Below, in pieces: positions 1 through 64,000 of a stretch of 64,000 nt of DNA. Under the pieces are notes generated by a model. That model was not told the origin of the DNA and made no database searches. It saw only the letters and a list, made by a program, of their open reading frames with translations. Made by a program: the position numbers and the translations under genes. Source of the DNA: Mycteria americana (Eukaryota > Chordata > Aves > Ciconiiformes > Ciconiidae); assembly GCF_035582795.1 (NCBI RefSeq), contig NW_027445624.1, forward strand, positions 1,798,001-1,862,000, written 5' to 3'. Within the stretch, counting starts at the first letter, position 1. Every line of letters begins with the position of its first letter.

Positions 1-1
1 A

Positions 2-613
2 CAGTCAGTGGAGGATGGGGACGACAGTCTATCTACACCAGTGGTGTCGCCCAGGTCAGAAGAACGTACCTCTCGTCTTACCACCACCTCCACAAGGAAG
101 AAAAGAAGGGTTATAGTTGTGGGTGACTCCTTTCTGAAGGGAACTGAGGGTCCGATATGCCGGCCAGACCCTCCTCTTAGGGAAGTCTGCTGCCTCCCTG
201 GAGCCCGCGTGAAGGATGTCACGAGGGTACTCCCTAGTCTGGTACGGCCCTCGGACTATTACCCCCTACTGCTCTTCCATGTGGGGGGCGATGAGACAGC
301 AACGCGAAGTCCTAGGGTGATCAAAAGAGACTTGAGGGCCTTGGGACGCCTAGTAAGAAACTCAGGAGCGCAGGTTATTTTCTCTTCTCTCCTTCCAGTG
401 GTGGGCAGTGACACCAGAAGGAACAGAGATGCCCAATCTATTAATGCATGGCTCCGTGGCTGGTGTCATCGCCACGGATTTGGTTTTTTTGACAACGGGA
501 TGGCCTACGCCGCACCGGGTTTGCTGGCATCTGATGGGATTCATCTTTCTCAAAGGGGAAAGAGAATCTTTGCTCAGGAACTTGCAGGGCTCATTGACAG
601 AGCTTTAAACTAG
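2..613 (+). CDS. CR1 ORF1 protein, C-terminal part (SGNH/esterase-like domain), 5' partial
   Basis: The frame is open from the window edge to a TAG at 611-613, giving about 203 residues. It contains a GDS motif in VVGDSFLKG, a block with FHVGGDE, and a late DGIHLS segment. These match the Ser (GDS), oxyanion and Asp/His (DxxH) blocks of the SGNH-hydrolase-like domain known in CR1 ORF1 proteins. The first block of that family often reads GTND; here it reads GGDE. ORF1 proteins are thought to bind RNA or lipid during retrotransposition. The N-terminal zinc-finger and coiled-coil part lies outside the window. ORF2 begins in another frame after a short gap. Confidence 0.85.
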
Positions 614-849
614 ACTCGAAGGGGGAGGGGGATAATATCAGGCTTGCCCGAGAGAAGCTGAGGGGCGACGTGCCATGGTTGGAGGGAGCGGCTGACAGCG
701 AGGACAGTCGGCCTGAGTCCTCGAGATGCGCGGGGTACGCTTGGGCACAGCCGAAGTCGAGCGGAGTTGAGCTAGGGGATACTGAGGCAACGGGAGCCAA
801 GAGGGAAACACCAGTGAAATGCCTCAAAGCACGCAAGGGGTGTTCTTCT

Positions 850-3645
850 ATGAAGGAGACACAGATGACAGCCCAGCTGAAGTGCCTCTACACCAATGCA
901 CGCAGCATGGGTAACAAGCAGGAGGAGCTGGAAGCCATTGTACATCAGGAAAACTATGATATGGTTGCCATCACGGAAACATGGTGGGATGACTCGCACA
1001 ACTGGAGTGCGGCGATGGATGGCTATAAACTCTTCAGGAGGGATAGGCGAGGCAGGAGAGGTGGTGGGGTAGCCCTATACGTTAGGGAGAGTCTGGATAG
1101 TTTAGAGCTCGATGATGGTGATGATAGGGTGGAGTGTCTATGGGTCAGAATCAGGGGGAAGGCCAACAAGGCAGATATTGTGGTGGGAGTCTGTTACAGA
1201 CCACCCAACCAGGATGAGGAGACAGATGAACTATTCTATAAGCAGCTGGGAGAAGCCTCACAATCGCTAGCCCTTGTTCTTGTGGGGGACTTCAACCTGC
1301 CAGATGTCTGCTGGAAATACAATACAGCAGAGAGGAAACAGTCCAGGAGGTTCCTGGAGCGTGTGGCAGATAACTTCCTGACGCAGCTGGTGAGTGAGCC
1401 AACTAGGGAAGGTGCCCCGCTGGACCTCTTGTTCACGAACAGAGATGGACTTGTGAGCGATGTGATGGTTGGAGGCTGTCTTGGGCAGAGCAATCATGAA
1501 ATGATAGAGTTTTTGATACGTGGAGAAGCGGCGAGGGGGGTCGGCAAAACTGCCACCTTAGACTTCCGGAGGGCGGACTTCAGCCTGTTTAGGAGACTGG
1601 TCGAGAGAGTCCCCTGGGAGGCAGCTCTTATGGGCAAAGGGGTCCAGGACGGCTGGATGTTCTTTAAGGAGGAAGTCCTAAAGGCACAAGAGCAGGCTGT
1701 CCCCAGGTGCCGAAAGACGAGCCGGCGGGGAAGAAGACCGGCCTGGCTGACTAGAGAGCTTTGGCTCGAACTGAGGAGAAAGAGGAGAGTCTATGACCTC
1801 TGGAAGAAGGGGCGGGCAACTCAGGAGGACTACAAAGGTGCAGCAAGGCTGTGCAGGGAGAAAACTAGAAGGGCCAAAGCTGAGCTAGAGCTCAGTCTGG
1901 CTGCTGCTATAAAAGACAACAAAAAACACTTCTTCAAATACATTAGCAGCAAAAGGAGAGGTAAGGAGAATCTCCAGCCCCTAGTAGATGGGGGAGGAAA
2001 CACAGTGACCAAGGATGAGGAAAAGGCTGAGGTACTTAATGCCTTCTTTGCCTCAGTCTTTATTAGCAGGGATGAATGTTCTATGGGTACCCAGCCCCTG
2101 GAGTTGGAAGATAGGGATGGGGACCAGACTGGAGCCCCCATTATCCAGGGGGAAATGGTGAGTGACCTGCTGCACCACTTAGACACTCACAAGTCTATGG
2201 GGCCTGATGAGATTCACCCGAGAGTGTTGAAGGAGCTGGCAGATGTGCTCACCAAGCCCCTTTCCATCATTTACCAGCAGTCCTGGCTAACTGGGGAAGT
2301 CCCTGCTGACTGGAGATTAGCGAATGTGACACCCATCTTCAAGAAGGGCCGGAAGAAGGATCCGGGGAACTACAGGCCTGTCAGCCTGACCTCGGTGCCG
2401 GGGAAGCTGATGGAGCAGATCATCCTGAGTGCTATCACACGGCATGTAGAGAATAACCAAGGGATCAAGCCCAGCCAGCATGGGTTCAGGAAAGGCAGGT
2501 CCTGCTTGACCAACCTGATCTCCTTCTATGACAAGGTGACCCGCCTAGTGGATGAGGGAAAGGCTGTGGATGTTGTCTATCTAGACTTCAGTAAAGCCTT
2601 TGACACGGTTTCCCACAGCATTCTCCTGGAGAAACTGGCTGCTCATGGCTTGGACGGGTGTACTCTTCGCTGGGTAAAGAACTGGCTGGATGGCCGGGCC
2701 CAAAGAGTGGTGGTGAATGGAGTTTACTCCGGTTGGCGGCCGGTCACAAGCGGTGTTCCCCAGGGCTCGGTGTTGGGGCCAGTTCTGTTTAACATCTTTA
2801 TCAATGATCTGGACGAAGGGATCGAGTGCACTCTCAGTAAGTTTGCAGACGACACCAAGTTGTGTGGGAGTGTTGATCTGCTGGAGGGTAGGCAGGCTCT
2901 GCAGAGGGACCTGGACAGGCTGGATCGATGGGCTGGGGTGAATTGTATGAGGTTTAACAAGGCCAAGTGCAAGGTCCTGCACTTGGGCCACAGCAACCCC
3001 ATGCAATGCTACAGGCTTGGGGAAGAGTGGCTGGAAAGCTGCCTGGCAGAGAAGGACCTGGGGGTGTTGGTTGACAGCCGCCTGAATATGAGCCAGCAGT
3101 GTGCCCAGGCGGCCAAGAAGGCCAATGGCATCCTGGCCTGCATCAAAAATAGCGTGGCCAGCAGGACTAGGGAAGTGATTGTGCCCCTGTACTCGGCACT
3201 GGTGAGGCCGCACCTCGAATGCTGTGTTCAGTTTTGGGCCCCCCACTACAAGAGGGATATTGAGGTACTGGAGCGTGTCCAGAGAAGGGCAACGAAGCTG
3301 GTGAAGGGTCTGGAGCAGAAGTCTTATGAGGAGCGGCTGAGGGAGCTGGGACTGTTTAGCCTGGAGAAAAGGAGGCTGAGGGGAGACCTCATCGCTCTCT
3401 ACAACTACCTGAAAGGAGGTTGTAGAGAGGTGGGGGTCGGTCTCTTCTCCCAGGTAACAAGTGATAGGACAAGAGAAAATGGCCTCAAGTTGGGCCAGGG
3501 GAGGTTTAGACTGGATATTAGGAAATTTTTCTTCACCGAGAGGGTTATCAAGCATTGGAACAGACTGCCCAGGGAAGTGGTTGAGTCGCCATCCCTGGAG
3601 GTATTTAAGGGACATTTGGATGAGGTACTTAGAGACATGGTGTAG
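850..3645 (+). CDS. CR1 ORF2 polyprotein: APE-type endonuclease plus reverse transcriptase
   Basis: 931 codons are open from the first ATG (850) to TAG; the frame is also open upstream to 670, so translation may start earlier or at a non-ATG codon. The protein nicks target DNA and reverse transcribes CR1 RNA (target-primed reverse transcription). Endonuclease motifs: ETWW at residues 43-46, GDFN at 146-149, and SNH at 214-216 where the APE family usually has SDH. RT motifs: YLDFSKAFD at 577-585, the block [11 protein letters not shown], and the catalytic FADD at 665-668, all intact. The C-terminal region reaches the usual CR1 end with no stop or frameshift. The Asp-to-Asn change in the SDH motif could weaken nicking, although it may be a subfamily feature. 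Otherwise the copy looks competent. Confidence 0.93.
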
Positions 3646-3715
3646 TGGTGGTTTTTGGCAGTGTTAGGTTTATGGTTGGACTCGATGATCTTAAAGGTCT
3701 TTTCCAACCTATATG

Positions 3716-3739
3716 ATTCTGTGATTCTGTGATTCTGTG
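3716..3739 (+). repeat. CR1 3'-terminal octamer repeat (ATTCTGTG x3)
   Basis: Three perfect tandem ATTCTGTG units end the element. CR1 lacks a poly(A) tail and ends in such octamers, which help the reverse transcriptase find its template. The next base begins antisense sequence of the older CR1. Confidence 0.95.
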
Positions 3740-4945
3740 AACTTCATGAGGTTCCTGTCAGCCCATTTCTCCAGCCTGTCCAGGTCCCTCTGGATGGCAA
3801 CACAACCCTCTGGTGTATCAGCCACTCCTCCCAGTTTGGTGTCATCAGCCAACTTGCTGAGGGTACACTCTGCCCCATCATCTGGATCATTCATGAAGAT
3901 TTTGAGCAGGATTGGACCCACTACTGAGCCTTATGGTACACTGCTAGTTAGTGGCTTCCAAGGAGACTTTGGGTCACTGATCACTGCTCTTTGGGCCCAG
4001 CCGTTGAGCCAGTGTTTAATCCACCTCACTTTCTGCTCATCCAGCCCAGACTGCAACAGCTTCTGCCATCAGCATCTTAGTGCAGACCGTGCCAAAAGCC
4101 TGGCAGAAGCAAAGGCAGACAATAACCACTGCTCTGCCCTTGTCTACAAAGGCAATCATTTGACTGGAGAAGGTTATCAGGTGAGTGAAGCATGACTTCC
4201 CCTTGGTGAATTCATGCTGACTATGCCTGATGATTTTCTTGCTGTTCATGTGCCTGGGAAAGGTTTCCAGGATTAGCTGCTCCATCGTGTTCCCATGGGT
4301 CAAGATGAGGCTGACTGGTCTGTATCTCCCTGGGTCCTCCATCTTGCCCTTCTTGAAGATAGGACTGGCATTTGATTTCATCCAGTCTTTGGGCACTTCT
4401 CCCAGTCATCGTGAGTGATTAAAGATTCTCAAGAGTGGCCTTGCAATAACATCTGCCAGCTCCCTCAGCACTCGTGAGTGCATCCCATCAGGGCCCATGC
4501 ACTTAGCTATGTGCCATTTACTTAAGTATTCCCTGGCCCATTCCTCTTCCGCTAAGGTTCCCCCTGCTCTCTGGCACCTGGGATTCCTGAAGGTTGCTCT
4601 TGCTGGTAAAGGCTGAGGTGAAGAAGGCATTCAGTACTTTCCTATGTCCTTTGTTACAGGTCCCCTGCCTTGTCCAGCGGCAAGCCCACATTTTCCCTAA
4701 CCTCCCTTTTACCTCCTATGTTCTTATAGAAGCCCTTCTTGTTGCCTTGGACATCCCTGCCCAGATTCAATTCTACTTGGGCCTTGGCTTTCCCAGCCCT
4801 CTCTCTGCATGCTTGGACAATGTCTCTCTATTCCTCCCAGGCTGCCTGTCCCTGCTTCCACCCTCTGTATGCTTCCTTTTACTGTTTGAGTTTTGCCAGG
4901 GGGTCCTTGCTCATCCCTGCAGGCATTTTTGCCTGATTTCCTGTA
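3740..4945 (-). mobile_element. Older CR1 fragment (ORF2: linker through RT), minus strand
   Basis: Minus-strand translation shows broken stretches of CR1 ORF2: an RT segment with LADDTKLGG at 3.8 kb (the catalytic FADD has become LADD), a PVSL block at 4.3 kb, a MGPDG block at 4.5 kb, and the endonuclease-RT linker up to about 4.94 kb. Several frameshifts and stops show that it is dead. It resembles the CR1 at 12.06-13.08 kb more than the young copy on its left, which interrupts it. Confidence 0.88.
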
Positions 4946-5192
4946 CGTAAAAGTACATAGCTGCCATGAATTAGCTTTGGCATTGTAGGGATGTCCATGA
5001 GACAAGTGCCATCACAGTCAATGGAGTTCTAGAAAGTACAGCTGCTGGAGAACATAAGGAGAGAGATGGAGCTCTCCCTATGGCACATGACTGCATTTGC
5101 TCAGCTGAATACTTCAAGAGGCTGCCATGAACATAATGAAGAGGAACAGATTCCATTACCAGTTAAAGAGGCCATCTGCTGTCCTTTCAGGT

Positions 5193-5520
5193 AGAATCAC
5201 AGAATCATAGAACAGCCCAGGTTGGAAGGGACCGCAAAAGATCATCTGGCCCATCCTTTCATGGACCCTAGGTGCGATTAGCTAGCACCCTGTCCAATCA
5301 CATCTGGAAAACTTCCAGTGACGGCGACTATACCACGTCCCAGAGGAGGTTGTCCCACTGAATGATTGTTCTCACTCTAAAAAATGTCTTTCTTATGTCG
5401 ACATGAAACTTCTCCTGGTGCAACTTGTACCCATTGCCCCTTGTCTTCTCCATGGGCTCCTTGAGAAGAGAGAGCCTGCGTCCTCTTTGGAGACACCCTT
5501 TAGGTACCTTTCAGTTGGCC
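5193..5520 (-). mobile_element. CR1 3'-end fragment, minus strand
   Basis: Starts with the reverse complement of a CR1 tail (AGAATCACAGAATCATAGAA) followed by the conserved 3' UTR block and the end of ORF2 in reverse. It is diverged and 5'-truncated. Confidence 0.85.
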
Positions 5521-5689
5521 AAAGGAATGCTCCACCAGCCTCCCAGAAGATGCCCCCAGGTGCTGTCCTGTCTCTAAGAGCTACTCCATCAGAGCTTGCA
5601 GCTACCTGCACCTGTCTTGCACCACCTCTGGCACCTCAGATGCCACCAGGGGTTTCATCTGAAGAGCTCACTCCTGGCCTCCATCCCCA

Positions 5690-6330
5690 TTAATTAGCAG
5701 GGCAGATGAGACAAGCAGCTCACCTGCAGGTGCCTATTTTGTGCACAGCTGAAGGGAGGCAAGAGGAATCCCACCTGCTGAGGGGTTGTGGCAGGCAAGG
5801 GAGGGAGCTGAGTGCCCTTCTAGCCCCAGGACTACAAACCACAAAGACATGCCTGGCTTGACTCACCTGAATCACTTCCCTCAGTTTGGATAAATTAGGA
5901 CCCTCTCTGTACCCTTCCTATTTTCCTCAGATTCTGTAGAGCAAAGATGAATGCACAAAGGCTGGGATGGGGGCTGTGAGCACTTACAGGGTAAAGACAT
6001 GGGATGGGGAAACACCTCCCAGGGGGAAAATCTCCAGGCAGCAGGGATTTCATCAGGGAATGAGAAGAAATTTAAAACAGAAATGGTGTTGGAGGGAGAA
6101 TTCAGAAAACTCCGTATCATCCCCTCCAATGCAGACCCCTTCCTCTGAGCAAGCCCCCTTGCCTCCTTTCCCACCCAGCAAAGCCTCTGCCCTCAGGGCT
6201 GTGGGGTCCAAGGCATGAGCCACCTCCTCTGCAGCCAGAGCTCCAGCAGAGCCTTGGGGCAGCTCTCCAGCATCTTGCCCATTTCCCTCTGAAGAGCACA
6301 GAGGCTGAGAGCAGCTGCCCAGCAATGCTG
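5690..6330 (+). repeat. Receptor-unit upstream module, OR1 copy (diverged)
   Basis: Segments near 5.70-5.83 kb (with CCTGCAGGTG, then AGGAATCCCA) and 6.14-6.25 kb (CATGAGCCACCTCCTCTGCA) resemble sequence found upstream of the other receptor copies, for example 32.28-32.36 kb for OR4 and 52.46-52.55 kb for OR6. This shows that OR1 is a paralogous unit of the same family. The GTAAGT motif kept in the palindrome copies was not found here. Confidence 0.6.
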
Positions 6331-6947
6331 ATGTCATGCCTTCATGAGATACCATCAGTAGGACACTTGGCTATCTCCTTGAGGTGTCCTTCCAAGCTGT
6401 GAGCTGCCCTCCAGGATGCCAATCTGCCCCATAGCACCTTTGTGTAATCTGAAAGCCCCATGGAGAAGCACAGAGATGTTACGAGTGAAGAAATGCTGTT
6501 GGGTCGGTGAAATGAGCCATGTGTGGTTTTGGCTAGAAGTGAGGTGCTGAGACCTTGAGAAGAGGTGAGACATTTAATGGTCTGCAGTGGATCCCTCTGC
6601 TCTTGGCCATGGCTGGTTTCTTTTCAGGGTAACATATGAGTGTGATCTCCTCCTTCATCTCAGGTCTGGCACCTGCCCCTACCATTCCTATGAACCAACT
6701 ACTGCAGAGCAGGGCTGATTCCTGGGCAGCCAGTCAGCAGAGGCTCTGCTCCTCACGGCACACTCAGCCAGCAAAATCCAGAGCTCCAGGCACGGAGCTG
6801 AAGGAAGGCCTTGAGGAAAAGACAAAAGGGGTGAGTGTAGCAGGGGGAGGATCCATGAGAAATTCCTTTGATTTTCTCAGAGAACTCTCTCGTAACTCCT
6901 CATTCTCTTTTCCCTCTTGAACAGTGTCCCATGCCCTGAGGCAGCAA

Positions 6948-7883
6948 ATGGCCAACAGCAGCTCTATCCCCCAGTTCCTCCTCGTGGTGTTTGCAGACAC
7001 ATGGCAGCAGAAGCTCTTGCATTTCCGGCTCCTCCCAGCCATCTACCTGTCTGCCCTTCTGGGCAGCATCCTCATCATCACCACCATAGCCTGCGACCAC
7101 TGCCTCCACACCCACATGTACTTCTTCCTCCTCAACCTCTCCCTCCTTGGCTTGGGCTCCATCTCCACTGCTGTCCCCAAATCCATGGCCAATTCCCTCT
7201 GGGACACCAGGACCATTTCCTATGGAGGATGTGCTGCCCAGGTCCTTTTCTTTCTCTTCTTGATTGGAGGGCAATATTTTCTTCTCACCATCATGGCCTA
7301 TGATCACTACGTTGCCATCTGCAAACCCCTGCATTACGGGACCCTCCTGGACAGCCGAGCTTGTGTCCACATGGCAGCAGCTGCCTGGGGCAGTGGTTTC
7401 CTCTATGCCATGCTGCACACTGCCAATACATTTTCACTACCGCTCTGCCAAGGCAATGCCCTTGACCACTTCTTCTGTGAACTGCCCCAGATCCTCAAGC
7501 TCTCCTGCTCCAACTCCCACCTCAGGGAAGTAGGACTTCTTGTAGATAATGTCTCTCTTGCTTTTGGGTGCTTTATTTTCATTGTGCTGTCCTATGTGCA
7601 GCTCTTCAGGGCCGTGTTGAGGTTCCTTTCTGAGCAGGGATGGCACAAAGCCTTTTCCACGTGCCTCCCTCACCTGGCTGTGGTCTCCCTGCTTGTCAGC
7701 ACTGGCATGTTCGCCTACCTGAAGCCCCCCTCCACCTCCTCCCAATCACGGGATTTGGTGATGGCTGCTCTGTACTCGCTGGTGCCCCCAGCGTTGAACC
7801 CCCTCATCTTCAGCATGAGAATCCAGGAGCTCAAAGACACACTGAAGAAGCTGATTCAGCCACTTGTCTTTCAGCAGCAATAA
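6948..7883 (+). CDS. Olfactory receptor, OR14-like (OR1 in this window), open frame
   Basis: 311 residues, normal for the family; a seven-pass G-protein-coupled receptor for odorants at the sensory-cell membrane. The start is the ATG opening MANSSS, because all seven paralogs share it and a splice acceptor (...TTGAACAG, ending about 6924) lies 24 bases before it. An N-glycosylation site (NSS) is at residues 3-5 and the conserved extracellular Cys at 95. KAFSTCLPHL in TM6 and LNPLIFS in TM7 are present. Oddities: the TM1 Asn of the usual LLGNG is Ser (residue 40), PMYFF is HMYFF, and MAYDRY is MAYDHY (119-121), so two of the most conserved receptor residues are changed. The frame is intact but function is doubtful. 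It lies outside the part of the palindrome visible here. Confidence 0.9.
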   Translation: MANSSSIPQFLLVVFADTWQQKLLHFRLLPAIYLSALLGSILIITTIACDHCLHTHMYFFLLNLSLLGLGSISTAVPKSMANSLWDTRTISYGGCAAQVLFFLFLIGGQYFLLTIMAYDHYVAICKPLHYGTLLDSRACVHMAAAAWGSGFLYAMLHTANTFSLPLCQGNALDHFFCELPQILKLSCSNSHLREVGLLVDNVSLAFGCFIFIVLSYVQLFRAVLRFLSEQGWHKAFSTCLPHLAVVSLLVSTGMFAYLKPPSTSSQSRDLVMAALYSLVPPALNPLIFSMRIQELKDTLKKLIQPLVFQQQ

Positions 7884-8091
7884 GCTGCCCATGTCTCTTC
7901 ACAGGGATTTCCTGTTCATCTCGGGAACCTCCTTTGCTTTGGGCATTTGGTTTGTGATAATCATGGTTGTCCAGCAATGTCTGCATTTGCTTCACTTCTG
8001 CAGAGACATGAACGCAGTCTGTCTGACCCAGCGACCTTTGTACGTGTCTCTGGCATGATGGTACAGGTGGTCTCCAGTGTTGCACCTCTGT

Positions 8092-8097
8092 AATAAA
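8092..8097 (+). promoter_or_regulatory. Candidate polyadenylation signal for OR1 (AATAAA)
   Basis: AATAAA about 210 bases after the OR1 stop. OR2 has an AATAAA at a similar distance (18,526-18,531) and OR5 has one on its strand at 42,517-42,522, so the position is repeated among paralogs. Confidence 0.5.
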
Positions 8098-10079
8098 AGG
8101 GATTTCCTCAGTGCCAGTGTCCAGATGTCGGGCTTCTCTTCCCCTACACGGGGGGACATGATGCCCCTACAAGTCTGTGCTGCTGTTCCTGGGTTCTCCA
8201 TGGGCTCAGGGGAGGAGGGTATGGGGCGATGTGTTGGGGAAGGATGCCTGACCTGGGTGACCGGTTCCCATGGAGATGGTGAATGGTCAGGAGGGGTCTG
8301 CCTGGGACTGTCTCCCCATGGCTTTCAGGCACCACAGCCCACTCACTCTGGCCCTTCCCATGGCTCTCCAGATTTCCACCTCCCCTTGCTCTTTGTCCCT
8401 TCAGACACCTCCAAACTATCCTGTGGCTGCTTTGAGCTTCAGGGAGTTAGAAGCTTGCCCCATCTCTGAGAAGTCTAATTAACTCTGGAGTCAACTCCTT
8501 AATTATGTTTATATCTGTCCTTTCCTAGCTCTCTGTCTAAAACAGTTCTCGTACAGATACCCCTTGTGGAAGATGGACCTCATTCGATGCAGCTTGGACT
8601 TGGCATACAGTTGAGAAGAGTGTTTTAAAGCTTGTTGGATTACATCAGGGGTAACTGTTGCTTTTTGGCAAGGAGGAGAAGTCCTCCTGTGCCTGTGTGC
8701 AGCCACTTCTCTGAGGAAAGCAGGTGGGACTTGGTGCCCAGGAGCTGTAACATCCAGCTGCAGACTTCAGTGGAGAAGGCTGATGTGAGGACAAGTGATG
8801 CCAGTGGCCCGCAGGGGGCTGATGAGAGAAATGGTGGGGTTGGGGAGGAGAGGAGCAAGGTTGTTGATACAGTGTCTGACATCAAGGGACTGCTTTTCCT
8901 AGCTGCCCATATCTGCTTAGGTGACCCTCTGGATCAAGATCACTTGCAGAATGCTGGTATTCCTTCTTCTGTAAACAAAAAAATAAATAAAAATGACCTT
9001 AAAAAGTAAAAATCCTTTTCTCTTAAAAGCTCCTTGAACTCTTCCCCTTTAACTACCATCCTGAAACCTCTCCAATTAGCTGTAGAAGGCTTGAAGACTT
9101 GAAGAAAATTATGGGAAGAGACAAGGCACCTGAGGGCTCTCTGCCTTCTAATGAGCCCCATGGTGTAGCTGATGCTGAGTCCAGGGACCTGCAATGCTGA
9201 GAGGAGGTTGCACAAACTGCTCAAGGAGTCAAAGTCAGAAGCAAACGCTGAAGTTTCTTGGAGTATTAATGAGCCCCACTGAGGGCCGTTGCCAATGCAG
9301 CCTCCCCATGGACTCGTTAGAGCAGAACATTGGAGGCGGTGATGCCAAGCAGGCAAAGGCCAAGTGCCGGTGGCTCTGGTGCGGAGTAAAGCCTTGGTGT
9401 GTTTTGTCAAGCCGAATGCCAAGCCCTGACCCCAGCCCCTCAGCAGGGAGAGCCTGTCCCTCACACATGGCTCAGGGCTCTTCCTGGGATGGGGAGGGGG
9501 TGTGATGCCAAGTGAAGGACAACAGTATGACACCTCTTGTGCAAGGAGGCAATGTGGCCTCAGTGCCATGAGGGCAATGCGTCTCCTCATAGGCCTTGGG
9601 GGCAGAGACAGCAGCCATAGCCAAGGGGGACAAAGACCTCAGTTCTCTCAGGGCCTTTCAGCCTTGCCAGCACCCTTGGCCATCTCCACCATAGGCTGTC
9701 CTACACTGTCCCGTGCCTGCGCCTCTTTCCCTGCAGACTGTAGACATCCAACACACTTCCCCACCTTGCTCTCCCCCCGCCATGTCCCTACCTTTACTGA
9801 TGTCCCTCCATCCTCACTGGCTGCTCCTTCAAACACAAAATCATGGGCTAACCCAGACTCCCTCTCAGTGACCTGTTGGGCCAAAGCGCTACCCTTCCAG
9901 AGACATTTCTGTCTCCTCACGTCCATCTGGACATCCACAACTGCACTTTCTTGTGCTTTTCCTTTCTCACGCTCTTTCCCACTACCAAAAAACATGCAGT
10001 CATCTCTGAAAGTAACCCTCAAGCTTTCCCAAGCTACTACTCTACTTCCCTGAGCCTCCACTTCATGGGGCCAACGAAG
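8098..10079. other. OR1 3' flank and unannotated stretch
   Basis: The part at 8.82-8.96 kb (GGAGCAAGGTTG ... TTGCAGAATGCTG) resembles the 3' flank of OR3/OR6 (55.24-55.36 kb), so OR1 shares its downstream flank with that receptor pair. 9.64-10.08 kb is pyrimidine-rich. I see no convincing gene or recognisable element in the rest. Confidence 0.5.
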
Positions 10080-10435
10080 CCCCCACCTCTCAACCTTTCC
10101 ACACATGGCCCCTAGCCCCATCTTGGCAGACCTCCTATGGGCCCTCTCCAATTCCTCCCCACTCCTCCAGAACAGGGAGCCCCACACTGGGACACACTAT
10201 TCCAGATGTGGCCACACCAGTGCTGAGTCGGGGGTGGGGGGTCATAAGGCCCCTTGCCTGGGTGGCCTTGCTCCCCTCAGTGCAGCCCAATATGCACATG
10301 GCCATATTCATGTTTAGCACCACTGCCCCCTATGGCATCCCTCGTAATGCCCAGGCCCTTCTCCTCAAGGTTGCTCTCATCCACTTCAGGACCAAACCTG
10401 CCTTGATGTACAGGGTTGTTTTGCCCCCTAATGTA
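10080..10435 (-). mobile_element. Old CR1 fragment (ORF2 C-terminal region), minus strand
   Basis: The reverse complement follows the CR1 ORF2 end region (the stretch with a Cys/Trp-rich LFWAPHY-like block in the young copy), much diverged: TATTCCAGATGTGGCCACAC and CAGCCCAATATGCACATGGC are recognisable landmarks. Confidence 0.7.
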
Positions 10436-11064
10436 GAAAATCAAAAGATCAGGAGTTCAGAAGGAGAAGATCCCTTCTCCTTGGAAAACTTCTTGAGGTT
10501 TCTATTGGCCAAATCCCTGAGTTCCTCAAGGTCCACTTGGACTGAAGCTCCCTTGTGTCAGCTGTTAGTGTGTGCGTGCAGATGGCTCACCTGACTCGTG
10601 GTGTCTCTAAGAAGATCACAGCATGAGGAATTTAAAGGACACAACAGATAAAAAAGTAGAAGAGGAGATACCAGTTAAACCAAATTGGACACTGAGGTAG
10701 CTATTACCATGGTGACCATCCCAGAAACACCAAGTGAGGGTACAAAGAAGGCAAAACCAGGGCCAATGAGGAAAGGGTAAACCGAGGTGGGCTGTTGGTA
10801 TGGGAGGCCATGAGCATGATCAAAGGGAAGACCTTGAGAGGGACAAAAGAAGGAAAAAGAAAAGACAAGGTGTAGCCAAGGATACGGTCATGGCTGTTTG
10901 GGGGTGTCATCTGCCAAGCAGCCCTTCACCTGAGAAAGACCGACTGGAGTGGGACACAAAGCTGCAGTTGATCTGGCCATCCTTAGGTCTGACTTATTTC
11001 CATGGTCACGGGGAACCTGAGTGCTTTGCCTACCACCATCAAGGGAAGAGCCCTGTAGCAGATG
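10436..11064. other. No recognisable feature
   Basis: Purine-rich, with short open frames only. No splice, repeat or domain signal was recognised. Confidence 0.4.
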
Positions 11065-11560
11065 GAAACACAGAATCCTTCAGGCGGGAAGGGACCTCAG
11101 GAGGTCGCTAGCCCAATCTTCTGCTCCCAGGAGGGCCAGCTATCAGGTCACAACAGCTTGCACAGCACTTTATAAATTTTGAGCCTTAAAACCTCTAAAG
11201 ATGGAGATGGACCAAGCTCTCTGGGAAGCCTTCTCCTTGCTCATTGGCCCTCATCCTCCCATCATGAACTGCAGTGAAGAGCCTGACTCTTTGGGTTGCC
11301 TCCTGGAAGGTGTGGGAATGCTGTTCCTTGGTCTCCCCAAAGCCGCCTTTTCTCCTGACTGAACAAATCCTGCTCTCTCAGCCTCCCATAGTGAGAAAGC
11401 CGACCTTACAAACGCATGCCTGAGGTGTTTAAGGCTCTTCCAACCCTGCTGGCTTCTCTTGCATCTGCAAAGGACTTCAGGGCCGTGAGAATATCACACC
11501 CTCCTGCCATGGCTTTCTGCAGGTGTCGCTCTCCCTTGTCACCATGATATCATGCACAGA
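11065..11560 (-). mobile_element. Old CR1 3'-end fragment, minus strand
   Basis: Begins with a degraded reverse CR1 3' UTR (GGCGGGAAGGGACCTCAGGA) and continues into the ORF2 C-terminal region (GCAGTGAAGAGCCTGACTCT). A second, shorter reverse CR1 3' UTR begins near 11,760. Confidence 0.75.
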
Positions 11561-11754
11561 TGTCGCAGGCTGTGTGCAGGGCCCAATCTGAACAAGTAGC
11601 CATTCACAGTTAAACTTTGAACTCAAAACGTTTCAGGCCCAAGAAGCAACATCACACCACTAGGAGAGGCTGGTGCTGGGGGTGCCATGCTTGGTGCTAA
11701 CCCACATGCAGAGGAGGAATTCATGACTCCAAGCATCCCAGGCGCTATCGTCAG

Positions 11755-11960
11755 TAGTGAGAGAAACACCAAAACATTCAGATCAGAAGGGACCTTGGAG
11801 GTCCTAAACAACCTTCCACTCACATCAGGACGAGCACGGAATGCCCACCAAGCTCCTCAGGGCTTTGCCCAACAGTGTCCCGAAAATGTTTTGGAATGGG
11901 GGCTTTGTCTAAGATCCTCAGGGGAATCCTGGGTACCCTCTGAGGAAGCTCAGGGTGCTA
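11755..11960 (-). mobile_element. Very old CR1 3'-end remnant, minus strand
   Basis: The block CAGATCAGAAGGGACCTTGG and the following decayed line resemble the reverse CR1 3' UTR. Weak and short. Confidence 0.5.
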
Positions 11961-12059
11961 GATAAGGAGAGCCACAGGATTCCTTGACTCCCAACCAGCT
12001 GCTAGCAACCTCTGGTAGCTTCTAAAAAACTCCTTCTGCTGTCCTTGATCAAAAGCTGC

Positions 12060-13082
12060 ATTGCTGAGAGGCTGCTGAAGCTACTCCAGCCCTTGGACTG
12101 TTACTCCCTGCTGCTCTTCCACGTAGGCACCAATGACGCAGCCAAACTTGGAACTTACAGGCCCGTCAGCCTCATCTCAATTCCTGGGAACACGATGGAG
12201 CAGCTAATGCTGGATACCAAACTGGGAGGAGTGGCTGATACACCAGAGGGTTGTGTTGCCATCCAGAGGGACCTGGACAGGCTGGAGAAATGGGCTGACA
12301 GGAACCTCATGAAGTTCAACAAGGGGAACTGCCAAGTCCTGCCCCTGGGGAGGAACAACCCCATGCACCAGCCTATGCTGGGGGTCTCCCAGCTGGAAAG
12401 GAGCTTGGCAGAAAAAGCCCTGGGGCTTCTGGTGGACACCAAGTTGAACACGAGCCAGCAACATGCCCTTGTGGGAAACAAAGCAAACGGTATGCTGGGC
12501 TGTATTGACAAATATTGCCAGCAGCTGGGGGGACGTGATCTTTCCCCTTTATTCAGCGCTGATGAGGCCACAGCTGGAGTAGTGGGTCCAGTTCTTGGCT
12601 CCTCAGTACAGGAGAGACATGGACACACTGGAGAGAGGCCAATGAAGGGCCACAAAGATGATGAAGAGACTGGAGCATCTCTCTAGGAGAAGCTGAGGGA
12701 GCTGGGACTATCCAGCCTGGGGAAGAGAAGGCTCAAGGGGCATCTAATCAAAATAAATAAATAGCTGAAGGGAAGGTTCAAAGAGGATGGAGCCAGGCTC
12801 TTTCAGAGGTGCCCAGTGACAGGACAAGAGGCAATGGGCACTCACTGAAACATAGGAGGGTCCCTGTGAACATCAGGGAACATTTCTTTCACTGTGAGAG
12901 TGAGCAAGCACTGGCAGAGGTTTCCCAGTGAGGTGTCTCCACCCTTGGAGATAGTTAAAAGTCACCTGGACATGGTCCTGGGTAAGCACTCCACGTGGCC
13001 CTACTTGAGCTGGGGGTTGGACCAGGTGATCTCCAAAGGTCACAAGGTCATTCTGTAACTCTGTGGTTCTGTGATTCTGCAA
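12060..13082 (+). mobile_element. CR1 copy with internal deletions, plus strand
   Basis: The order is ORF1 esterase block (LLFHVGTND at 12.1 kb), then directly an ORF2 RT block (YRPVSL), then directly the region after the catalytic site (DTKLGGVADTPEGCVAIQRD), then the C-terminal region and a 3' end with CTGTGGTTCTGTGATTCTG at 13.06-13.08 kb. Two internal deletions have fused distant parts into one frame of about 200 codons. It is a dead element. Confidence 0.88.
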
Positions 13083-15036
13083 AAAGCTGTTACAATGTCT
13101 TAGGTCTACATGCTGAGTCCCACAGGATGAGCAAGACGCCTAAATGCAACATCCAGATGGATAGGTGATACCATCAACAATAAAAATAAATCACCATTGG
13201 AGACCAATGAGGAAAGCCAAAGTTCTGGATTGAGAACTCCCTGGGAAGAGCAAAAAGGAAAGGTTGGGTCCGTGGGTGACAAGTAGCCCTTGCTCTTGCA
13301 GTTAGTCTCTGGTTTGGGACAGCTTCCTGAGCAACATGTGCATCCTTGGAGGGTGATTCCCTGGACCCGCACCAGGCAGCAGCCAGGTTTCCCGGCAGGG
13401 CTTTCCATCCCCCCTTCCAGAAATGGCCATGTCTCTCCATTCAGCATTCATGGATCCCAAAGCACCAGTTTGGGAAAGGCTTCTAGGTGAGGGGAAGGCC
13501 TCCCTCAGGCACATCTGTCCTCCTTGAATCCCAGTCTTGTGCAAGGCTCGGGTGGGTGGAGCTCGTTTGGTGCCCACGTTTGTCTGACACATGGCTGGTT
13601 AGTGCCATTACCAAGCAGGGAGGGAGAGCTTTGGTCTCAGGACAAGTTCTGCCCAAGGCAGTTGCAGCTCACAGCTGTGGTGCCTCAAGTCACTGACCCA
13701 TGCCTGGGGTCTCTCATAAATAAAGCCCCATACACGGAAATCACCACAGTTAATGTGGGTGACGTGATGCCATGGTGCCAACATGGAAATTTCCAGCCCG
13801 CATACTACGTTCAGGAGAAGAAATACTGATCTTCCTCTGCATCGACTCTCACTACCCTGTCACATCTTTCCGCATGTACTCCTTCAAGGGCCCCTTCTCA
13901 ACTCTCTGCAGTCTGCCTGATGCTGCCTTCAGCCAAATCCTGAATTATGTTCCTACCTGTCCCTTCCTACGTATCTCGCTGAAGGTTTTCCTTCAGCGAA
14001 AGGAAAACTATTTCAGTATTTATTACTGAAAAGTATTTCAGTATTTATTCCTGAAATCTTCTCAGTTTGGCTGCACTCCTGGAGTCTCTCAACTCAGCCC
14101 CACGAGACTTGAAGCATTAGGGAGAATTATGCAGGGAGACTTGGCTTGGCATGGCATTTTGCATGTTAATGAGCCCTCTGGTGCCAAGCTCCGGAACTGC
14201 AGGTACTGCAAGAATGAACCGGCCTCTACAGAACTGAAAAGCTTCCTGAGGTGCATCCAAGGGTGGGGAGTGAAGGAGAGGAAGAGAGGAAGGTCAGCTC
14301 ATGGGGCATGTTGAGCACTGTCTAGCCACCCCACAGCAGAGGGCATTCCCCATCTCCCAGGCTGAGGCATGCACACAGGATGGGAACCTCTCCTTTGTGC
14401 AGGGGCCTTCAGCCACATTCCCAGGGCAGACCTATTCCTCCTCCACCCACAGACGTCAACGGCTTTCCATTGCTGGGCTCACACAAGGTTGGAAGGATTT
14501 GCTACAGCCCTCAACCATCGCCTTGCTTCTTGACGAGTTCCCTACACCCTCTCTCGCATCCGTACGCACTGCCAATCACTGCCTGATCACTACCCGAGAA
14601 GCTAAGAAGCTCTCCAGGCTTTCCCTCTCATCCTCAGGGGATGACCACGTTTCTGCAGTCACCATTCGTGCATCGTAAAAACACCAGTTGAGGAAGTGCA
14701 TCTTGGTGAGGGGAGGACCTCGCCGAGGCACCTCTGTGCTCTTTGAGGTGTAAGCGCTTGTGCAAGGCTGCAGGAGGAGTTGCTTTGGTGGCCAGCTTTG
14801 TATTGCAGATGGATGGTGTGCAGAGGGCAGGGAATGAGAGAGGACTGCTACCAGAAATGCCATGGAGGGGAGGTCCGGTGCTCAGGGAAAGAAGGATGAA
14901 GGGTGGACACTCTGGACACTCCGGGTTCTGGTGTTTCTCTTCCCAAGTCCCCACTGTGGGTGACGAAGCTCTGCTTCCCCAGAAATGGCCAAGCATCTGC
15001 CTGCCGATGGGAAGCACTCCATAGCTCACTTTGGGA

Positions 15037-15110
15037 GTCTCTGTGGCGCAATTGGTTAGCGCGTTCGGCTGTTAACCGAAAGGCTGGTGGTTCGAGCCCA
15101 CCCAGGGACG
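15037..15110 (+). tRNA. tRNA-Asn (anticodon GTT), left-arm copy
   Basis: 74 bases fold as a standard cloverleaf: acceptor GTCTCTG with CAGGGAC, D stem GCGC with GCGC, anticodon GTT at 15,071-15,073, T loop in GGTTCGAGCCC. Both internal Pol III promoter boxes are intact (A box TGGCGCAATTGG, B box GGTTCGAGCCC). The expected T-run terminator is missing close by: the first TTTT is about 160 bases downstream, so termination may be inefficient. Discriminator and CCA are not encoded beyond the usual end. A mirror copy lies at 61,853-61,926. Confidence 0.97.
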
Positions 15111-15254
15111 CCTTCCCCTTTCCCTGCCCGTGACAGGGGGCTTGCAACTACAGGACCTTGCAGCTCCCTTACAACCCAAACCCTTCTATGGCTCCAGCAA
15201 AAGAGGAGCCCATTCACTCCCCTCTCCAAAGGCAGAGCATTCAAAACAAACTCA

Positions 15255-15433
15255 TAGCAATTCCTTACTCCCTTTTGCTTGCGCACGCACCTTTGCTTCA
15301 CTTATTAAACTGCCTTTCTCTTCACCCACGACTCTTTCTCACTTTGCCCTTCCAATGCTCTCCCCCCTCCAGCTCAGGGGGGCTGAGCCAGCAGCTGCGT
15401 GGGGGCTGAGCTGCCAGCTGGGGACAACCCACC
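15255..15433 (+). mobile_element. LTR fragment, left arm
   Basis: Its reverse complement resembles the terminal part of the LTR at 39,549-40,581: shared landmarks are the CCCCAGC block, AGCTGCTGGCTCA (AGCTGCTAGCTCA in the other), a GGGGGAGAG run, and AAGTGAAGCAAAG. It lies 145 bases beyond the tRNA gene. No matching second LTR or coding part was seen. Confidence 0.6.
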
Positions 15434-16059
15434 CTGGGATTTGCCTTATTTCTACTCTCACTAACAACAGCAGCAGTAACATGCTCTAAAATAAGGTCTT
15501 CCTCTTCTTCATGATGCTAAACTCTATTTCTTTCATGTTACTCCTTTCCTTCATTCTTCCTTGACAAGACACTTAGAATTTCTCAGTATTATAGTCTGCC
15601 ATGAAGTTGTTAGAACAATACTTTTTCTCTCCTTTCTAACTGTTGTCATCTAATGGCAACACCTCTCAGACAGTATTGTCCCTACATCATTTCTTTCATT
15701 CCCATTTCCAGTCTCTGTGTCGGTGTGAGGAGTTGTTTATCGTGATTATCACATCCCTGAGCAGCTCGTCCTTGGTTGCCAGTACCGGATCCAGGTGAGC
15801 ACCCAGGGCCTTTGTTGGCCCACTGGGCAGCTGTATGAAGAAGGTGTCCCGCGGTGCTGCAGACTGTTTGCACCTTGTTTTGCCTGGTCCGTGAATGCCA
15901 GGGCAATTACAGTCCCCCACAGGAACTGGCTCATTGCCCTGCAGACTTCCTTGGGTTGCTGCCAGAAGACTTTTCCTGCTTCCTCACCCTCACTGCATGG
16001 TTCATAACTGCCAACATGATGTCACCCTTACTGGCCTCTCTAATCCTCAGTGACAGAAG

Positions 16060-16640
16060 CTAAGCATCCTGCAAGACCTCCAGACATCTGAGCTGCCCCT
16101 TCACACTGGGGACATCCCCCATCCTCACCTTCCCGGCCACCCTCTTCTGCAGAGCCTCTATCCCTCCACTGCAGCACCCCAAGTGAGCAAGCTGTCCCAC
16201 CACATCTAATTTCATCCCAAGCCATCACAGTGCTGGGAGGCTCCAGCTCCTCCTGTCTGTTCCCCAGCTCCTCCCGCCTGTGCACGTTTGCGCTGCAGCA
16301 TCTGAGCTGAGGCACCGGGGCTGAGCACAGACTCGTTACAGGTAAACATGGTACCAGGGCCCCAGGGCCCCCACTCTGCTTCACATGCTGGAGTGCTTGG
16401 CAGATGTTAATGTAACAAGGAAATGAGGTGCCCACAGACTGCCCCGCAGTCTCCAAGGCCAGAGAAACGAGGCTGCGCAATGACATCTTGTCCAGAGAAA
16501 TGTTTGGTGACTGCAGAAAATCTGCAGGGCTGTGGGGCTTGCAAGACAAACTGCAGGAAGGACAGGGTGCTGCAGAGACAGTCTTTGCGGATGGGCTGCC
16601 TTTGGTCCATCCACACTGTGGACATTGTTATCACCTTCCC
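16060..16640. repeat. Unclassified interspersed repeat, copy 1 (left arm)
   Basis: The stretch with TGAGCTGCCCCTTCACAC, GCAGAGCCTCTATCCCTCCA and CTCCAGCTCCTCC is repeated at 31.15-31.42 kb (TGAGCTGCCCCTTCACAC, GCAGAGCCTATATCCCTCCA). In the reverse direction it has a Glu-rich frame with EELENRQEELE-like text, perhaps a coiled coil of an ORF1-like protein. I do not recognise the family. Mirrored at about 60,319-60,900. Confidence 0.55.
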
Positions 16641-16659
16641 TCTCCATATCATGAGGCAG

Positions 16660-17340
16660 CGAGGGCAGAGGAGAGAAGCAAGAGAGAGGTTAAAGGCAGT
16701 GTGGAGTGGGAGGATGCTGAGAGCTCCCTGGAAGAGAAATCTTCACGGCCCTTAACACAGTAAGTCTCTGGCTGCAGGGCAATGCACTTGAGTACTCTGG
16801 AGGGGTCTCCTAGAGCTGGCACATCCCAGAGCAGGCAGGATCTGGCAGGATGGCTCTCCGGGTTTCTTTCATGTGGAGAAGGACACGCTCCAGCCCAGGG
16901 CTGTCCTTCAGAGCAGGGTCCCTGCACCCCAGGAGGCTGTGTGCCAGGCAGGGACGCTGCTGCCTGCCAGGGTCAGCACACAGCCTGCCCAGCGAGCTCC
17001 CCACAGTGCTGTGGGGAGAAGCTGTTGGTTAAAGGAGTGACCCCCGGCAGGGCAGGGTCCTTCTGCTGTCGTGAGGGTTCTGCGTGTGTCAGGGCTGCTC
17101 ACAGCTCCACATCACCCCCAGCATCTTTCTGAGGGTCCTTTTGAAGAAGTACACCAAGGCAGCATTGACTTGAATGGGAAGGTGTTTGTGCTTTGAGGTT
17201 TCTCATCTTGGTTGTCTGCTTGGGCAGCGGGAGATGGGAATTTATTTCTCTGTGCTGGAGAAGGCACTGAGACCGCAGAAGATTTTAGGGGTTTTCCTTG
17301 AGAAGTCTCTCAAAACTTCTCCCTGTCTTCCGTCTTACAC
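16660..17340 (+). repeat. Receptor-unit upstream module, OR2 copy
   Basis: Shares with the OR4, OR5 and OR7 units the block AAAGGCAGTGTGGAGTGGGA, an AAATCTTCACGGCCCTTAACA line, a GTAAGT donor-like motif at 16,760-16,765, the GATGGCTCTCCGGGTTTC block, and the GGTCCTTCTGCT block. It ends at the splice acceptor (AG at 17,341-17,342) before OR2. Inference: promoter plus noncoding 5' exon. Confidence 0.65.
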
Positions 17341-17379
17341 AGGCCCCAATGCCTTCAGGCAGCAAAAGTCCAACAGCAA

Positions 17380-18289
17380 ATGTCCAACAGCAGCTCCATC
17401 ACCCAGTTCCTCCTCCTGGCGTGAGCAGACATGCAGGAGCTGCAGCTCTTGCACCTCTGGCTCTTCCCGGGCATCTACCTGGCTGCCCTCCTGGGCAACG
17501 GCCTCAGCATCACCGCCGTAGCCTGTGACCGCTGCCTCCACATGCCCATGTACTTCTTCCACTTTAACCTCTCCTTCCTCGGTCTGGGCTCCGTCTCCAC
17601 CACTGTCCCCATATCCATGGCCAATTCCCTCTGGCACACCAGGGACATTTCCTATGCAGGATGCACTGCCCAAGTGTTTCTGTTTGCCTTCTTGATGTCA
17701 GCAGAGTTTTCTCTTCTCACCATCATGGCCTATGACCGCTACATGCCATCTCCAACCCCCTGCGCTATGGGACCCTCCCGGACAGCCGAGCTCGCAGCAA
17801 AGCGGCAGCAGCTGCCTGGGACAGTGATTTCCCCTATGCCATGCTGCACACTACCAATACATTTTCACTACCGCTCTGCCAAGGCAATGCTGTGGACCAG
17901 TTCTTTTGTGAAATCCCTCAGATCCTCAAGCTCTCCTGCTCACGCTCCTTACTCAGGGAATTTGGGGTTCTTATATTTAGTGCTATTGGAGCACTCGGGT
18001 GTTGTATTTTCGTTGTGCTGTCCTGTGTGGAGATCTTCATGGCTGCGCTGAGGTTGCCCTGTGAGCAGGGACGGCACAAAGCCTTTTCCACGTGGCTCCC
18101 TCACCTGACCGTGGTCTCCCTGTTTGCCAGCTCTGCCATGTTTGCCTACCTGAAGCCTCCCTCCATCTCCTCCCCATCCCTGAATCTGGTGGTAGCACTT
18201 CTGTATTCGGTGGTGCCTCCCACAGTGAACGCCCTCATTTACAGCACGGGGACCAAGGAGCTCAAGGATCCCTGAGGAAAGTGATTTAG
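17380..18289 (+). pseudogene. Olfactory receptor pseudogene, OR14-like (OR2)
   Basis: Clear OR14-like sequence from MSNSSSITQF to the TM7 region, broken three times: TGA at codon 15 (17,422-17,424), a one-base deletion right after the DRY motif (about 17,743), and a one-base deletion near the C-terminus (about 18,270). The frameshift at DRY is shared with its mirror OR7; the TGA and the C-terminal deletion are private to this arm. NPLIYS is degraded to NALIYS. Splice acceptor and AATAAA (18,526-18,531) remain. So the gene died before the inverted duplication and has decayed further since. Confidence 0.95.
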
Positions 18290-19390
18290 TGGCCATTTTT
18301 CAGTACTTATGGACTTCCCTTGTCTCTGCACAAATGACTCCTATGGTATCCCATTGCAGGTGCCTGCTTTGTTCATTAGTCCTTGTCATTATCATTATCT
18401 GTATAACATAAATATTGGGATTCACTTCACTGCTAAGGATGAATGAACCTTCTCTGTGTCTCCTGACTGTCAGGAAAAATCTTTCGAACGCTGCATCACA
18501 GCTCTGTCTCCCACAGCATCTTTGTAATAAAATGGCGTCTCCTCCGTGCACTGCCTGAAGACTGGGCTCTTCATCCAAAGCTGGTGACGAGAACAGGCAC
18601 GAGCAAATGCTCCCCAAAGGAGCCTGTTGCTCCATGGATTCAGGATCAAAGAGCTCCTTGTCCTGTTGGTGCCTGTCAGAGACTGAGTGTTGCATTTAGG
18701 ACTTACCCGTTGGTGTCTAGTGAAAGTGGAGACGGTGAGCAGTCACCGAGTCGCTGAGGTACATACCCAGGGCTGTTCCACATGTGACACAGAGATGATG
18801 TCCTTAAGGAGGGCAGTCTGGAGCTGCCTGGAAACCCCAGGCATCTCCATGGATGGCACGGGCCTGTGGCGGGCAGTGACTGGAGCACCATAAAGAGAGA
18901 GATTGGGCAAGGCGGAGTCCCTCAAAGGAAAAGTGCTAAACCCAGGCGTCTACAGGGAAACAAGGACTCTGCTGTCCCAGAGGAGGAAATGGGGCGCCAG
19001 CAGGCGCATGGAAGGGAGGCAGGAGAGTCATTCATGTCACCCCCAGTCACGACTGAACGTTTCCTCTCCTTGGAAATGCACCATAGTCCCTTCAAGCACC
19101 TTCCACCTCCACAGACCCTCAGGCAGGGGGCTTAGCAGAAGTGATCCCCGCCCAGCTCCCGAGGGCCAGCAGGGAGCACAAGGAGAGGGCCAGGAAGGAC
19201 CAGAACGATCGCGGAGAGGTGAGATGGGATCTGATGTGGGCTAGAGTTTGCGCCAGAGAAAATGCCCATGTTCGGCTAATTCAAAACTGTTTCTAGACCA
19301 TGGATACCCTGAAGCATGCTTACAGTGCAGAGCCAGGAGTTCTTGCTCCACCAGGCCTGGGACGTGGCGTTTCCCACTCCCCATCCCTTT
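18290..19390. other. OR2 3' flank (shared receptor-unit flank)
   Basis: Homologous to the OR7 flank (57.58-58.66 kb) as mirror and, more distantly, to the OR5 flank (41.68-42.76 kb). Landmarks: AATAAA, GATTCAGGATCAAAGAGCTC, GATGATGTCCTTAAGGAGGG, CACCATAGTCCCTTCAAGCA. No coding potential seen. Confidence 0.65.
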
Positions 19391-20117
19391 GTGCCATCGT
19401 CCCTCACGAAGAGTGACGTTGAGATGGAGGCTGGCACTGTGTCAGGGCTTACGCTGTGGAAGCATGACCCAGCAGACCTGTGAATTTGCTGCTGTCCCTT
19501 AGTCAGTCCGTGTGCCTAGCACATGTCCTTGGGACAACCTCCCCCACCTTGTGTGCTGGCTCTAACCCCCAAAAGTCACCCCCCATCCTGGCCCTTTGTA
19601 TTTTTCGTCCCTTGTGCAGACCACGGCAGGGGGATGTTTCCCCAGCCCTGAATGCATCCTGCACCATGTGGTGCCTGCACGGTTGGGCTGGGGGGGCCAC
19701 ATGTGGGGCAGCAAGGCTGTGCTGTTGCAGGGATTAGCATGTGAACATGAGCCACACTGCCAGGACATCCCCAAATTACCTTCAAACGCCAGCCAGGCAG
19801 GGCTGTCACCCCAGTCACCGCAATGACTCTGGGATCCCAAGAGGCACCATGAGTTGGAAGCATAGGGTGGGCACCACAACCCCAGCTCTGCCAGCAGACC
19901 TTCTGAAGCCAGAGCTGCTCCCAATGGTTGGGAGAGGACTCACTGCTGCTCACAGGGTTGGGGGTGGCTTGGGGGCTGCAGCCACCAGCACCGCCTGCCA
20001 GGAGCCCCAAGACACAGCGGCGAGCATCGGTTCCCGGCGCCGCAGCTCCCAGTGCCTCCCCTCCTCTGTGACCATCCTCGCTCCGGAGCACCAGTGGGTG
20101 CGAAGGGGAGCTGCTTG

Positions 20118-20785
20118 TTGTAGTAGTCACTTCAGCATTAGTAGCAAGGCTTGCTGAAGTCTTAGGCCACAAGAACTTTCACCCAGATCCACCGACCGTG
20201 CACTGAACTTTGACTTGGCCCCCAAAACCCATGCAAACCAGAAAGATGAGGAGGCTTCAACCTTAGCAGAAGCTGCGATCTTAGAGAGAAGAGAAGAATC
20301 GGCCCGCCAAGAGACAATGAAAGGGCCCAATGAAGAACGGGAAGACCCCAGACCCAAATACTACTATTGGTCCGAACAGTCTCCTGAGGGGAGGGGAATT
20401 TAGATACCTTAGATATACCTTAGATATACCTTACAGGGTATAATTACCCAGGGATTTCTTTGTTCTGGCTCCCTCTCCGGAGGCACCCAGCTCGAGCTGT
20501 TTTCACTGCTGTACCAATAAATTCACCTGGCGCGCGTCGTCTCGGAGGCTCTGCTTCGGGAAACCTAGGGTCGAGCCAGAGGGGAGAGAAAGCACCCGAG
20601 AGTGAGTGTATGTGAGCGAGGAGTTGAAAAGGGGCACCCATCAGCTCAGTGGAGCTGCCGCTGCGATGGGACTTTGGTCCTAGCAGTTAAAGTCTCGGGC
20701 GGTGTGTGTGCGACTCCCTGAATGGTGTGTGAATGCTCGGGCAGCGGCTTCTCCTTTAACACTGCTGGAGCTCTTCTCTGCTGAC
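20118..20785 (+). mobile_element. Probable LTR, plus strand (left arm)
   Basis: Starts TGTAGTAGTC; has a purine tract GAGGGGAGGGGAA at about 20.39 kb, an imperfect tandem of TTAGATATACC, a TATA-like GGGTATAATTACCC, AATAAA at 20,516-20,521, and a GC-rich U5-like stretch to about 20,785. The order TATA, short gap, AATAAA, U5 suits a retroviral LTR. Ends are not fixed and the family is not recognised. A 62-codon open frame inside it (20,215-20,403) is most likely chance. Confidence 0.45.
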
Positions 20786-20789
20786 CCGC

Positions 20790-21150
20790 TGCCATGGCCC
20801 CTTCTTGTGTTCAAAGTCACTGTTGCGTAGGAGTCTGAGGAGTGGCTGGAGGGGGGGAACCCTCCCGTTGAGTCAGGAGGTTCAGACAGGACCCCCTTGC
20901 TTTCTAAACTCCTTCTCAGAGAGGAGTCGAGGTGCGGCTAAGTCCAGTCTTAGTCTCACACTTGGTCAACGGTTTATTTTCTAAGGACGGTACATGTAGC
21001 CACCCATCAGAGTCAACGATTGCCTGTCAGAGCCCTCTCAGGGCTTCCACTGAAACAGCTTCGCAAAGTTGATTAAGGTGGCAGCGCTAAAGTAATTTGA
21101 CAGCGTTCTAAGTCCAGTCAATTATTCCACACCCCTGTCTCCGCCCTGGT
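20790..21150 (-). mobile_element. LTR-like block, minus strand, left arm only
   Basis: On the minus strand there is an AAAATAAACCGTT polyadenylation-like motif (about 20.98 kb) after a GC-balanced stretch; CTAAGTCCAGTC occurs twice (20,939 and 21,107). It resembles the 3' half of another LTR but I cannot name it. Missing from the right arm through the 697 bp deletion. Confidence 0.35.
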
Positions 21151-21784
21151 GCCAGCTCACAACCACTACCACAATCCCTCTGCAGTCTATGCCTCTGCTT
21201 GGAGCTGGCCACCGTGGTGTGCCTGCATGGCCCTGAGGATCCCAGAGGGGCTGTGCTTGGAGAGCAGGTTGTGACAGTCCTCGGTCTGAGTAGGGCTGAG
21301 GATCTGGTTGGGGATCATGACGGAAAGGAAGGGACAAGAGATTGCAAGGACAAGAAGCAGGAAGGGAAATTTCACAGGAGGTTAAGGAAAGACAAAGTTA
21401 CAGAGATATATTTGTATGATCATGAGAGTGGATCAGCACTGGTTCAGGGGCCCCAAGATTTTCAAAACTCACCTGGAGAAAGCATTGACCAATCAGATGT
21501 AACTCTAAAGTTCTCCATACTCAGAGCATATCATGGTACTGGAGACCTCCAGAGGTCCCTTCCAACTCAAATCCTCAAGGAGGAAGGAGCTGGACACAGC
21601 AGTCAGGGTAGGGGATACTGCTGTGTGTTGAGGCATTGCTGGCATTTGTAACCCCTGGTGCACCTTTTCCTCAGAGTGACACGGCGAATGAGGTCATCCT
21701 CAAAAGGAGGCCTCTGCTCCACGGGCACCGGGAGTGCAACCAGTGTGGGGAAAGGCCAGAAAAGTTCTCAGAAACACTGCCAGG

Positions 21785-22130
21785 CATTCCACCATCACAG
21801 AATCCCAAAATAGTTGGGGTTGGAAAGGCTCTCTGGAGATAGCTAGTCCTCCCTTGAATCCTAAGCCATAAGCTCTCAGTTGGCTCCTCACCCATCCCCA
21901 GGCCGATGTCCAGCCACTTCAGCTGCTCTCACATAAAATGCAACTCCCCCTCCTCGTCTTCCCATACAGGCCTTCCAAAAGAGCTGTATCCCTCTGTGCA
22001 ACACTCCAGTCGTGGGAGCCATCCCACCATGTCCCCATGATGCCAGTAAGATGGTAGCCCTGCAACTGCCCACAGACCTCTAACTCATCGTGTTGATTCC
22101 CCATCCTGTGTGCATTCCTCTACAGGCACT
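21785..22130 (-). mobile_element. CR1 fragment with internal deletion (endonuclease start joined to 3' end), left arm
   Basis: The reverse strand shows the start of the CR1 ORF2 endonuclease (MGNQHDELE, then a GTWWDGSHDW block where active copies have ETWW) with the 3' tail (reverse ACAGAATCCCAAAATAG) immediately next to it. Most of ORF2 is missing. Confidence 0.8.
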
Positions 22131-22573
22131 TTAGAGAGGCACCCCAGCTTCTTGAGATCCTGGAGAGGATTTGGCAGGTTTCTCCATCAAGGGGCCTTGT
22201 AGACACGTTTTGCTTAAGAGGAAGGCTTCAAAGAGCACTTTACAAAACATGATTTTTTATTTTCATGGCTACATTTTATTACTTTTCACTTTAGAGGAGA
22301 GCTGATAGCAGCATTCTGCAATTGATATTGATCCACTGTGCCTCCTAAGGAGGATGGGACAGGCAGGAGAAGCAGTGCCTTGAGGTCTGAGACGATGGTC
22401 AACCTTGCTCCTTCCCTCCCCAAGCCTCAGGCTCAGGTTCTTGCCTCTGGAGAAGCACGGTGACTCCAAAAAGTGGTTTCCAAAGGCAATGTTCAAGCAG
22501 AGAAGAAAAGAACCAAATAATCAAGCCTGGCCTGAGACAGACTTGGAATCGCCTGTGGAAAGAGAAGGGCAGC

Positions 22574-23512
22574 TTATTCCTGCTGCAACAGCAGACAGCG
22601 GATCAGCCTCTTTAGTGCCTCTTTGAGCTCCTGAGTCCTCATGCTGTAGATGAGTTGGTTCACTGCTGGAGGCACCACTGCATACAGAACGGCCACCACA
22701 AGATTCAGAGCTGGGGATGAGCTTGAGTAGGACTTCAGGTAGGCAAACATGGCAGAGCTGGCAAACAGGGAGACCACGGCCACGTGAGGGAGGCACGTGG
22801 AAAAGGCCTTGTGCCGTCCCTGCTCAGAGGGGATCCTCAGCACAACCGTGAATATCTGCACATAGGACAGGACAAGGAACAGAAAACACCCACAAGCTAC
22901 ACAAAGACTGACCACAGTAAACCCAGCTTTCCTGACGTAGGAGTGCGAGCAGGAGAGCTTGAGGAGCTGGGGGATTTCACAGAAGAACTGCTCCACAGCA
23001 TTGCCTTGGCAGAATGGAATGGAAAATGTGTTTCCAACGTGCAGCACCGCATTGAGGAAACCACTGCCCCAGGCAGCTGCTGCCATTTTGATGCAAGCTC
23101 GGCTGTCCATGACGGTCACATAGTGCAGGGGTTTGCAGATGGCTACATAGCGGTCATAGGCCATGACGGTCAGAAGATAATACTCTGAAGAAACAAAGAA
23201 GAGAAACCAAAAGACCTGGGCAGCACATCCTCCATAGGAAATGGTCCTGGTGTCCCAGAGGGAATTGGCCATGGATTTGGGGACAGTGGTGGAGATGGAG
23301 CCCAAGTCGAGGAGGGAGAGGTTGAGGAGGAAGAAGTACATGGGGGTGTGGAGATGGTGGTCACAGGCTATGGCGGTGATGATGAGGCCGTTGCCCAGGA
23401 GGGCAGCCAGGTAGATGCCCAGGAAGAGCCAGAAGTGCAAGAGCTGCAGCTCCCGCATGTCTGCAAACGCCAGGAGGAGGAACTGGGTGATGGAGCTGCT
23501 GTTGTTGGACAT
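22574..23512 (-). CDS. Olfactory receptor, OR14-like (OR3), open frame
   Basis: 312 residues. The ATG is the one opening MSNNSSS, 20-odd bases after a splice acceptor (reverse of CTGTCCAAGGAGG); the longer upstream frame is 5' UTR and intron. GNGLI in TM1, PMYFFLLNLS, MAYDRYVAIC, KAFSTCLPHV and the N-glycosylation site are intact. It differs from its mirror OR6 at three positions: one extra Ser near the N-terminus, Tyr for His in the third extracellular loop, and Gln for Pro at residue 286 in the TM7 motif NPLIY (here NQLIY; codon at 22,655-22,657 has two changed bases). That Pro is almost invariant in class A receptors, so this copy may be impaired while OR6 is not. A receptor for odorants in sensory neurons is the family role. 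Confidence 0.93.
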   Translation of the reverse strand: MSNNSSSITQFLLLAFADMRELQLLHFWLFLGIYLAALLGNGLIITAIACDHHLHTPMYFFLLNLSLLDLGSISTTVPKSMANSLWDTRTISYGGCAAQVFWFLFFVSSEYYLLTVMAYDRYVAICKPLHYVTVMDSRACIKMAAAAWGSGFLNAVLHVGNTFSIPFCQGNAVEQFFCEIPQLLKLSCSHSYVRKAGFTVVSLCVACGCFLFLVLSYVQIFTVVLRIPSEQGRHKAFSTCLPHVAVVSLFASSAMFAYLKSYSSSSPALNLVVAVLYAVVPPAVNQLIYSMRTQELKEALKRLIRCLLLQQE

Positions 23513-25499
23513 TTGCTCCTTCCAAGAGTGCGTGACTGTCCAAGGAGGAAAAGACAAGTTCAAACAGACCTGCTTGAGCAAAACCCATTGCATGCGACCC
23601 AGAAACTCTGCCCACTGCCTTCCTAGCTCTCTGGGGGACATTCTGTCAGGTGTCTAGCTGGACCTCCAGTTTGTGCTGGCTGCGTGTGCTGTGAGGATCA
23701 GAGTCCTCTGCCCATGGGTCCAAAGGAGGTAGTCCTGCTCTGCAGCAGTGTTAACACAGAGGTGGCAAAAAGCCTTCTGATTGTTGTTTCAGGGGCAGGA
23801 CACCCTGAGCTGACTGCGGAGGGCTTAGTCTTGTCACCCGGCAGGTATATTCCTATTGACCACCATGAGAGGTGAAATGAGGAGCACGCCCAGCTGCTTC
23901 CTGGAGGCAAGAGGACAGTATTCATAGCCTCCTACTTTTCCTTCGTTGACAGATTTCAGTCTACCACTATCAGCTCTCTCTCAAGGCAAGGAAAGGCAGG
24001 AGGCAGAGGTGACCTGGCCCATTGCCGAGGGCTTTATCCCTGTCCACACATCAATACACCGCATCCACTATTTCTCCAGGCACTGGCTGGATAACAGAAC
24101 GCAAGAAATGCCTGCATAGAAATGTAAGCTCCAATGCATGCCTTTTTCAAGCGGTGAAGATTCAGCAGTTTCACTGCCTGCTTTGCAGGGAATGGGGTTG
24201 AGGAGGTGAGTATAGACTCTAGAAGAGCAGACTCATTTAGATACCTGTGTCTGGTGTTCCTTGCAATGGTAGAAATTCTCGGCTTTTCCTTAGCTCTCAG
24301 GGTAAACACTGGGCAGTCACTCGAGACCAAAAAAGCTCCCTGTAACCTAGCGCAGCCTTAAGAGAGCGGCTGCGCTCAGTGGTCTTGCTCACAACTGCCC
24401 TGTGCTGGCACCTCTCTCAGCTAGAGGACGACTGCACTCAGAGCTCACTCTGCAAAGGAATCTAGACTGTGCAAAGAAGAGAGGAGTCCAGTTTCAGAGG
24501 GCAGATCTCCAGAGAGCTGTCTCGTTCTCAGCCCTGATAGGGAGAGAGTGGCAGGGAGGATGTGAAGAGGCTCCTGGCTCAGATGAGCAAACCAGGGACT
24601 GTCAGCTACCAGAAGGACCTTGCAGGAGAGCTGTGCTCTTCTGCAGCACTACCCACAGCCTGCCAGGACACGCCAGGGGGACAGTCAGGTGTCCTGAAGG
24701 TGGGGGTCTCTTTAAAAGAGAGTGGGCTCATTCCCCAACCCCACACGCTGCATTGCCACAGCTCCACACTTTAGAAGTGGGGTTGGACGTCTCACTGCCG
24801 TAAAGGAAGTCACCTGCATGGAAGGACTCTCAGGGCCAGTAGCTGAACCGCAGCTGAGCGCCCTGCCCTTTGTCCCATCGATCTTGAAAAGAGGGACCAG
24901 AGCAGCAGGGAGAGATGGAGAAACAGGGATCGTGGCCGTGCTCCTCCTGCCAAAGGAGGCATGGAGAGAGCGAGAGACAGGCGGGCTCTCAGGAAAGCCT
25001 TCCCCCGTATCAACGTCCGGATGGTGACATTGCCAGCCAGTTGCTCTCAGCCCCTTTGTCATGCAGCAGGAAAAGAGCATGTTGCGGGAGAGATGCACCT
25101 CTCTTCTGCTGGAGACCTAACTGCAGAGGAGGAGACTCATGCCTTAGACCCCATGGCCTGGAGGGTAGAGCCCTCTGTTGGGTGGGAGAGGAGACAAGGG
25201 GGGCCGTGCTCAGAGGCAGGTGTCTGCAGCGGACAGGCTGAAAGGGAATGGTCCAGATCCCGTCTCCCACAAGAGAGGAGCAGAGCTGTTTCTCTGCCCC
25301 TGTGCCTTTTCCCTGTCCATGCTCACAGACCCCATCCCACCCTCTGTGTGCTCAGTTCTGCCCTCCACAAACCTCCCGGGAGAGAGGTTTTCAGGAGCAG
25401 CTCTGTGTTTGCAGCTGCTAAGGAGCAGTTCAGAAAAGCCCTGATGAGAATGATGGCAACTGCCAAGGAAATGTTGGTGCTGCCTATAGGTTGGGGGGG
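23513..25499. other. OR3 upstream region (intron/promoter candidate)
   Basis: No coding potential beyond chance frames. Mirrored almost base for base at 52.16-54.15 kb. If the donor motif of the upstream module is used, this is the 5' intron of OR3. Confidence 0.45.
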
Positions 25500-26760
25500 C
25501 AGGGGAGGCTGAAGGGACTTCCTGAGGTTCCTCACACACCTCTTGATCTTTCAGAGTAACATTTTAGGAGTCTCACCCCCAAACCTAAACCCCTAATACT
25601 GTTTCCATCTCACTATTGACAATGGGGGAAAACTGAAAAAAAAAACCAAACCACAGAAAACCCAAAACCAAAACCCAAAGCAACCCAAAGTCAGGCAAGA
25701 GCTTTCAGGTACCTGGTGACTTTACCTTCCCCTTGAAAAGTCCCCATCTAGAAATGGTTAGCTAGAGCTGTGAGCATCCCTGTCCCACATAACACCCTCC
25801 GGATGGAAGAATGACCCTGCCCTGCCAGGGGTTGCTCCTTCCACCCAGACCTTCTGCAGTGCTGTGGGGAGTTCCCCCTTCTCAGTCACCCCTGAGAAGC
25901 TGTGAGAGCCATCCTGACAGATCCCACGCCCGTTAGATATGGCAGCTTCGGAAGACCTCTTTGGGAACAGCAGCTGCGCTGCCCTGCAGCCAGAGACTTA
26001 CTGTGTCAAGGACTGGGAAGATCTCCCCAGCTATGAGCCCTCCTCCGTCCTCCCACTCCAGGCTGCCTTTTACTTCTCTCCGAGCTGCTCATCCTGTCTC
26101 GTCACCTGCAGGCAGTGCCCTGAGCCCTGCTGCTCTTTGCAGAGGAGCTGCTGCTGGACTCGGCTGTCTTTCTGCAGGTGCCATGCATCCGTTGCCATGA
26201 GCTCTCTCAGTCCCAGGAGCTTGTGCCAGCCCAGGAGCACAAGGGCAGCTGAAGGTGTGACTTCCTCTGCCCCACAGACTCCTTGAGGAGCTCCCTGGTC
26301 TCCAGTGCTTGACAAAGCAGCAGGGTCCCTCCTGGGGAACCTTCTTGGAAGGAGGCTGAAGTAAACACCTACATCATGTCTCTAATCTGGGGAGAGAGCG
26401 GCAGAGTCCAGCCGTGTGATTTGTCCTTTCAGAGAACGGTTGACTAAAAGAGGTGACAAGTTCTCCCTCTGAAAACCCCTATTCCTCCCCAAATACTAGG
26501 CAGTGAGAGGGAGGGGTTTGTTTCCCCATGGAAGGCAGTGATGCAACTGAGTCAATGCAGAAGTCAGACTTTGGTTACAGGCTTCCAGGCTCTCAGGTGA
26601 TTCATCTCCCTCCAGTTCATGCCACAAAACCACAGGAGCTGTGATTCCCTTTCCCTCAGGCCAAGTGTGCAGAAAAGAGGTGTCTGCATGGGAGCTCCTT
26701 GACTAAGCTCCCACTAGAGTCAATGGAGATGGAGGGAGGGAGTCAGTTGCTCACGCAAAG
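25500..26760 (-). repeat. Receptor-unit upstream module, OR3 copy
   Basis: In reverse it carries the AAAAGGCAGCCTGGAGTGGG block, then CCTTGACACA followed by GTAAGT (25,996-26,001 as ACTTAC), and GCAACTGACTCCC further out. It is head-to-head with the OR4 module at 32.1-33.6 kb. A poly(A)/C-rich run lies at 25.63-25.69 kb and differs in length from the right arm. Confidence 0.65.
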
Positions 26761-26899
26761 CCCCTTGGTGACATTTCAGGGGGTTGGTGGGTTGAGCATG
26801 GCCAGCCACTAAGCACGCACCCATTTGTTCCCTTGCTCCCTTCCCCCCTTCCCCAGCGGGATGGGAGAGAAGCGAAAAAGCCCCCCTTCATCTGGGTGG

Positions 26900-27013
26900 A
26901 CAGGGCTCTGAGCAGCGTGATCTAGTGAAAGATGTCCCTGAGCAATGGCAGGGGGTTGGACTCCATGATCTTTAAAGGCCCCTTCCGACTAAAACCGTTC
27001 TATGATTCTATGA
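26900..27013 (+). mobile_element. CR1 3'-end fragment, plus strand (left arm)
   Basis: Contains GGGGTTGGACTCCATGATCT and ends TCTATGATTCTATGA, a variant CR1 tail. Mirror at 50,642-50,755. Confidence 0.85.
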
Positions 27014-27059
27014 AGAGAGCATGGTACTGCAGGGGCTGCGCCCAAGAGTGCTGAGAGAA

Positions 27060-28140
27060 CAGGTCCATGTCACAGGGAGGCCATTCTGTATCATCCTCGA
27101 ATGGTGGTGGAGATGAAGGGACCCATCTGATCATTGGTGAAAAGCAAATGTTGCACAAAAAGTGTGTCACAGAGCATGTCCTCCTGGGTCACATTTCTGG
27201 GCCAGGAAGAAGACAGTGACTGAGAACAGCCAGCATGGCTTTGTGTAGGGTGGATCACAGCCAAGCTACACTTCTGCCTTTTCTGATGACAGGGCTGGAT
27301 TTCTGCACCAGGGAAGAGCAGTAGATGTCATTTGCCTTGCCTTGAGCAAGGCTTTTAACACCATCCCCCACAAGAGCCTTGTCTCCAAGGTAGCACATAA
27401 TGGGCTGCATTGGTGAATATGTACATTGGTAAAAAGTGGTCAGAGAGTTGCTCTTGGAAAGTCAGTTAATGGGAAATATTCCAGGCTGGAGGCTGGTGGC
27501 AACAAGGGGAGTCCTGGAGGGTCCTGGGACCCGTCTGGTTTAACATTTTTCTAATGACCTGGAGGTCTTTCTTGTGAAGTCTGCACACCTGATACCCAGG
27601 TGGTGGGACTGGTTGACACACCAGGGCAAGGCTGCCATCCAGAAGGACCTAGGTAGGCTCAAAGGCATGGGCCAACAGGAGCCTCATGACAACCAGCACG
27701 GAGAAATGCAGAGTCCCGCACCAGAGGTGGACTGAGCCCCTGCAATGGTACAGGCTGGGGACTACCTGGCTTGGGAGTAGCTCTGCAGAAAAGGTGCTGG
27801 AGTTCCTGAGGGCCATTAGGCAAAAGACAAGTCAGCACTGAGGAAGGCCAGCAGTGTGGTGGGCTATATGAAGAGGAGCATAGCCAGGAGATTGGGCATG
27901 TGTTGATCGTCCTCTACTCAGGACTTGTTAGACTACAGGTAGGTACTGCATCCAGATTTGTGGCCCTCAATAAAAGGGAGAGAGATGAGGAAACTGGAGT
28001 GAGTTCAACAGAGGGCCACCAAGATGGTCTAGGGCTGGGGCACTTGCCTTCTGAGAAGGGGCTGAAGGAGCTGAGCTTGTTCAGCCTGCGGAAGGGAAAG
28101 CTTCAGGGGCACCTCAGAGCAGCCCATGGCTTTTGAATGC
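27060..28140 (+). mobile_element. Old CR1 fragment (RT to C-terminal), plus strand (left arm)
   Basis: Decayed RT blocks are visible, such as ALSKAFNTIPHKS where the active copy reads [12 protein letters not shown], followed by the C-terminal region (GLKELSLFSLRKGKL). Many frameshifts. Mirror at 49,515-50,595. Confidence 0.85.
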
Positions 28141-29049
28141 CTGCATCTTCGTAGCAGACAGAGCCAGACTCTTCACTGTGATGCATAGTGCAGGATGAGG
28201 GAGAAGTTCAAGCTTTTCCCCATCCTGCCTGGAGGGCCGGGACACTTGTTTCACACAGTAGTCAGGGTCAGGTGGGGGTGCAGATAGTGTGAGTGGAGGA
28301 AATGCCTTGGGCTCCAATGAAAGCTCAAAATTTGAACTGCACGACTCCATTGGCTGCAAGTAGACATGAGTTACTTGACGCAACTGTGAATTTACACCTA
28401 GCTGGTCGAGTTTTCTTAAGCATCTCACTGAGAGAAGCAGTGGTGGGGAAGAGGAGAGCACTCCCTAGTTTCCCAAATCCCAGGGGGGTTGCCAAGCCAT
28501 CCCTTTCTTATCCTCTGCCATCCCATTCCCTGGGAAGCACATCTGCTGGAGCTCCAGACTGTAAGCGTTGGGGTGTCTCTATGTTTTGCATAAGACAAGT
28601 CTTAGTCTTCCTAAAGACCTATCTTTGCAAAATAGCAGTCCGTGTCTCCATTAGTCCTGCCGAGCATCTTCTGTCGGCAAGGTCGAAGTAAGCGATATGA
28701 TCAACACCAGGCAGGATTTCCCATCCTAAAGCGCACATCTAAAATGGATCAGAGGGTGGGCTTGCAAAACTGACACCGTGAGTCTTCAGGTGGCACGGGC
28801 ACTGCCGATTCCTCCTCCAGGAAGCCGCATAAAAGAAGCCCCCGGGGAGCGCCAGGGAGCAGGAGCGCTGCAAGCAGCAGTTTGCACAGCACTTTGCATG
28901 GAAGGGCGCGTGAGAAGGGCAGCGCACTCTTCCAGTGGTGGGGCTGCTGCCTGCTCTGCTCAAAGGCAGGCTTAGGCTGCGGCCCCACTGATCACCCCAG
29001 CTAGCTGTCAGCTGTGCAAACCTACCCAGCAGCTTGAGGTCTCCAGGGA
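28141..29049. other. No recognisable feature
   Basis: About 0.9 kb, mirrored at 48.6-49.5 kb, with chance frames only. Confidence 0.4.
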
Positions 29050-29697
29050 ATTAGAAAGGCTTCTTAGGCAGTGCTTTGAGGTCATCAGAAGCATGGTGGC
29101 AGAAACCAGGTGAGGGCTGTGCTCTGCAGCAGCTGGGCACCATCTCCCTAGCCAGCCTAGCCTGGGATGAGTGGAGGTGGCCACTCAGACAGGGCTTCCT
29201 CTCAGGGAAGCTGCAGTCCAGGTGGAGGGCAGGAAAGTCTGTACCCCACGCTCCTGGGTGGAGGAGGGTGCAAGCTCCACCTGCGCAAGGTGTGCTCTGG
29301 TGGAGTCCCTCAGGCAGCGGGTGGAGGAGCTGCGGGAAGCAGTCAGGAGGTGATGCTGTATAAGAGAGGCGGAACAAGAAATAGACAGAATCTTATTTGA
29401 GGCATTGCAAGAAGAAATATTGGAAGCCCTGTGAGAGACTGAAAGAGTTAATGTCTCAAACATTGTGGCGAGGCAAGGCGCTATTTGCATGGCGCCTGCA
29501 GGTCGGCGAGCACGGGGTGGGGGAGAGGGGGAGCAGGATGTGCGGGATGTGGAGAGCTCGTCGGAGGATGCACGGTTCTGGGTTCCGCCGGACCTTACCA
29601 TGTATGGCCAGAGGTCACAGAGTTGATCTGAGGAAGGGGCTTGCAACCACCCGAGAGACCCCTTGTGACCACCCCCTCCCCCAGCACCTGCGCAGAA

Positions 29698-30400
29698 TCA
29701 CAGAATCACAGAATCACAGAATCACAGAATCATATAGGCTGGAAAAGACCTTTAAGATCATCGAGTCCAACCATAAACCTAACACTGCCAAAAACCACCA
29801 CTACACCATGTCTCTAAGCACCTCATCCAAACGTCCTTTAAATACCTCCAGGGATGGCGACTCAACCACTTCCCTGGGCAGCCTGTTCCAATGCTTTATA
29901 ACCCTCTCGGTGAAGAAAAATTTCCTAATATCCAGTCTAAACCTCCCCTGGCGCAACTTGAGGCCATTTCCTCTTGTCCTATCACTTGTTACCTGGGAGA
30001 AGAGACCGACCCCCACCTCTCTACAACCTCCTTTCAGGTAGTTGTAGAGAGCAATGAGGTCTCCCCTCAGCCTCCTTTTCTCCAGGCTAAACAGTCCCAG
30101 CTCCCTCAGCCGCTCCTCATAGGACTTCTGCTCCAGACCCTTCACCAGCTTCGTTGCCCTTCTCTGTACACGCTCCAGTACCTCAATATCCCTCTTGTAG
30201 TGTGGGGCCCAACACTGAACACAGCATTCGAGGTGCGGCCTCACCAGTGCCGAGTACAGGGGATCATCACTTCCCTAGTCCTGCTGGCCACGCTATTTTT
30301 GATACAAGCCAGGATTGGATACAATCCTGGATACAATTTTGGATACAAATTTGCATACAATTGGATACAATCCTGGATACAATTTTGATACAAGCCAGAA
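29698..30400 (-). mobile_element. Young 5'-truncated CR1, left arm only
   Basis: 703 bp absent from the right arm at the exact mirror position. It has octamer tails at 29.70-29.73 kb and encodes, in reverse, the last 147 codons of CR1 ORF2 open from 30,244 to 29,801, almost identical to the young CR1 at the window start. Flanked by a 5 bp target-site duplication CAGAA (29,693-29,697 and 30,396-30,400). The empty site is preserved on the right at 47.96 kb. Confidence 0.95.
30303..30395 (-). repeat. Slippage-type tandem repeats at CR1 5' junction
   Basis: Read on the minus strand, eight TTGTAT units with variable 4-6 base tails (CCAGGA, CCAA, GCAAA, CCAAAA) precede the first templated CR1 sequence. 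The 22-base pair TTGTATCCAGGA + TTGTATCCAA occurs twice. The young full-length CR1 has only one such segment here (3,136-3,146). Confidence 0.9.
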
Positions 30401-31149
30401 GATGGAGATCTTTCTAGAACAAGAACCATGTCAGTCCTGAAGGGGCGTACCTGGACGTGGGGATTTGCTTATAAAAGACACACCCTCCAGGGAACCACAC
30501 GCGCACCCACCACTGGAGGATTGCCACGTCTGTCATCATCATCACGGGATCCAAGGGTGGTGATACTTTTTCTTTCTCTTTCCTCCTCTCTTTTCCTTTC
30601 CTTTTCTCACTTCTCTCTCCCTCTACTCTTCCAATATATGCAAGTTTGGGATAAATTGTGACAGGTTGCCCGGAAAATCGCTCCATTGCCAAATTGCCTC
30701 TGTTTGTTCGTTGAGCTCACCAGTTCGTTCAGTTTGTCCGTTTGTGGAATTCGCCAGTTAATAAAGTTGCTGGCCAGCCTGTTCCTCTGAGTCATTGTCG
30801 TGACTGTACCGACCACGCGGCTCTTTCGAGCAGAGATCGGCTTTTGTCGGTACACAAACCGTCGGGGAATCGAAAAGATTCACCCCTCTCGCAACCCACC
30901 GAGTGGGACAAGACAACCCCATGGCACTGACCTCCAAGGACTACCAGGCAAGGAGTGTCAACAGTGAATAGACAGCATCTTGGAGAAGGAGGCACCATGG
31001 TCTCTGGTGACCCATGGCAGCAGGATATCACGTCCAGCCGTTTCCCCCTATGTACCAACCAGCAACAGATACAAAGTCTTGGCAGTACATGAAGCCAATG
31101 GGCAAGATTCCCAGGGAGAAACCTCAGCAGTTGCCCATCCCATAAAGGA

Positions 31150-31420
31150 GCTCCATCCATCTGAGCTGCCCCTTCACACAGGCCATACTCTGTCCTCATC
31201 TTCCCTGCCACTCTCTCCTGCAGAGCCTATATCCCTCCACTGCTGCAGCCCAGTTGAACAAGTTGTCTCGCCACATCTCATTTCATTCCAAAGTGTCACA
31301 GCGCTCAGAAGCTTCAGCTCCGTCTGTGTGTGCTCCAGCTTCTCCTGGCTGTGCACATTGGGGCTCAAGAGCTCAGCACCTCAGCTGTGGCAAGAGATGG
31401 TGCTGGCTATCCCAAGCACC
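31150..31420. repeat. Unclassified interspersed repeat, copy 2 (left arm)
   Basis: Second copy of the 16.06-16.64 kb repeat, starting just after the CR1 ORF1 remnant. Its mirror is at about 46,946-47,216. Confidence 0.55.
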
Positions 31421-31448
31421 TCGCGTAGCACTATTCGCCTTTCTTAGG

Positions 31449-31956
31449 GCATTAAAAGAGAGCCCGGAATTAAAGAAGGTCTCCTCAGTTCAGAGATTTG
31501 GATATGTCTATGTTTTGCAGTAACTGGTGCTCTAGTAAACACACTGGAAGGAGCCGAGAAGGGGCTGTGCCATGGTGTGGTGTTGGAGTTCAGATGATGG
31601 CACACTGGCACCAGACCCCTTTGGGAGGCCCTGGGGTGTCTGTCCCACGCCAGCTCCAACAGGGCACAGCTTTCCTGGAGGCCCTGTGCTGTGTTTGCCT
31701 GCAGAATGGAGTTGTATTAGGCACTCCAGGCAGCTGGCCAGGCAGTGGAGGCTTTTTTTAAAATGTAGTTAAAATGAGAGCCCTGAAATAAATAAGATGT
31801 CTTCAGTGCGGGGATGTGGACATGTTAAGATATTTTAGTGGAATCCCTCAGGCAGTGGGTGGAGGAGCTGCAGGAGGAAGTCAGCAGGTGACGCTGTCTT
31901 AGAGAAGGGGGTGGCTTTGCAGTGACTGGTGCTCTAGTAAATGCACTGGATAGAGA
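31449..31956 (+). repeat. Imperfect direct repeat, second unit interrupted
   Basis: Unit A (31,449-31,550) and unit B (31,768-31,956) share GAGAGCCC, AAGATGTCTTCAG-like text and GACTGGTGCTCTAGTAAA. Unit B is split by about 85 bases resembling the CR1 ORF1 coiled-coil region (CCCTCAGGCAGTGGGTGGAG). Mirrored at 46,410-46,917. Confidence 0.65.
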
Positions 31957-32129
31957 GAGACCCGGGTCTCCTTCTGGTGCACTGCTCTGTTTGGTCAGCT
32001 CAAGAGCTCTGTGTGCTCCAGAGATATATGTGACAAGGTGCACGCAGGTGCCCTAAACGTACAGGTCGGTGTCATTTAGGATGGCCAAGGAAATCCCCCT
32101 TCCACCTCTGGACCTCAGCTGATGCTCGG

Positions 32130-33590
32130 GAAGGATGTGGATATTCTCAGAGATTTTCCATCACAGCTTGCAAACACTTGCACACGTCTTAGACCAACCC
32201 TGGCCCCTCAGTCATCACCAAGTGTCTGTGGGTGAGCAACTGAGCGCCCACAGAATAAAGACGAGGGGCTCAGAGCAGGGGCTCACCTGCAGGCAACGCT
32301 TTTGTGCACCCCTGAACTGAAGCAAAAGGAATCCCATCTGCTGTGGCTGTGTGGGGTGCATGGAGGGAGCTGAATCGTGCTTCTTCCAGCTGGGAAGGAG
32401 ATGCCTACATTGCCTCAGCTGCACCACTGCCCAGCACAGGGGAAGCCAAGCCCTCCCTGTCCCTGTCTGTCTGTCCTTCGTCTTATGGGACAGGACCTGC
32501 GGTGTCCAGAGGGGAACATTTACACCTCTCGCAGACAACCATGCTCTGGCAGGACAATTTCTGCTGCAGGAATCAGTCCCCCTCCAATGTTTAGAGAGGC
32601 ACCATTAGTGATGCTTTTGTTGACTCCAAAGTACATTCCCCAGGGATGATCCTGCTGCCTTTCGGCGGTGTCAGCCCTGGAGCCCCGGGGACACCTCGAG
32701 GGAGCCCAGAGGGGGCAGAGAAAGTGGCGCCTTGGGTTGGTCCTCTGCTGCTGAGCTGCGGTGGGGTCCTGAGACGGAGGAAGCTCACGGCAAGCATGCA
32801 GTGCTTCATGCAGACAGCTCTGCCCAGGAGCAGATGCTCTGCAGAGCACAGCAGGGCTGAGACACTGCCTGCAGGCAGCAAGGGGAGATAGATGACAGTT
32901 TAAAGGCAGTGTGGAGTGGGAGGATGCTGAGAGCTCACTGGAGGAGAAATCTTCACAGCCCTTAACACAATAAGTTTCCGGCTACAGGGCCACCAGAGTA
33001 TGCTGGAGGGGTCTCCTAGAGCTGGCAGATCCCAGAGCAGGTAGGATCTGGCAGGATGGCTCTCCGGGTTTCCTTAGTGTGCAGACAGACCAGCAGGGCT
33101 TCCCTGCTGCACCCTCAGAGGGACAGGGCATCACAGCTCCCTTTTTGCAGGGAGGGTTGCAGGGCTGTGCAGCCAGGTGTGCACCCAGGGGTGCCCAGGG
33201 CTGTCCTTCAGAGCAGGGTCCCTGCACCCCAAGGGGCTGTGTGCCGGGGAGGGACTCTGCTGCCTGCCAGGGTCAGCACTCAGCCTGCCTGCGGGTTTCC
33301 CCACAGTGCTGTGGGGAGAAGCTGGGGGTGGAAGGAGAGACCCCCCTTCAGCAGCACAGGATCCTTCTGCTATTGAGAAGGTGCTGCATGTCTCAGGGCT
33401 GCTCACAGCTCTACATCTGCCCCCAGGACATTTCTGACTGCTCTTTTGAATAAGGACACCAAGGCAGCCTTTATTTGAAAGGGAAGGTGTCTGTGTTTTG
33501 ACGTTTCTCCTCTTGCTTGTCTGCTTAGGCGTGGGAGATGGGAATTGATTTCTCTGTGCTGCAGAAGGCACTGAGACTGCAGTTCTTGTT
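32130..33590 (+). repeat. Receptor-unit upstream module, OR4 copy
   Basis: Holds TTTAAAG at 32,899-32,905, the GGCAGTGTGGAGTGGGAGGA block, and the donor-like position reads ATAAGT (32,970-32,975) instead of GTAAGT. At 33,073, inside this module, near-identity with the right arm ends abruptly. Confidence 0.7.
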
Positions 33591-34835
33591 AGGACTTGTC
33601 TGAGCTTCTCCTTCACCCCTGCACACACAGAGATGCCTCTGGTCGGTGCCCTCCTGCCAGGAGGTGTCTGCAGGGCGGAGGTGAGCACATAGTGAGTGGG
33701 ATGGGTTTTGTGTGCATGGACGGGGAGCAGATGTGGGGACAGAGAAGGAGCTCCCGGCAGGTACAGCTCCAGACAGCTGAGACATGGGCAGGGAATGGGA
33801 GGACAGTACTAACAGAATAGTCTGGCAGGGCAATGGGAGCACCTGCCTGACAGCCTTTAATGTCAGGGTTTTCAGATCATGAGTCAGCTCCTTGTCAGCC
33901 GGGCCTCCAGCAACGCAGACTCTCCTGGCTGCCACTATGTCCCTTCCTGGCATTGCTTCCCCTTGCCAAAGCACTGTGATATTTCTCCTTGTGTCTCCAG
34001 TTGCCCATGCTTCTGCTGCTCTGGTTTTGTGGCTCTCTGGGGATGGGGATTTCAGCTGCAGCTCAGACACTCCCCCTGTGGGTCCTGCCATGCAGATGTC
34101 TCCATGGTAGGAAGATGTCCAAGCCCCCTTCTAACCAGTGGGGCTCTGGGCAATGCAGTGCATGGGGTGGGAAAAACTGACTCTCCCCTTTAGGAACTCC
34201 ACCTTTAGGATATCCTAACGGAAGAGCACAGCTCTCCATCAAGGTCTTTGTCATATCTGGGTGCCCAACAGAGAAGACGGGGAGTAAGTGGGCGGTCGCG
34301 TGTGGGCAGCTGGAATGAGCCTGAGCCTGAGACCAGGACTGACGGACACACCGGCTGGCTTCGCTCTGCACTAAGGGACACTCCCTTTGCCTCCCAGGAC
34401 CCTCAAGACTTCACCTGGAGTGCAGTACAAATGCCAGGGTTGTCTACCTCCAAGAAATGCTCCTGCAATGAAACAGGCAGCTAGAAGAAAATCAACAGCC
34501 AACACTGTTCTGCAGTCAAGTGAAGGGAGAGTGAATATGCTGTGAAATCCACCACGACTTGAGTCCATCACAGGTCACTCCTTGTTCTTATTTAGCTGTT
34601 GCTGTAGGGCAGGACTGACTCCCCCAGAGCCCACTGCAGAGTCCTGTCCTCCCAGTGGCACCCTCAGCCACCACAACCCAGCGCTTGTGCAAGGGAGCTG
34701 CTCAAAGGTCTCTGAAGGGGAGAGGCAGTTTGGGAGGTTAAATGAAAAATGGCTTTGATTTTGCTCAGAGAAGTCTCCCCTAATTTCTCACTGCCTTTTC
34801 CTCCTTGGACAGTGCCCCGTACCCAGAGGCAGAAA

Positions 34836-35810
34836 ATGGCCAACAGCAGCTCCATCACCCAGTTCCTCCTCCTGGCATTTGCAGACAGGCGGGAGCTGCA
34901 GCTCTTGCGCTTCTGGCTCTTCCTGGGTATCTACCTGGCTGCCCTCCTGGGCAATGGCCTCATCATCACCACCATAGCCCGTGACCACCATCTCCACACG
35001 CCCATGTACTTCTTCCTCCTCAACCTCTCCCTCCTCCATCTGGGCTCCATCTCCACTACTGTCCCCAAATCCATGGCCAATTCCCTCTTGAACACCAGGG
35101 CCATTTCCTTCTCGGGATGTGCTGCGTAGGTTTTGTTCTTTCTCTTTTTCATGTCAGCAGAGTTTTCTCTTCTCACCATCATGGCTGATGACCACTACGT
35201 TGCCATCTGCAAACCCCTGCATTACGGGACGCTCCTGGACAGCCGAGCTTGTGTCCACATGGCAGCAGCTGCCTGGGGCAGTGGTTTCCTCTATGCCACG
35301 CTGCACACTGCCAATACATTTTCACTACCACTCTGCCAAGGCAATGCCATAAACCAGTTCTTCTGTGAACCTCCCCAGATCCTCAAGCTCTCCTGCTCCA
35401 CCTCCTATCTCAGAGAAGATGGGGTTGTTTTGATTAGTGCTTTTCTATTTTGGGGGTGGTTTATTTTCATTGTGCTGTCCCACGGGCAGATCTTCAGGGC
35501 TGTGATGCGGATCCCCTCTGAGCAGGGATGGCACAAAGCCTCTTCCACGTGCCCCCCTCACCTGGCTGTGGTCTCTCTATTCCTCAGCACTGGCATGTTT
35601 TCCAACCTGAAGCCTCCCTCAATCTCCTCGCCAGCTCTGGACCTGGTGGTGGCAGTTCTGTACTCAGTGATGCCCCCAACAGTGAACCCCCTCATCTACA
35701 GCATGAGGAACAAGGAGCTCAAGGTTGCCCTGAGGAAACCCATTGGATTCATTTCAGCAGCCATAGGCTGCCTACCTTCCTCTGCAAATGGGTTCCTCTG
35801 TGTGTCGTGA
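34836..35810 (+). pseudogene. Olfactory receptor pseudogene, OR14-like (OR4), single nonsense codon
   Basis: A 324-codon receptor frame is open except for one TAG at codon 98 (35,127-35,129), where the paralogs have CAG (Gln) in CAAQV. GNGLI, PMYFFL and NPLIYS are intact. Further damage: MAYDRY has become MADDHY (residues 116-121), SYVQIF has become SHGQIF, and the upstream module has lost its donor GT. The C-terminal tail is some 14 residues longer than in OR1. Splice acceptor present (AG at 34,811-34,812). The gene lies in the diverged inner part of the inverted repeat, opposite OR5. A recent loss is likely. Confidence 0.93.
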
Positions 35811-36689
35811 CAGGCCAAGCCTGTCTTTCCTTTCTTTGCTTTTTTTTTTCTAAATTTTTCCTCTTGTGATGATGTTGTCTACAAGGAAACGTCATTATTC
35901 ATCCCCTCCTCCCAATGTATGCACCTGTCTCGTGTGATGCGGAGACTTTGTGTAAATGAGGAGCCAGGCCATCTGTGTATTTAAGCAAAACAAATGAACC
36001 TGCAGTATCGTCCTTGTCCAAGATCCATCCTCAGTGGAGCAAGAATGAATGGGAAACTAAAACCCCTTTCTGGCCGCACCAGCTCGGGGCAGGCTGCTGT
36101 GTCCCTGGGGCAGCAGGAGCAGCCTGAGGACCCCCAGAGCCAGGGCTCTTGTACTGGCTTGGGGAGAGGGGATGGCACGGAGGGGCTGCAGCCCTCTTAG
36201 GATCTCCTGGAGAGGACAGCAGAGGACACAGGGTGCCATTGACCTCTGTTTCCCTGTGCTACGGATGTCCCCCATGTCTGGGGCTGACCCCCAGCAGCTG
36301 CTGTGCCCTTCAGAGGGGCTGGGGCTGTGGTGTGAGTGCCCAGAGGTCTGCAGCACCCTGCGGTGGGCACTGCCGTGGGGCCGGCTGAGACTGGGCTGGG
36401 CAGAGGGCAGGGCAGGTGGAGAGAGGACAGGGGAGGTGGGAGAGCTTGGACACAGCTGGCCTTGGCTAGATCATGCCCAGGAGAGAAAACCATCAGTGTA
36501 TAGCTCGTGACCATGCAGGGTGAGGGCACACACCAGTGGGTTTGGGCTGCAGAGCCTGGTCTCATGGAGGGGCTTGAAGACATCCAGGTTCAGAAGAGCG
36601 GAGAGTGGTCTGTGCCTTTGGTGGCATGGACAGACCAGGAAGGTGGCCCAGGGCACTTGTCAGCCCCCAGCCTCTCTCATCGGCCATTT
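35811..36689. other. OR4 3' flank, no recognisable feature
   Basis: A T-run at 35.84 kb, then GC-rich sequence. I see no homology to the OR5 flank or to CR1. Confidence 0.4.
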
Positions 36690-37460
36690 CCATGCTCACC
36701 TTGGTGAGGTTTACTTATTGCTCGTTAGAGACCAAGGCGGAACAAGGAAAATGCAGGGCTGCTGCTGAATGGGGAGGGTGATTTAGTAACTGCGGACACA
36801 GATGGGGCTGAGGGACTCAATGCCTTCTTTGCCTTAGGCTTCACTGGAAAGGTCTCCAGGACTCTGTGCTTAGGGAAAGGGTTCAAGGAGGAGGAGCCCA
36901 CGTATTGGCAGGAACCTCAGGAAATCCCACAAGGACAAATGTCAGCTTTTGCCCCTGCAATGGACTTAACCATGGCACTGGCACAGGCTGGGGCCATTGT
37001 GGCTGGGGAGCGGCCCTGTGGAGAACGTCTTGGTGGTCAGCGATCTGGGCAGGAGGCAGTCATGTGCCCTGAAGCCAGGGAGGCCAACAGCATCCTGGTC
37101 TGTATGACCAGGAGCATGGCCAGAAGATTGAGGGAAGGGATTATCCAGCATACCGCATGCAGCTTTGGGACCCTCAATACAGGTAAAATGTTGGCAAGCT
37201 GGAGGAGCTTTAGCAAAGGGCCCCCAAGATGGTCAGGGCCTGGAGCATTTTGCCTTTGAGCAGAGGCTGAAGGAGCTGAGTTTGTTCAGCCTGGAGAAGC
37301 CTACCAGTACCTACGAGGAGGTTATGGAGAATAAAGAGCCAGGCTCTCCACCATGGGGCATGTTGGGAGGATGAAAGATAATGGGTGTTGGGTGAAAGAG
37401 CAGATATTCAATCTGGAGATAAGGAACAGATTTTTCATCAGTCTCAGGGCTAGTCCTGGG
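36690..37460 (+). mobile_element. Old CR1 with internal deletions, plus strand
   Basis: A decayed ORF2 block (EGLNAFFALGFTGKV, cf. LNAFFASVF in the active copy) jumps to the region after the RT core and then to the C-terminal part (LKELSLFSLEK) at 37.3 kb. Confidence 0.75.
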
Positions 37461-37799
37461 TATGGTGGCCATGAGCCCTGCCTGCCCTCCTCCCTGGCAC
37501 AGTCGGTTGGGTGGCTGTAACAAAGGTGCCCCCAGAATGAGCACCCAGGCGTGTCTCTTTCACCTGCATCACCCCACATTGGACCCCACATTCAACAGCC
37601 AAATGCACCCCCTTTGCTGCCATCTCCATCTCCCCTCTCCCACGGGCTGACAGAGCCAGGGTGGGACACGTTATGTTGTGCTCATGCAACAACGTTGGTG
37701 CTGAGATTGGACGCTATGGTGTGGAGCTGACCCCAGCGAGAAAAGATGTTGTTAAACGGCAGATTTGCAGTGGTGGCCACCGTGCTGGTTTTGCAATGG

Positions 37800-38160
37800 A
37801 GAGCTTCTGCCCCTTTTACGAAAAGGATCTACTCCTACCAAGATACATTTGGTGTTTCAAGCTGTCACTGGCAGAGGTCCTTCGAAGTCAATCTGCAGTC
37901 GTGTCCATGGGCCTTCAATACGTTGGTGCTGGACTGGGCCGTTGGTCATGGCGTAAGAAAGACTGTTCTTACACCAGCGGTCTACATCCTTCTTCACGTT
38001 AGGCCACCGCTCAGTGTCCTTCACTGTGTTCAGAGGGTTTGCCTTAGCTCATGGATAAAGCAGATCAGATCTCCTCAAGTATTCGGAGGAACAATCCGAT
38101 GCTTATTGCCTTTTGCATCTACGGCATAATAAATATTACTTTCCCTTAATATGCGGTCTT
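37800..38160 (-). pseudogene. Degraded retroviral pol, integrase region
   Basis: Minus-strand reading shows a broken frame with the order expected of a retroviral integrase: a zinc-binding-domain-like stretch (IVPPNT, 38.08 kb), a WPNVKKDV block, then the catalytic-core opening with QIDFEGPLPV (about 37.9 kb) and a GVDPF strand. Stops and frameshifts split it and the remainder of the core is missing. It is a fossil endogenous retrovirus; the class is not certain. Confidence 0.65.
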
Positions 38161-38313
38161 TCACATTACTCCCTCTCATCTCCCTTGTTCGAAGGGGATG
38201 TTTTCCCAAACTGGGGCAAGCTGATGAGCTCCACCACAGCCACTTGAAGTGACTTGCTCTTGAATTTTTCAACCTGACTTGGCCATATATGGCCCAATAG
38301 TGTTCATGGATGC

Positions 38314-38640
38314 TCATGTGTCTACTAATAATTGCGCCAAGTTTCTTGGGTTCCTCGTGGCCATTTCAACTCTTTCCCCAAGAATCCACTGGCAAGGGTG
38401 CCAGGACCTGTGGCCGCAGCCCACAGGAACTTGGGCCTCCCCGGCACAACATAGAGACCTTCTCCAGGACCTACTCTTGAGTTCCCAGACTTCAGTGATT
38501 GCATTGCATTGATCATGTCTTATGTCAGTGATTCGACATTGCTCTGCTAGAAACTGAGCTGCTGTTCTAGCTCTCTCTAACACACTTCCTAAAACTTCCT
38601 TTACTTCTGTTTGTAAATCTTGTACTTCTCCAACTTTAAC
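38314..38640 (-). pseudogene. Retroviral-like coiled-coil frame, possibly gag remnant
   Basis: A minus-strand frame with a heptad-like, Glu/Gln/Leu-rich start (EVQDLQTEVKEVL) is open for about 110 codons and lies just upstream, on the same strand, of the integrase remnant. I infer a gag-like piece of the same provirus with most of pol deleted between them. Sequence from 38.6 to 39.5 kb is A/G-rich on this strand and may belong to it. Confidence 0.35.
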
Positions 38641-39548
38641 TCCAGCTGTCTGATTTTTAACCAGGTATTATGTCTGTGGGCCCTAAGACCTTCCTCTCTG
38701 CTGATTAAGGTGGTTCTTTTAATTTGGGAATTTCCTTCTCCTTCACTTTCTGCGTGTCCTTTTGTATGTCCTTCACCTTCTCATCTGCTTCTCTCAGGAT
38801 ATGCTGTGAATCACGTCAGGGTTCAAATGGCACAAGCTTCCTTTCTATTGCCTTTTCAGTTTCCCAGTTTTAAATGACTAACATATGCTGCACAGGTTGC
38901 AGAAGTGGAATCTGCTACTTTAAAACAGTCCATCCTCCAAGGGCATTTCCCTTGTTTAATCACCCACTTAGGGAGTTTTGTAACCTTCTTTTCCTTCTTA
39001 GCATATTTTCCAGCTCAGGCTGCATGGTCTGTTTGATCCTGTGCACTTCCCATGCTGCCATCACACAAGCAAACCCTAGCAAGAACTTTGCTGCCTACCA
39101 AGGTTAAATCGCGACACACCCTCATTCACAAGCCTTCCACTTCTACTGCAGCACTTCTCTCTGAGCTTATGGACCATGGAATGAAATGGGGATGAGAGTG
39201 TTCCTTAGGACAGCTTCCCAGAAAAAAATGCTGTTTGAGTCCGACCAGGGGTGTGTCGGCACCTACTCCTGAAGTCAGCCAACCAAATATTGAATGAACA
39301 AAGAGTTATTTGTCGAGGGTTGTCTGTGTGCAAAGGCCTTCTTCAGTCCAACAGCGCAGCACCTTTACACTGTAGGGTTGGGAAGCTGTCCAGGAGCTTC
39401 AAACCAACCCATGACTTAGACCCTCGCCCCGGGATAACATATTTGGCATGGGTCTTGAGGAAACCAGAGGGTAAAGGGTGAAGGGGTTAAGATAAATAAT
39501 CTCAAAAAGGAGAATTTTTTACTCCAGCACTGCAACTCTGTACACAGG

Positions 39549-40581
39549 TGTGGTGGGATGACCCCAGCAAGCACCTAAGCACCCACACAGCTGCTAGCTC
39601 ATTCTCTTCTAGAGGGATGGGGGAGAGAATCTCTCTCTTCTGAGCAAAACGGAGAAAACTCATGGGTTGAGACAAAGGCAATTTATGAAGTGAAGCAAAG
39701 CTGTGCACACAAGCAAAGCAAAATAAGGAATTTATTCATTGCTTCCCATCAGCAGACAAATGTTTCTCCATGTCCAGGCAAGCAGGGCCTCAGCACGTGT
39801 AACAGTTACTTGGAAAGACAAACACCATAATCACAAACAAATCCCCCTTCCTCGTCCTTTCCCTGACCTTTAATTACTGAACATGACATCATATGATAGG
39901 GAATATGCCTTTGGTCAGTTGGCGTCAGCTGTCCCAGCTGTGTCCCCTCCCAACTTCTTGCCCACCTCAAGCCCTACTCACTGTGAGCAGAGAGTGGTAA
40001 AAAGGGACAACCTCAATGCTGTGCAAGCACTACTCAGCAAGCCTCACATTGCTCAAATTGCTCAGCAATAGTCAAAAAGCTCCGGCCGGGAGCTTTCTCC
40101 AGCACGGGCTTTCTATGGTCTGCAGTTTGCTTCAGCGTACATCCACCTGCTCCGGCGTGGGGTCCTCCACGGGCTGCAGGAGGGATATCTGCTCCACCGT
40201 GGACATCCACGGGCTGCAGGGGGACAGCCTGCTTCACCATGGTCTTCACCATGGGCTGCAGGAGAATCTCTGTTCCGCTGCCTGGAGCACCTCGTCCCCC
40301 TCCTTCTTCAGTGACCTTAGTGTCTGCAGAGTTGTTTCTCTCACATCTTCTCACTCCTCTCTCCCAGCTGTTGTGCAGCAGTTTTCCCACCTTCTTAAAT
40401 ATGTTATCATAGAGGTGCTACCAACGTTGTTGATGGGCTCAGCTTTGGCAAGCAGCAGGTCCGTCTTGGAGCTGGCTGGAACTGCCTGTCTCCAACATGG
40501 GGGCAGCTTCTGGTGTCTTCTCACAGAAGCCCCCCTTGCAGCTCCCCTGCTACCAAAGCCTTGTCCCGTAAACCCAATACA
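39549..40581 (-). mobile_element. LTR (about 1.03 kb), avian ERV type, minus strand
   Basis: On the minus strand it starts TGTATTGGG and ends CCACCACA; AATAAA (39,731-39,736 as TTTATT) lies near the 3' end. It holds GC-rich internal repeats with CTGCTCC...CCACGGGCTGCAGG, a signature I associate with a common bird LTR family. Flanks show no clear target duplication, and no primer-binding site follows, so it may be a solo LTR or the damaged LTR of the provirus remnant at 37.8-38.6 kb on the same strand. Confidence 0.7.
40139..40262. repeat. Degenerate minisatellite inside the LTR
   Basis: About three 40-45 base units with the frame CTGCTCC(G/A)(G/C)CGTGG...CCACGGGCTGCAGG; the third unit has drifted to CACCATGGTC. 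Confidence 0.75.
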
Positions 40582-40629
40582 GCTGCATTGTAAAGAGTAT
40601 TCATGTTGAAGTGCATTATGAAGGCTCAG

Positions 40630-40976
40630 GACAGGGATCTTATCAATGTCTATACATACCTGATGGGAGGGAGTGAAGAAGAGGGAGCCAGGCTCTTCTT
40701 ATTAGTGCCCAGTAACAGAACAAGAGATTAAAAAAGATGAAATTCCGCCCGAACATGAGAAAACACTTGCAGAATGTGAGGGAGGTCATGCACTGGACGC
40801 AGTTGCCCAGAGGGGTTGTGCACTCTCCATCCGTGGAGATACTCAAAATCCAACTGGAAATGATCATCAGCACCCTGCTGCAGCTGACCCTTCTTTGAGC
40901 AGACTATTTGGACGAGATGATCTCCAAAGGTCCTTTCCAACCCCAACTTTTCTGCGATTCTGTGATTCTGTGATGT
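40630..40976 (+). mobile_element. CR1 3'-end fragment, plus strand
   Basis: Contains the end of ORF2 (GAGCCAGGCTCTTCTTATTA) and the 3' tail TGCGATTCTGTGATTCTGTG at 40.95-40.97 kb. Confidence 0.88.
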
Positions 40977-42760
40977 CTGGCAGTGTTCCTGAGAACTTTT
41001 CTGTGGTATCCCCAAATCAGTTTGAGCCCTGGTGTCCATGGAGCAGAGCCTCTTTTTGAGGATGAAGTCATTCACCATGTAACGCTGAGGATCGGGTGAA
41101 CCAGGGATTACAAATGCCAGCAAATCCTCAACGCACAGCAGTGTCCTCTGCCCTCGCCTCCACTGTCCAGCCCCTCCCTCTAGAGGGGTTTGGGTCAGAA
41201 GGGACCTCTGGACGTCTCTAGCAGCATGGTCTGCTCTGAGCAGGGATAACTTTACAGTTAGGTCAGATTGCTCAGTGCTTTCTGCTGACCCAGCACTGAT
41301 CCACTCTCATAGTGAGTTTTTCCCCCTTAAACTCACTAGAAATTAGAGTTTTGAAAGTCACAGGCCCCTGGCCCAGTGCTGGTCCACTGGTATAATGGGT
41401 TTGGGGGTTTTTTTCTTTCCTTAACCTCATGTGAAATTTCCCTTACTGCTTCCTGCCCTTGTGATCTCGTGTTCTTCCCTTCCCTTCATGATGCTCACCC
41501 AGATCATCACACCTACTCAGACCAACGATAATCACAACCTACTCTCCAAGCACGACCTCACTGGGATCCTCTAGGACCATGCAGGCAGGCTGTTGTGGCC
41601 AGCTCCACACTGGAGGATTATGGCACTAAGAGACTGGGGGGCACCAGTCCTTCTTCAGCCACTTCCTAGGTCTGGTGGAGCACCAGGACAGCAAGGACTT
41701 GTGGCTCTGCACCATGAGCATGCTGTAGGATAGCGACAGACCCAGAGTCTGGACATTGCCTTGGATTAGCTGAACGCCAGCATTTTTCTATTTGAGGCAA
41801 TTTTCCAGCCCAGGTCACCTCCCTTCTGACCTCTCCCCATCCTTACTCTGATCTGGGCAGCCTCTCCTGCCCCCTCCTTGTGCTCTTCATGTGGTCCCAA
41901 GCTGTATAGGGATCACGGCTGCAAATCCCCCTGCCTAAGGGTCTGTGCATGTGGCAGGTGCTTGAAGGGACCATGGTGCCTTTCCAAGAAGAGTAGATGT
42001 GTTTGGTTGTGCCTGAGGATGAGACAAATCACGCTCTGGCCTCCCTTCCTCGTGCTTGCTGGGTCCCCACGGCCTCCTCTGGGATTGCAGAGTCTGTGTT
42101 TTCCTGAAGATACCTGCATTTAGTACTTTCCCTTTCAGTGACTCCACCTTGGGCAATCTCTTCTTTTGTGGGGCTCCAGTCACTGCCCGCCCCAGGCACA
42201 TGCTGTCCATGGAGATATCCCGTGCTCTTAAGGAGCTCCAGACTCCCCTCCTTAAGGACATCATCTGCATGTCGTGTGTGGGACAGACATGGCAATGTAA
42301 TTCACTGACCAGTCACCATCTCCAGTCAGCAGACACCAATGGGTTAGTCTTAAATCCAACCCTCTGTCTCTAACAGGCCATAACATGACATTGAGCTCTT
42401 GGCTCCTGAATCCATGGAGCAACAGGCCCTTTGGGGAGCAGTTGCTCATGCCGATTCCAGGCACCAGCTTTGGATGAAGAGCCCAACCTTCTGGCAGAGC
42501 ACTGCGGAGATCCCATTTTATTACAGACATCCTATGAGAGAGGCAGCTCTGACCAGTGTTAAACATACCTTTATGCAGGCTCCAAGATGGAGAACAGATT
42601 CATTTCTCAGTAGAAATGAGTTGAAGCTAAACATTTGCGTAGGAACAAAATAACCACAGATTACCAGAAAATTATAATGACAACAGTGTGATAACAATAA
42701 TGATGATAATTCTAACGATGATAGCGATAATTATAAAAAGGACTAAAGGACAGGCCTGGA
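40977..42760 (+). repeat. Third (ancestral) copy of the receptor downstream flank, in the spacer
   Basis: 40,977-41,280 matches 55.86-56.16 kb; 41.29-41.62 kb matches the reverse of 21.18-21.48 kb (left-only DNA); 41.68-42.76 kb matches 57.58-58.66 kb (OR7 flank). Orientation is that of the right arm. The copy lacks the 1.76 kb composite insertion of the arms, so it shows the pre-insertion state. Confidence 0.75.
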
Positions 42761-42777
42761 ATGAGATACCTAGGGAG

Positions 42778-43737
42778 TCATTTGTGCAGAGAGAAGGGAA
42801 GTTTATCACTATGGAGAAACAGCCACGAAATCACTTTCCTAATGGCATCCTTGAGCTCCTTGTTCCTCATGCTGTAGATGAGGGGGTTCAACGTTGGAGG
42901 TACCACTGAGTACAGAACAGCCATCACCAGATCTAGGGAAGGGGAAGCGATGGAAGGGGGCTTCAGGTAGGCAAACATGGCAGTGCTGAAAAACAGGGAG
43001 ACCACAGCCAGGTGAGGAAGGCACGTGGAAAAGACTTTGTGCCGTCCCTGCTCAGAGGGGATCCTCAGCACGGCCCTGAAGATCTGCACATAGGACAGTC
43101 CAATGAAAATAAAACACCCAGATGTTAAACAGATACCAACCAAAACAACCCCAACTTCCCTGAGGTAGGAATTGGAGCAGGAGAGCTTGAGGATCTGGGG
43201 CAGTTCACAGAAGAACTGGTTTATGGCATTGCCTTGGCAGAGTGGTAGTGAAAATGTATTGGCAGTGTGCACCATAGCATTGAGAAAACCACTGCCCCAG
43301 GCAGCTGCTGCCATGTTGGCACAAGCTCTGCTGCCCAGGAGCGTCCCATAGTGCAAGGGTTTGCAGATGGCAACGTAGCGGTCATAGGCCATGATGGTGA
43401 GAAGAGAAATCTCTGCTGTAATCAAGAAGGCAAACAGAAACACTTGGGCAGTGCATCCTGCATAGGAAATGTCCCTGGTGTCCCAGAGGGAATTGGCCAT
43501 GGATTTGGGGACAGTAGTGGAGATGGAGCCCAGGTCAAGGAAGGAGAGGTTGAAGAGGAAGAAGTACATGGGGGTGTGGAGGCGGCAGTCACAGGCTACG
43601 GCGGTGATGATGAGGCCGTTGCCCAGGAGGGCAGCCAGGTAGATGCCCAGGAAGAGCCAGAAGTGCAAGAGCTGCAGCTCCCATGTGTCCGTGAATGGCA
43701 GGAGGAGGAACTGGGTGATGGAGCTGCTGTTGGCCAT
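42778..43737 (-). CDS. Olfactory receptor, OR14-like (OR5), open frame, motifs intact
   Basis: 319 residues from the ATG opening MANSSS; splice acceptor AG (43,761-43,762 on the plus strand) lies 24 bases upstream. All family hallmarks are present: N-glycosylation site, LLGNGLI, PMYFFL, MAYDRYVAIC, FSTCLPHL and NPLIYSM. One small departure is KVFSTC for KAFSTC. The tail runs 16 residues past the position where OR2/OR7 stop (TCG at 42,826-42,828 in place of TAG). Its upstream module keeps GTAAGT and a candidate AATAAA lies at 42,517-42,522. With OR6 this is the best candidate for a working odorant receptor here. It sits opposite OR4 in the diverged inner part of the palindrome and its flank is closest to OR7. 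Confidence 0.95.
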   Translation of the reverse strand: MANSSSITQFLLLPFTDTWELQLLHFWLFLGIYLAALLGNGLIITAVACDCRLHTPMYFFLFNLSFLDLGSISTTVPKSMANSLWDTRDISYAGCTAQVFLFAFLITAEISLLTIMAYDRYVAICKPLHYGTLLGSRACANMAAAAWGSGFLNAMVHTANTFSLPLCQGNAINQFFCELPQILKLSCSNSYLREVGVVLVGICLTSGCFIFIGLSYVQIFRAVLRIPSEQGRHKVFSTCLPHLAVVSLFFSTAMFAYLKPPSIASPSLDLVMAVLYSVVPPTLNPLIYSMRNKELKDAIRKVISWLFLHSDKLPFSLHK

Positions 43738-44699
43738 TTGCTGCCTCAGGGCATGGGGACCTGTCCAAAGAGGAAAGCACACTGAGAAGTTAGGACAGGC
43801 TTCTTTGAGAAAATCTCTATGTATTAGCCAACACTCCCCTGCCTTGTTCCTTGTTCCCACCCAAACACACATTACCTCCGTCCTTGCTCGTCTCGCTGGC
43901 TGGAGCTCTGGCTTGTGCAGGCTGAGTGTGTTGCTACGAGCAGTGGCCTCTGCCCGTCAGCTCCAGAGGGGTCAGCCCTTCTGTGTAGCAGAGGGTACCA
44001 CGGAAAGGGTGTGAAATCACAATTTACGTCAGATATAATGCACTCGTAATGCAGAAGGGCTGTTCAGCATCTTCCAACATGACAACCCCAGAGAGACTGT
44101 TGGATGGCCTAAAACTGTAGTGACCAGACAGAGCCAGCTCATTCCCCGGCCCCAAGCACTGTATCGCCCAGAGCCCTACGGCTTAGGATGGGCTGGGGCA
44201 CTTTGTTCCCATGGACATGTTTACAGGGCAGGAGCCAACGTTTCAGTATGTGACCTGCAGCTGAAACCCTCCTCCCCAGAGGCCCTGAGGGCAAGAACAA
44301 GGGCAGCACAGACAGGAGGCGAAACGCGGAGAAATGCCCCAATGCTTCTGCTGAGGGAGGCGGAAAAGGGCGAGAGAGATGGGTACTGGTGAGTCTAAAC
44401 TCATCAAGGGTCAGGACTCCAAGGGGGTGACCCAGCCTGGGAACAGGGGGCAGAAGCTCTGCTGGGTGGGAGAGGGGACCAGGGAAGGTGTCTGCACTGC
44501 AGCGGACGGCAGGGACATTACCAAATCCCCTGCCCTCAGCATTTCTGGTAGCGGCTCCCTGTCCCTCTGAGCCTATGTCTCTGCTGCCTGGACCTGTCCC
44601 TCCTGGCAGGAGCTCGTTCTCTGTCCCCACATCTGCTCCCTGTCAGTACTCACAGACCCCATCCCAACAACAGGGTGGTCAGGTCTGCCCTGCAGACAC

Positions 44700-46240
44700 C
44701 TCCTGGCAGCAGGTGCTGAACAGGGGCATCTCTGTGTGTGCAGGGGTGAAGGAGAAGCTCAGACAAGCCCTAAGAAGATTTGCGGTCTCAGTGCCTTCTG
44801 CAGCACAGAGAAATAAATTGCCATCTCTCCCTGCCTATCCAGACAACCAGAAGAGAAACCTCAAAGCACAAACCTTCCCTTTCAAGTCAATGCTGCCTTG
44901 TTGCACTTCTTCAAAAGGATCTTCAGAAAGATCCTGGGGGTGATGTGGAGCTGTGAGCAGCCCTGAGCCACGCAGCACCCTCTCAACAGCAGAAGAGCCC
45001 TGCCCTGCTGGGGTGTCAAATCCTTCCACCCACAGCTTCTCCCCGCAGCACTGTGGGGAGCTTCCTGGGCAGGCTGAGTGCTGACCCTGGCAGGCAGCAG
45101 AGTCCCTGCAGCAGCACACAGCCTCCTGGGGTGCAGGGCCCCTGCTCTGAAGGACAGCCCTGGGCACCCCTGCCTGCACACCCAGCTGCACACCCCTGCA
45201 GGCCTCCCTAGAAGAAGGGGGTGGTTGTGCCCTGTCCCTCTGAGGGTGCAGCAGGGAAGCCCTGCTCTGCAGCACAACCTTCTCCACACACAAGAAACCC
45301 GGAGAGCCATCCTGCCAGATCCTACCTGCTCTGGGATCTGCCAGCTCTAGGAGACCCCTCCAGCATACTCTGGTGGCCCTGTAGCCGGAAACTTACTGTG
45401 TTAAGGGCTGTGAAGATTTCTCCTCCAGTGAGCTCTCAGCATCCACCCACTCCACACTGCCTTTAAACTCTCATCTATCTCCCCTTGCTGCCTGCAGGCA
45501 GTGTCTCAGCCCTGCTGTGCTCTGCAGAGCATCTGCTCCTGGGCAGAGCTGTCTGCCTGAAGCACTGCATGCTTGCCGTGAGCTTCCTCCGTCTCAGGAC
45601 CCCACCGCAGCTCAGCAGCAGAGGACCAACCCAAGGCGCCACTTTCTCTGCCCCCTCTGGGCTCCCTCGAGGTGTCCCCGGGGCTCCAGGGCTGACACCG
45701 CCGAAAGGCAGCAGGATCATCCCTGGGGAATGTACTTTGGAGTCAACAAAAGCATCACTAATGGTGCCTCTCTAAACATTGGAGGGGGACTGATTCCTGC
45801 AGCAGAAATTGTCCTGCCAGAGCATGGTTGTCTGCGAGAGGTGTAAATGTTCCCCTCTGGACACCGCAGGTCCTGTCCCATAAGACGAAGGACAGACAGA
45901 CAGGGACAGGGAGGGCTTGGCTTCCCCTGTGCTGGGCAGTGGTTCAGCTGAGGCAATGTAGGCATCTCCTTCCCAGCTGGAAGAAGCACGACTCAGCTCC
46001 CTCCATGCACCCCACACAGCCACAGCAGATGGGATTCCTCTTGCTTCAGTTCAGGGGTGCACAAAAGCGTTGCCTGCAGGTGAGCCCCTGCTCTGAGCCC
46101 CTCGTCTTTATTCTGTGGGCGCTCAGTTGCTCACCCACACACACTTGGTGATGACTGAGGGGCCAGGGTTGGTCTAAGACATGTGCAAGTGTTTGCAAGC
46201 TGTGATGGAAAATCTCTGAGAATACCCCCATCCTTCCCGA
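44700..46240 (-). repeat. Receptor-unit upstream module, OR5 copy
   Basis: Mirror of the OR4 module. Outward of 45,293 it is nearly identical to it; inward it is only about 80% similar. GTAAGT is intact (45,391-45,396 as ACTTAC). Confidence 0.7.
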
Positions 46241-47230
46241 GCATCAGCTGAGGTCCAGAGGTGGAAGGGGGATTTCCTTGGCCATCCTAAATGACACCGA
46301 CCTGTACGTTTAGGGCACCTGCGTGCACCTTGTCACATATATCTCTGGAGCACACAGAGTTCTTGAGCTGACCAAACAGAGCAGTGCATCAGAAGGAGAC
46401 CCGGGTCTCTCTCTATCCAGTGCATTTACTAGAGCACCAGTCACTGCAAAGCCACCCCCTTCTCTAATACAGCGTCACCTGCTGACTTCCTCCTGCAGCT
46501 CCTCCACCCACTGCCTGAGGGATTCCACTAAAATATCTTAACATGTCCACATCCCTGCACTGAAGACATCTTATTTATTTCAGGGCTCTCATTTTAACTA
46601 CATTTTAAAAAAAGCCTCCACTGCCTGGCCAGCTGCCTGGAGTGCCTAATACAAGTCCATTCTGCAGGCAAACACAGCACAGGGCCTCCAGGAAAGCTGT
46701 GCCCTGTTGGAGCTGGCGTGGGACAGACACCCCAGGGCCTCCCAAAGGGGTCTGGTGCCAGTATGCCATCATCTGAACTCCAACACCACCCCATGGCACA
46801 GCCCCTTCTCGGCTCCTTCCAGTGTGTTTACTAGAGCACCAGTTACTGCAAAACATAGACATATCCAAATCTCTGAACTGAGGAGACCTTCTTTAATTCC
46901 GGGCTCTCTTTTAATGCCCTAAGAAAGGCGAATAGTGCTACGCGAGGTGCTTGGGATAGCCAGCACCATCTCTTGCCACAGCTGAGGTGCTGAGCTCTTG
47001 AGCCCAAATGTGCACAGCCAGGAGGAGCTGGAGCACACACAGACGGAGCTGAAGCTTCTGAGCGCTGTGACACTTTGGAATGAAATGAGATGTGGCGAGA
47101 CAACTTGTTTAACTGGGCTGCAGCAGTGGAGGGATATAGGCTCTGCAGGAGAGAGTGGCAGGGAAGATGAGGACAGAGTATGGCCTGTGTGAAGGGGCAG
47201 CTCAGATGGATGAAGCTCCTCTATAGGATG

Positions 47231-48605
47231 GGCAACTGCTGAGGTTTCTCCCTGGGAATCTTGCCCATTGGCTTCATGTACTGCCAAGACTTTGTATCTG
47301 TTGCTGGTTGGTACGTAGGGGGAAACAGCTGGACGTGATATCCTGCTGCCATGGGTCACCAGAGACCATGGTGCCTCCTTCTCCAAGATGCTGTCTATTC
47401 ACTGTTGACACTCCTTGCCTGGTAGTCCTTGGAGGTCAGTGCCATGGGGTTGTCTCGTCCCACTTGGTGGGTTGCGAGAGGGGTGAATCTTTTCGATTCC
47501 CCGATGGTTTGTGTACCGACAAAAGCCGATCTCTGCTCGAAAGAGCCGCGTGGTCGGTACAGTCACGACAATGACTCAGAGGAACAGGCTGGCCAGCAAC
47601 TTTATTAACCGGCAAATTCCACAAACGGACAAACTTAACGAACTGGTGAGCTCAACGAACAAACAGAGGCAATGGAGCGATTTTCCGGGCAACCCGTCAC
47701 AATTTATCCCAAACTTGCATATATTGGAAGAGTAGAGGGAGAGAGAAGCGAGAAAAGGAAAGGAAAAGAGAGGAGGAAAGAGAAAGAAAAAGTATCACCA
47801 CCCTTGGATCCCGTGATGATGATGACAGACGTGGCAATCCTCCAGTGGTGGGTGCGCGTGTGGTTCCCTGGAGGGTGTGTCTTTTATAAGCAAATCCCTG
47901 CCTCCAGGTACGCCCCTTCAGGACTTACATGGTTCTTGTTCTAGAAAGATCTCCATCTTCTGCGCAGGTGCTGGGGGAGGGGGTGGTCACAAGGGGTCTC
48001 TCGGGTGGTTGCAAGCCCCTTCCTCAGATCAACTCTGTGACCTCTGGCCATACATGGTAAGGTCCGGCGGAACCCAGAACCGTGCATCCTCCGACGAGCT
48101 CTCCACATCCCGCACATCCTGCTCCCCCTCTCCCACACCCCGTGCTCGCCGACCTGCAGTCGCCATGCAAATAGCGCCTTGCCTTGCCACAATGTTTGAG
48201 ACATTAACTCTTTCAGTCTCTCACAGGGCTTCCAATGTTTCTTCTTGCAATGCCTCAAATAAGATTCTGTCTATTTCTTGTTCCGCCTCTCTTATACAGC
48301 ATCACCTCCTGACTGCTTCCCGCAGCTCCTCCACCCGCTGCCTGAGGGACTCCACCAGAGCACACCTTGCGCAGGTGGAGCTTGCACCCTCCTCCACCCA
48401 GGAGCGTGGGGTACAGACTTTCCTGCCCTCCACCTGGACAGCAGCTTCCCTGAGAGGAAGCCCTGTCTGAGTGGCCACCTCCACTCATCCCAGGCTAGGC
48501 TGGCTAGGGAGATGGTGCCCAGCTGCTGCAGAGCACAGCCCTCACCTGGTTTCTGCCACCATGCTTCTGATGACCTCAAAGCACTGCCTAAGAAGCCTTT
48601 CTAAT
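47231..48605 (-). mobile_element. CR1 ORF1 remnant split by LTR (right arm)
   Basis: Mirror of 29,050-31,135, without the young CR1. Confidence 0.7.
47473..48225 (-). mobile_element. Solo LTR of an endogenous retrovirus (right arm), uninterrupted
   Basis: 753 bp mirror of the left LTR, with an 8 bp deletion near 47.67 kb and no CR1 insertion. It preserves the empty CR1 target site (GCGCAGAAGATGG in reverse) at about 47.96 kb. Confidence 0.72.
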
Positions 48606-49514
48606 TCCCTGGAGACCTCAAGCTGCTGGGTAGGTTTGCACAGCTGACAGCTAGCTGGGGTGATCAGTGGGGCCGCAGCCTAAGCCTGCCTTTGAGCAGA
48701 GCAGGCAGCAGCCCCACCACTGGAAGAGTGCGCTGCCCTTCTCACGCGCCCTTCCATGCAAAGTGCTGTGCAAACTGCTGCTTGCAGCGCTCCTGCTCCC
48801 TGGCGCTCCCCGGGGGCTTCTTTTATGCGGCTTCCTGGAGGAGGAATCGGCAGTGCCCGTGCCACCTGAAGACTCACGGTGTCAGTTTTGCAAGCCCACC
48901 CTCTGATCCATTTTAGATGTGCGCTTTAGGATGGGAAATCCTGCCTGGTGTTGATCATATCGCTTACTTCGACCTTGCCGACAGAAGATGCTCGGCAGGA
49001 CTAAAGGAGACACGGACTGCTATTTTGCAAAGATAGGTCTTTAGGCAGATTAAGACTTGTCTTATGCAAAACACACAGACACCCCAATGCTTACAGTCTG
49101 GAGCTCCAGCAGATGTGCTTCCCAGGGAATGGGATGGCAGAGGATAAGAAAGGGATGGCTTGGCAACCCCCCTGGGATTTGGGAAACTAGGGAGTGCTCT
49201 CCTCTTCCCCACCACTGCTTCTCTCAGTGAGATGCTTAAGAAAACTCGACCAGCTAGGTGTAAATTCACAGTTGCGTCAAGTAACTCATGTCTACTTGCA
49301 GCCAATGGAGTCGTGCAGTTCAAATTTTGAGCTTTCATTGGAGCCCAAGGCATTTCCTCCACTCACACTACCTGCACCCCCACCTGACCCTGACTACTGT
49401 GTGAAACAAGTGTCCCGGCCCTCCAGGCAGGATGGGGAAAAGCTTGAACTTCTCCCTCATCCTGCACTATGCATCACAGTGAAGAGTCTGGCTCTGTCTG
49501 CTACGAAGATGCAG

Positions 49515-50595
49515 GCATTCAAAAGCCATGGGCTGCTCTGAGGTGCCCCTGAAGCTTTCCCTTCCGCAGGCTGAACAAGCTCAGCTCCTTCAGCCCCTTC
49601 TCAGAAGGCAAGTGCCCCAGCCCTAGACCATCTTGGTGGCCCTCTGTTGAACTCACTCCAGTTTCCTCATCTCTCTCCCTTTTATTGAGGGCCACAAATC
49701 TGGATGCAGTACCTACCAGTAGTCTAACGAGTCCTGAGTAGAGGACGATCAACACATGCCCAGTCTCCTGGCTATGCTCCTCTTCATATAGCCCACCACA
49801 CTGCTGGCCTTCCTCAGTGCTGACTTGTCTTTTGCCTCATGGCCCTCAGGAACTCCAGCACCTTTTCTGCAGAGCTACTCCCAAGACAGGTAGCCCCCAG
49901 CCTGTACCATTGCAGGGGCTCAGTCCACCTCTGGTGCGGGACTCTGCATTTCTCCGTGCTGGTTTTCATGAGGCTCCTGTTGGCCCATGCCTTTGAGCCT
50001 ACCTAGGTCCTTCTGGATGGCAGCCTTGCCCTGGTGTGTCAACCAGTCCCACCACCTGGGTATGAGGTGTGCAGACTTCACAAGAAAGACCTCCAGGTCA
50101 TTAGAAAAATGTTAAACCAGACGGGTCCCAGGACCCTCCAGGACTCCCCTTGTTGCCACCAGCCTCCAGCTGGAATATTTCCCATTAACTGACTTTCCGA
50201 GAGCAACTCTCTGACCACTTTTAACCAACGTACATATTCACCAATGCAGCCCATTATGTGCTACCTTGGAGACAAGGCTCTTGTGGGGGATGGTGTTAAA
50301 AGCCTTGCTCAAAGCAAGGCAAATGACATCTACTGCTCTTCCCTGGTGCAGAAATCCAGCCCTGTCATCAGAAAAGGCAGAAGTGTAGCTTGGCTGTGAT
50401 CCACCCTACACAAAGCCATGCTGGCTGTTCTCAGTCACTGTCTTCTTCACGGCCCAGAAATGTGACCCAGGAGGACATGCTCTGTGACACACTTTTTGTG
50501 CAACATTTGCTTTTCACCAATGATCAGATGGGTCCCTTCATCTCCACCACCATTCGAGGATGATACAGAATGGCCTCCCTGTGACATGGACCTGT
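49515..50595 (-). mobile_element. Old CR1 fragment, minus strand (right arm)
   Basis: Mirror of the CR1 at 27,060-28,140. Confidence 0.85.
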
Positions 50596-50641
50596 TCTCT
50601 CAGCACTCTTGGGCGCAGCCCCTGCAGTACCATGCTCTCTT

Positions 50642-50755
50642 CATAGAATCATAGAACGGTTTTAGTCGGAAGGGGCCTTTAAAGATCATGGAGTCCAACC
50701 CCCTGCCATTGCTCAGGGACATCTTTCACTAGATCACGCTGCTCAGAGCCCTGTC
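50642..50755 (-). mobile_element. CR1 3'-end fragment, minus strand (right arm)
   Basis: Begins TCATAGAATCATAGAAC, mirror of 26,900-27,013. Confidence 0.85.
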
Positions 50756-50899
50756 CACCCAGATGAAGGGGGGCTTTTTTGCTTCTCTCCCATCCCGCTG
50801 GGGAAGGGGGGAAGGGAGCAAGGGAACAAATGGGTGCGTGCTTAGTGGCTGGCCATGCTCAACCCACCAAACCCCTGAAATGTCACCAAGTGGCTTTGC

Positions 50900-52160
50900 G
50901 TGAGCAACTGACTCCCTCCCTCCATCTCCATTGACTCTAGTGGGAGCTTAGTCAAGGAGCTCCCATGCAGACACCTCTTTTCTGCACACCTGGCCTGAGG
51001 GAAAGGGAATCACAGCTCCTGTGGGTTTGTGGCATGAACTGGAGGGAGATGAATCACCTGAGAGCCTGGAAGCCTGTAACCAAAGTCTGACTTCTGCATT
51101 GACTCAGTTGCATCACTGCCTTCCATGGGGAAACAAACCCCTCCCTCTCACTGCCTAGTATTTGGGGAGGAATAGGGGTTTTCAGAGGGAGAACTTGTCA
51201 CCTCTTTTAGTCAACCGTTCTCTGAAAGGACAAACCACACGGCTGGACTCTGCCGCTCTCTCCCTAGATTAGAGACATGATGTAGGTGTTTACTTCAGCC
51301 TCCTTCCAAGAAGGTTCCCCAGGAGGGACCCTGCTGCTTTGTCAGCACTGGAGACCAGGGAGCTCCTCAAGGAGTCTGTGGGGCAGAGGAAGTCACACCT
51401 TCAGCTGCCCTTGTGCTCCTGGGCTGGCACAAGCTCCTGGGACTGAGAGAGCTCATGGCAACGGATGCATGGCACCTGCAGAAAGACAGCTGAGTCCAGC
51501 AGCAGCTCCTCTGCAAAGAGCAGCAGGGCTCAGGGCACTGCCTGCAGGTGACGAGACAGGATGAGCAGCTCGGAGAGAAGTAAAAGGCAGCCTGGAGTGG
51601 GAGGACGGAGGAGGGCTCATAGCTGGGGAGATCTTCCCAGTCCTTGACACAGTAAGTCTCTGGCTGCAGGGCAGCGCAGCTGCTGTTCCCAAAGAGGTCT
51701 TCCGAAGCTGCCACATCTGACGGGCATGGGATCTGTCAGGATGGCTCTCACAGCTTCTCAGGGGTGACTGAGAAGGGGGAACTCCCCACAGCCCTGCAGA
51801 AGGTCTGGGTGGAAGGAGCAACCCCTGGCAGGGCAGGGTCATTCTTCCATCCGGAGGGTGTTATGTGGGACAGGGATGCTCACAGCTCTAGCTAACCATT
51901 TCTAGATGGGGACTTTTCAAGGGGAAGGTAAAGTCACCAGGTACCTGAAAGCTCTTGCCTGACTTTGGGTTGCTTTGGGTTTTGATTTTGGGTTTGTTGT
52001 AGGGTTTTTTGTGGTTTTTTTTTTTTTTCAGTTTTCCCCCATTGTCAGTAGTGAGATGGAAACAGTATTAGGGGTTTATGTTTGGGGGTGAGACTCCTAA
52101 AATGTTACTCTGAAAGATCAAGAGGTGTGTGAGGAACCTCAGGAAGTCCCTTCAGCCTCC
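50900..52160 (+). repeat. Receptor-unit upstream module, OR6 copy
   Basis: GTAAGT at 51,652-51,657 after CCTTGACACA, with AGTAAAAGGCAG about 70 bases before it. A T-run at 52.01-52.03 kb is longer than on the left. Confidence 0.65.
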
Positions 52161-54151
52161 CCTGCCCCCCCAACCTATAGGCAGCACCAACATCTCCTTG
52201 GCAGTTGCCATCATCTCATCAGGGCTTTTCTGAACTGCTCCTTAGCAGCTGCAAACACAGAGCTGCTCCTGAAAACCTCTCTCCCGGGAGGTTTGTGGAG
52301 GGCAGAACTGAGCACACAGAGGGTGGGATGGGGTCTGTGAGCATGGACAGGGAAAAGGCACAGGGGCAGAGAAACAGCTCTGCTCCTCTCTTGTGGGAGA
52401 CGGGATCTGGACCATTCCCTTTCAGCCTGTCCGCTGCAGACACCTGCCTCTGAGCACGGCCCCCCTTGTCTCCTCTCCCACCCAACAGAGGGCTCTACCC
52501 TCCAGGCCATGGGGTCTAAGGCATGAGTCTCCTCCTCTGCAGTTAGGTCTCCAGCAGAAGAGAGGTGCATCTCTCCCGCAACGTGCTCTTTTCCTGCTGC
52601 ATGACAAAGGGGCTGAGAGCAACTGGCTGGCAATGTCACCATCCGGACGTTGATACGGGGGAAGGCTTTCCTGAGAGCCCGCCTGTCTCTCGCTCTCTCC
52701 ATGCCTCCTTTGGCAGGAGGAGCACGGCCACGATCCCTGTTTCTCCATCTCTCCCTGCTGCTCTGGTCCCTCTTTTCAAGATCGATGGGACAAAGGGCAG
52801 GGCGCTCAGCTGCGGTTCAGCTACTGGCCCTGAGAGTCCTTCCATGCAGGTGACTTCCTTTACGGCAGTGAGACGTCCAACCCCACTTCTAAAGTGTGGA
52901 GCTGTGGCAATGCAGCGTGTGGGGTTGGGGAATGAGCCCACTCTCTTTTAAAGAGACCCCCACCTTCAGGACACCTGACTGTCCCCCTGGCGTGTCCTGG
53001 CAGGCTGTGGGTAGTGCTGCAGAAGAGCACAGCTCTCCTGCAAGGTCCTTCTGGTAGCTGACAGTCCCTGGTTTGCTCATCTGAGCCAGGAGCCTCTTCA
53101 CATCCTCCCTGCCACTCTCTCCCTATCAGGGCTGAGAACGAGACAGCTCTCTGGAGATCTGCCCTCTGAAACTGGACTCCTCTCTTCTTTGCACAGTCTA
53201 GATTCCTTTGCAGAGTGAGCTCTGAGTGCAATCGTCCTCTAGCTGAGAGAGGTGCCAGCACAGGGCAGTTGTGAGCAAGACCACTGAGCGCAGCCGCTCT
53301 CTTGAGGCTGCACTAGGTTACAGGGAGCTTTTTTGGTCTCGAGTGACTGCCCAGTGTTTACCCTGAGAGCTAAGGAAAAGCCGAGAATTTCTACCATTGC
53401 AATGAACACCAGACACAGGTATCTAAACGAGTCTGCTCTTCTAGAGTCTATACTCACCTCCTCAACCCCATTCCCTGCAAAGCAGGCAGTGAAACTGCTG
53501 AATCTTCACCGCTTGAAAAAGGCATGCATTGGAGCTTACATTTATATGCAGGCATTTCCATGCGCTCTGTTATCCAGCCAGTGCCTGGAGAAATAGTGGA
53601 TGCGGTGTATTGATGTGTGGACAGGGATAAAGCCCTCTGCAATGGGCCAGGTCACCTCTGCCTCCTGCCTTTCCTTGCCTTGAGAGAGAGCTGATAGTGG
53701 TAGACTGAAATCTGTCAACGAAGGAAAAGTAGGAGGATATGAATACTGTCCTCTTGCCTCCAGGAAGCAGCTGGGCGTGCTCCTCATTTCACCTCTCATG
53801 GTGGTCAATAGGAATATACCTGCCGGGTGACAAGACTAAGCCCTCCTCAGTCAGCTCAGGGCGTCCTGCCCCTGGAACAACAACCAGAAGGCTTTTTGCC
53901 ACCTCTGTGTTAACACTGCTGCAGAGCAGGACTACCTCCTTTGGACCCATGGGCAGAGGACTCTGATCCTCACAGCGCACGCAGCCAGCACAAACTGGAG
54001 GTCCAGCTAGACACCTGACAGAATGTCCCCCAGAGAGCTAGGAAGGCAGTGGGCAGAGTTTCTGGGTCGCATGCAATGGGTTTTGCTCAAGCAGGTCTGT
54101 TTGAACTTGTCTTTTCCTCCTTGGACAGTCACGCACTCTTGGAAGGAGCAA

Positions 54152-55087
54152 ATGTCCAACAACAGCTCCATCACCCAGTTCCTCCTCCTGGCGTTTGCAG
54201 ACATGCGGGAGCTGCAGCTCTTGCACTTCTGGCTCTTCCTGGGCATCTACCTGGCTGCCCTCCTGGGCAACGGCCTCATCATCACCGCCATAGCCTGTGA
54301 CCACCATCTCCACACCCCCATGTACTTCTTCCTCCTCAACCTCTCCCTCCTCGACTTGGGCTCCATCTCCACCACTGTCCCCAAATCCATGGCCAATTCC
54401 CTCTGGGACACCAGGACCATTTCCTATGGAGGATGTGCTGCCCAGGTCTTTTGGTTTCTCTTCTTTGTTTCTTCAGAGTATTATCTTCTGACCGTCATGG
54501 CCTATGACCGCTATGTAGCCATCTGCAAACCCCTGCACTATGTGACCGTCATGGACAGCCGAGCTTGCATCAAAATGGCAGCAGCTGCCTGGGGCAGTGG
54601 TTTCCTCAATGCGGTGCTGCACGTTGGAAACACATTTTCCATTCCATTCTGCCAAGGCAATGCTGTGGAGCAGTTCTTCTGTGAAATCCCCCAGCTCCTC
54701 AAGCTCTCCTGCTCGCACTCCTACGTCAGGAAAGCTGGGTTTACTGTGGTCAGTCTTTGCGTAGCTTGTGGGTGTTTTCTGTTCCTTGTCCTGTCCTATG
54801 TGCAGATATTCACGGTTGTGCTGAGGATCCCCTCTGAGCAGGGACGGCACAAGGCCTTTTCCACGTGCCTCCCTCACGTGGCCGTAGTCTCCCTGTTTGC
54901 CAGCTCTGCCATGTTTGCCTACCTGAAGTCCCACTCAAGCTCATCCCCAGCTCTGAATCTTGTGGTGGCCGTTCTGTATGCAGTGGTGCCTCCAGCAGTG
55001 AACCCCCTCATCTACAGCATGAGGACTCAGGAGCTCAAAGAGGCACTAAAGAGACTGATCCGCTGTCTGCTGTTGCAGCAGGAATAA
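54152..55087 (+). CDS. Olfactory receptor, OR14-like (OR6), open frame, motifs intact
   Basis: 311 residues from the ATG opening MSNNSS; acceptor ...CTTGGACAG ends about 24 bases upstream. LLGNGLI, PMYFFL, MAYDRYVAIC, KAFSTCLPHV and NPLIYSM are all present. It differs from the mirror OR3 by one Ser codon, one His/Tyr and the normal Pro in TM7. AATAAA at 55,381-55,386 lies about 290 bases after the stop. It should be a working odorant receptor. The near identity to OR3 against the lower identity among other paralogs fits a recent inverted duplication or continuing gene conversion. Confidence 0.95.
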   Translation: MSNNSSITQFLLLAFADMRELQLLHFWLFLGIYLAALLGNGLIITAIACDHHLHTPMYFFLLNLSLLDLGSISTTVPKSMANSLWDTRTISYGGCAAQVFWFLFFVSSEYYLLTVMAYDRYVAICKPLHYVTVMDSRACIKMAAAAWGSGFLNAVLHVGNTFSIPFCQGNAVEQFFCEIPQLLKLSCSHSYVRKAGFTVVSLCVACGCFLFLVLSYVQIFTVVLRIPSEQGRHKAFSTCLPHVAVVSLFASSAMFAYLKSHSSSSPALNLVVAVLYAVVPPAVNPLIYSMRTQELKEALKRLIRCLLLQQE

Positions 55088-55530
55088 GCTGCCCTTCTCT
55101 TTCCACAGGCGATTCCAAGTTTGTCTCAGGCCAGGCTTGATTATTTGGTTCTTTTCTTCTCTGCTTGAACATTGCCTTTGGAAAGCAGTTTTTGCAGTCA
55201 CCGTGCTTCTCCAGAGGCAAGAACCTGAGCCTGAGGCTTGGGGAGGGAAGGAGCAAGGTTGACCATCGTCTCAGTCCTCAAGGCACTGCTTCTCCTGCCT
55301 GTCCCATCCTCCTTAGGAGGCACAGTGGATCAATATCAATTGCAGAATGCTGCTATCAGCTCTCCTCTAAAGTGAAAAGTAATAAAATGTACCCATGAAA
55401 ATAAAAAATCATGTTTTGTAAAGTGCTCTTTGAAGCCTTCCTCTTAAGCAAAACGTGCCTACAAGGCCCCTTGATGGAGAAACCTGCCAAACCCTCTCCA
55501 GGATCTCAAGAAGCTGGGGTGCCTCTCTAA

Positions 55531-55876
55531 AGTGCCTGTAGAGGAATGCACACAGGATGGGGAATCAACACGATGAGTTAGAGGTCTGTGGGCAGTTGCA
55601 GGGCTACCATCTTACTGGCATCATGGGGACATGGTGGGATGGCTCCCACGACTGGAGTGTTGCACAGAGGGATACAGCTCTTTTGGAAGGCCTGTATGGG
55701 AAGACGAGGAGGGGGAGTTGCATTTTATGTGAGAGCAGCTGAAGTGGCTGGACATCGGCCTGGGGATGGGTGAGGAGCCAACTGAGAGCTTATGGCTTAG
55801 GATTCAAGGGAGGACTAGCTATCTCCAGAGAGCCTTTCCAACCCCAACTATTTTGTGATTCTGTGATGGTGGAATG
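55531..55876 (+). mobile_element. CR1 fragment with internal deletion (right arm)
   Basis: Mirror of 21,785-22,130: start of the endonuclease joined to the CR1 tail (TTTTGTGATTCTGTGATGG at 55.85 kb). Confidence 0.8.
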
Positions 55877-56174
55877 CCTGGCAGTGTTTCTGAGAACTTT
55901 TCTGGCCTTTCCCCACACTGGTTGCACTCCCGGTGCCCGTGGAGCAGAGGCCTCCTTTTGAGGATGACCTCATTCGCCGTGTCACTCTGAGGAAAAGGTG
56001 CACCAGGGGTTACAAATGCCAGCAATGCCTCAACACACAGCAGTATCCCCTACCCTGACTGCTGTGTCCAGCTCCTTCCTCCTTGAGGATCTGAGTTGGA
56101 AGGGACCTCTGGAGGTCTCCAGTACCATGATATGCTCTGAGCATGGAGAACTTTAGAGTTACATCTGATTGGTC

Positions 56175-56846
56175 AGAGAAGAGAAGAGAAGAGCTCCAGC
56201 AGTGTTAAAGGAGAAGCCGCTGCCCGAGCATTCACACACCATTCAGGGAGTCGCACACACACCGCCCGAGACTTTAACTGCTAGGACCAAAGTCCCTTCG
56301 CAGCGGCAGCTCCACTGAGCTGATGGGTGCCCCTTTTCAACTCCTCGCTCACATACACTCGCTCTCGGGTGCTTTCTCTCCCCTCTGGCTCGACCCTAGG
56401 TTTCCCGAAGCAGAGCCTCCGAGACGACGCGCGCCAGGTGAATTTATTGGTACAGCAGTGAAAACAGCTCGAGCTGGGTGCCTCCGGAGAGGGAGCCAGA
56501 ACAAAGAAATCCCTGGGTAATTATACCCTGTAAGGTATATCTGAGGTATATCTAAGGTATCTAAATTCCCCTCCCCTCAGGAGACTGTTCGGACCAATAG
56601 TAGTATTTGGGTCTGGGGTCTTCCCGTTCTTCATTGGGCCCTTTCATTGTCTCTTGGCGGGCCGATTCTTCTCTTCTCTCTAAGATCGCAGCTTCTGCTA
56701 AGGTTGAAGCCTCCTCATCTTTCTGGTTTGCATGGGTTTTGGGGGCCAAGTCAAAGTTCAGTGCACGGTCGGTGGATCTGGGTGAAAGTTCTTGTGGCCT
56801 AAGACTTCAGCAAGCCTTGCTACTAATGCTGAAGTGACTACTACAA
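56175..56846 (-). mobile_element. Probable LTR (right arm), flanked by deletion
   Basis: Mirror of 20,118-20,785. Its outer flank is a short (AGAGA)n run at 56.18 kb that marks the 697 bp deletion junction. Confidence 0.45.
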
Positions 56847-57404
56847 CAAGCAGCTCCCCTTCGCACCCAGGGGTGCTCCTGAGCGAGGATGGTCACAGAG
56901 GAGGGGAGGCACTGGGAGCTGTGGTGCCAGGAACCGACACTTGCCGCTGTGTCTTGGGGCTCCTGGCAGGCGGTGCTGGTGGCTGCAGCCCCCAAGCCAC
57001 CCCCAACCCTGTGAGCAGCAGTGAGTCCTCTCCCAACCATTGGGAGCAGCTCTGGCTTCAGAAGGTCTGCTGGCAGAGCTGGGGTTGTGGTGCCCACCCT
57101 ATGCTTCCAACTCATGGTGCCTCTTGGGATCCCAGAGTCATTGCGGTGACTGGGGTGACAGCCCTGCCTGGCTGGCGTTTGAAGGTAATTTGGGGATGTC
57201 CTGGCAGTGTGGCTCATGTTCACATGCTAATCCCTGCACCAGCACAGCCTTGCTGCCCCACATGTGGCCCCCCCAGCCCAACCCTGCAGGCACCACATGG
57301 TGCAGGATGCATTCAGGGCTGGGGAAACATCCCCCTGCCGTGGTCTGCACAAGGGACGAAAAATACAAAGGGCCAGGATGGGGGGTGACTTTTGGGGGTT
57401 AGAG

Positions 57405-58660
57405 CCAGCACACAAGGTGGGGGAGGCTGTCCCAAGGACATGTGCTAGGCACACGGACTGACTAAGGGACAGCAGCAAATTCACAGGTCTGCTGGGTCAT
57501 GCTTCCACAGTGTAAGCCCTGACACAGTGCCAGCCTCCATCTCAACGTCACTCTTCGTGAGGGACGATGGCACAAAGGGATGGGGAGTGGGAAACGCCAC
57601 GTCCCAGGCCTGGTGGAGCAAGAACTCCTGGCTCTGCACTGTAAGCATGCTTCAGGGTATCCATGGTCTAGAAACAGTTTTGAATTAGCTGAACATGGGC
57701 ATTTTCTCTGGTGCAAACTCTAGCCCACATCAGATCCCATCTCACCTCTCCGCGATCGTTCTGGTCCTTCCTGGCCCTCTCCTTGTGCTCCCTGCTGGCC
57801 CTCGGGAGCTGGGCGGGGATCACTGCTGCTAAGCCCCCTGCCTAATGTTCTGGGGAGGTGGAAGGTGCTTGAAGGGACTATGGTGCATTTCCAAGGAGAG
57901 GAAACGTTCAGTCGTGACTGGGGGTGACATGAATGCCTCTCCTGCCTCCCTTCCATGCGCCTGCTGGCGCCCCATTTCCTCCTCTGGGACAGCAGAGTCC
58001 TTGTTTCCCTGTAGACGCCTGGGTTTAGCACTTTTCCTTTGAGGGACTCCACCTTGCCCAATCTCTCTCTTTATGGTGCTCCAGTCACTGCCCACCACAA
58101 GCCCGTGCCATCCATGGAGATGCCTGGGGTTTCCAGGCAGCTCCAGACTGCCCTCCTTAAGGACATCATCTGTGTGTCACATGTGGAACAGCCCTGGGTA
58201 TGTACCTCAGCGACTCGGTGACTGCTCACCGTCTCCACTTTCACTAGACACCAACGGGTAAGTCCTAAATGCAACACTCAGTCTCTGACAGGCACCAACA
58301 GGACAAGGAGCTCTTTGATCCTGAATCCATGGAGCAACAGGCTCCTTTGGGGAGCATTTGCTCGTGCCTGTTCTCGTCACCAGCTTTGGATGAAGAGCCC
58401 AGTCTTCAGGCAGTGCACGGGGGAGACGCCATTTTATTACAAAGATGCTGTGGGAGACAGAGCTGTGATGCAGCGTTCGAAAGATTTTTCCTGACAGTCA
58501 GGAGACACAGAGAAGGTTCATTCATCCTTAGCAGTGAAGTGAATCCCAATATTTATGTTATACAGATAATGATAATGACAATGACTAATGAACAAAGCAG
58601 GCACCTGCAATGGGATACCATAGGAGTCATTTGTGCAGAGAGAAGGGAAGTCCACAAGTA
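57405..58660. other. OR7 3' flank (right arm)
   Basis: Mirror of the OR2 flank and homolog of the OR5 flank in the spacer; candidate AATAAA in reverse (TTTATTACAAAG) near 58.43 kb. Confidence 0.6.
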
Positions 58661-58674
58661 CTGAAAAATGTCCA

Positions 58675-59585
58675 CTAAATCACTTTCCTCAGGGCATCCT
58701 TGAGGTCCTTGGTCCCCGTGCTGTAGATGAGGGCGTTCACTGTGGGAGGCACCACCGAGTACAGAAGTGCTACCACCAGATTCAGGGATGGGGAGGAGAT
58801 GGAGGGAGGCTTCAGGTAGGCAAACATGGCAGAGCTGGCAAACAGGGAGACCACGGTCAGGTGAGGGAGCCACGTGGAAAAGGCTTTGTGCCGTCCCTGC
58901 TCACAGGGCAACCTCAGCGCAGCCATGAAGATCTCCACACAGGACAGCACAACGAAAATACAACACCCGAGTGCTCCAATAGCACTAAATATAAGAACCC
59001 CAAATTCCCTGAGTAAGGAGCGTGAGCAGGAGAGCTTGAGGATCTGAGGGATTTCACAAAAGAACTGGTCCACAGCATTGCCTTGGCAGAGCGGTAGTGA
59101 AAATGTATTGGTAGTGTGCAGCATGGCATAGGGGAAATCACTGTCCCAGGCAGCTGCTGCCGCTTTGCTGCGAGCTCGGCTGTCCGGGAGGGTCCCATAG
59201 CGCAGGGGGTTGGAGATGGCATGTAGCGGTCATAGGCCATGATGGTGAGAAGAGAAAACTCTGCTGACATCAAGAAGGCAAACAGAAACACTTGGGCAGT
59301 GCATCCTGCATAGGAAATGTCCCTGGTGTCCCAGAGGGAATTGGCCATGGATACGGGAACAGTGGTGGAGACGGAGCCCAGACCGAGGAAGGAGAGGTTA
59401 AAGTGGAAGAAGTACATGGGGGTGTGGAGGCAGCGGTCACAGGCTACGGCGGTGATGCTGAGGCCGTTGCCCAGGAGGGCAGCCAGGTAGATGCCCGGGA
59501 AGAGCCAGAAGTGCACGAGCTGCAGCTCCTGCAGGTCTGCTAACGCCAGGAGGAGGAACCGGGTGATGGAGCTGCTGTTGGTCAT
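58675..59585 (-). pseudogene. Olfactory receptor pseudogene, OR14-like (OR7)
   Basis: Opens MTNSSSITRF and reads through TM1-TM3 to DRY, where a one-base deletion (about 59,222) shifts the frame; the second half is open in another frame to a TAG. This break is shared with OR2. It lacks the OR2-specific TGA and C-terminal deletion, so it is the less decayed twin. Acceptor and GTAAGT module are kept. NPLIYS is NALIYS. Confidence 0.95.
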
Positions 59586-59635
59586 TTGCTGTTGGACTTT
59601 TGCTGCCTGAAGGCATTGGGGCCTGTGTAAGAGGG

Positions 59636-60300
59636 AAGACAGGGAGAAGTTTTGAGAGACTTCTCAAGGAAAACCCCTAAAATCTTCTGCGGTCTCAGTG
59701 CCTTCTCCAGCAGAGAGAAATAAATTCCCATCTCCCGCTGCCCAAGCAGACAACCAAGATGAGAAACCTCAAAGCACAAACACCTTCCCATTCAAGTCAA
59801 TGCTGCCTTGGTGTACTTCTTCAAAAGGACCCTCAGAAAGATGCTGGGGGTGATGTGGAGCTGTGAGCAGCCCTGACACACGCAGCACCCTCACGACAGC
59901 AGAAGGACCCTGCCCTGCCGGGGGTCACTCCTTTAACCAACAGCTTCTCCCCACAGCACTGTGGGGAGCTCGCTGGGCAGGCTGAGTGCTGACCCTGGCA
60001 GGCAGCAGAGTCCCTGCCTGGCACACAGCCTCCTGGGGTGCAGGGACCCTGCTCTGAAGGACAGCCCTGGGCTGGAGCGTGTCCTTCTCCACATGAAAGG
60101 AACCCGGAGAGCCATCCTGCCAGATCCTGCCTGCTCTGGGATGTGCCAGCTCTAGGAGACCCCTCCAGAGTACTCAAGTGCATTGCCCTGCAGCCAGAGA
60201 CTTACTGTGTTAAGGGCCGTGAAGATTTCTCTTCCAGGGAGCTCTCAGCATCCTCCACACTGCCTTTAACCTCTCTCTTACTTCTCTCCTCTCCCCTCGC
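59636..60300 (-). repeat. Receptor-unit upstream module, OR7 copy
   Basis: Mirror of 16,660-17,340; GTAAGT kept (60,200-60,205 as ACTTAC). An 8 bp deletion removes one GAGTGGGA unit relative to the left arm. Confidence 0.65.
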
Positions 60301-61230
60301 TGCCTCACGATATGGAGAGGGAAGGTGATAACAATGTCCACAGTGTGGATGGACCAAAGGCTGCCCATCCGCAAAGACTGTCTCTGCAGCACCCTGTCCT
60401 TCCTGCAGTTTGTCTTGCAAGCCCCACAGCCCTGCAGAGTTTCTGCAGTCACCAAACATTTCTCTGGACAAGATGTCATTGCGCAGCCTCGTTTCTCTGG
60501 CCTTGGAGACTGCGGGGCAGTCTGTGGGCACCTCATTTCCTTGTTACATTAACATCTGCCAAGCACTCCAGCATGTGAAGCAGAGTGGGGGCCCTGGGGC
60601 CCTGGTACCATGTTTACCTGTAACGAGTCTGTGCTCAGCCCCGGTGCCTCAGCTCAGATGCTGCAGCGCAAACGTGCACAGGCGGGAGGAGCTGGGGAAC
60701 AGACAGGAGGAGCTGGAGCATCCCAGCACTGTGATGGTTTTGGATTAAATTAGATGTGGTGGGACAGCTTGCTCACTTGGGGTGCTGCAGTGGAGGGATA
60801 GAGGCTCTGCAGAAGAGAGTGGCCGGGAAGGTGAGGATGGGGGATGTCCCCAGTGTGAAGGGCCAGCTCAGATGTCTGGAGGTCTTGCAGGATGCTTAGC
60901 TTCTGTCACTGAGGATTAGAGAGGCCAGTAAGGGTGACATCGTGTTGGCAGTTATGAACCATGCAGTGAGGGTGAGGAAGCAGGAGAAGTCTTCTGGCAG
61001 CAGCCCAAGGAAGTCTGCAGGGCAATGAGCCAGTTCCTGTGGGGGACTGTAATTGCCCTGGCATTCACGGACCAGGCAAAACAAGGTGCAAACAGTCTGC
61101 AGCACCGCGGGACACCTTCTTCATACAGCTGCCCAGTGGGCCAACAAAGGCCCTGGGTGCTCACCTGGATCCGGTACTGGCAACCAAGGACGAGCTGCTC
61201 AGGGATGTGATAATCACGATAAACAACTCC

Positions 61231-61248
61231 TCACACACACACACACAG
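61231..61248. repeat. (CA)n microsatellite, expanded in right arm
   Basis: Right arm has an uninterrupted CA run of about eight units; the left arm at 15,717-15,730 has an interrupted, 4-base-shorter version (GTGTCGGTGTG). Confidence 0.85.
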
Positions 61249-61529
61249 AGACTGGAAATGGGAATGAAAGAAATGATGTAGGGACAATACTGTCTGAGAG
61301 GTGTTGCCATTAGATGACAACAGTTAGAAAGGAGAGAAAAAGTATTGTTCTAACAACTTCATGGCAGACTATAATACTGAGAAATTATAAGTGTCTTGTC
61401 AAGGAAGAATGAAGGAAAGGAGTAACATGAAAGAAATAGAGTTTAGCATCATGAAGAAGAGGAAGACCTTATTTTAGAGCATGTTAGTGCTGCTGTTGTT
61501 AGTGAGAGTAGAAATAAGGCAAATCCCAG

Positions 61530-61708
61530 GGTGGGTTGTCCCCAGCTGGCAGCTCAGCCCCCACGCAGCTGCTGGCTCAGCCCCCCTGAGCTGGAGGGGG
61601 GAGAGCATTGGAAGGGCAAAGTGAGAAAGAGTCGTGGGTGAAGAGAAAGGCAGTTTAATAAGTGAAGCAAAGGTGCGTGCGCAAGCAAAAGGGAGTAAGG
61701 AATTGCTA
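61530..61708 (-). mobile_element. LTR fragment, right arm
   Basis: Mirror copy of the fragment at 15,255-15,433; the insertion predates the inverted duplication. Confidence 0.6.
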
Positions 61709-61852
61709 TGAGTTTGTTTTGAATGCTCTGCCTTTGGAGAGGGGAGTGAATGGGCTCCTCTTTTGCTGGAGCCATAGAAGGGTTTGGGTTGTAAGGGAGC
61801 TGCAAGGTCCTGTAGTTGCAAGCCCCCTGTCACGGGCAGGGAAAGGGGAAGG

Positions 61853-61926
61853 CGTCCCTGGGTGGGCTCGAACCACCAGCCTTTCGGTTAACAGCCGAAC
61901 GCGCTAACCAATTGCACCACAGAGAC
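61853..61926 (-). tRNA. tRNA-Asn (anticodon GTT), right-arm copy
   Basis: Mirror of the left-arm gene with one base change, C to T at position 11, which turns a C-G pair of the D stem into a T-G wobble. A and B boxes remain good matches (TGGTGCAATTGG, GGTTCGAGCCC), so it is probably still transcribable. Confidence 0.96.
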
Positions 61927-62912
61927 TCCCAAAGTGAGCTATGGAGTGCTTCCCATCGGCAGGCAGATGCTTGGCCATTTCTGGGGAAGCAGAGCTTCGT
62001 CACCCACAGTGGGGACTTGGGAAGAGAAACACCAGAACCCAGAGTGTCCACCCTTCATCCTTCTTTCCCTGAGCACCGGACCTCCCCTCCATGGCATTTC
62101 TGGTAGCAGTCCTCTCTCATTCCCTGCCCTCTGCACACCATCCATCTGCAATACAAAGCTGGCCACCAAAGCAACTCCTCCTGCAGCCTTGCACAAGCGC
62201 TTACACCTCAAAGAGCACAGACGTGCCTCGGCGAGGTCCTCCCCTCACCAAGATGCACTTCCTCAACTCGTGTTTTTAGGATGCACGAATGGTGACTGCA
62301 GAAACGTGGTCATCCCCTGAGGATGAGAGGGAAAGCCTTGAGTGCTTCTTAGCTTCTCAGGTAGTGATCAGGCAGTGATTGGCAGTGCGTACGGATGCGA
62401 GAGAGGGTGTAGGGAACTCGTCAAGAAGCAAGGCGATGGTTGAGGGCTGTAGCAAATCCTTCCAACCTTGTGTGAGCCCAGCAATGGAAAGCCGTTGCTG
62501 TCTGTGGGTGGAGGAGGAATAGGTCTGCCCTGGGAATGTGGCTGAAGGCCCCTGCACAAAGGAGAGGTTCCCATCCTGTGTGCATGCCTCAGCCTGGGAG
62601 ATGGGGAATGCCCTCTGCTGTGGGGTGGCTAGACAGTGCTCAACATGCCCCATGAGCTGACCTTCCTCTCTTCCTCTCCTTCACTCCCCACCCTTGGATG
62701 CACCTCAGGAAGCTTTTCACTCCTGTAGAGGCCGGTTCATTCTTGCAGTACCTGCAGTTCAGGAACTTGGCACCAGAGGGCTCATTAACATGCAAAATGC
62801 CATGCCAAGCCAAGTCTCCCTGCATAATTCTCCCGAATGTTTCAAGTCTCATGGGGTTGAGCTGAGAGACTCCAGGAGTGCAGCCAAACTGAGAAGATTT
62901 CAGGAATAAATA

Positions 62913-63373
62913 TCAGTACAACAGGATGTCTTCTTTCACCAGTTTTCTTCACTTTTCTGCTTACACAACAAGTGATATCAGCCTTCCCCAATTCCTATTC
63001 ATCTCCTGATGCGTCTCCTGATGAAGTCTGAACATGTAGGAAAAGTAAGATCCTTTCTGTACAACACTGTGTGGGCAAACTCTGTCCCCCCCACCTCCCA
63101 CACACCCTGCCATTTCTATCATCAGCCACCTGGGACTTGCATCATGCTCTCTCAAATCCAAGCTTCTCCCACCATAGCCTGCAGCTGAAGGTGCATTTGC
63201 ACCAGTTCCCACCTGCTGTAGTTGGAGAACCAGCTGCGCAGTCACAGAAGGATGGTTCTTACCTGCCAAGAAAGGAATAGTTTAATAAAAAATAAAAGAC
63301 ATTCCTCAGCTGCCTATGAACTCCAAGTTGCCTCCACTGAAGTCCACTTTCCACAGTGGGTAACCTCAGTGGG
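62913..63373. other. Right-arm-specific 461 bp segment
   Basis: In the left arm these 461 bases are replaced by 53 bases (13,989-14,041) that contain a near-tandem pair of the motif TATTTCAGTATTTATT. The segment holds no gene or repeat that I recognise. A deletion with local filler duplication on the left is the simpler reading, but polarity is not fixed because no third copy is in the window. Confidence 0.7.
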
Positions 63374-64000
63374 AAACCTTCAGCGAGATACGTAGGAAGG
63401 GACAGGTAGGAACATAATTCAGGATTTGGCTGAAGGCAGCATCAGGCAGACTGCAGAAAGTTGAGAAGGGGCCCTTGAAGGAGTACATGCGGAAAGATGT
63501 GACAGGGTAGTGAGAGTCGATGCAGAGGAAGATCAATATTTATTCTCCTGAACGTAGTATGCGGGCTGGAAATTTCCATGTTGGCACCATGGCATCACGT
63601 CACCCACATTAACTGTGGTGATTTCCGTGTATGGGGCTTTATTTATCAGAGACCCCAGGCATGGGTCAGTGACTTGAGGCACCACAGCTGTGAGCTGCAA
63701 CTGCCTTGGGCAGAACTTGTCCTGAGACCAAAGCTCTCCCTCCCTGCTTGGTAATGGCACTAACCAGCCATGTGTCAGACAAACGTGGGCACCAAACGAG
63801 CTCCACCCACCCGAGTCTTGCGCAAGACTTGGATTCAAGGAGGACAGATGTGCCTGAGGGAGGCCTTCCCCTCACCTAGAAGCCCTTCCGAAATTAGTGC
63901 TTTGGGATCCATGCATGCTGAATGGAGAGACATGGCCATTTCTGGAAGGGGGGATGGAAAGCCCTGCTGGGAAACCTGGCTGCTGCCTGGTGCGGGTCCA

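Follow-up and report, generated by a model that had tools for sequence, protein, structure and literature searches.

The window analysed here, a 64,000-nucleotide stretch of a 2.22 Mb contig (C221) of Mycteria americana, is largely occupied by one inverted repeat, called p2 below, that is built of olfactory receptor (OR) units and has a left arm (p2L), a spacer and a right arm (p2R).

1..13094, plus strand: block D, outside the palindrome, with a CR1 element and OR1
6948..7883, plus strand: OR1 of block D, an OR14-like receptor with an open frame
13095..33085 (C221:1811095-1831085), plus strand: left arm A (p2L), with a tRNA-Asn gene, broken OR2 and intact OR3
15037..15112, plus strand: tRNA-Asn(GTT) of the left arm
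17375..18332, plus strand: OR2, frameshift just past the DRY motif; partner of OR7
22574..23641, minus strand: OR3, open frame; partner of OR6
33086..45280, no strand: spacer S (12.2 kb), which holds OR4 and OR5; seven copies on C221 (five plus, two minus)
34792..35738, plus strand: OR4, broken, on the left side of the spacer
42778..43920, minus strand: OR5, open frame, on the right side of the spacer
45281..64000 and on to C221:1862268, minus strand: right arm A' (p2R), with intact OR6, broken OR7 and a tRNA-Asn gene
54023..55087, plus strand: OR6, open frame; partner of OR3
58630..59642, minus strand: OR7, sharing the frame break of its partner OR2
61851..61926, minus strand: tRNA-Asn(GTT) of the right arm, one base off the left copy

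Geometry of the palindrome

Comparing the window plus flanks with itself recovered the inverted arms and located both outer ends, and the inverted match is far beyond chance. The arms are about 20 kb long and 98.5% identical on alignment, around a spacer that holds two ORs. The sequence-only reading had put the arms at about 19.7 and at least 18.7 kb, the spacer at 12.2 kb and the identity by eye at roughly 97-99%; alignment of the arms agrees with these values and with its pairing of OR2 with OR7, OR3 with OR6 and one tRNA-Asn with the other. Its left edge at 13362 has to be given up, being merely the base that pairs with 64000, where the window ends: the arms in fact extend to about 13095 on the left and, 268 bases past 64000, to C221:1862268 on the right. 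Self-BLAST returned inverted matches at 21486-29697/56175-47958 (98.8%), 14042-20782/62912-56182 (98.4%), 13362-13991/64000-63371 (97.8%) and 30396-33801/47962-44555 (94.5%), the last of which takes in lower-identity sequence within the spacer edge. When the arms were aligned with MAFFT in its default mode and scored in 500-column bins, identity per bin was 0.93-1.00, one bin at a CR1 insertion having 40 aligned columns only. The spacer is taken as 12.2 kb because arm identity drops abruptly inward of about 33085 and 45268. Parts of block D recur, nearly unchanged, at C221:1750.4-1757.5, 1900.2-1908.0 and 1911.6-1915.1 kb.

All seven receptors match PF13853, namely OR1, OR3, OR5 and OR6 as well as the broken OR2, OR4 and OR7, and most of the 120 listed homologues of OR6 (of 7,994 matches) carry OR14-like names. 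Together these matches support the view that the palindrome is made of OR14-like receptors, which we take to be gamma-c receptors.

A seven-unit array on one contig

The palindrome does not stand alone, but belongs to an array of seven units of the form (D)-A-S-A'-(T). The seven spacer copies are 98-100% identical, and the arms are found as 12 full copies at 98-100% and one partial copy; all lie on C221, where the array spans about 0.4 Mb. Among the best 40 candidates scored, no spacer or arm copy outside C221 exceeded 84% identity. The sequence read comprised 214 kb, one 10 kb stretch and a set of 5 kb loci, with p5-p7 placed mostly by probes and the order of the array taken from the assembly. 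In the block map of the 214 kb, A-S-A' occurs three times together with A-S of p4, and the left arms of p1 and p3 are truncated; the right arm of p4, beyond this stretch, was seen by locus L003 and by the arm probe. The 214 kb are continuous (N = 0), the copies are more than 1% apart and differ in private deletions, insertions and truncations, and no allelic copy on a second contig appeared among the best 40 candidates scored. All of this speaks against the haplotypes of one locus having been misjoined or falsely duplicated, which we regard as very improbable even though repeats this alike pose difficulties for assembly and the array is known from an assembly.

Three large differences between the arms of p2 can be polarised against the other copies:

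20783..21485, no strand: 703 bases that p2L retains and p2R has lost
62913..63370, no strand: segment of the right arm, kept by p1R, p3R and p4L and deleted in the left arm of p2
29693..30395, minus strand: CR1 3'-end insertion with 12-base tandem repeats, also in the left arms of p4 and p6

The earlier contention that the arms differ by real insertions and deletions stands as far as their reality goes, but the first two segments are deletions and the CR1 piece is the only insertion of the three. The left arm is unbroken across 20783-21485 in comparison with p1R, p3R, p4L and the left arm of p6; a left-arm insertion or LTR at this place was rejected, since the other arms keep the segment, and the loss is a deletion private to the right arm, with a 5-base microhomology (TGACC). 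The loss of 62913-63370 is likewise private, to the left arm of p2. A hairpin-read artefact, which the sequence-only reading had already argued against, is disfavoured because some of the arm differences are markers that other copies share.

Across the 214 kb there are 22 OR units, 13 of them with an open reading frame of at least 300 aa, and seven copies of tRNA-Asn(GTT). Receptor classes were uniformly open (OR1 in 3/3 copies scored, OR3/6 in 5/5, OR5 in 4/4) or uniformly broken (OR2/7 in 5/5, OR4 in 4/4), and one further OR is open. The pN/pS ratios of the open classes are 0.41 for OR5, 0.71 for OR3/6 and 1.03 for OR1; those of the broken classes are 0.85 and 0.78. Selection on the ORs is thus weak, and any function of the extra copies is putative.

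Exchange among arms and reversal of spacers

The mosaic test used five of the 12 full arms (five of seven aligned arm sequences, the partial p3L and left arm of p6 being dropped) and skipped sites within three columns of a gap as well as sites with more than two letters. These five arms are near-equidistant, with pairwise differences of 1.12-1.66%, and fit no single tree. At 120 informative sites, variants are shared by all ten possible pairings (4 to 16 each), and the pairing that shares fewest is p2L with p2R (4/120), which are 1.49% apart versus 1.12-1.66% for the nine other pairs. Adjacent sites were incompatible in 29 of 119 cases versus 72.6 expected by permutation, a value as low being reached in 0 of 5000 permutations, so that the shared variants form clustered tracts. 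With CpG/TpG/CpA sites removed, incompatibilities numbered 13 of 46 versus 27.8 expected (as low in 1 of 5000), and p2L and p2R shared 1/47. Because all ten pairings share clustered variants and the own arms of p2 share fewest, exchange is array-wide and not private to the arms of one palindrome. In p2, the one palindrome of seven for which the sequence read includes two complete arms, the arms are no more homogenised with each other than with other copies, and private arm-to-arm conversion as a rule was rejected.

Near-equal distances (1.1-1.7%) are also what a recent burst of segmental duplication would leave behind, its young copies radiating as a star through rapid amplification with no ongoing gene conversion, and block duplication does happen here, as near-identical pairs at the spacer edge attest (p5L/p6L, 0.1%; p4R/p7R, 0.0%). 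Pure branching cannot, however, yield all ten pairings in clustered tracts, the clustering persists once CpG-prone sites are set aside, a single branching order does not fit the five arms tested, and a deletion present on both arms of p5 (Delta775, below) is not easily explained. We therefore consider such a burst an unlikely source of the pattern and favour array-wide exchange.

Two regions bear on the orientation of the spacers:

47451..48226, no strand: Delta775, absence of this segment, CR1 insertion site included, from both p5 arms, p6R and p7L
45293..47110, no strand: possible crossover zone, in which the right-type-edge arms of p5 and p6 turn left-type (45445 L, 46790 R, 47110 L)

In the two reversed spacers, those of p5 and p6, a right-type edge is joined to structural markers otherwise found only at left-type edges. 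This association holds for 2/2 reversed versus 0/4 scorable unreversed right-type edges in a 14-locus comparison in which p1L (truncated) and p3R (where a separate deletion, 47783-50471, covers the CR1 site) were not fully scorable for the CR1 and Delta775 markers; past 47450, the Delta775 loci no longer align homologously and the high distances there are meaningless. Although the cases are few, they suggest that crossovers between arms produced the reversed spacers. The single-base switch in the possible crossover zone is not specific to the reversed palindromes, because left-type tracts (47110-47225) also occur in p3R and p7R, which are right-type and unreversed; short conversion is an alternative for this switch, and its value as proof of a spacer flip is weakened accordingly. 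After a simple inversion, the right arms of p5 and p6 should be free of the markers, yet both carry Delta775, so that a further step is needed. The presence of Delta775 on both arms of p5 points the opposite way from the arms of p2, namely to own-arm homogenisation.

Chromosomal setting, origin and known systems

The GC content is 0.50-0.54, the CpG observed/expected ratio is 0.17-0.29, and 49 of 356 singletons are CpG>TpG changes, values of the kind expected of germline-methylated DNA. Judging indirectly from base composition, we infer that the array probably lies in methylated, GC-rich heterochromatin of a small chromosome. HINT1-related amplicons are known from the avian W. In this assembly, 20 copies of such a HINTW-type amplicon lie on contig C35 and the Z-type HINT1 on C32, and the HINT1 search of the contigs gave no HINT1-like match on C221; W linkage is therefore unsupported, and the array is probably not on the W. 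An unplaced piece of the W, whose palindromes intrachromosomal conversion would maintain because the W lacks a partner, had its attractions: the bird is evidently female, since the Z-type HINT1 and the HINTW-type amplicon are both present, and the duck W is described in PMC7787181 as having 38 palindromes of 15-346 kb. Against this, C35 is absent from the palindrome-probe matches listed (best 40 candidates scored) and the two arms of p2 share the fewest variants, which leaves a W-linked ampliconic array improbable. The sex-chromosome analogy drawn in the sequence-only reading likewise lacks support, in that the arms of p2 are not closest relatives and their identity is no higher than that between palindromes.

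The arm boundary falls within an OR-upstream paralogous unit, and divergence between the two sides is 3.6% immediately outside the boundary but 16.3% immediately inside it. In the OR tree, OR4 and OR5 are not sisters, OR5 standing beside OR2/OR7 at 71%; on this question the support values are modest (71% and 48%), and on that footing the view that OR4 and OR5 represent an older core of this palindrome is not favoured. We suspect that the palindrome began as an inverted duplication between oppositely oriented OR units (OR4 on plus, OR5 on minus), with their upstream sequences providing the homology, for example through break-induced copying or ectopic recombination. Segmental duplication or unequal exchange may then have multiplied the palindrome as a whole. 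Ectopic exchange among all copies, direct and inverted, through conversion as well as crossing-over, would hold arms, spacers and ORs at about 98-99% and would have turned the spacer round at least once. The functional output would be a small set of OR14-like receptor genes, in three open classes of several copies each.

Taken together, we read the locus as a concertedly evolving OR palindrome array whose probable location is a methylated, GC-rich micro- or dot chromosome and not the W (probability about 0.7). A bolder extension, to which we give somewhat less than even odds, is that such an autosomal dot-chromosome array behaves as a single recombining pool in which direct and inverted exchange among the seven palindromes, with spacer flips through crossovers between arms, keeps whole OR classes open or broken. 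If this is correct, palindrome-based copy correction might be a general engine of lineage-specific bird OR14 expansions and not a peculiarity of sex chromosomes.

Block duplication of palindromes and array-wide exchange are both readable at base level here, in what is probably a non-sex-chromosome case of dynamics (conversion, spacer inversion) mostly studied on the Y and W. Judging by titles and abstract openings, none of the papers listed in our literature searches dealt with palindromic OR arrays in birds. Features of known systems meet in this array: two long inverted arms around a spacer, as in sex-chromosome palindromes; multi-copy ORs on one small contig, as in dot-chromosome OR amplicons; and, for five of the 12 full arms, the failure of any single tree, as in concerted multigene arrays. 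One close OR counterpart is chicken OR29G, which according to PMC9974502 has 386 intact copies, located in pericentromeric heterochromatin on chr29; the paper gives a GC content of 51.4% for the heterochromatin of newly assembled dot chromosomes. Both are bird ORs amplified in many copies, at similar GC and here with strong CpG depletion. In the stork array, however, what is repeated, in seven units only, is a palindrome that carries four OR classes and a tRNA-Asn gene, and the text of PMC9974502 gave no match for 'palindrom'. With human Y P6 (PMC3723533) and the duck W (PMC7787181, which also cites other work for a sparrow W palindrome), the array shares long inverted arms, a spacer, gene conversion and, apparently, occasional inversion by crossover between arms. 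Unlike those sex-chromosome palindromes, its arms are 98.5% and not >99.9% identical and are not privately homogenised, its seven palindromes exchange as one array, and sex linkage is unsupported by the HINT1 search. Bird OR14-like receptors cluster by species, and 81% of chicken and 91% of zebra finch ORs lay on unplaced sequence; PMC2758906 leaves separate expansions and concerted evolution as two explanations. The present array resembles these gamma-c expansions in its lineage-specific growth of similar ORs, but differs in that the recombining unit is visible at base level and is palindromic.

A palindrome repeated seven times along one contig

Self-comparison of the window gave four long inverted matches that resolve into two arms flanking a 12.2 kb spacer, and end-to-end alignment of the arms (identity 0.93-1.00 per 500 columns, falling sharply inward of ~33085 on the left and ~45268 on the right) agrees, bearing out the measurements of the sequence-only reading. 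That reading had the palindrome at 13362..64000; the palindrome stands but the start does not, since 13362 merely pairs with the window's final base. With flanking sequence included, the arms reach from ~13095 in the window to C221:1862268 on the source contig, so that the palindrome measures ~51.2 kb; it is genuine and bigger than first reported. Six of the seven units that domain scans identify as olfactory receptors (OR1-OR7) lie in mirror order, the spacer pair OR4/OR5 being distant paralogues only, as do two tRNA genes:

Mirror-paired tRNA genes
15037-15112, left, tRNA-Asn(GTT), partner of 61851-61926
61851-61926, right, tRNA-Asn(GTT), partner of 15037-15112

A CR1 retrotransposon occupies window positions 1-3740; its endonuclease/RT frame is open over 995 aa, and upstream of this stands the tail of another frame, bearing a GDSL-type lipase domain. 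An inverted pair of 106 bases at 99% identity (3738-3843 and 12213-12318), in surroundings that look like far more diverged CR1-like sequence, is possibly a short conversion tract.

The genome (1.35 Gb, 279 contigs) was searched with probes, the best 40 candidates being scored per search; the window maps to 1,798,001-1,862,000 of C221 (2,221,088 bases). Among those candidates, a spacer probe found seven full-length matches, every one on C221 and nothing above 84% over 1 kb elsewhere:

Full-length spacers on C221
1766, 1835, 1874, 1953 and 2145 kb, plus strand
2018 and 2080 kb, minus strand

A 2 kb probe from the right spacer edge gave 14 matches on C221 at 91-100% in seven minus/plus pairs (one spanning 1.85 kb only), and an arm probe gave 12 full matches (98-100%) besides a partial one, each of them on C221; its top-scoring match outside that contig is 76% over ~340 bases (best 40 candidates in each case). 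Because the left arms of palindromes p1 and p3 are truncated, these counts are consistent with seven palindromes (p1-p7, the window's own being p2) and their 14 arms. In a continuous stretch of 214 kb (C221:1748001-1962000, no N) mapped with four blocks, arm-spacer-arm occurs three times, then arm-spacer at the end, with D or T blocks in between; the right arm of p4 was detected via locus L003 and the arm probe, and p5-p7 were covered in part. The 214 kb hold 22 OR units, 13 with an open frame of at least 300 aa, and seven tRNA-Asn(GTT) copies with at most two mismatches, each predicted as a tRNA. This tRNA gene has been amplified together with the palindrome, its two window copies being joined by five at other places.

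Exchange among arms and the two reversed spacers

Five of the full arms were compared, and any two of them are 1.12-1.66% apart. Their 476 two-letter sites comprise 356 singletons and 120 that two arms have in common. All 10 possible pairings occur among the shared sites, 4-16 times each, and the two arms of p2 share the fewest (4/120; binomial probability 0.006 if sites were independent, a figure that, as sites fall in tracts, we take as no more than a sign that sharing is not in excess). Conflicts between neighbouring informative sites number 29 of 119, against 72.6 expected with the order shuffled (0 of 5000 shuffles as low). When CpG, TpG and CpA sites are removed, 47 sites remain, with 13 conflicts in 46 against 27.8 expected (1 of 5000 as low) and a single site shared by the own-arm pair. 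Shared variants are thus clustered in tracts, as recombination or conversion would leave them. One branching tree for the five arms does not account for the site pattern, and private correction between p2's own arms does not either. Exchange within a palindrome does occur, since both arms of p5 have an identical 775-base deletion.

Left and right spacer edges are 13-17% apart, which allowed all 14 loci to be typed; farther out, a CR1 insertion and the 775-base deletion, which removes the CR1 site, served as markers. The insertion in the window's left arm, 610 bases long, is a 3' fragment of the CR1 family to which the element at window 1-3740 belongs (97%).

Markers beside spacer edges
Left-type (7): CR1 in p2 and p4; deletion in p5, p6 and p7; neither in p3; p1 truncated
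Right-type, plus-oriented (5): no marker in p1, p2, p4 and p7; another deletion across the CR1 site in p3
Right-type, reversed palindromes (2): 775-base deletion in p5; CR1 in p6

A likely explanation for the reversed palindromes is that a crossover between arms turned the spacer, after which the flipped unit would have been copied. Copying after the flip is suggested by the closeness of the p5 and p6 spacers, whose left-type edges are 0.1% apart (their OR 0.0%) and right-type edges 0.9% (their OR 0.1%). A simple flip predicts an unmarked right arm, but those of p5 and p6 both carry the 775-base deletion. In p5R and p6R, the arms at the right-type edges, single-base variants switch to left-type in the interval 45293-47110; the unreversed right-type-edge arms of p3 and p7 also have left-type tracts at 47110-47225, that of p7 being over by 47456, which resemble the products of conversion and are not flip-specific. 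Deletion and tracts together argue against a simple flip.

As to origin, the 98.5% arms terminate within sequence upstream of OR4/OR5 that is common to several OR units, the divergence between the two sides rising from 3.6% immediately outside the boundary to 16.3% immediately within it. In a seven-gene tree OR4 and OR5 are not sisters, OR5 joining OR2/OR7 at 71% support (next node 48%). From anatomy only, we infer as the simplest course that two oppositely oriented OR units provided homology through which one flank would have been copied, inverted, to the opposite side.

Receptor classes and related sequences

Among copies in the 214 kb, OR1 (3/3), OR3/6 (5/5) and OR5 (4/4) are open, as is an additional OR at C221:1918.5 kb, and OR2/7 (5/5) and OR4 (4/4) are broken, OR2 and OR7 at the identical place directly after the DRY motif. 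Pooled pN/pS, from few sites, is 0.41 for OR5, 0.71 for OR3/6 and 1.03 for OR1, with 0.85 and 0.78 in the two broken classes, which hints at constraint on OR5 alone. The array, we conclude, supplies three types of receptor, each in several near-identical copies; any value of the surplus copies is conjecture. Among 120 matches listed, the homologue of highest identity to OR6 (96%) is from the stork Ciconia maguari.

Nine contigs carry, 6-24 kb from an end, segments 78-83% like the palindrome spacer and edge:

Spacer-like end segments
Left ends: C206, C118, C220, C221
Right ends: C231, C238, C255, C264, C268

Eight such copies (L023-L030, 4.1 kb each) are only 0.1-1.2% apart, and the family looks like a putative subtelomeric duplication, OR-related and kept alike by exchange from one chromosome end to another. 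Sequences distantly related to part of the arm (~74-76%) are repeated on C230, C218, C222, C41, C27 and C250/C48, on several contigs in both orientations; among the best 40 candidates their scores are nearly equal per contig, suggesting further OR arrays, each homogenised by itself.

Chromosomal setting and known systems

The sequence-only reading had likened the palindrome to those of sex-chromosome ampliconic genes; the private arm homogenisation of that type is absent in p2, the sole palindrome testable in full. A search with human HINT1 placed a Z-type gene on C32. It also located 20 HINT1-like exon copies, 72% to human and 19 on the same strand, at C35:2123347-2407035 (2.12-2.41 Mb), and found no HINT1-like match on C221. 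Since the chicken W carries multi-copy HINT1W (PMC9974502), we read C35 as the whole W or a portion of it and regard the bird as female; the amplicon probably marks the W contig of a female stork.

Our literature search, covering titles and abstract openings, found no description of a palindrome and OR array combined in this form. The array joins two known kinds of structure, ampliconic palindromes and concertedly evolving OR arrays. GC is 0.50-0.54 and CpG observed/expected 0.17-0.29 in all 22 bins, and 49 of the 356 singletons are CpG>TpG. We infer that the array may lie in germline-methylated, GC-rich heterochromatin, its GC and CpG depletion fitting a setting similar to that of chicken dot chromosomes, in whose heterochromatin an OR gene with 386 intact copies has been described (PMC9974502).
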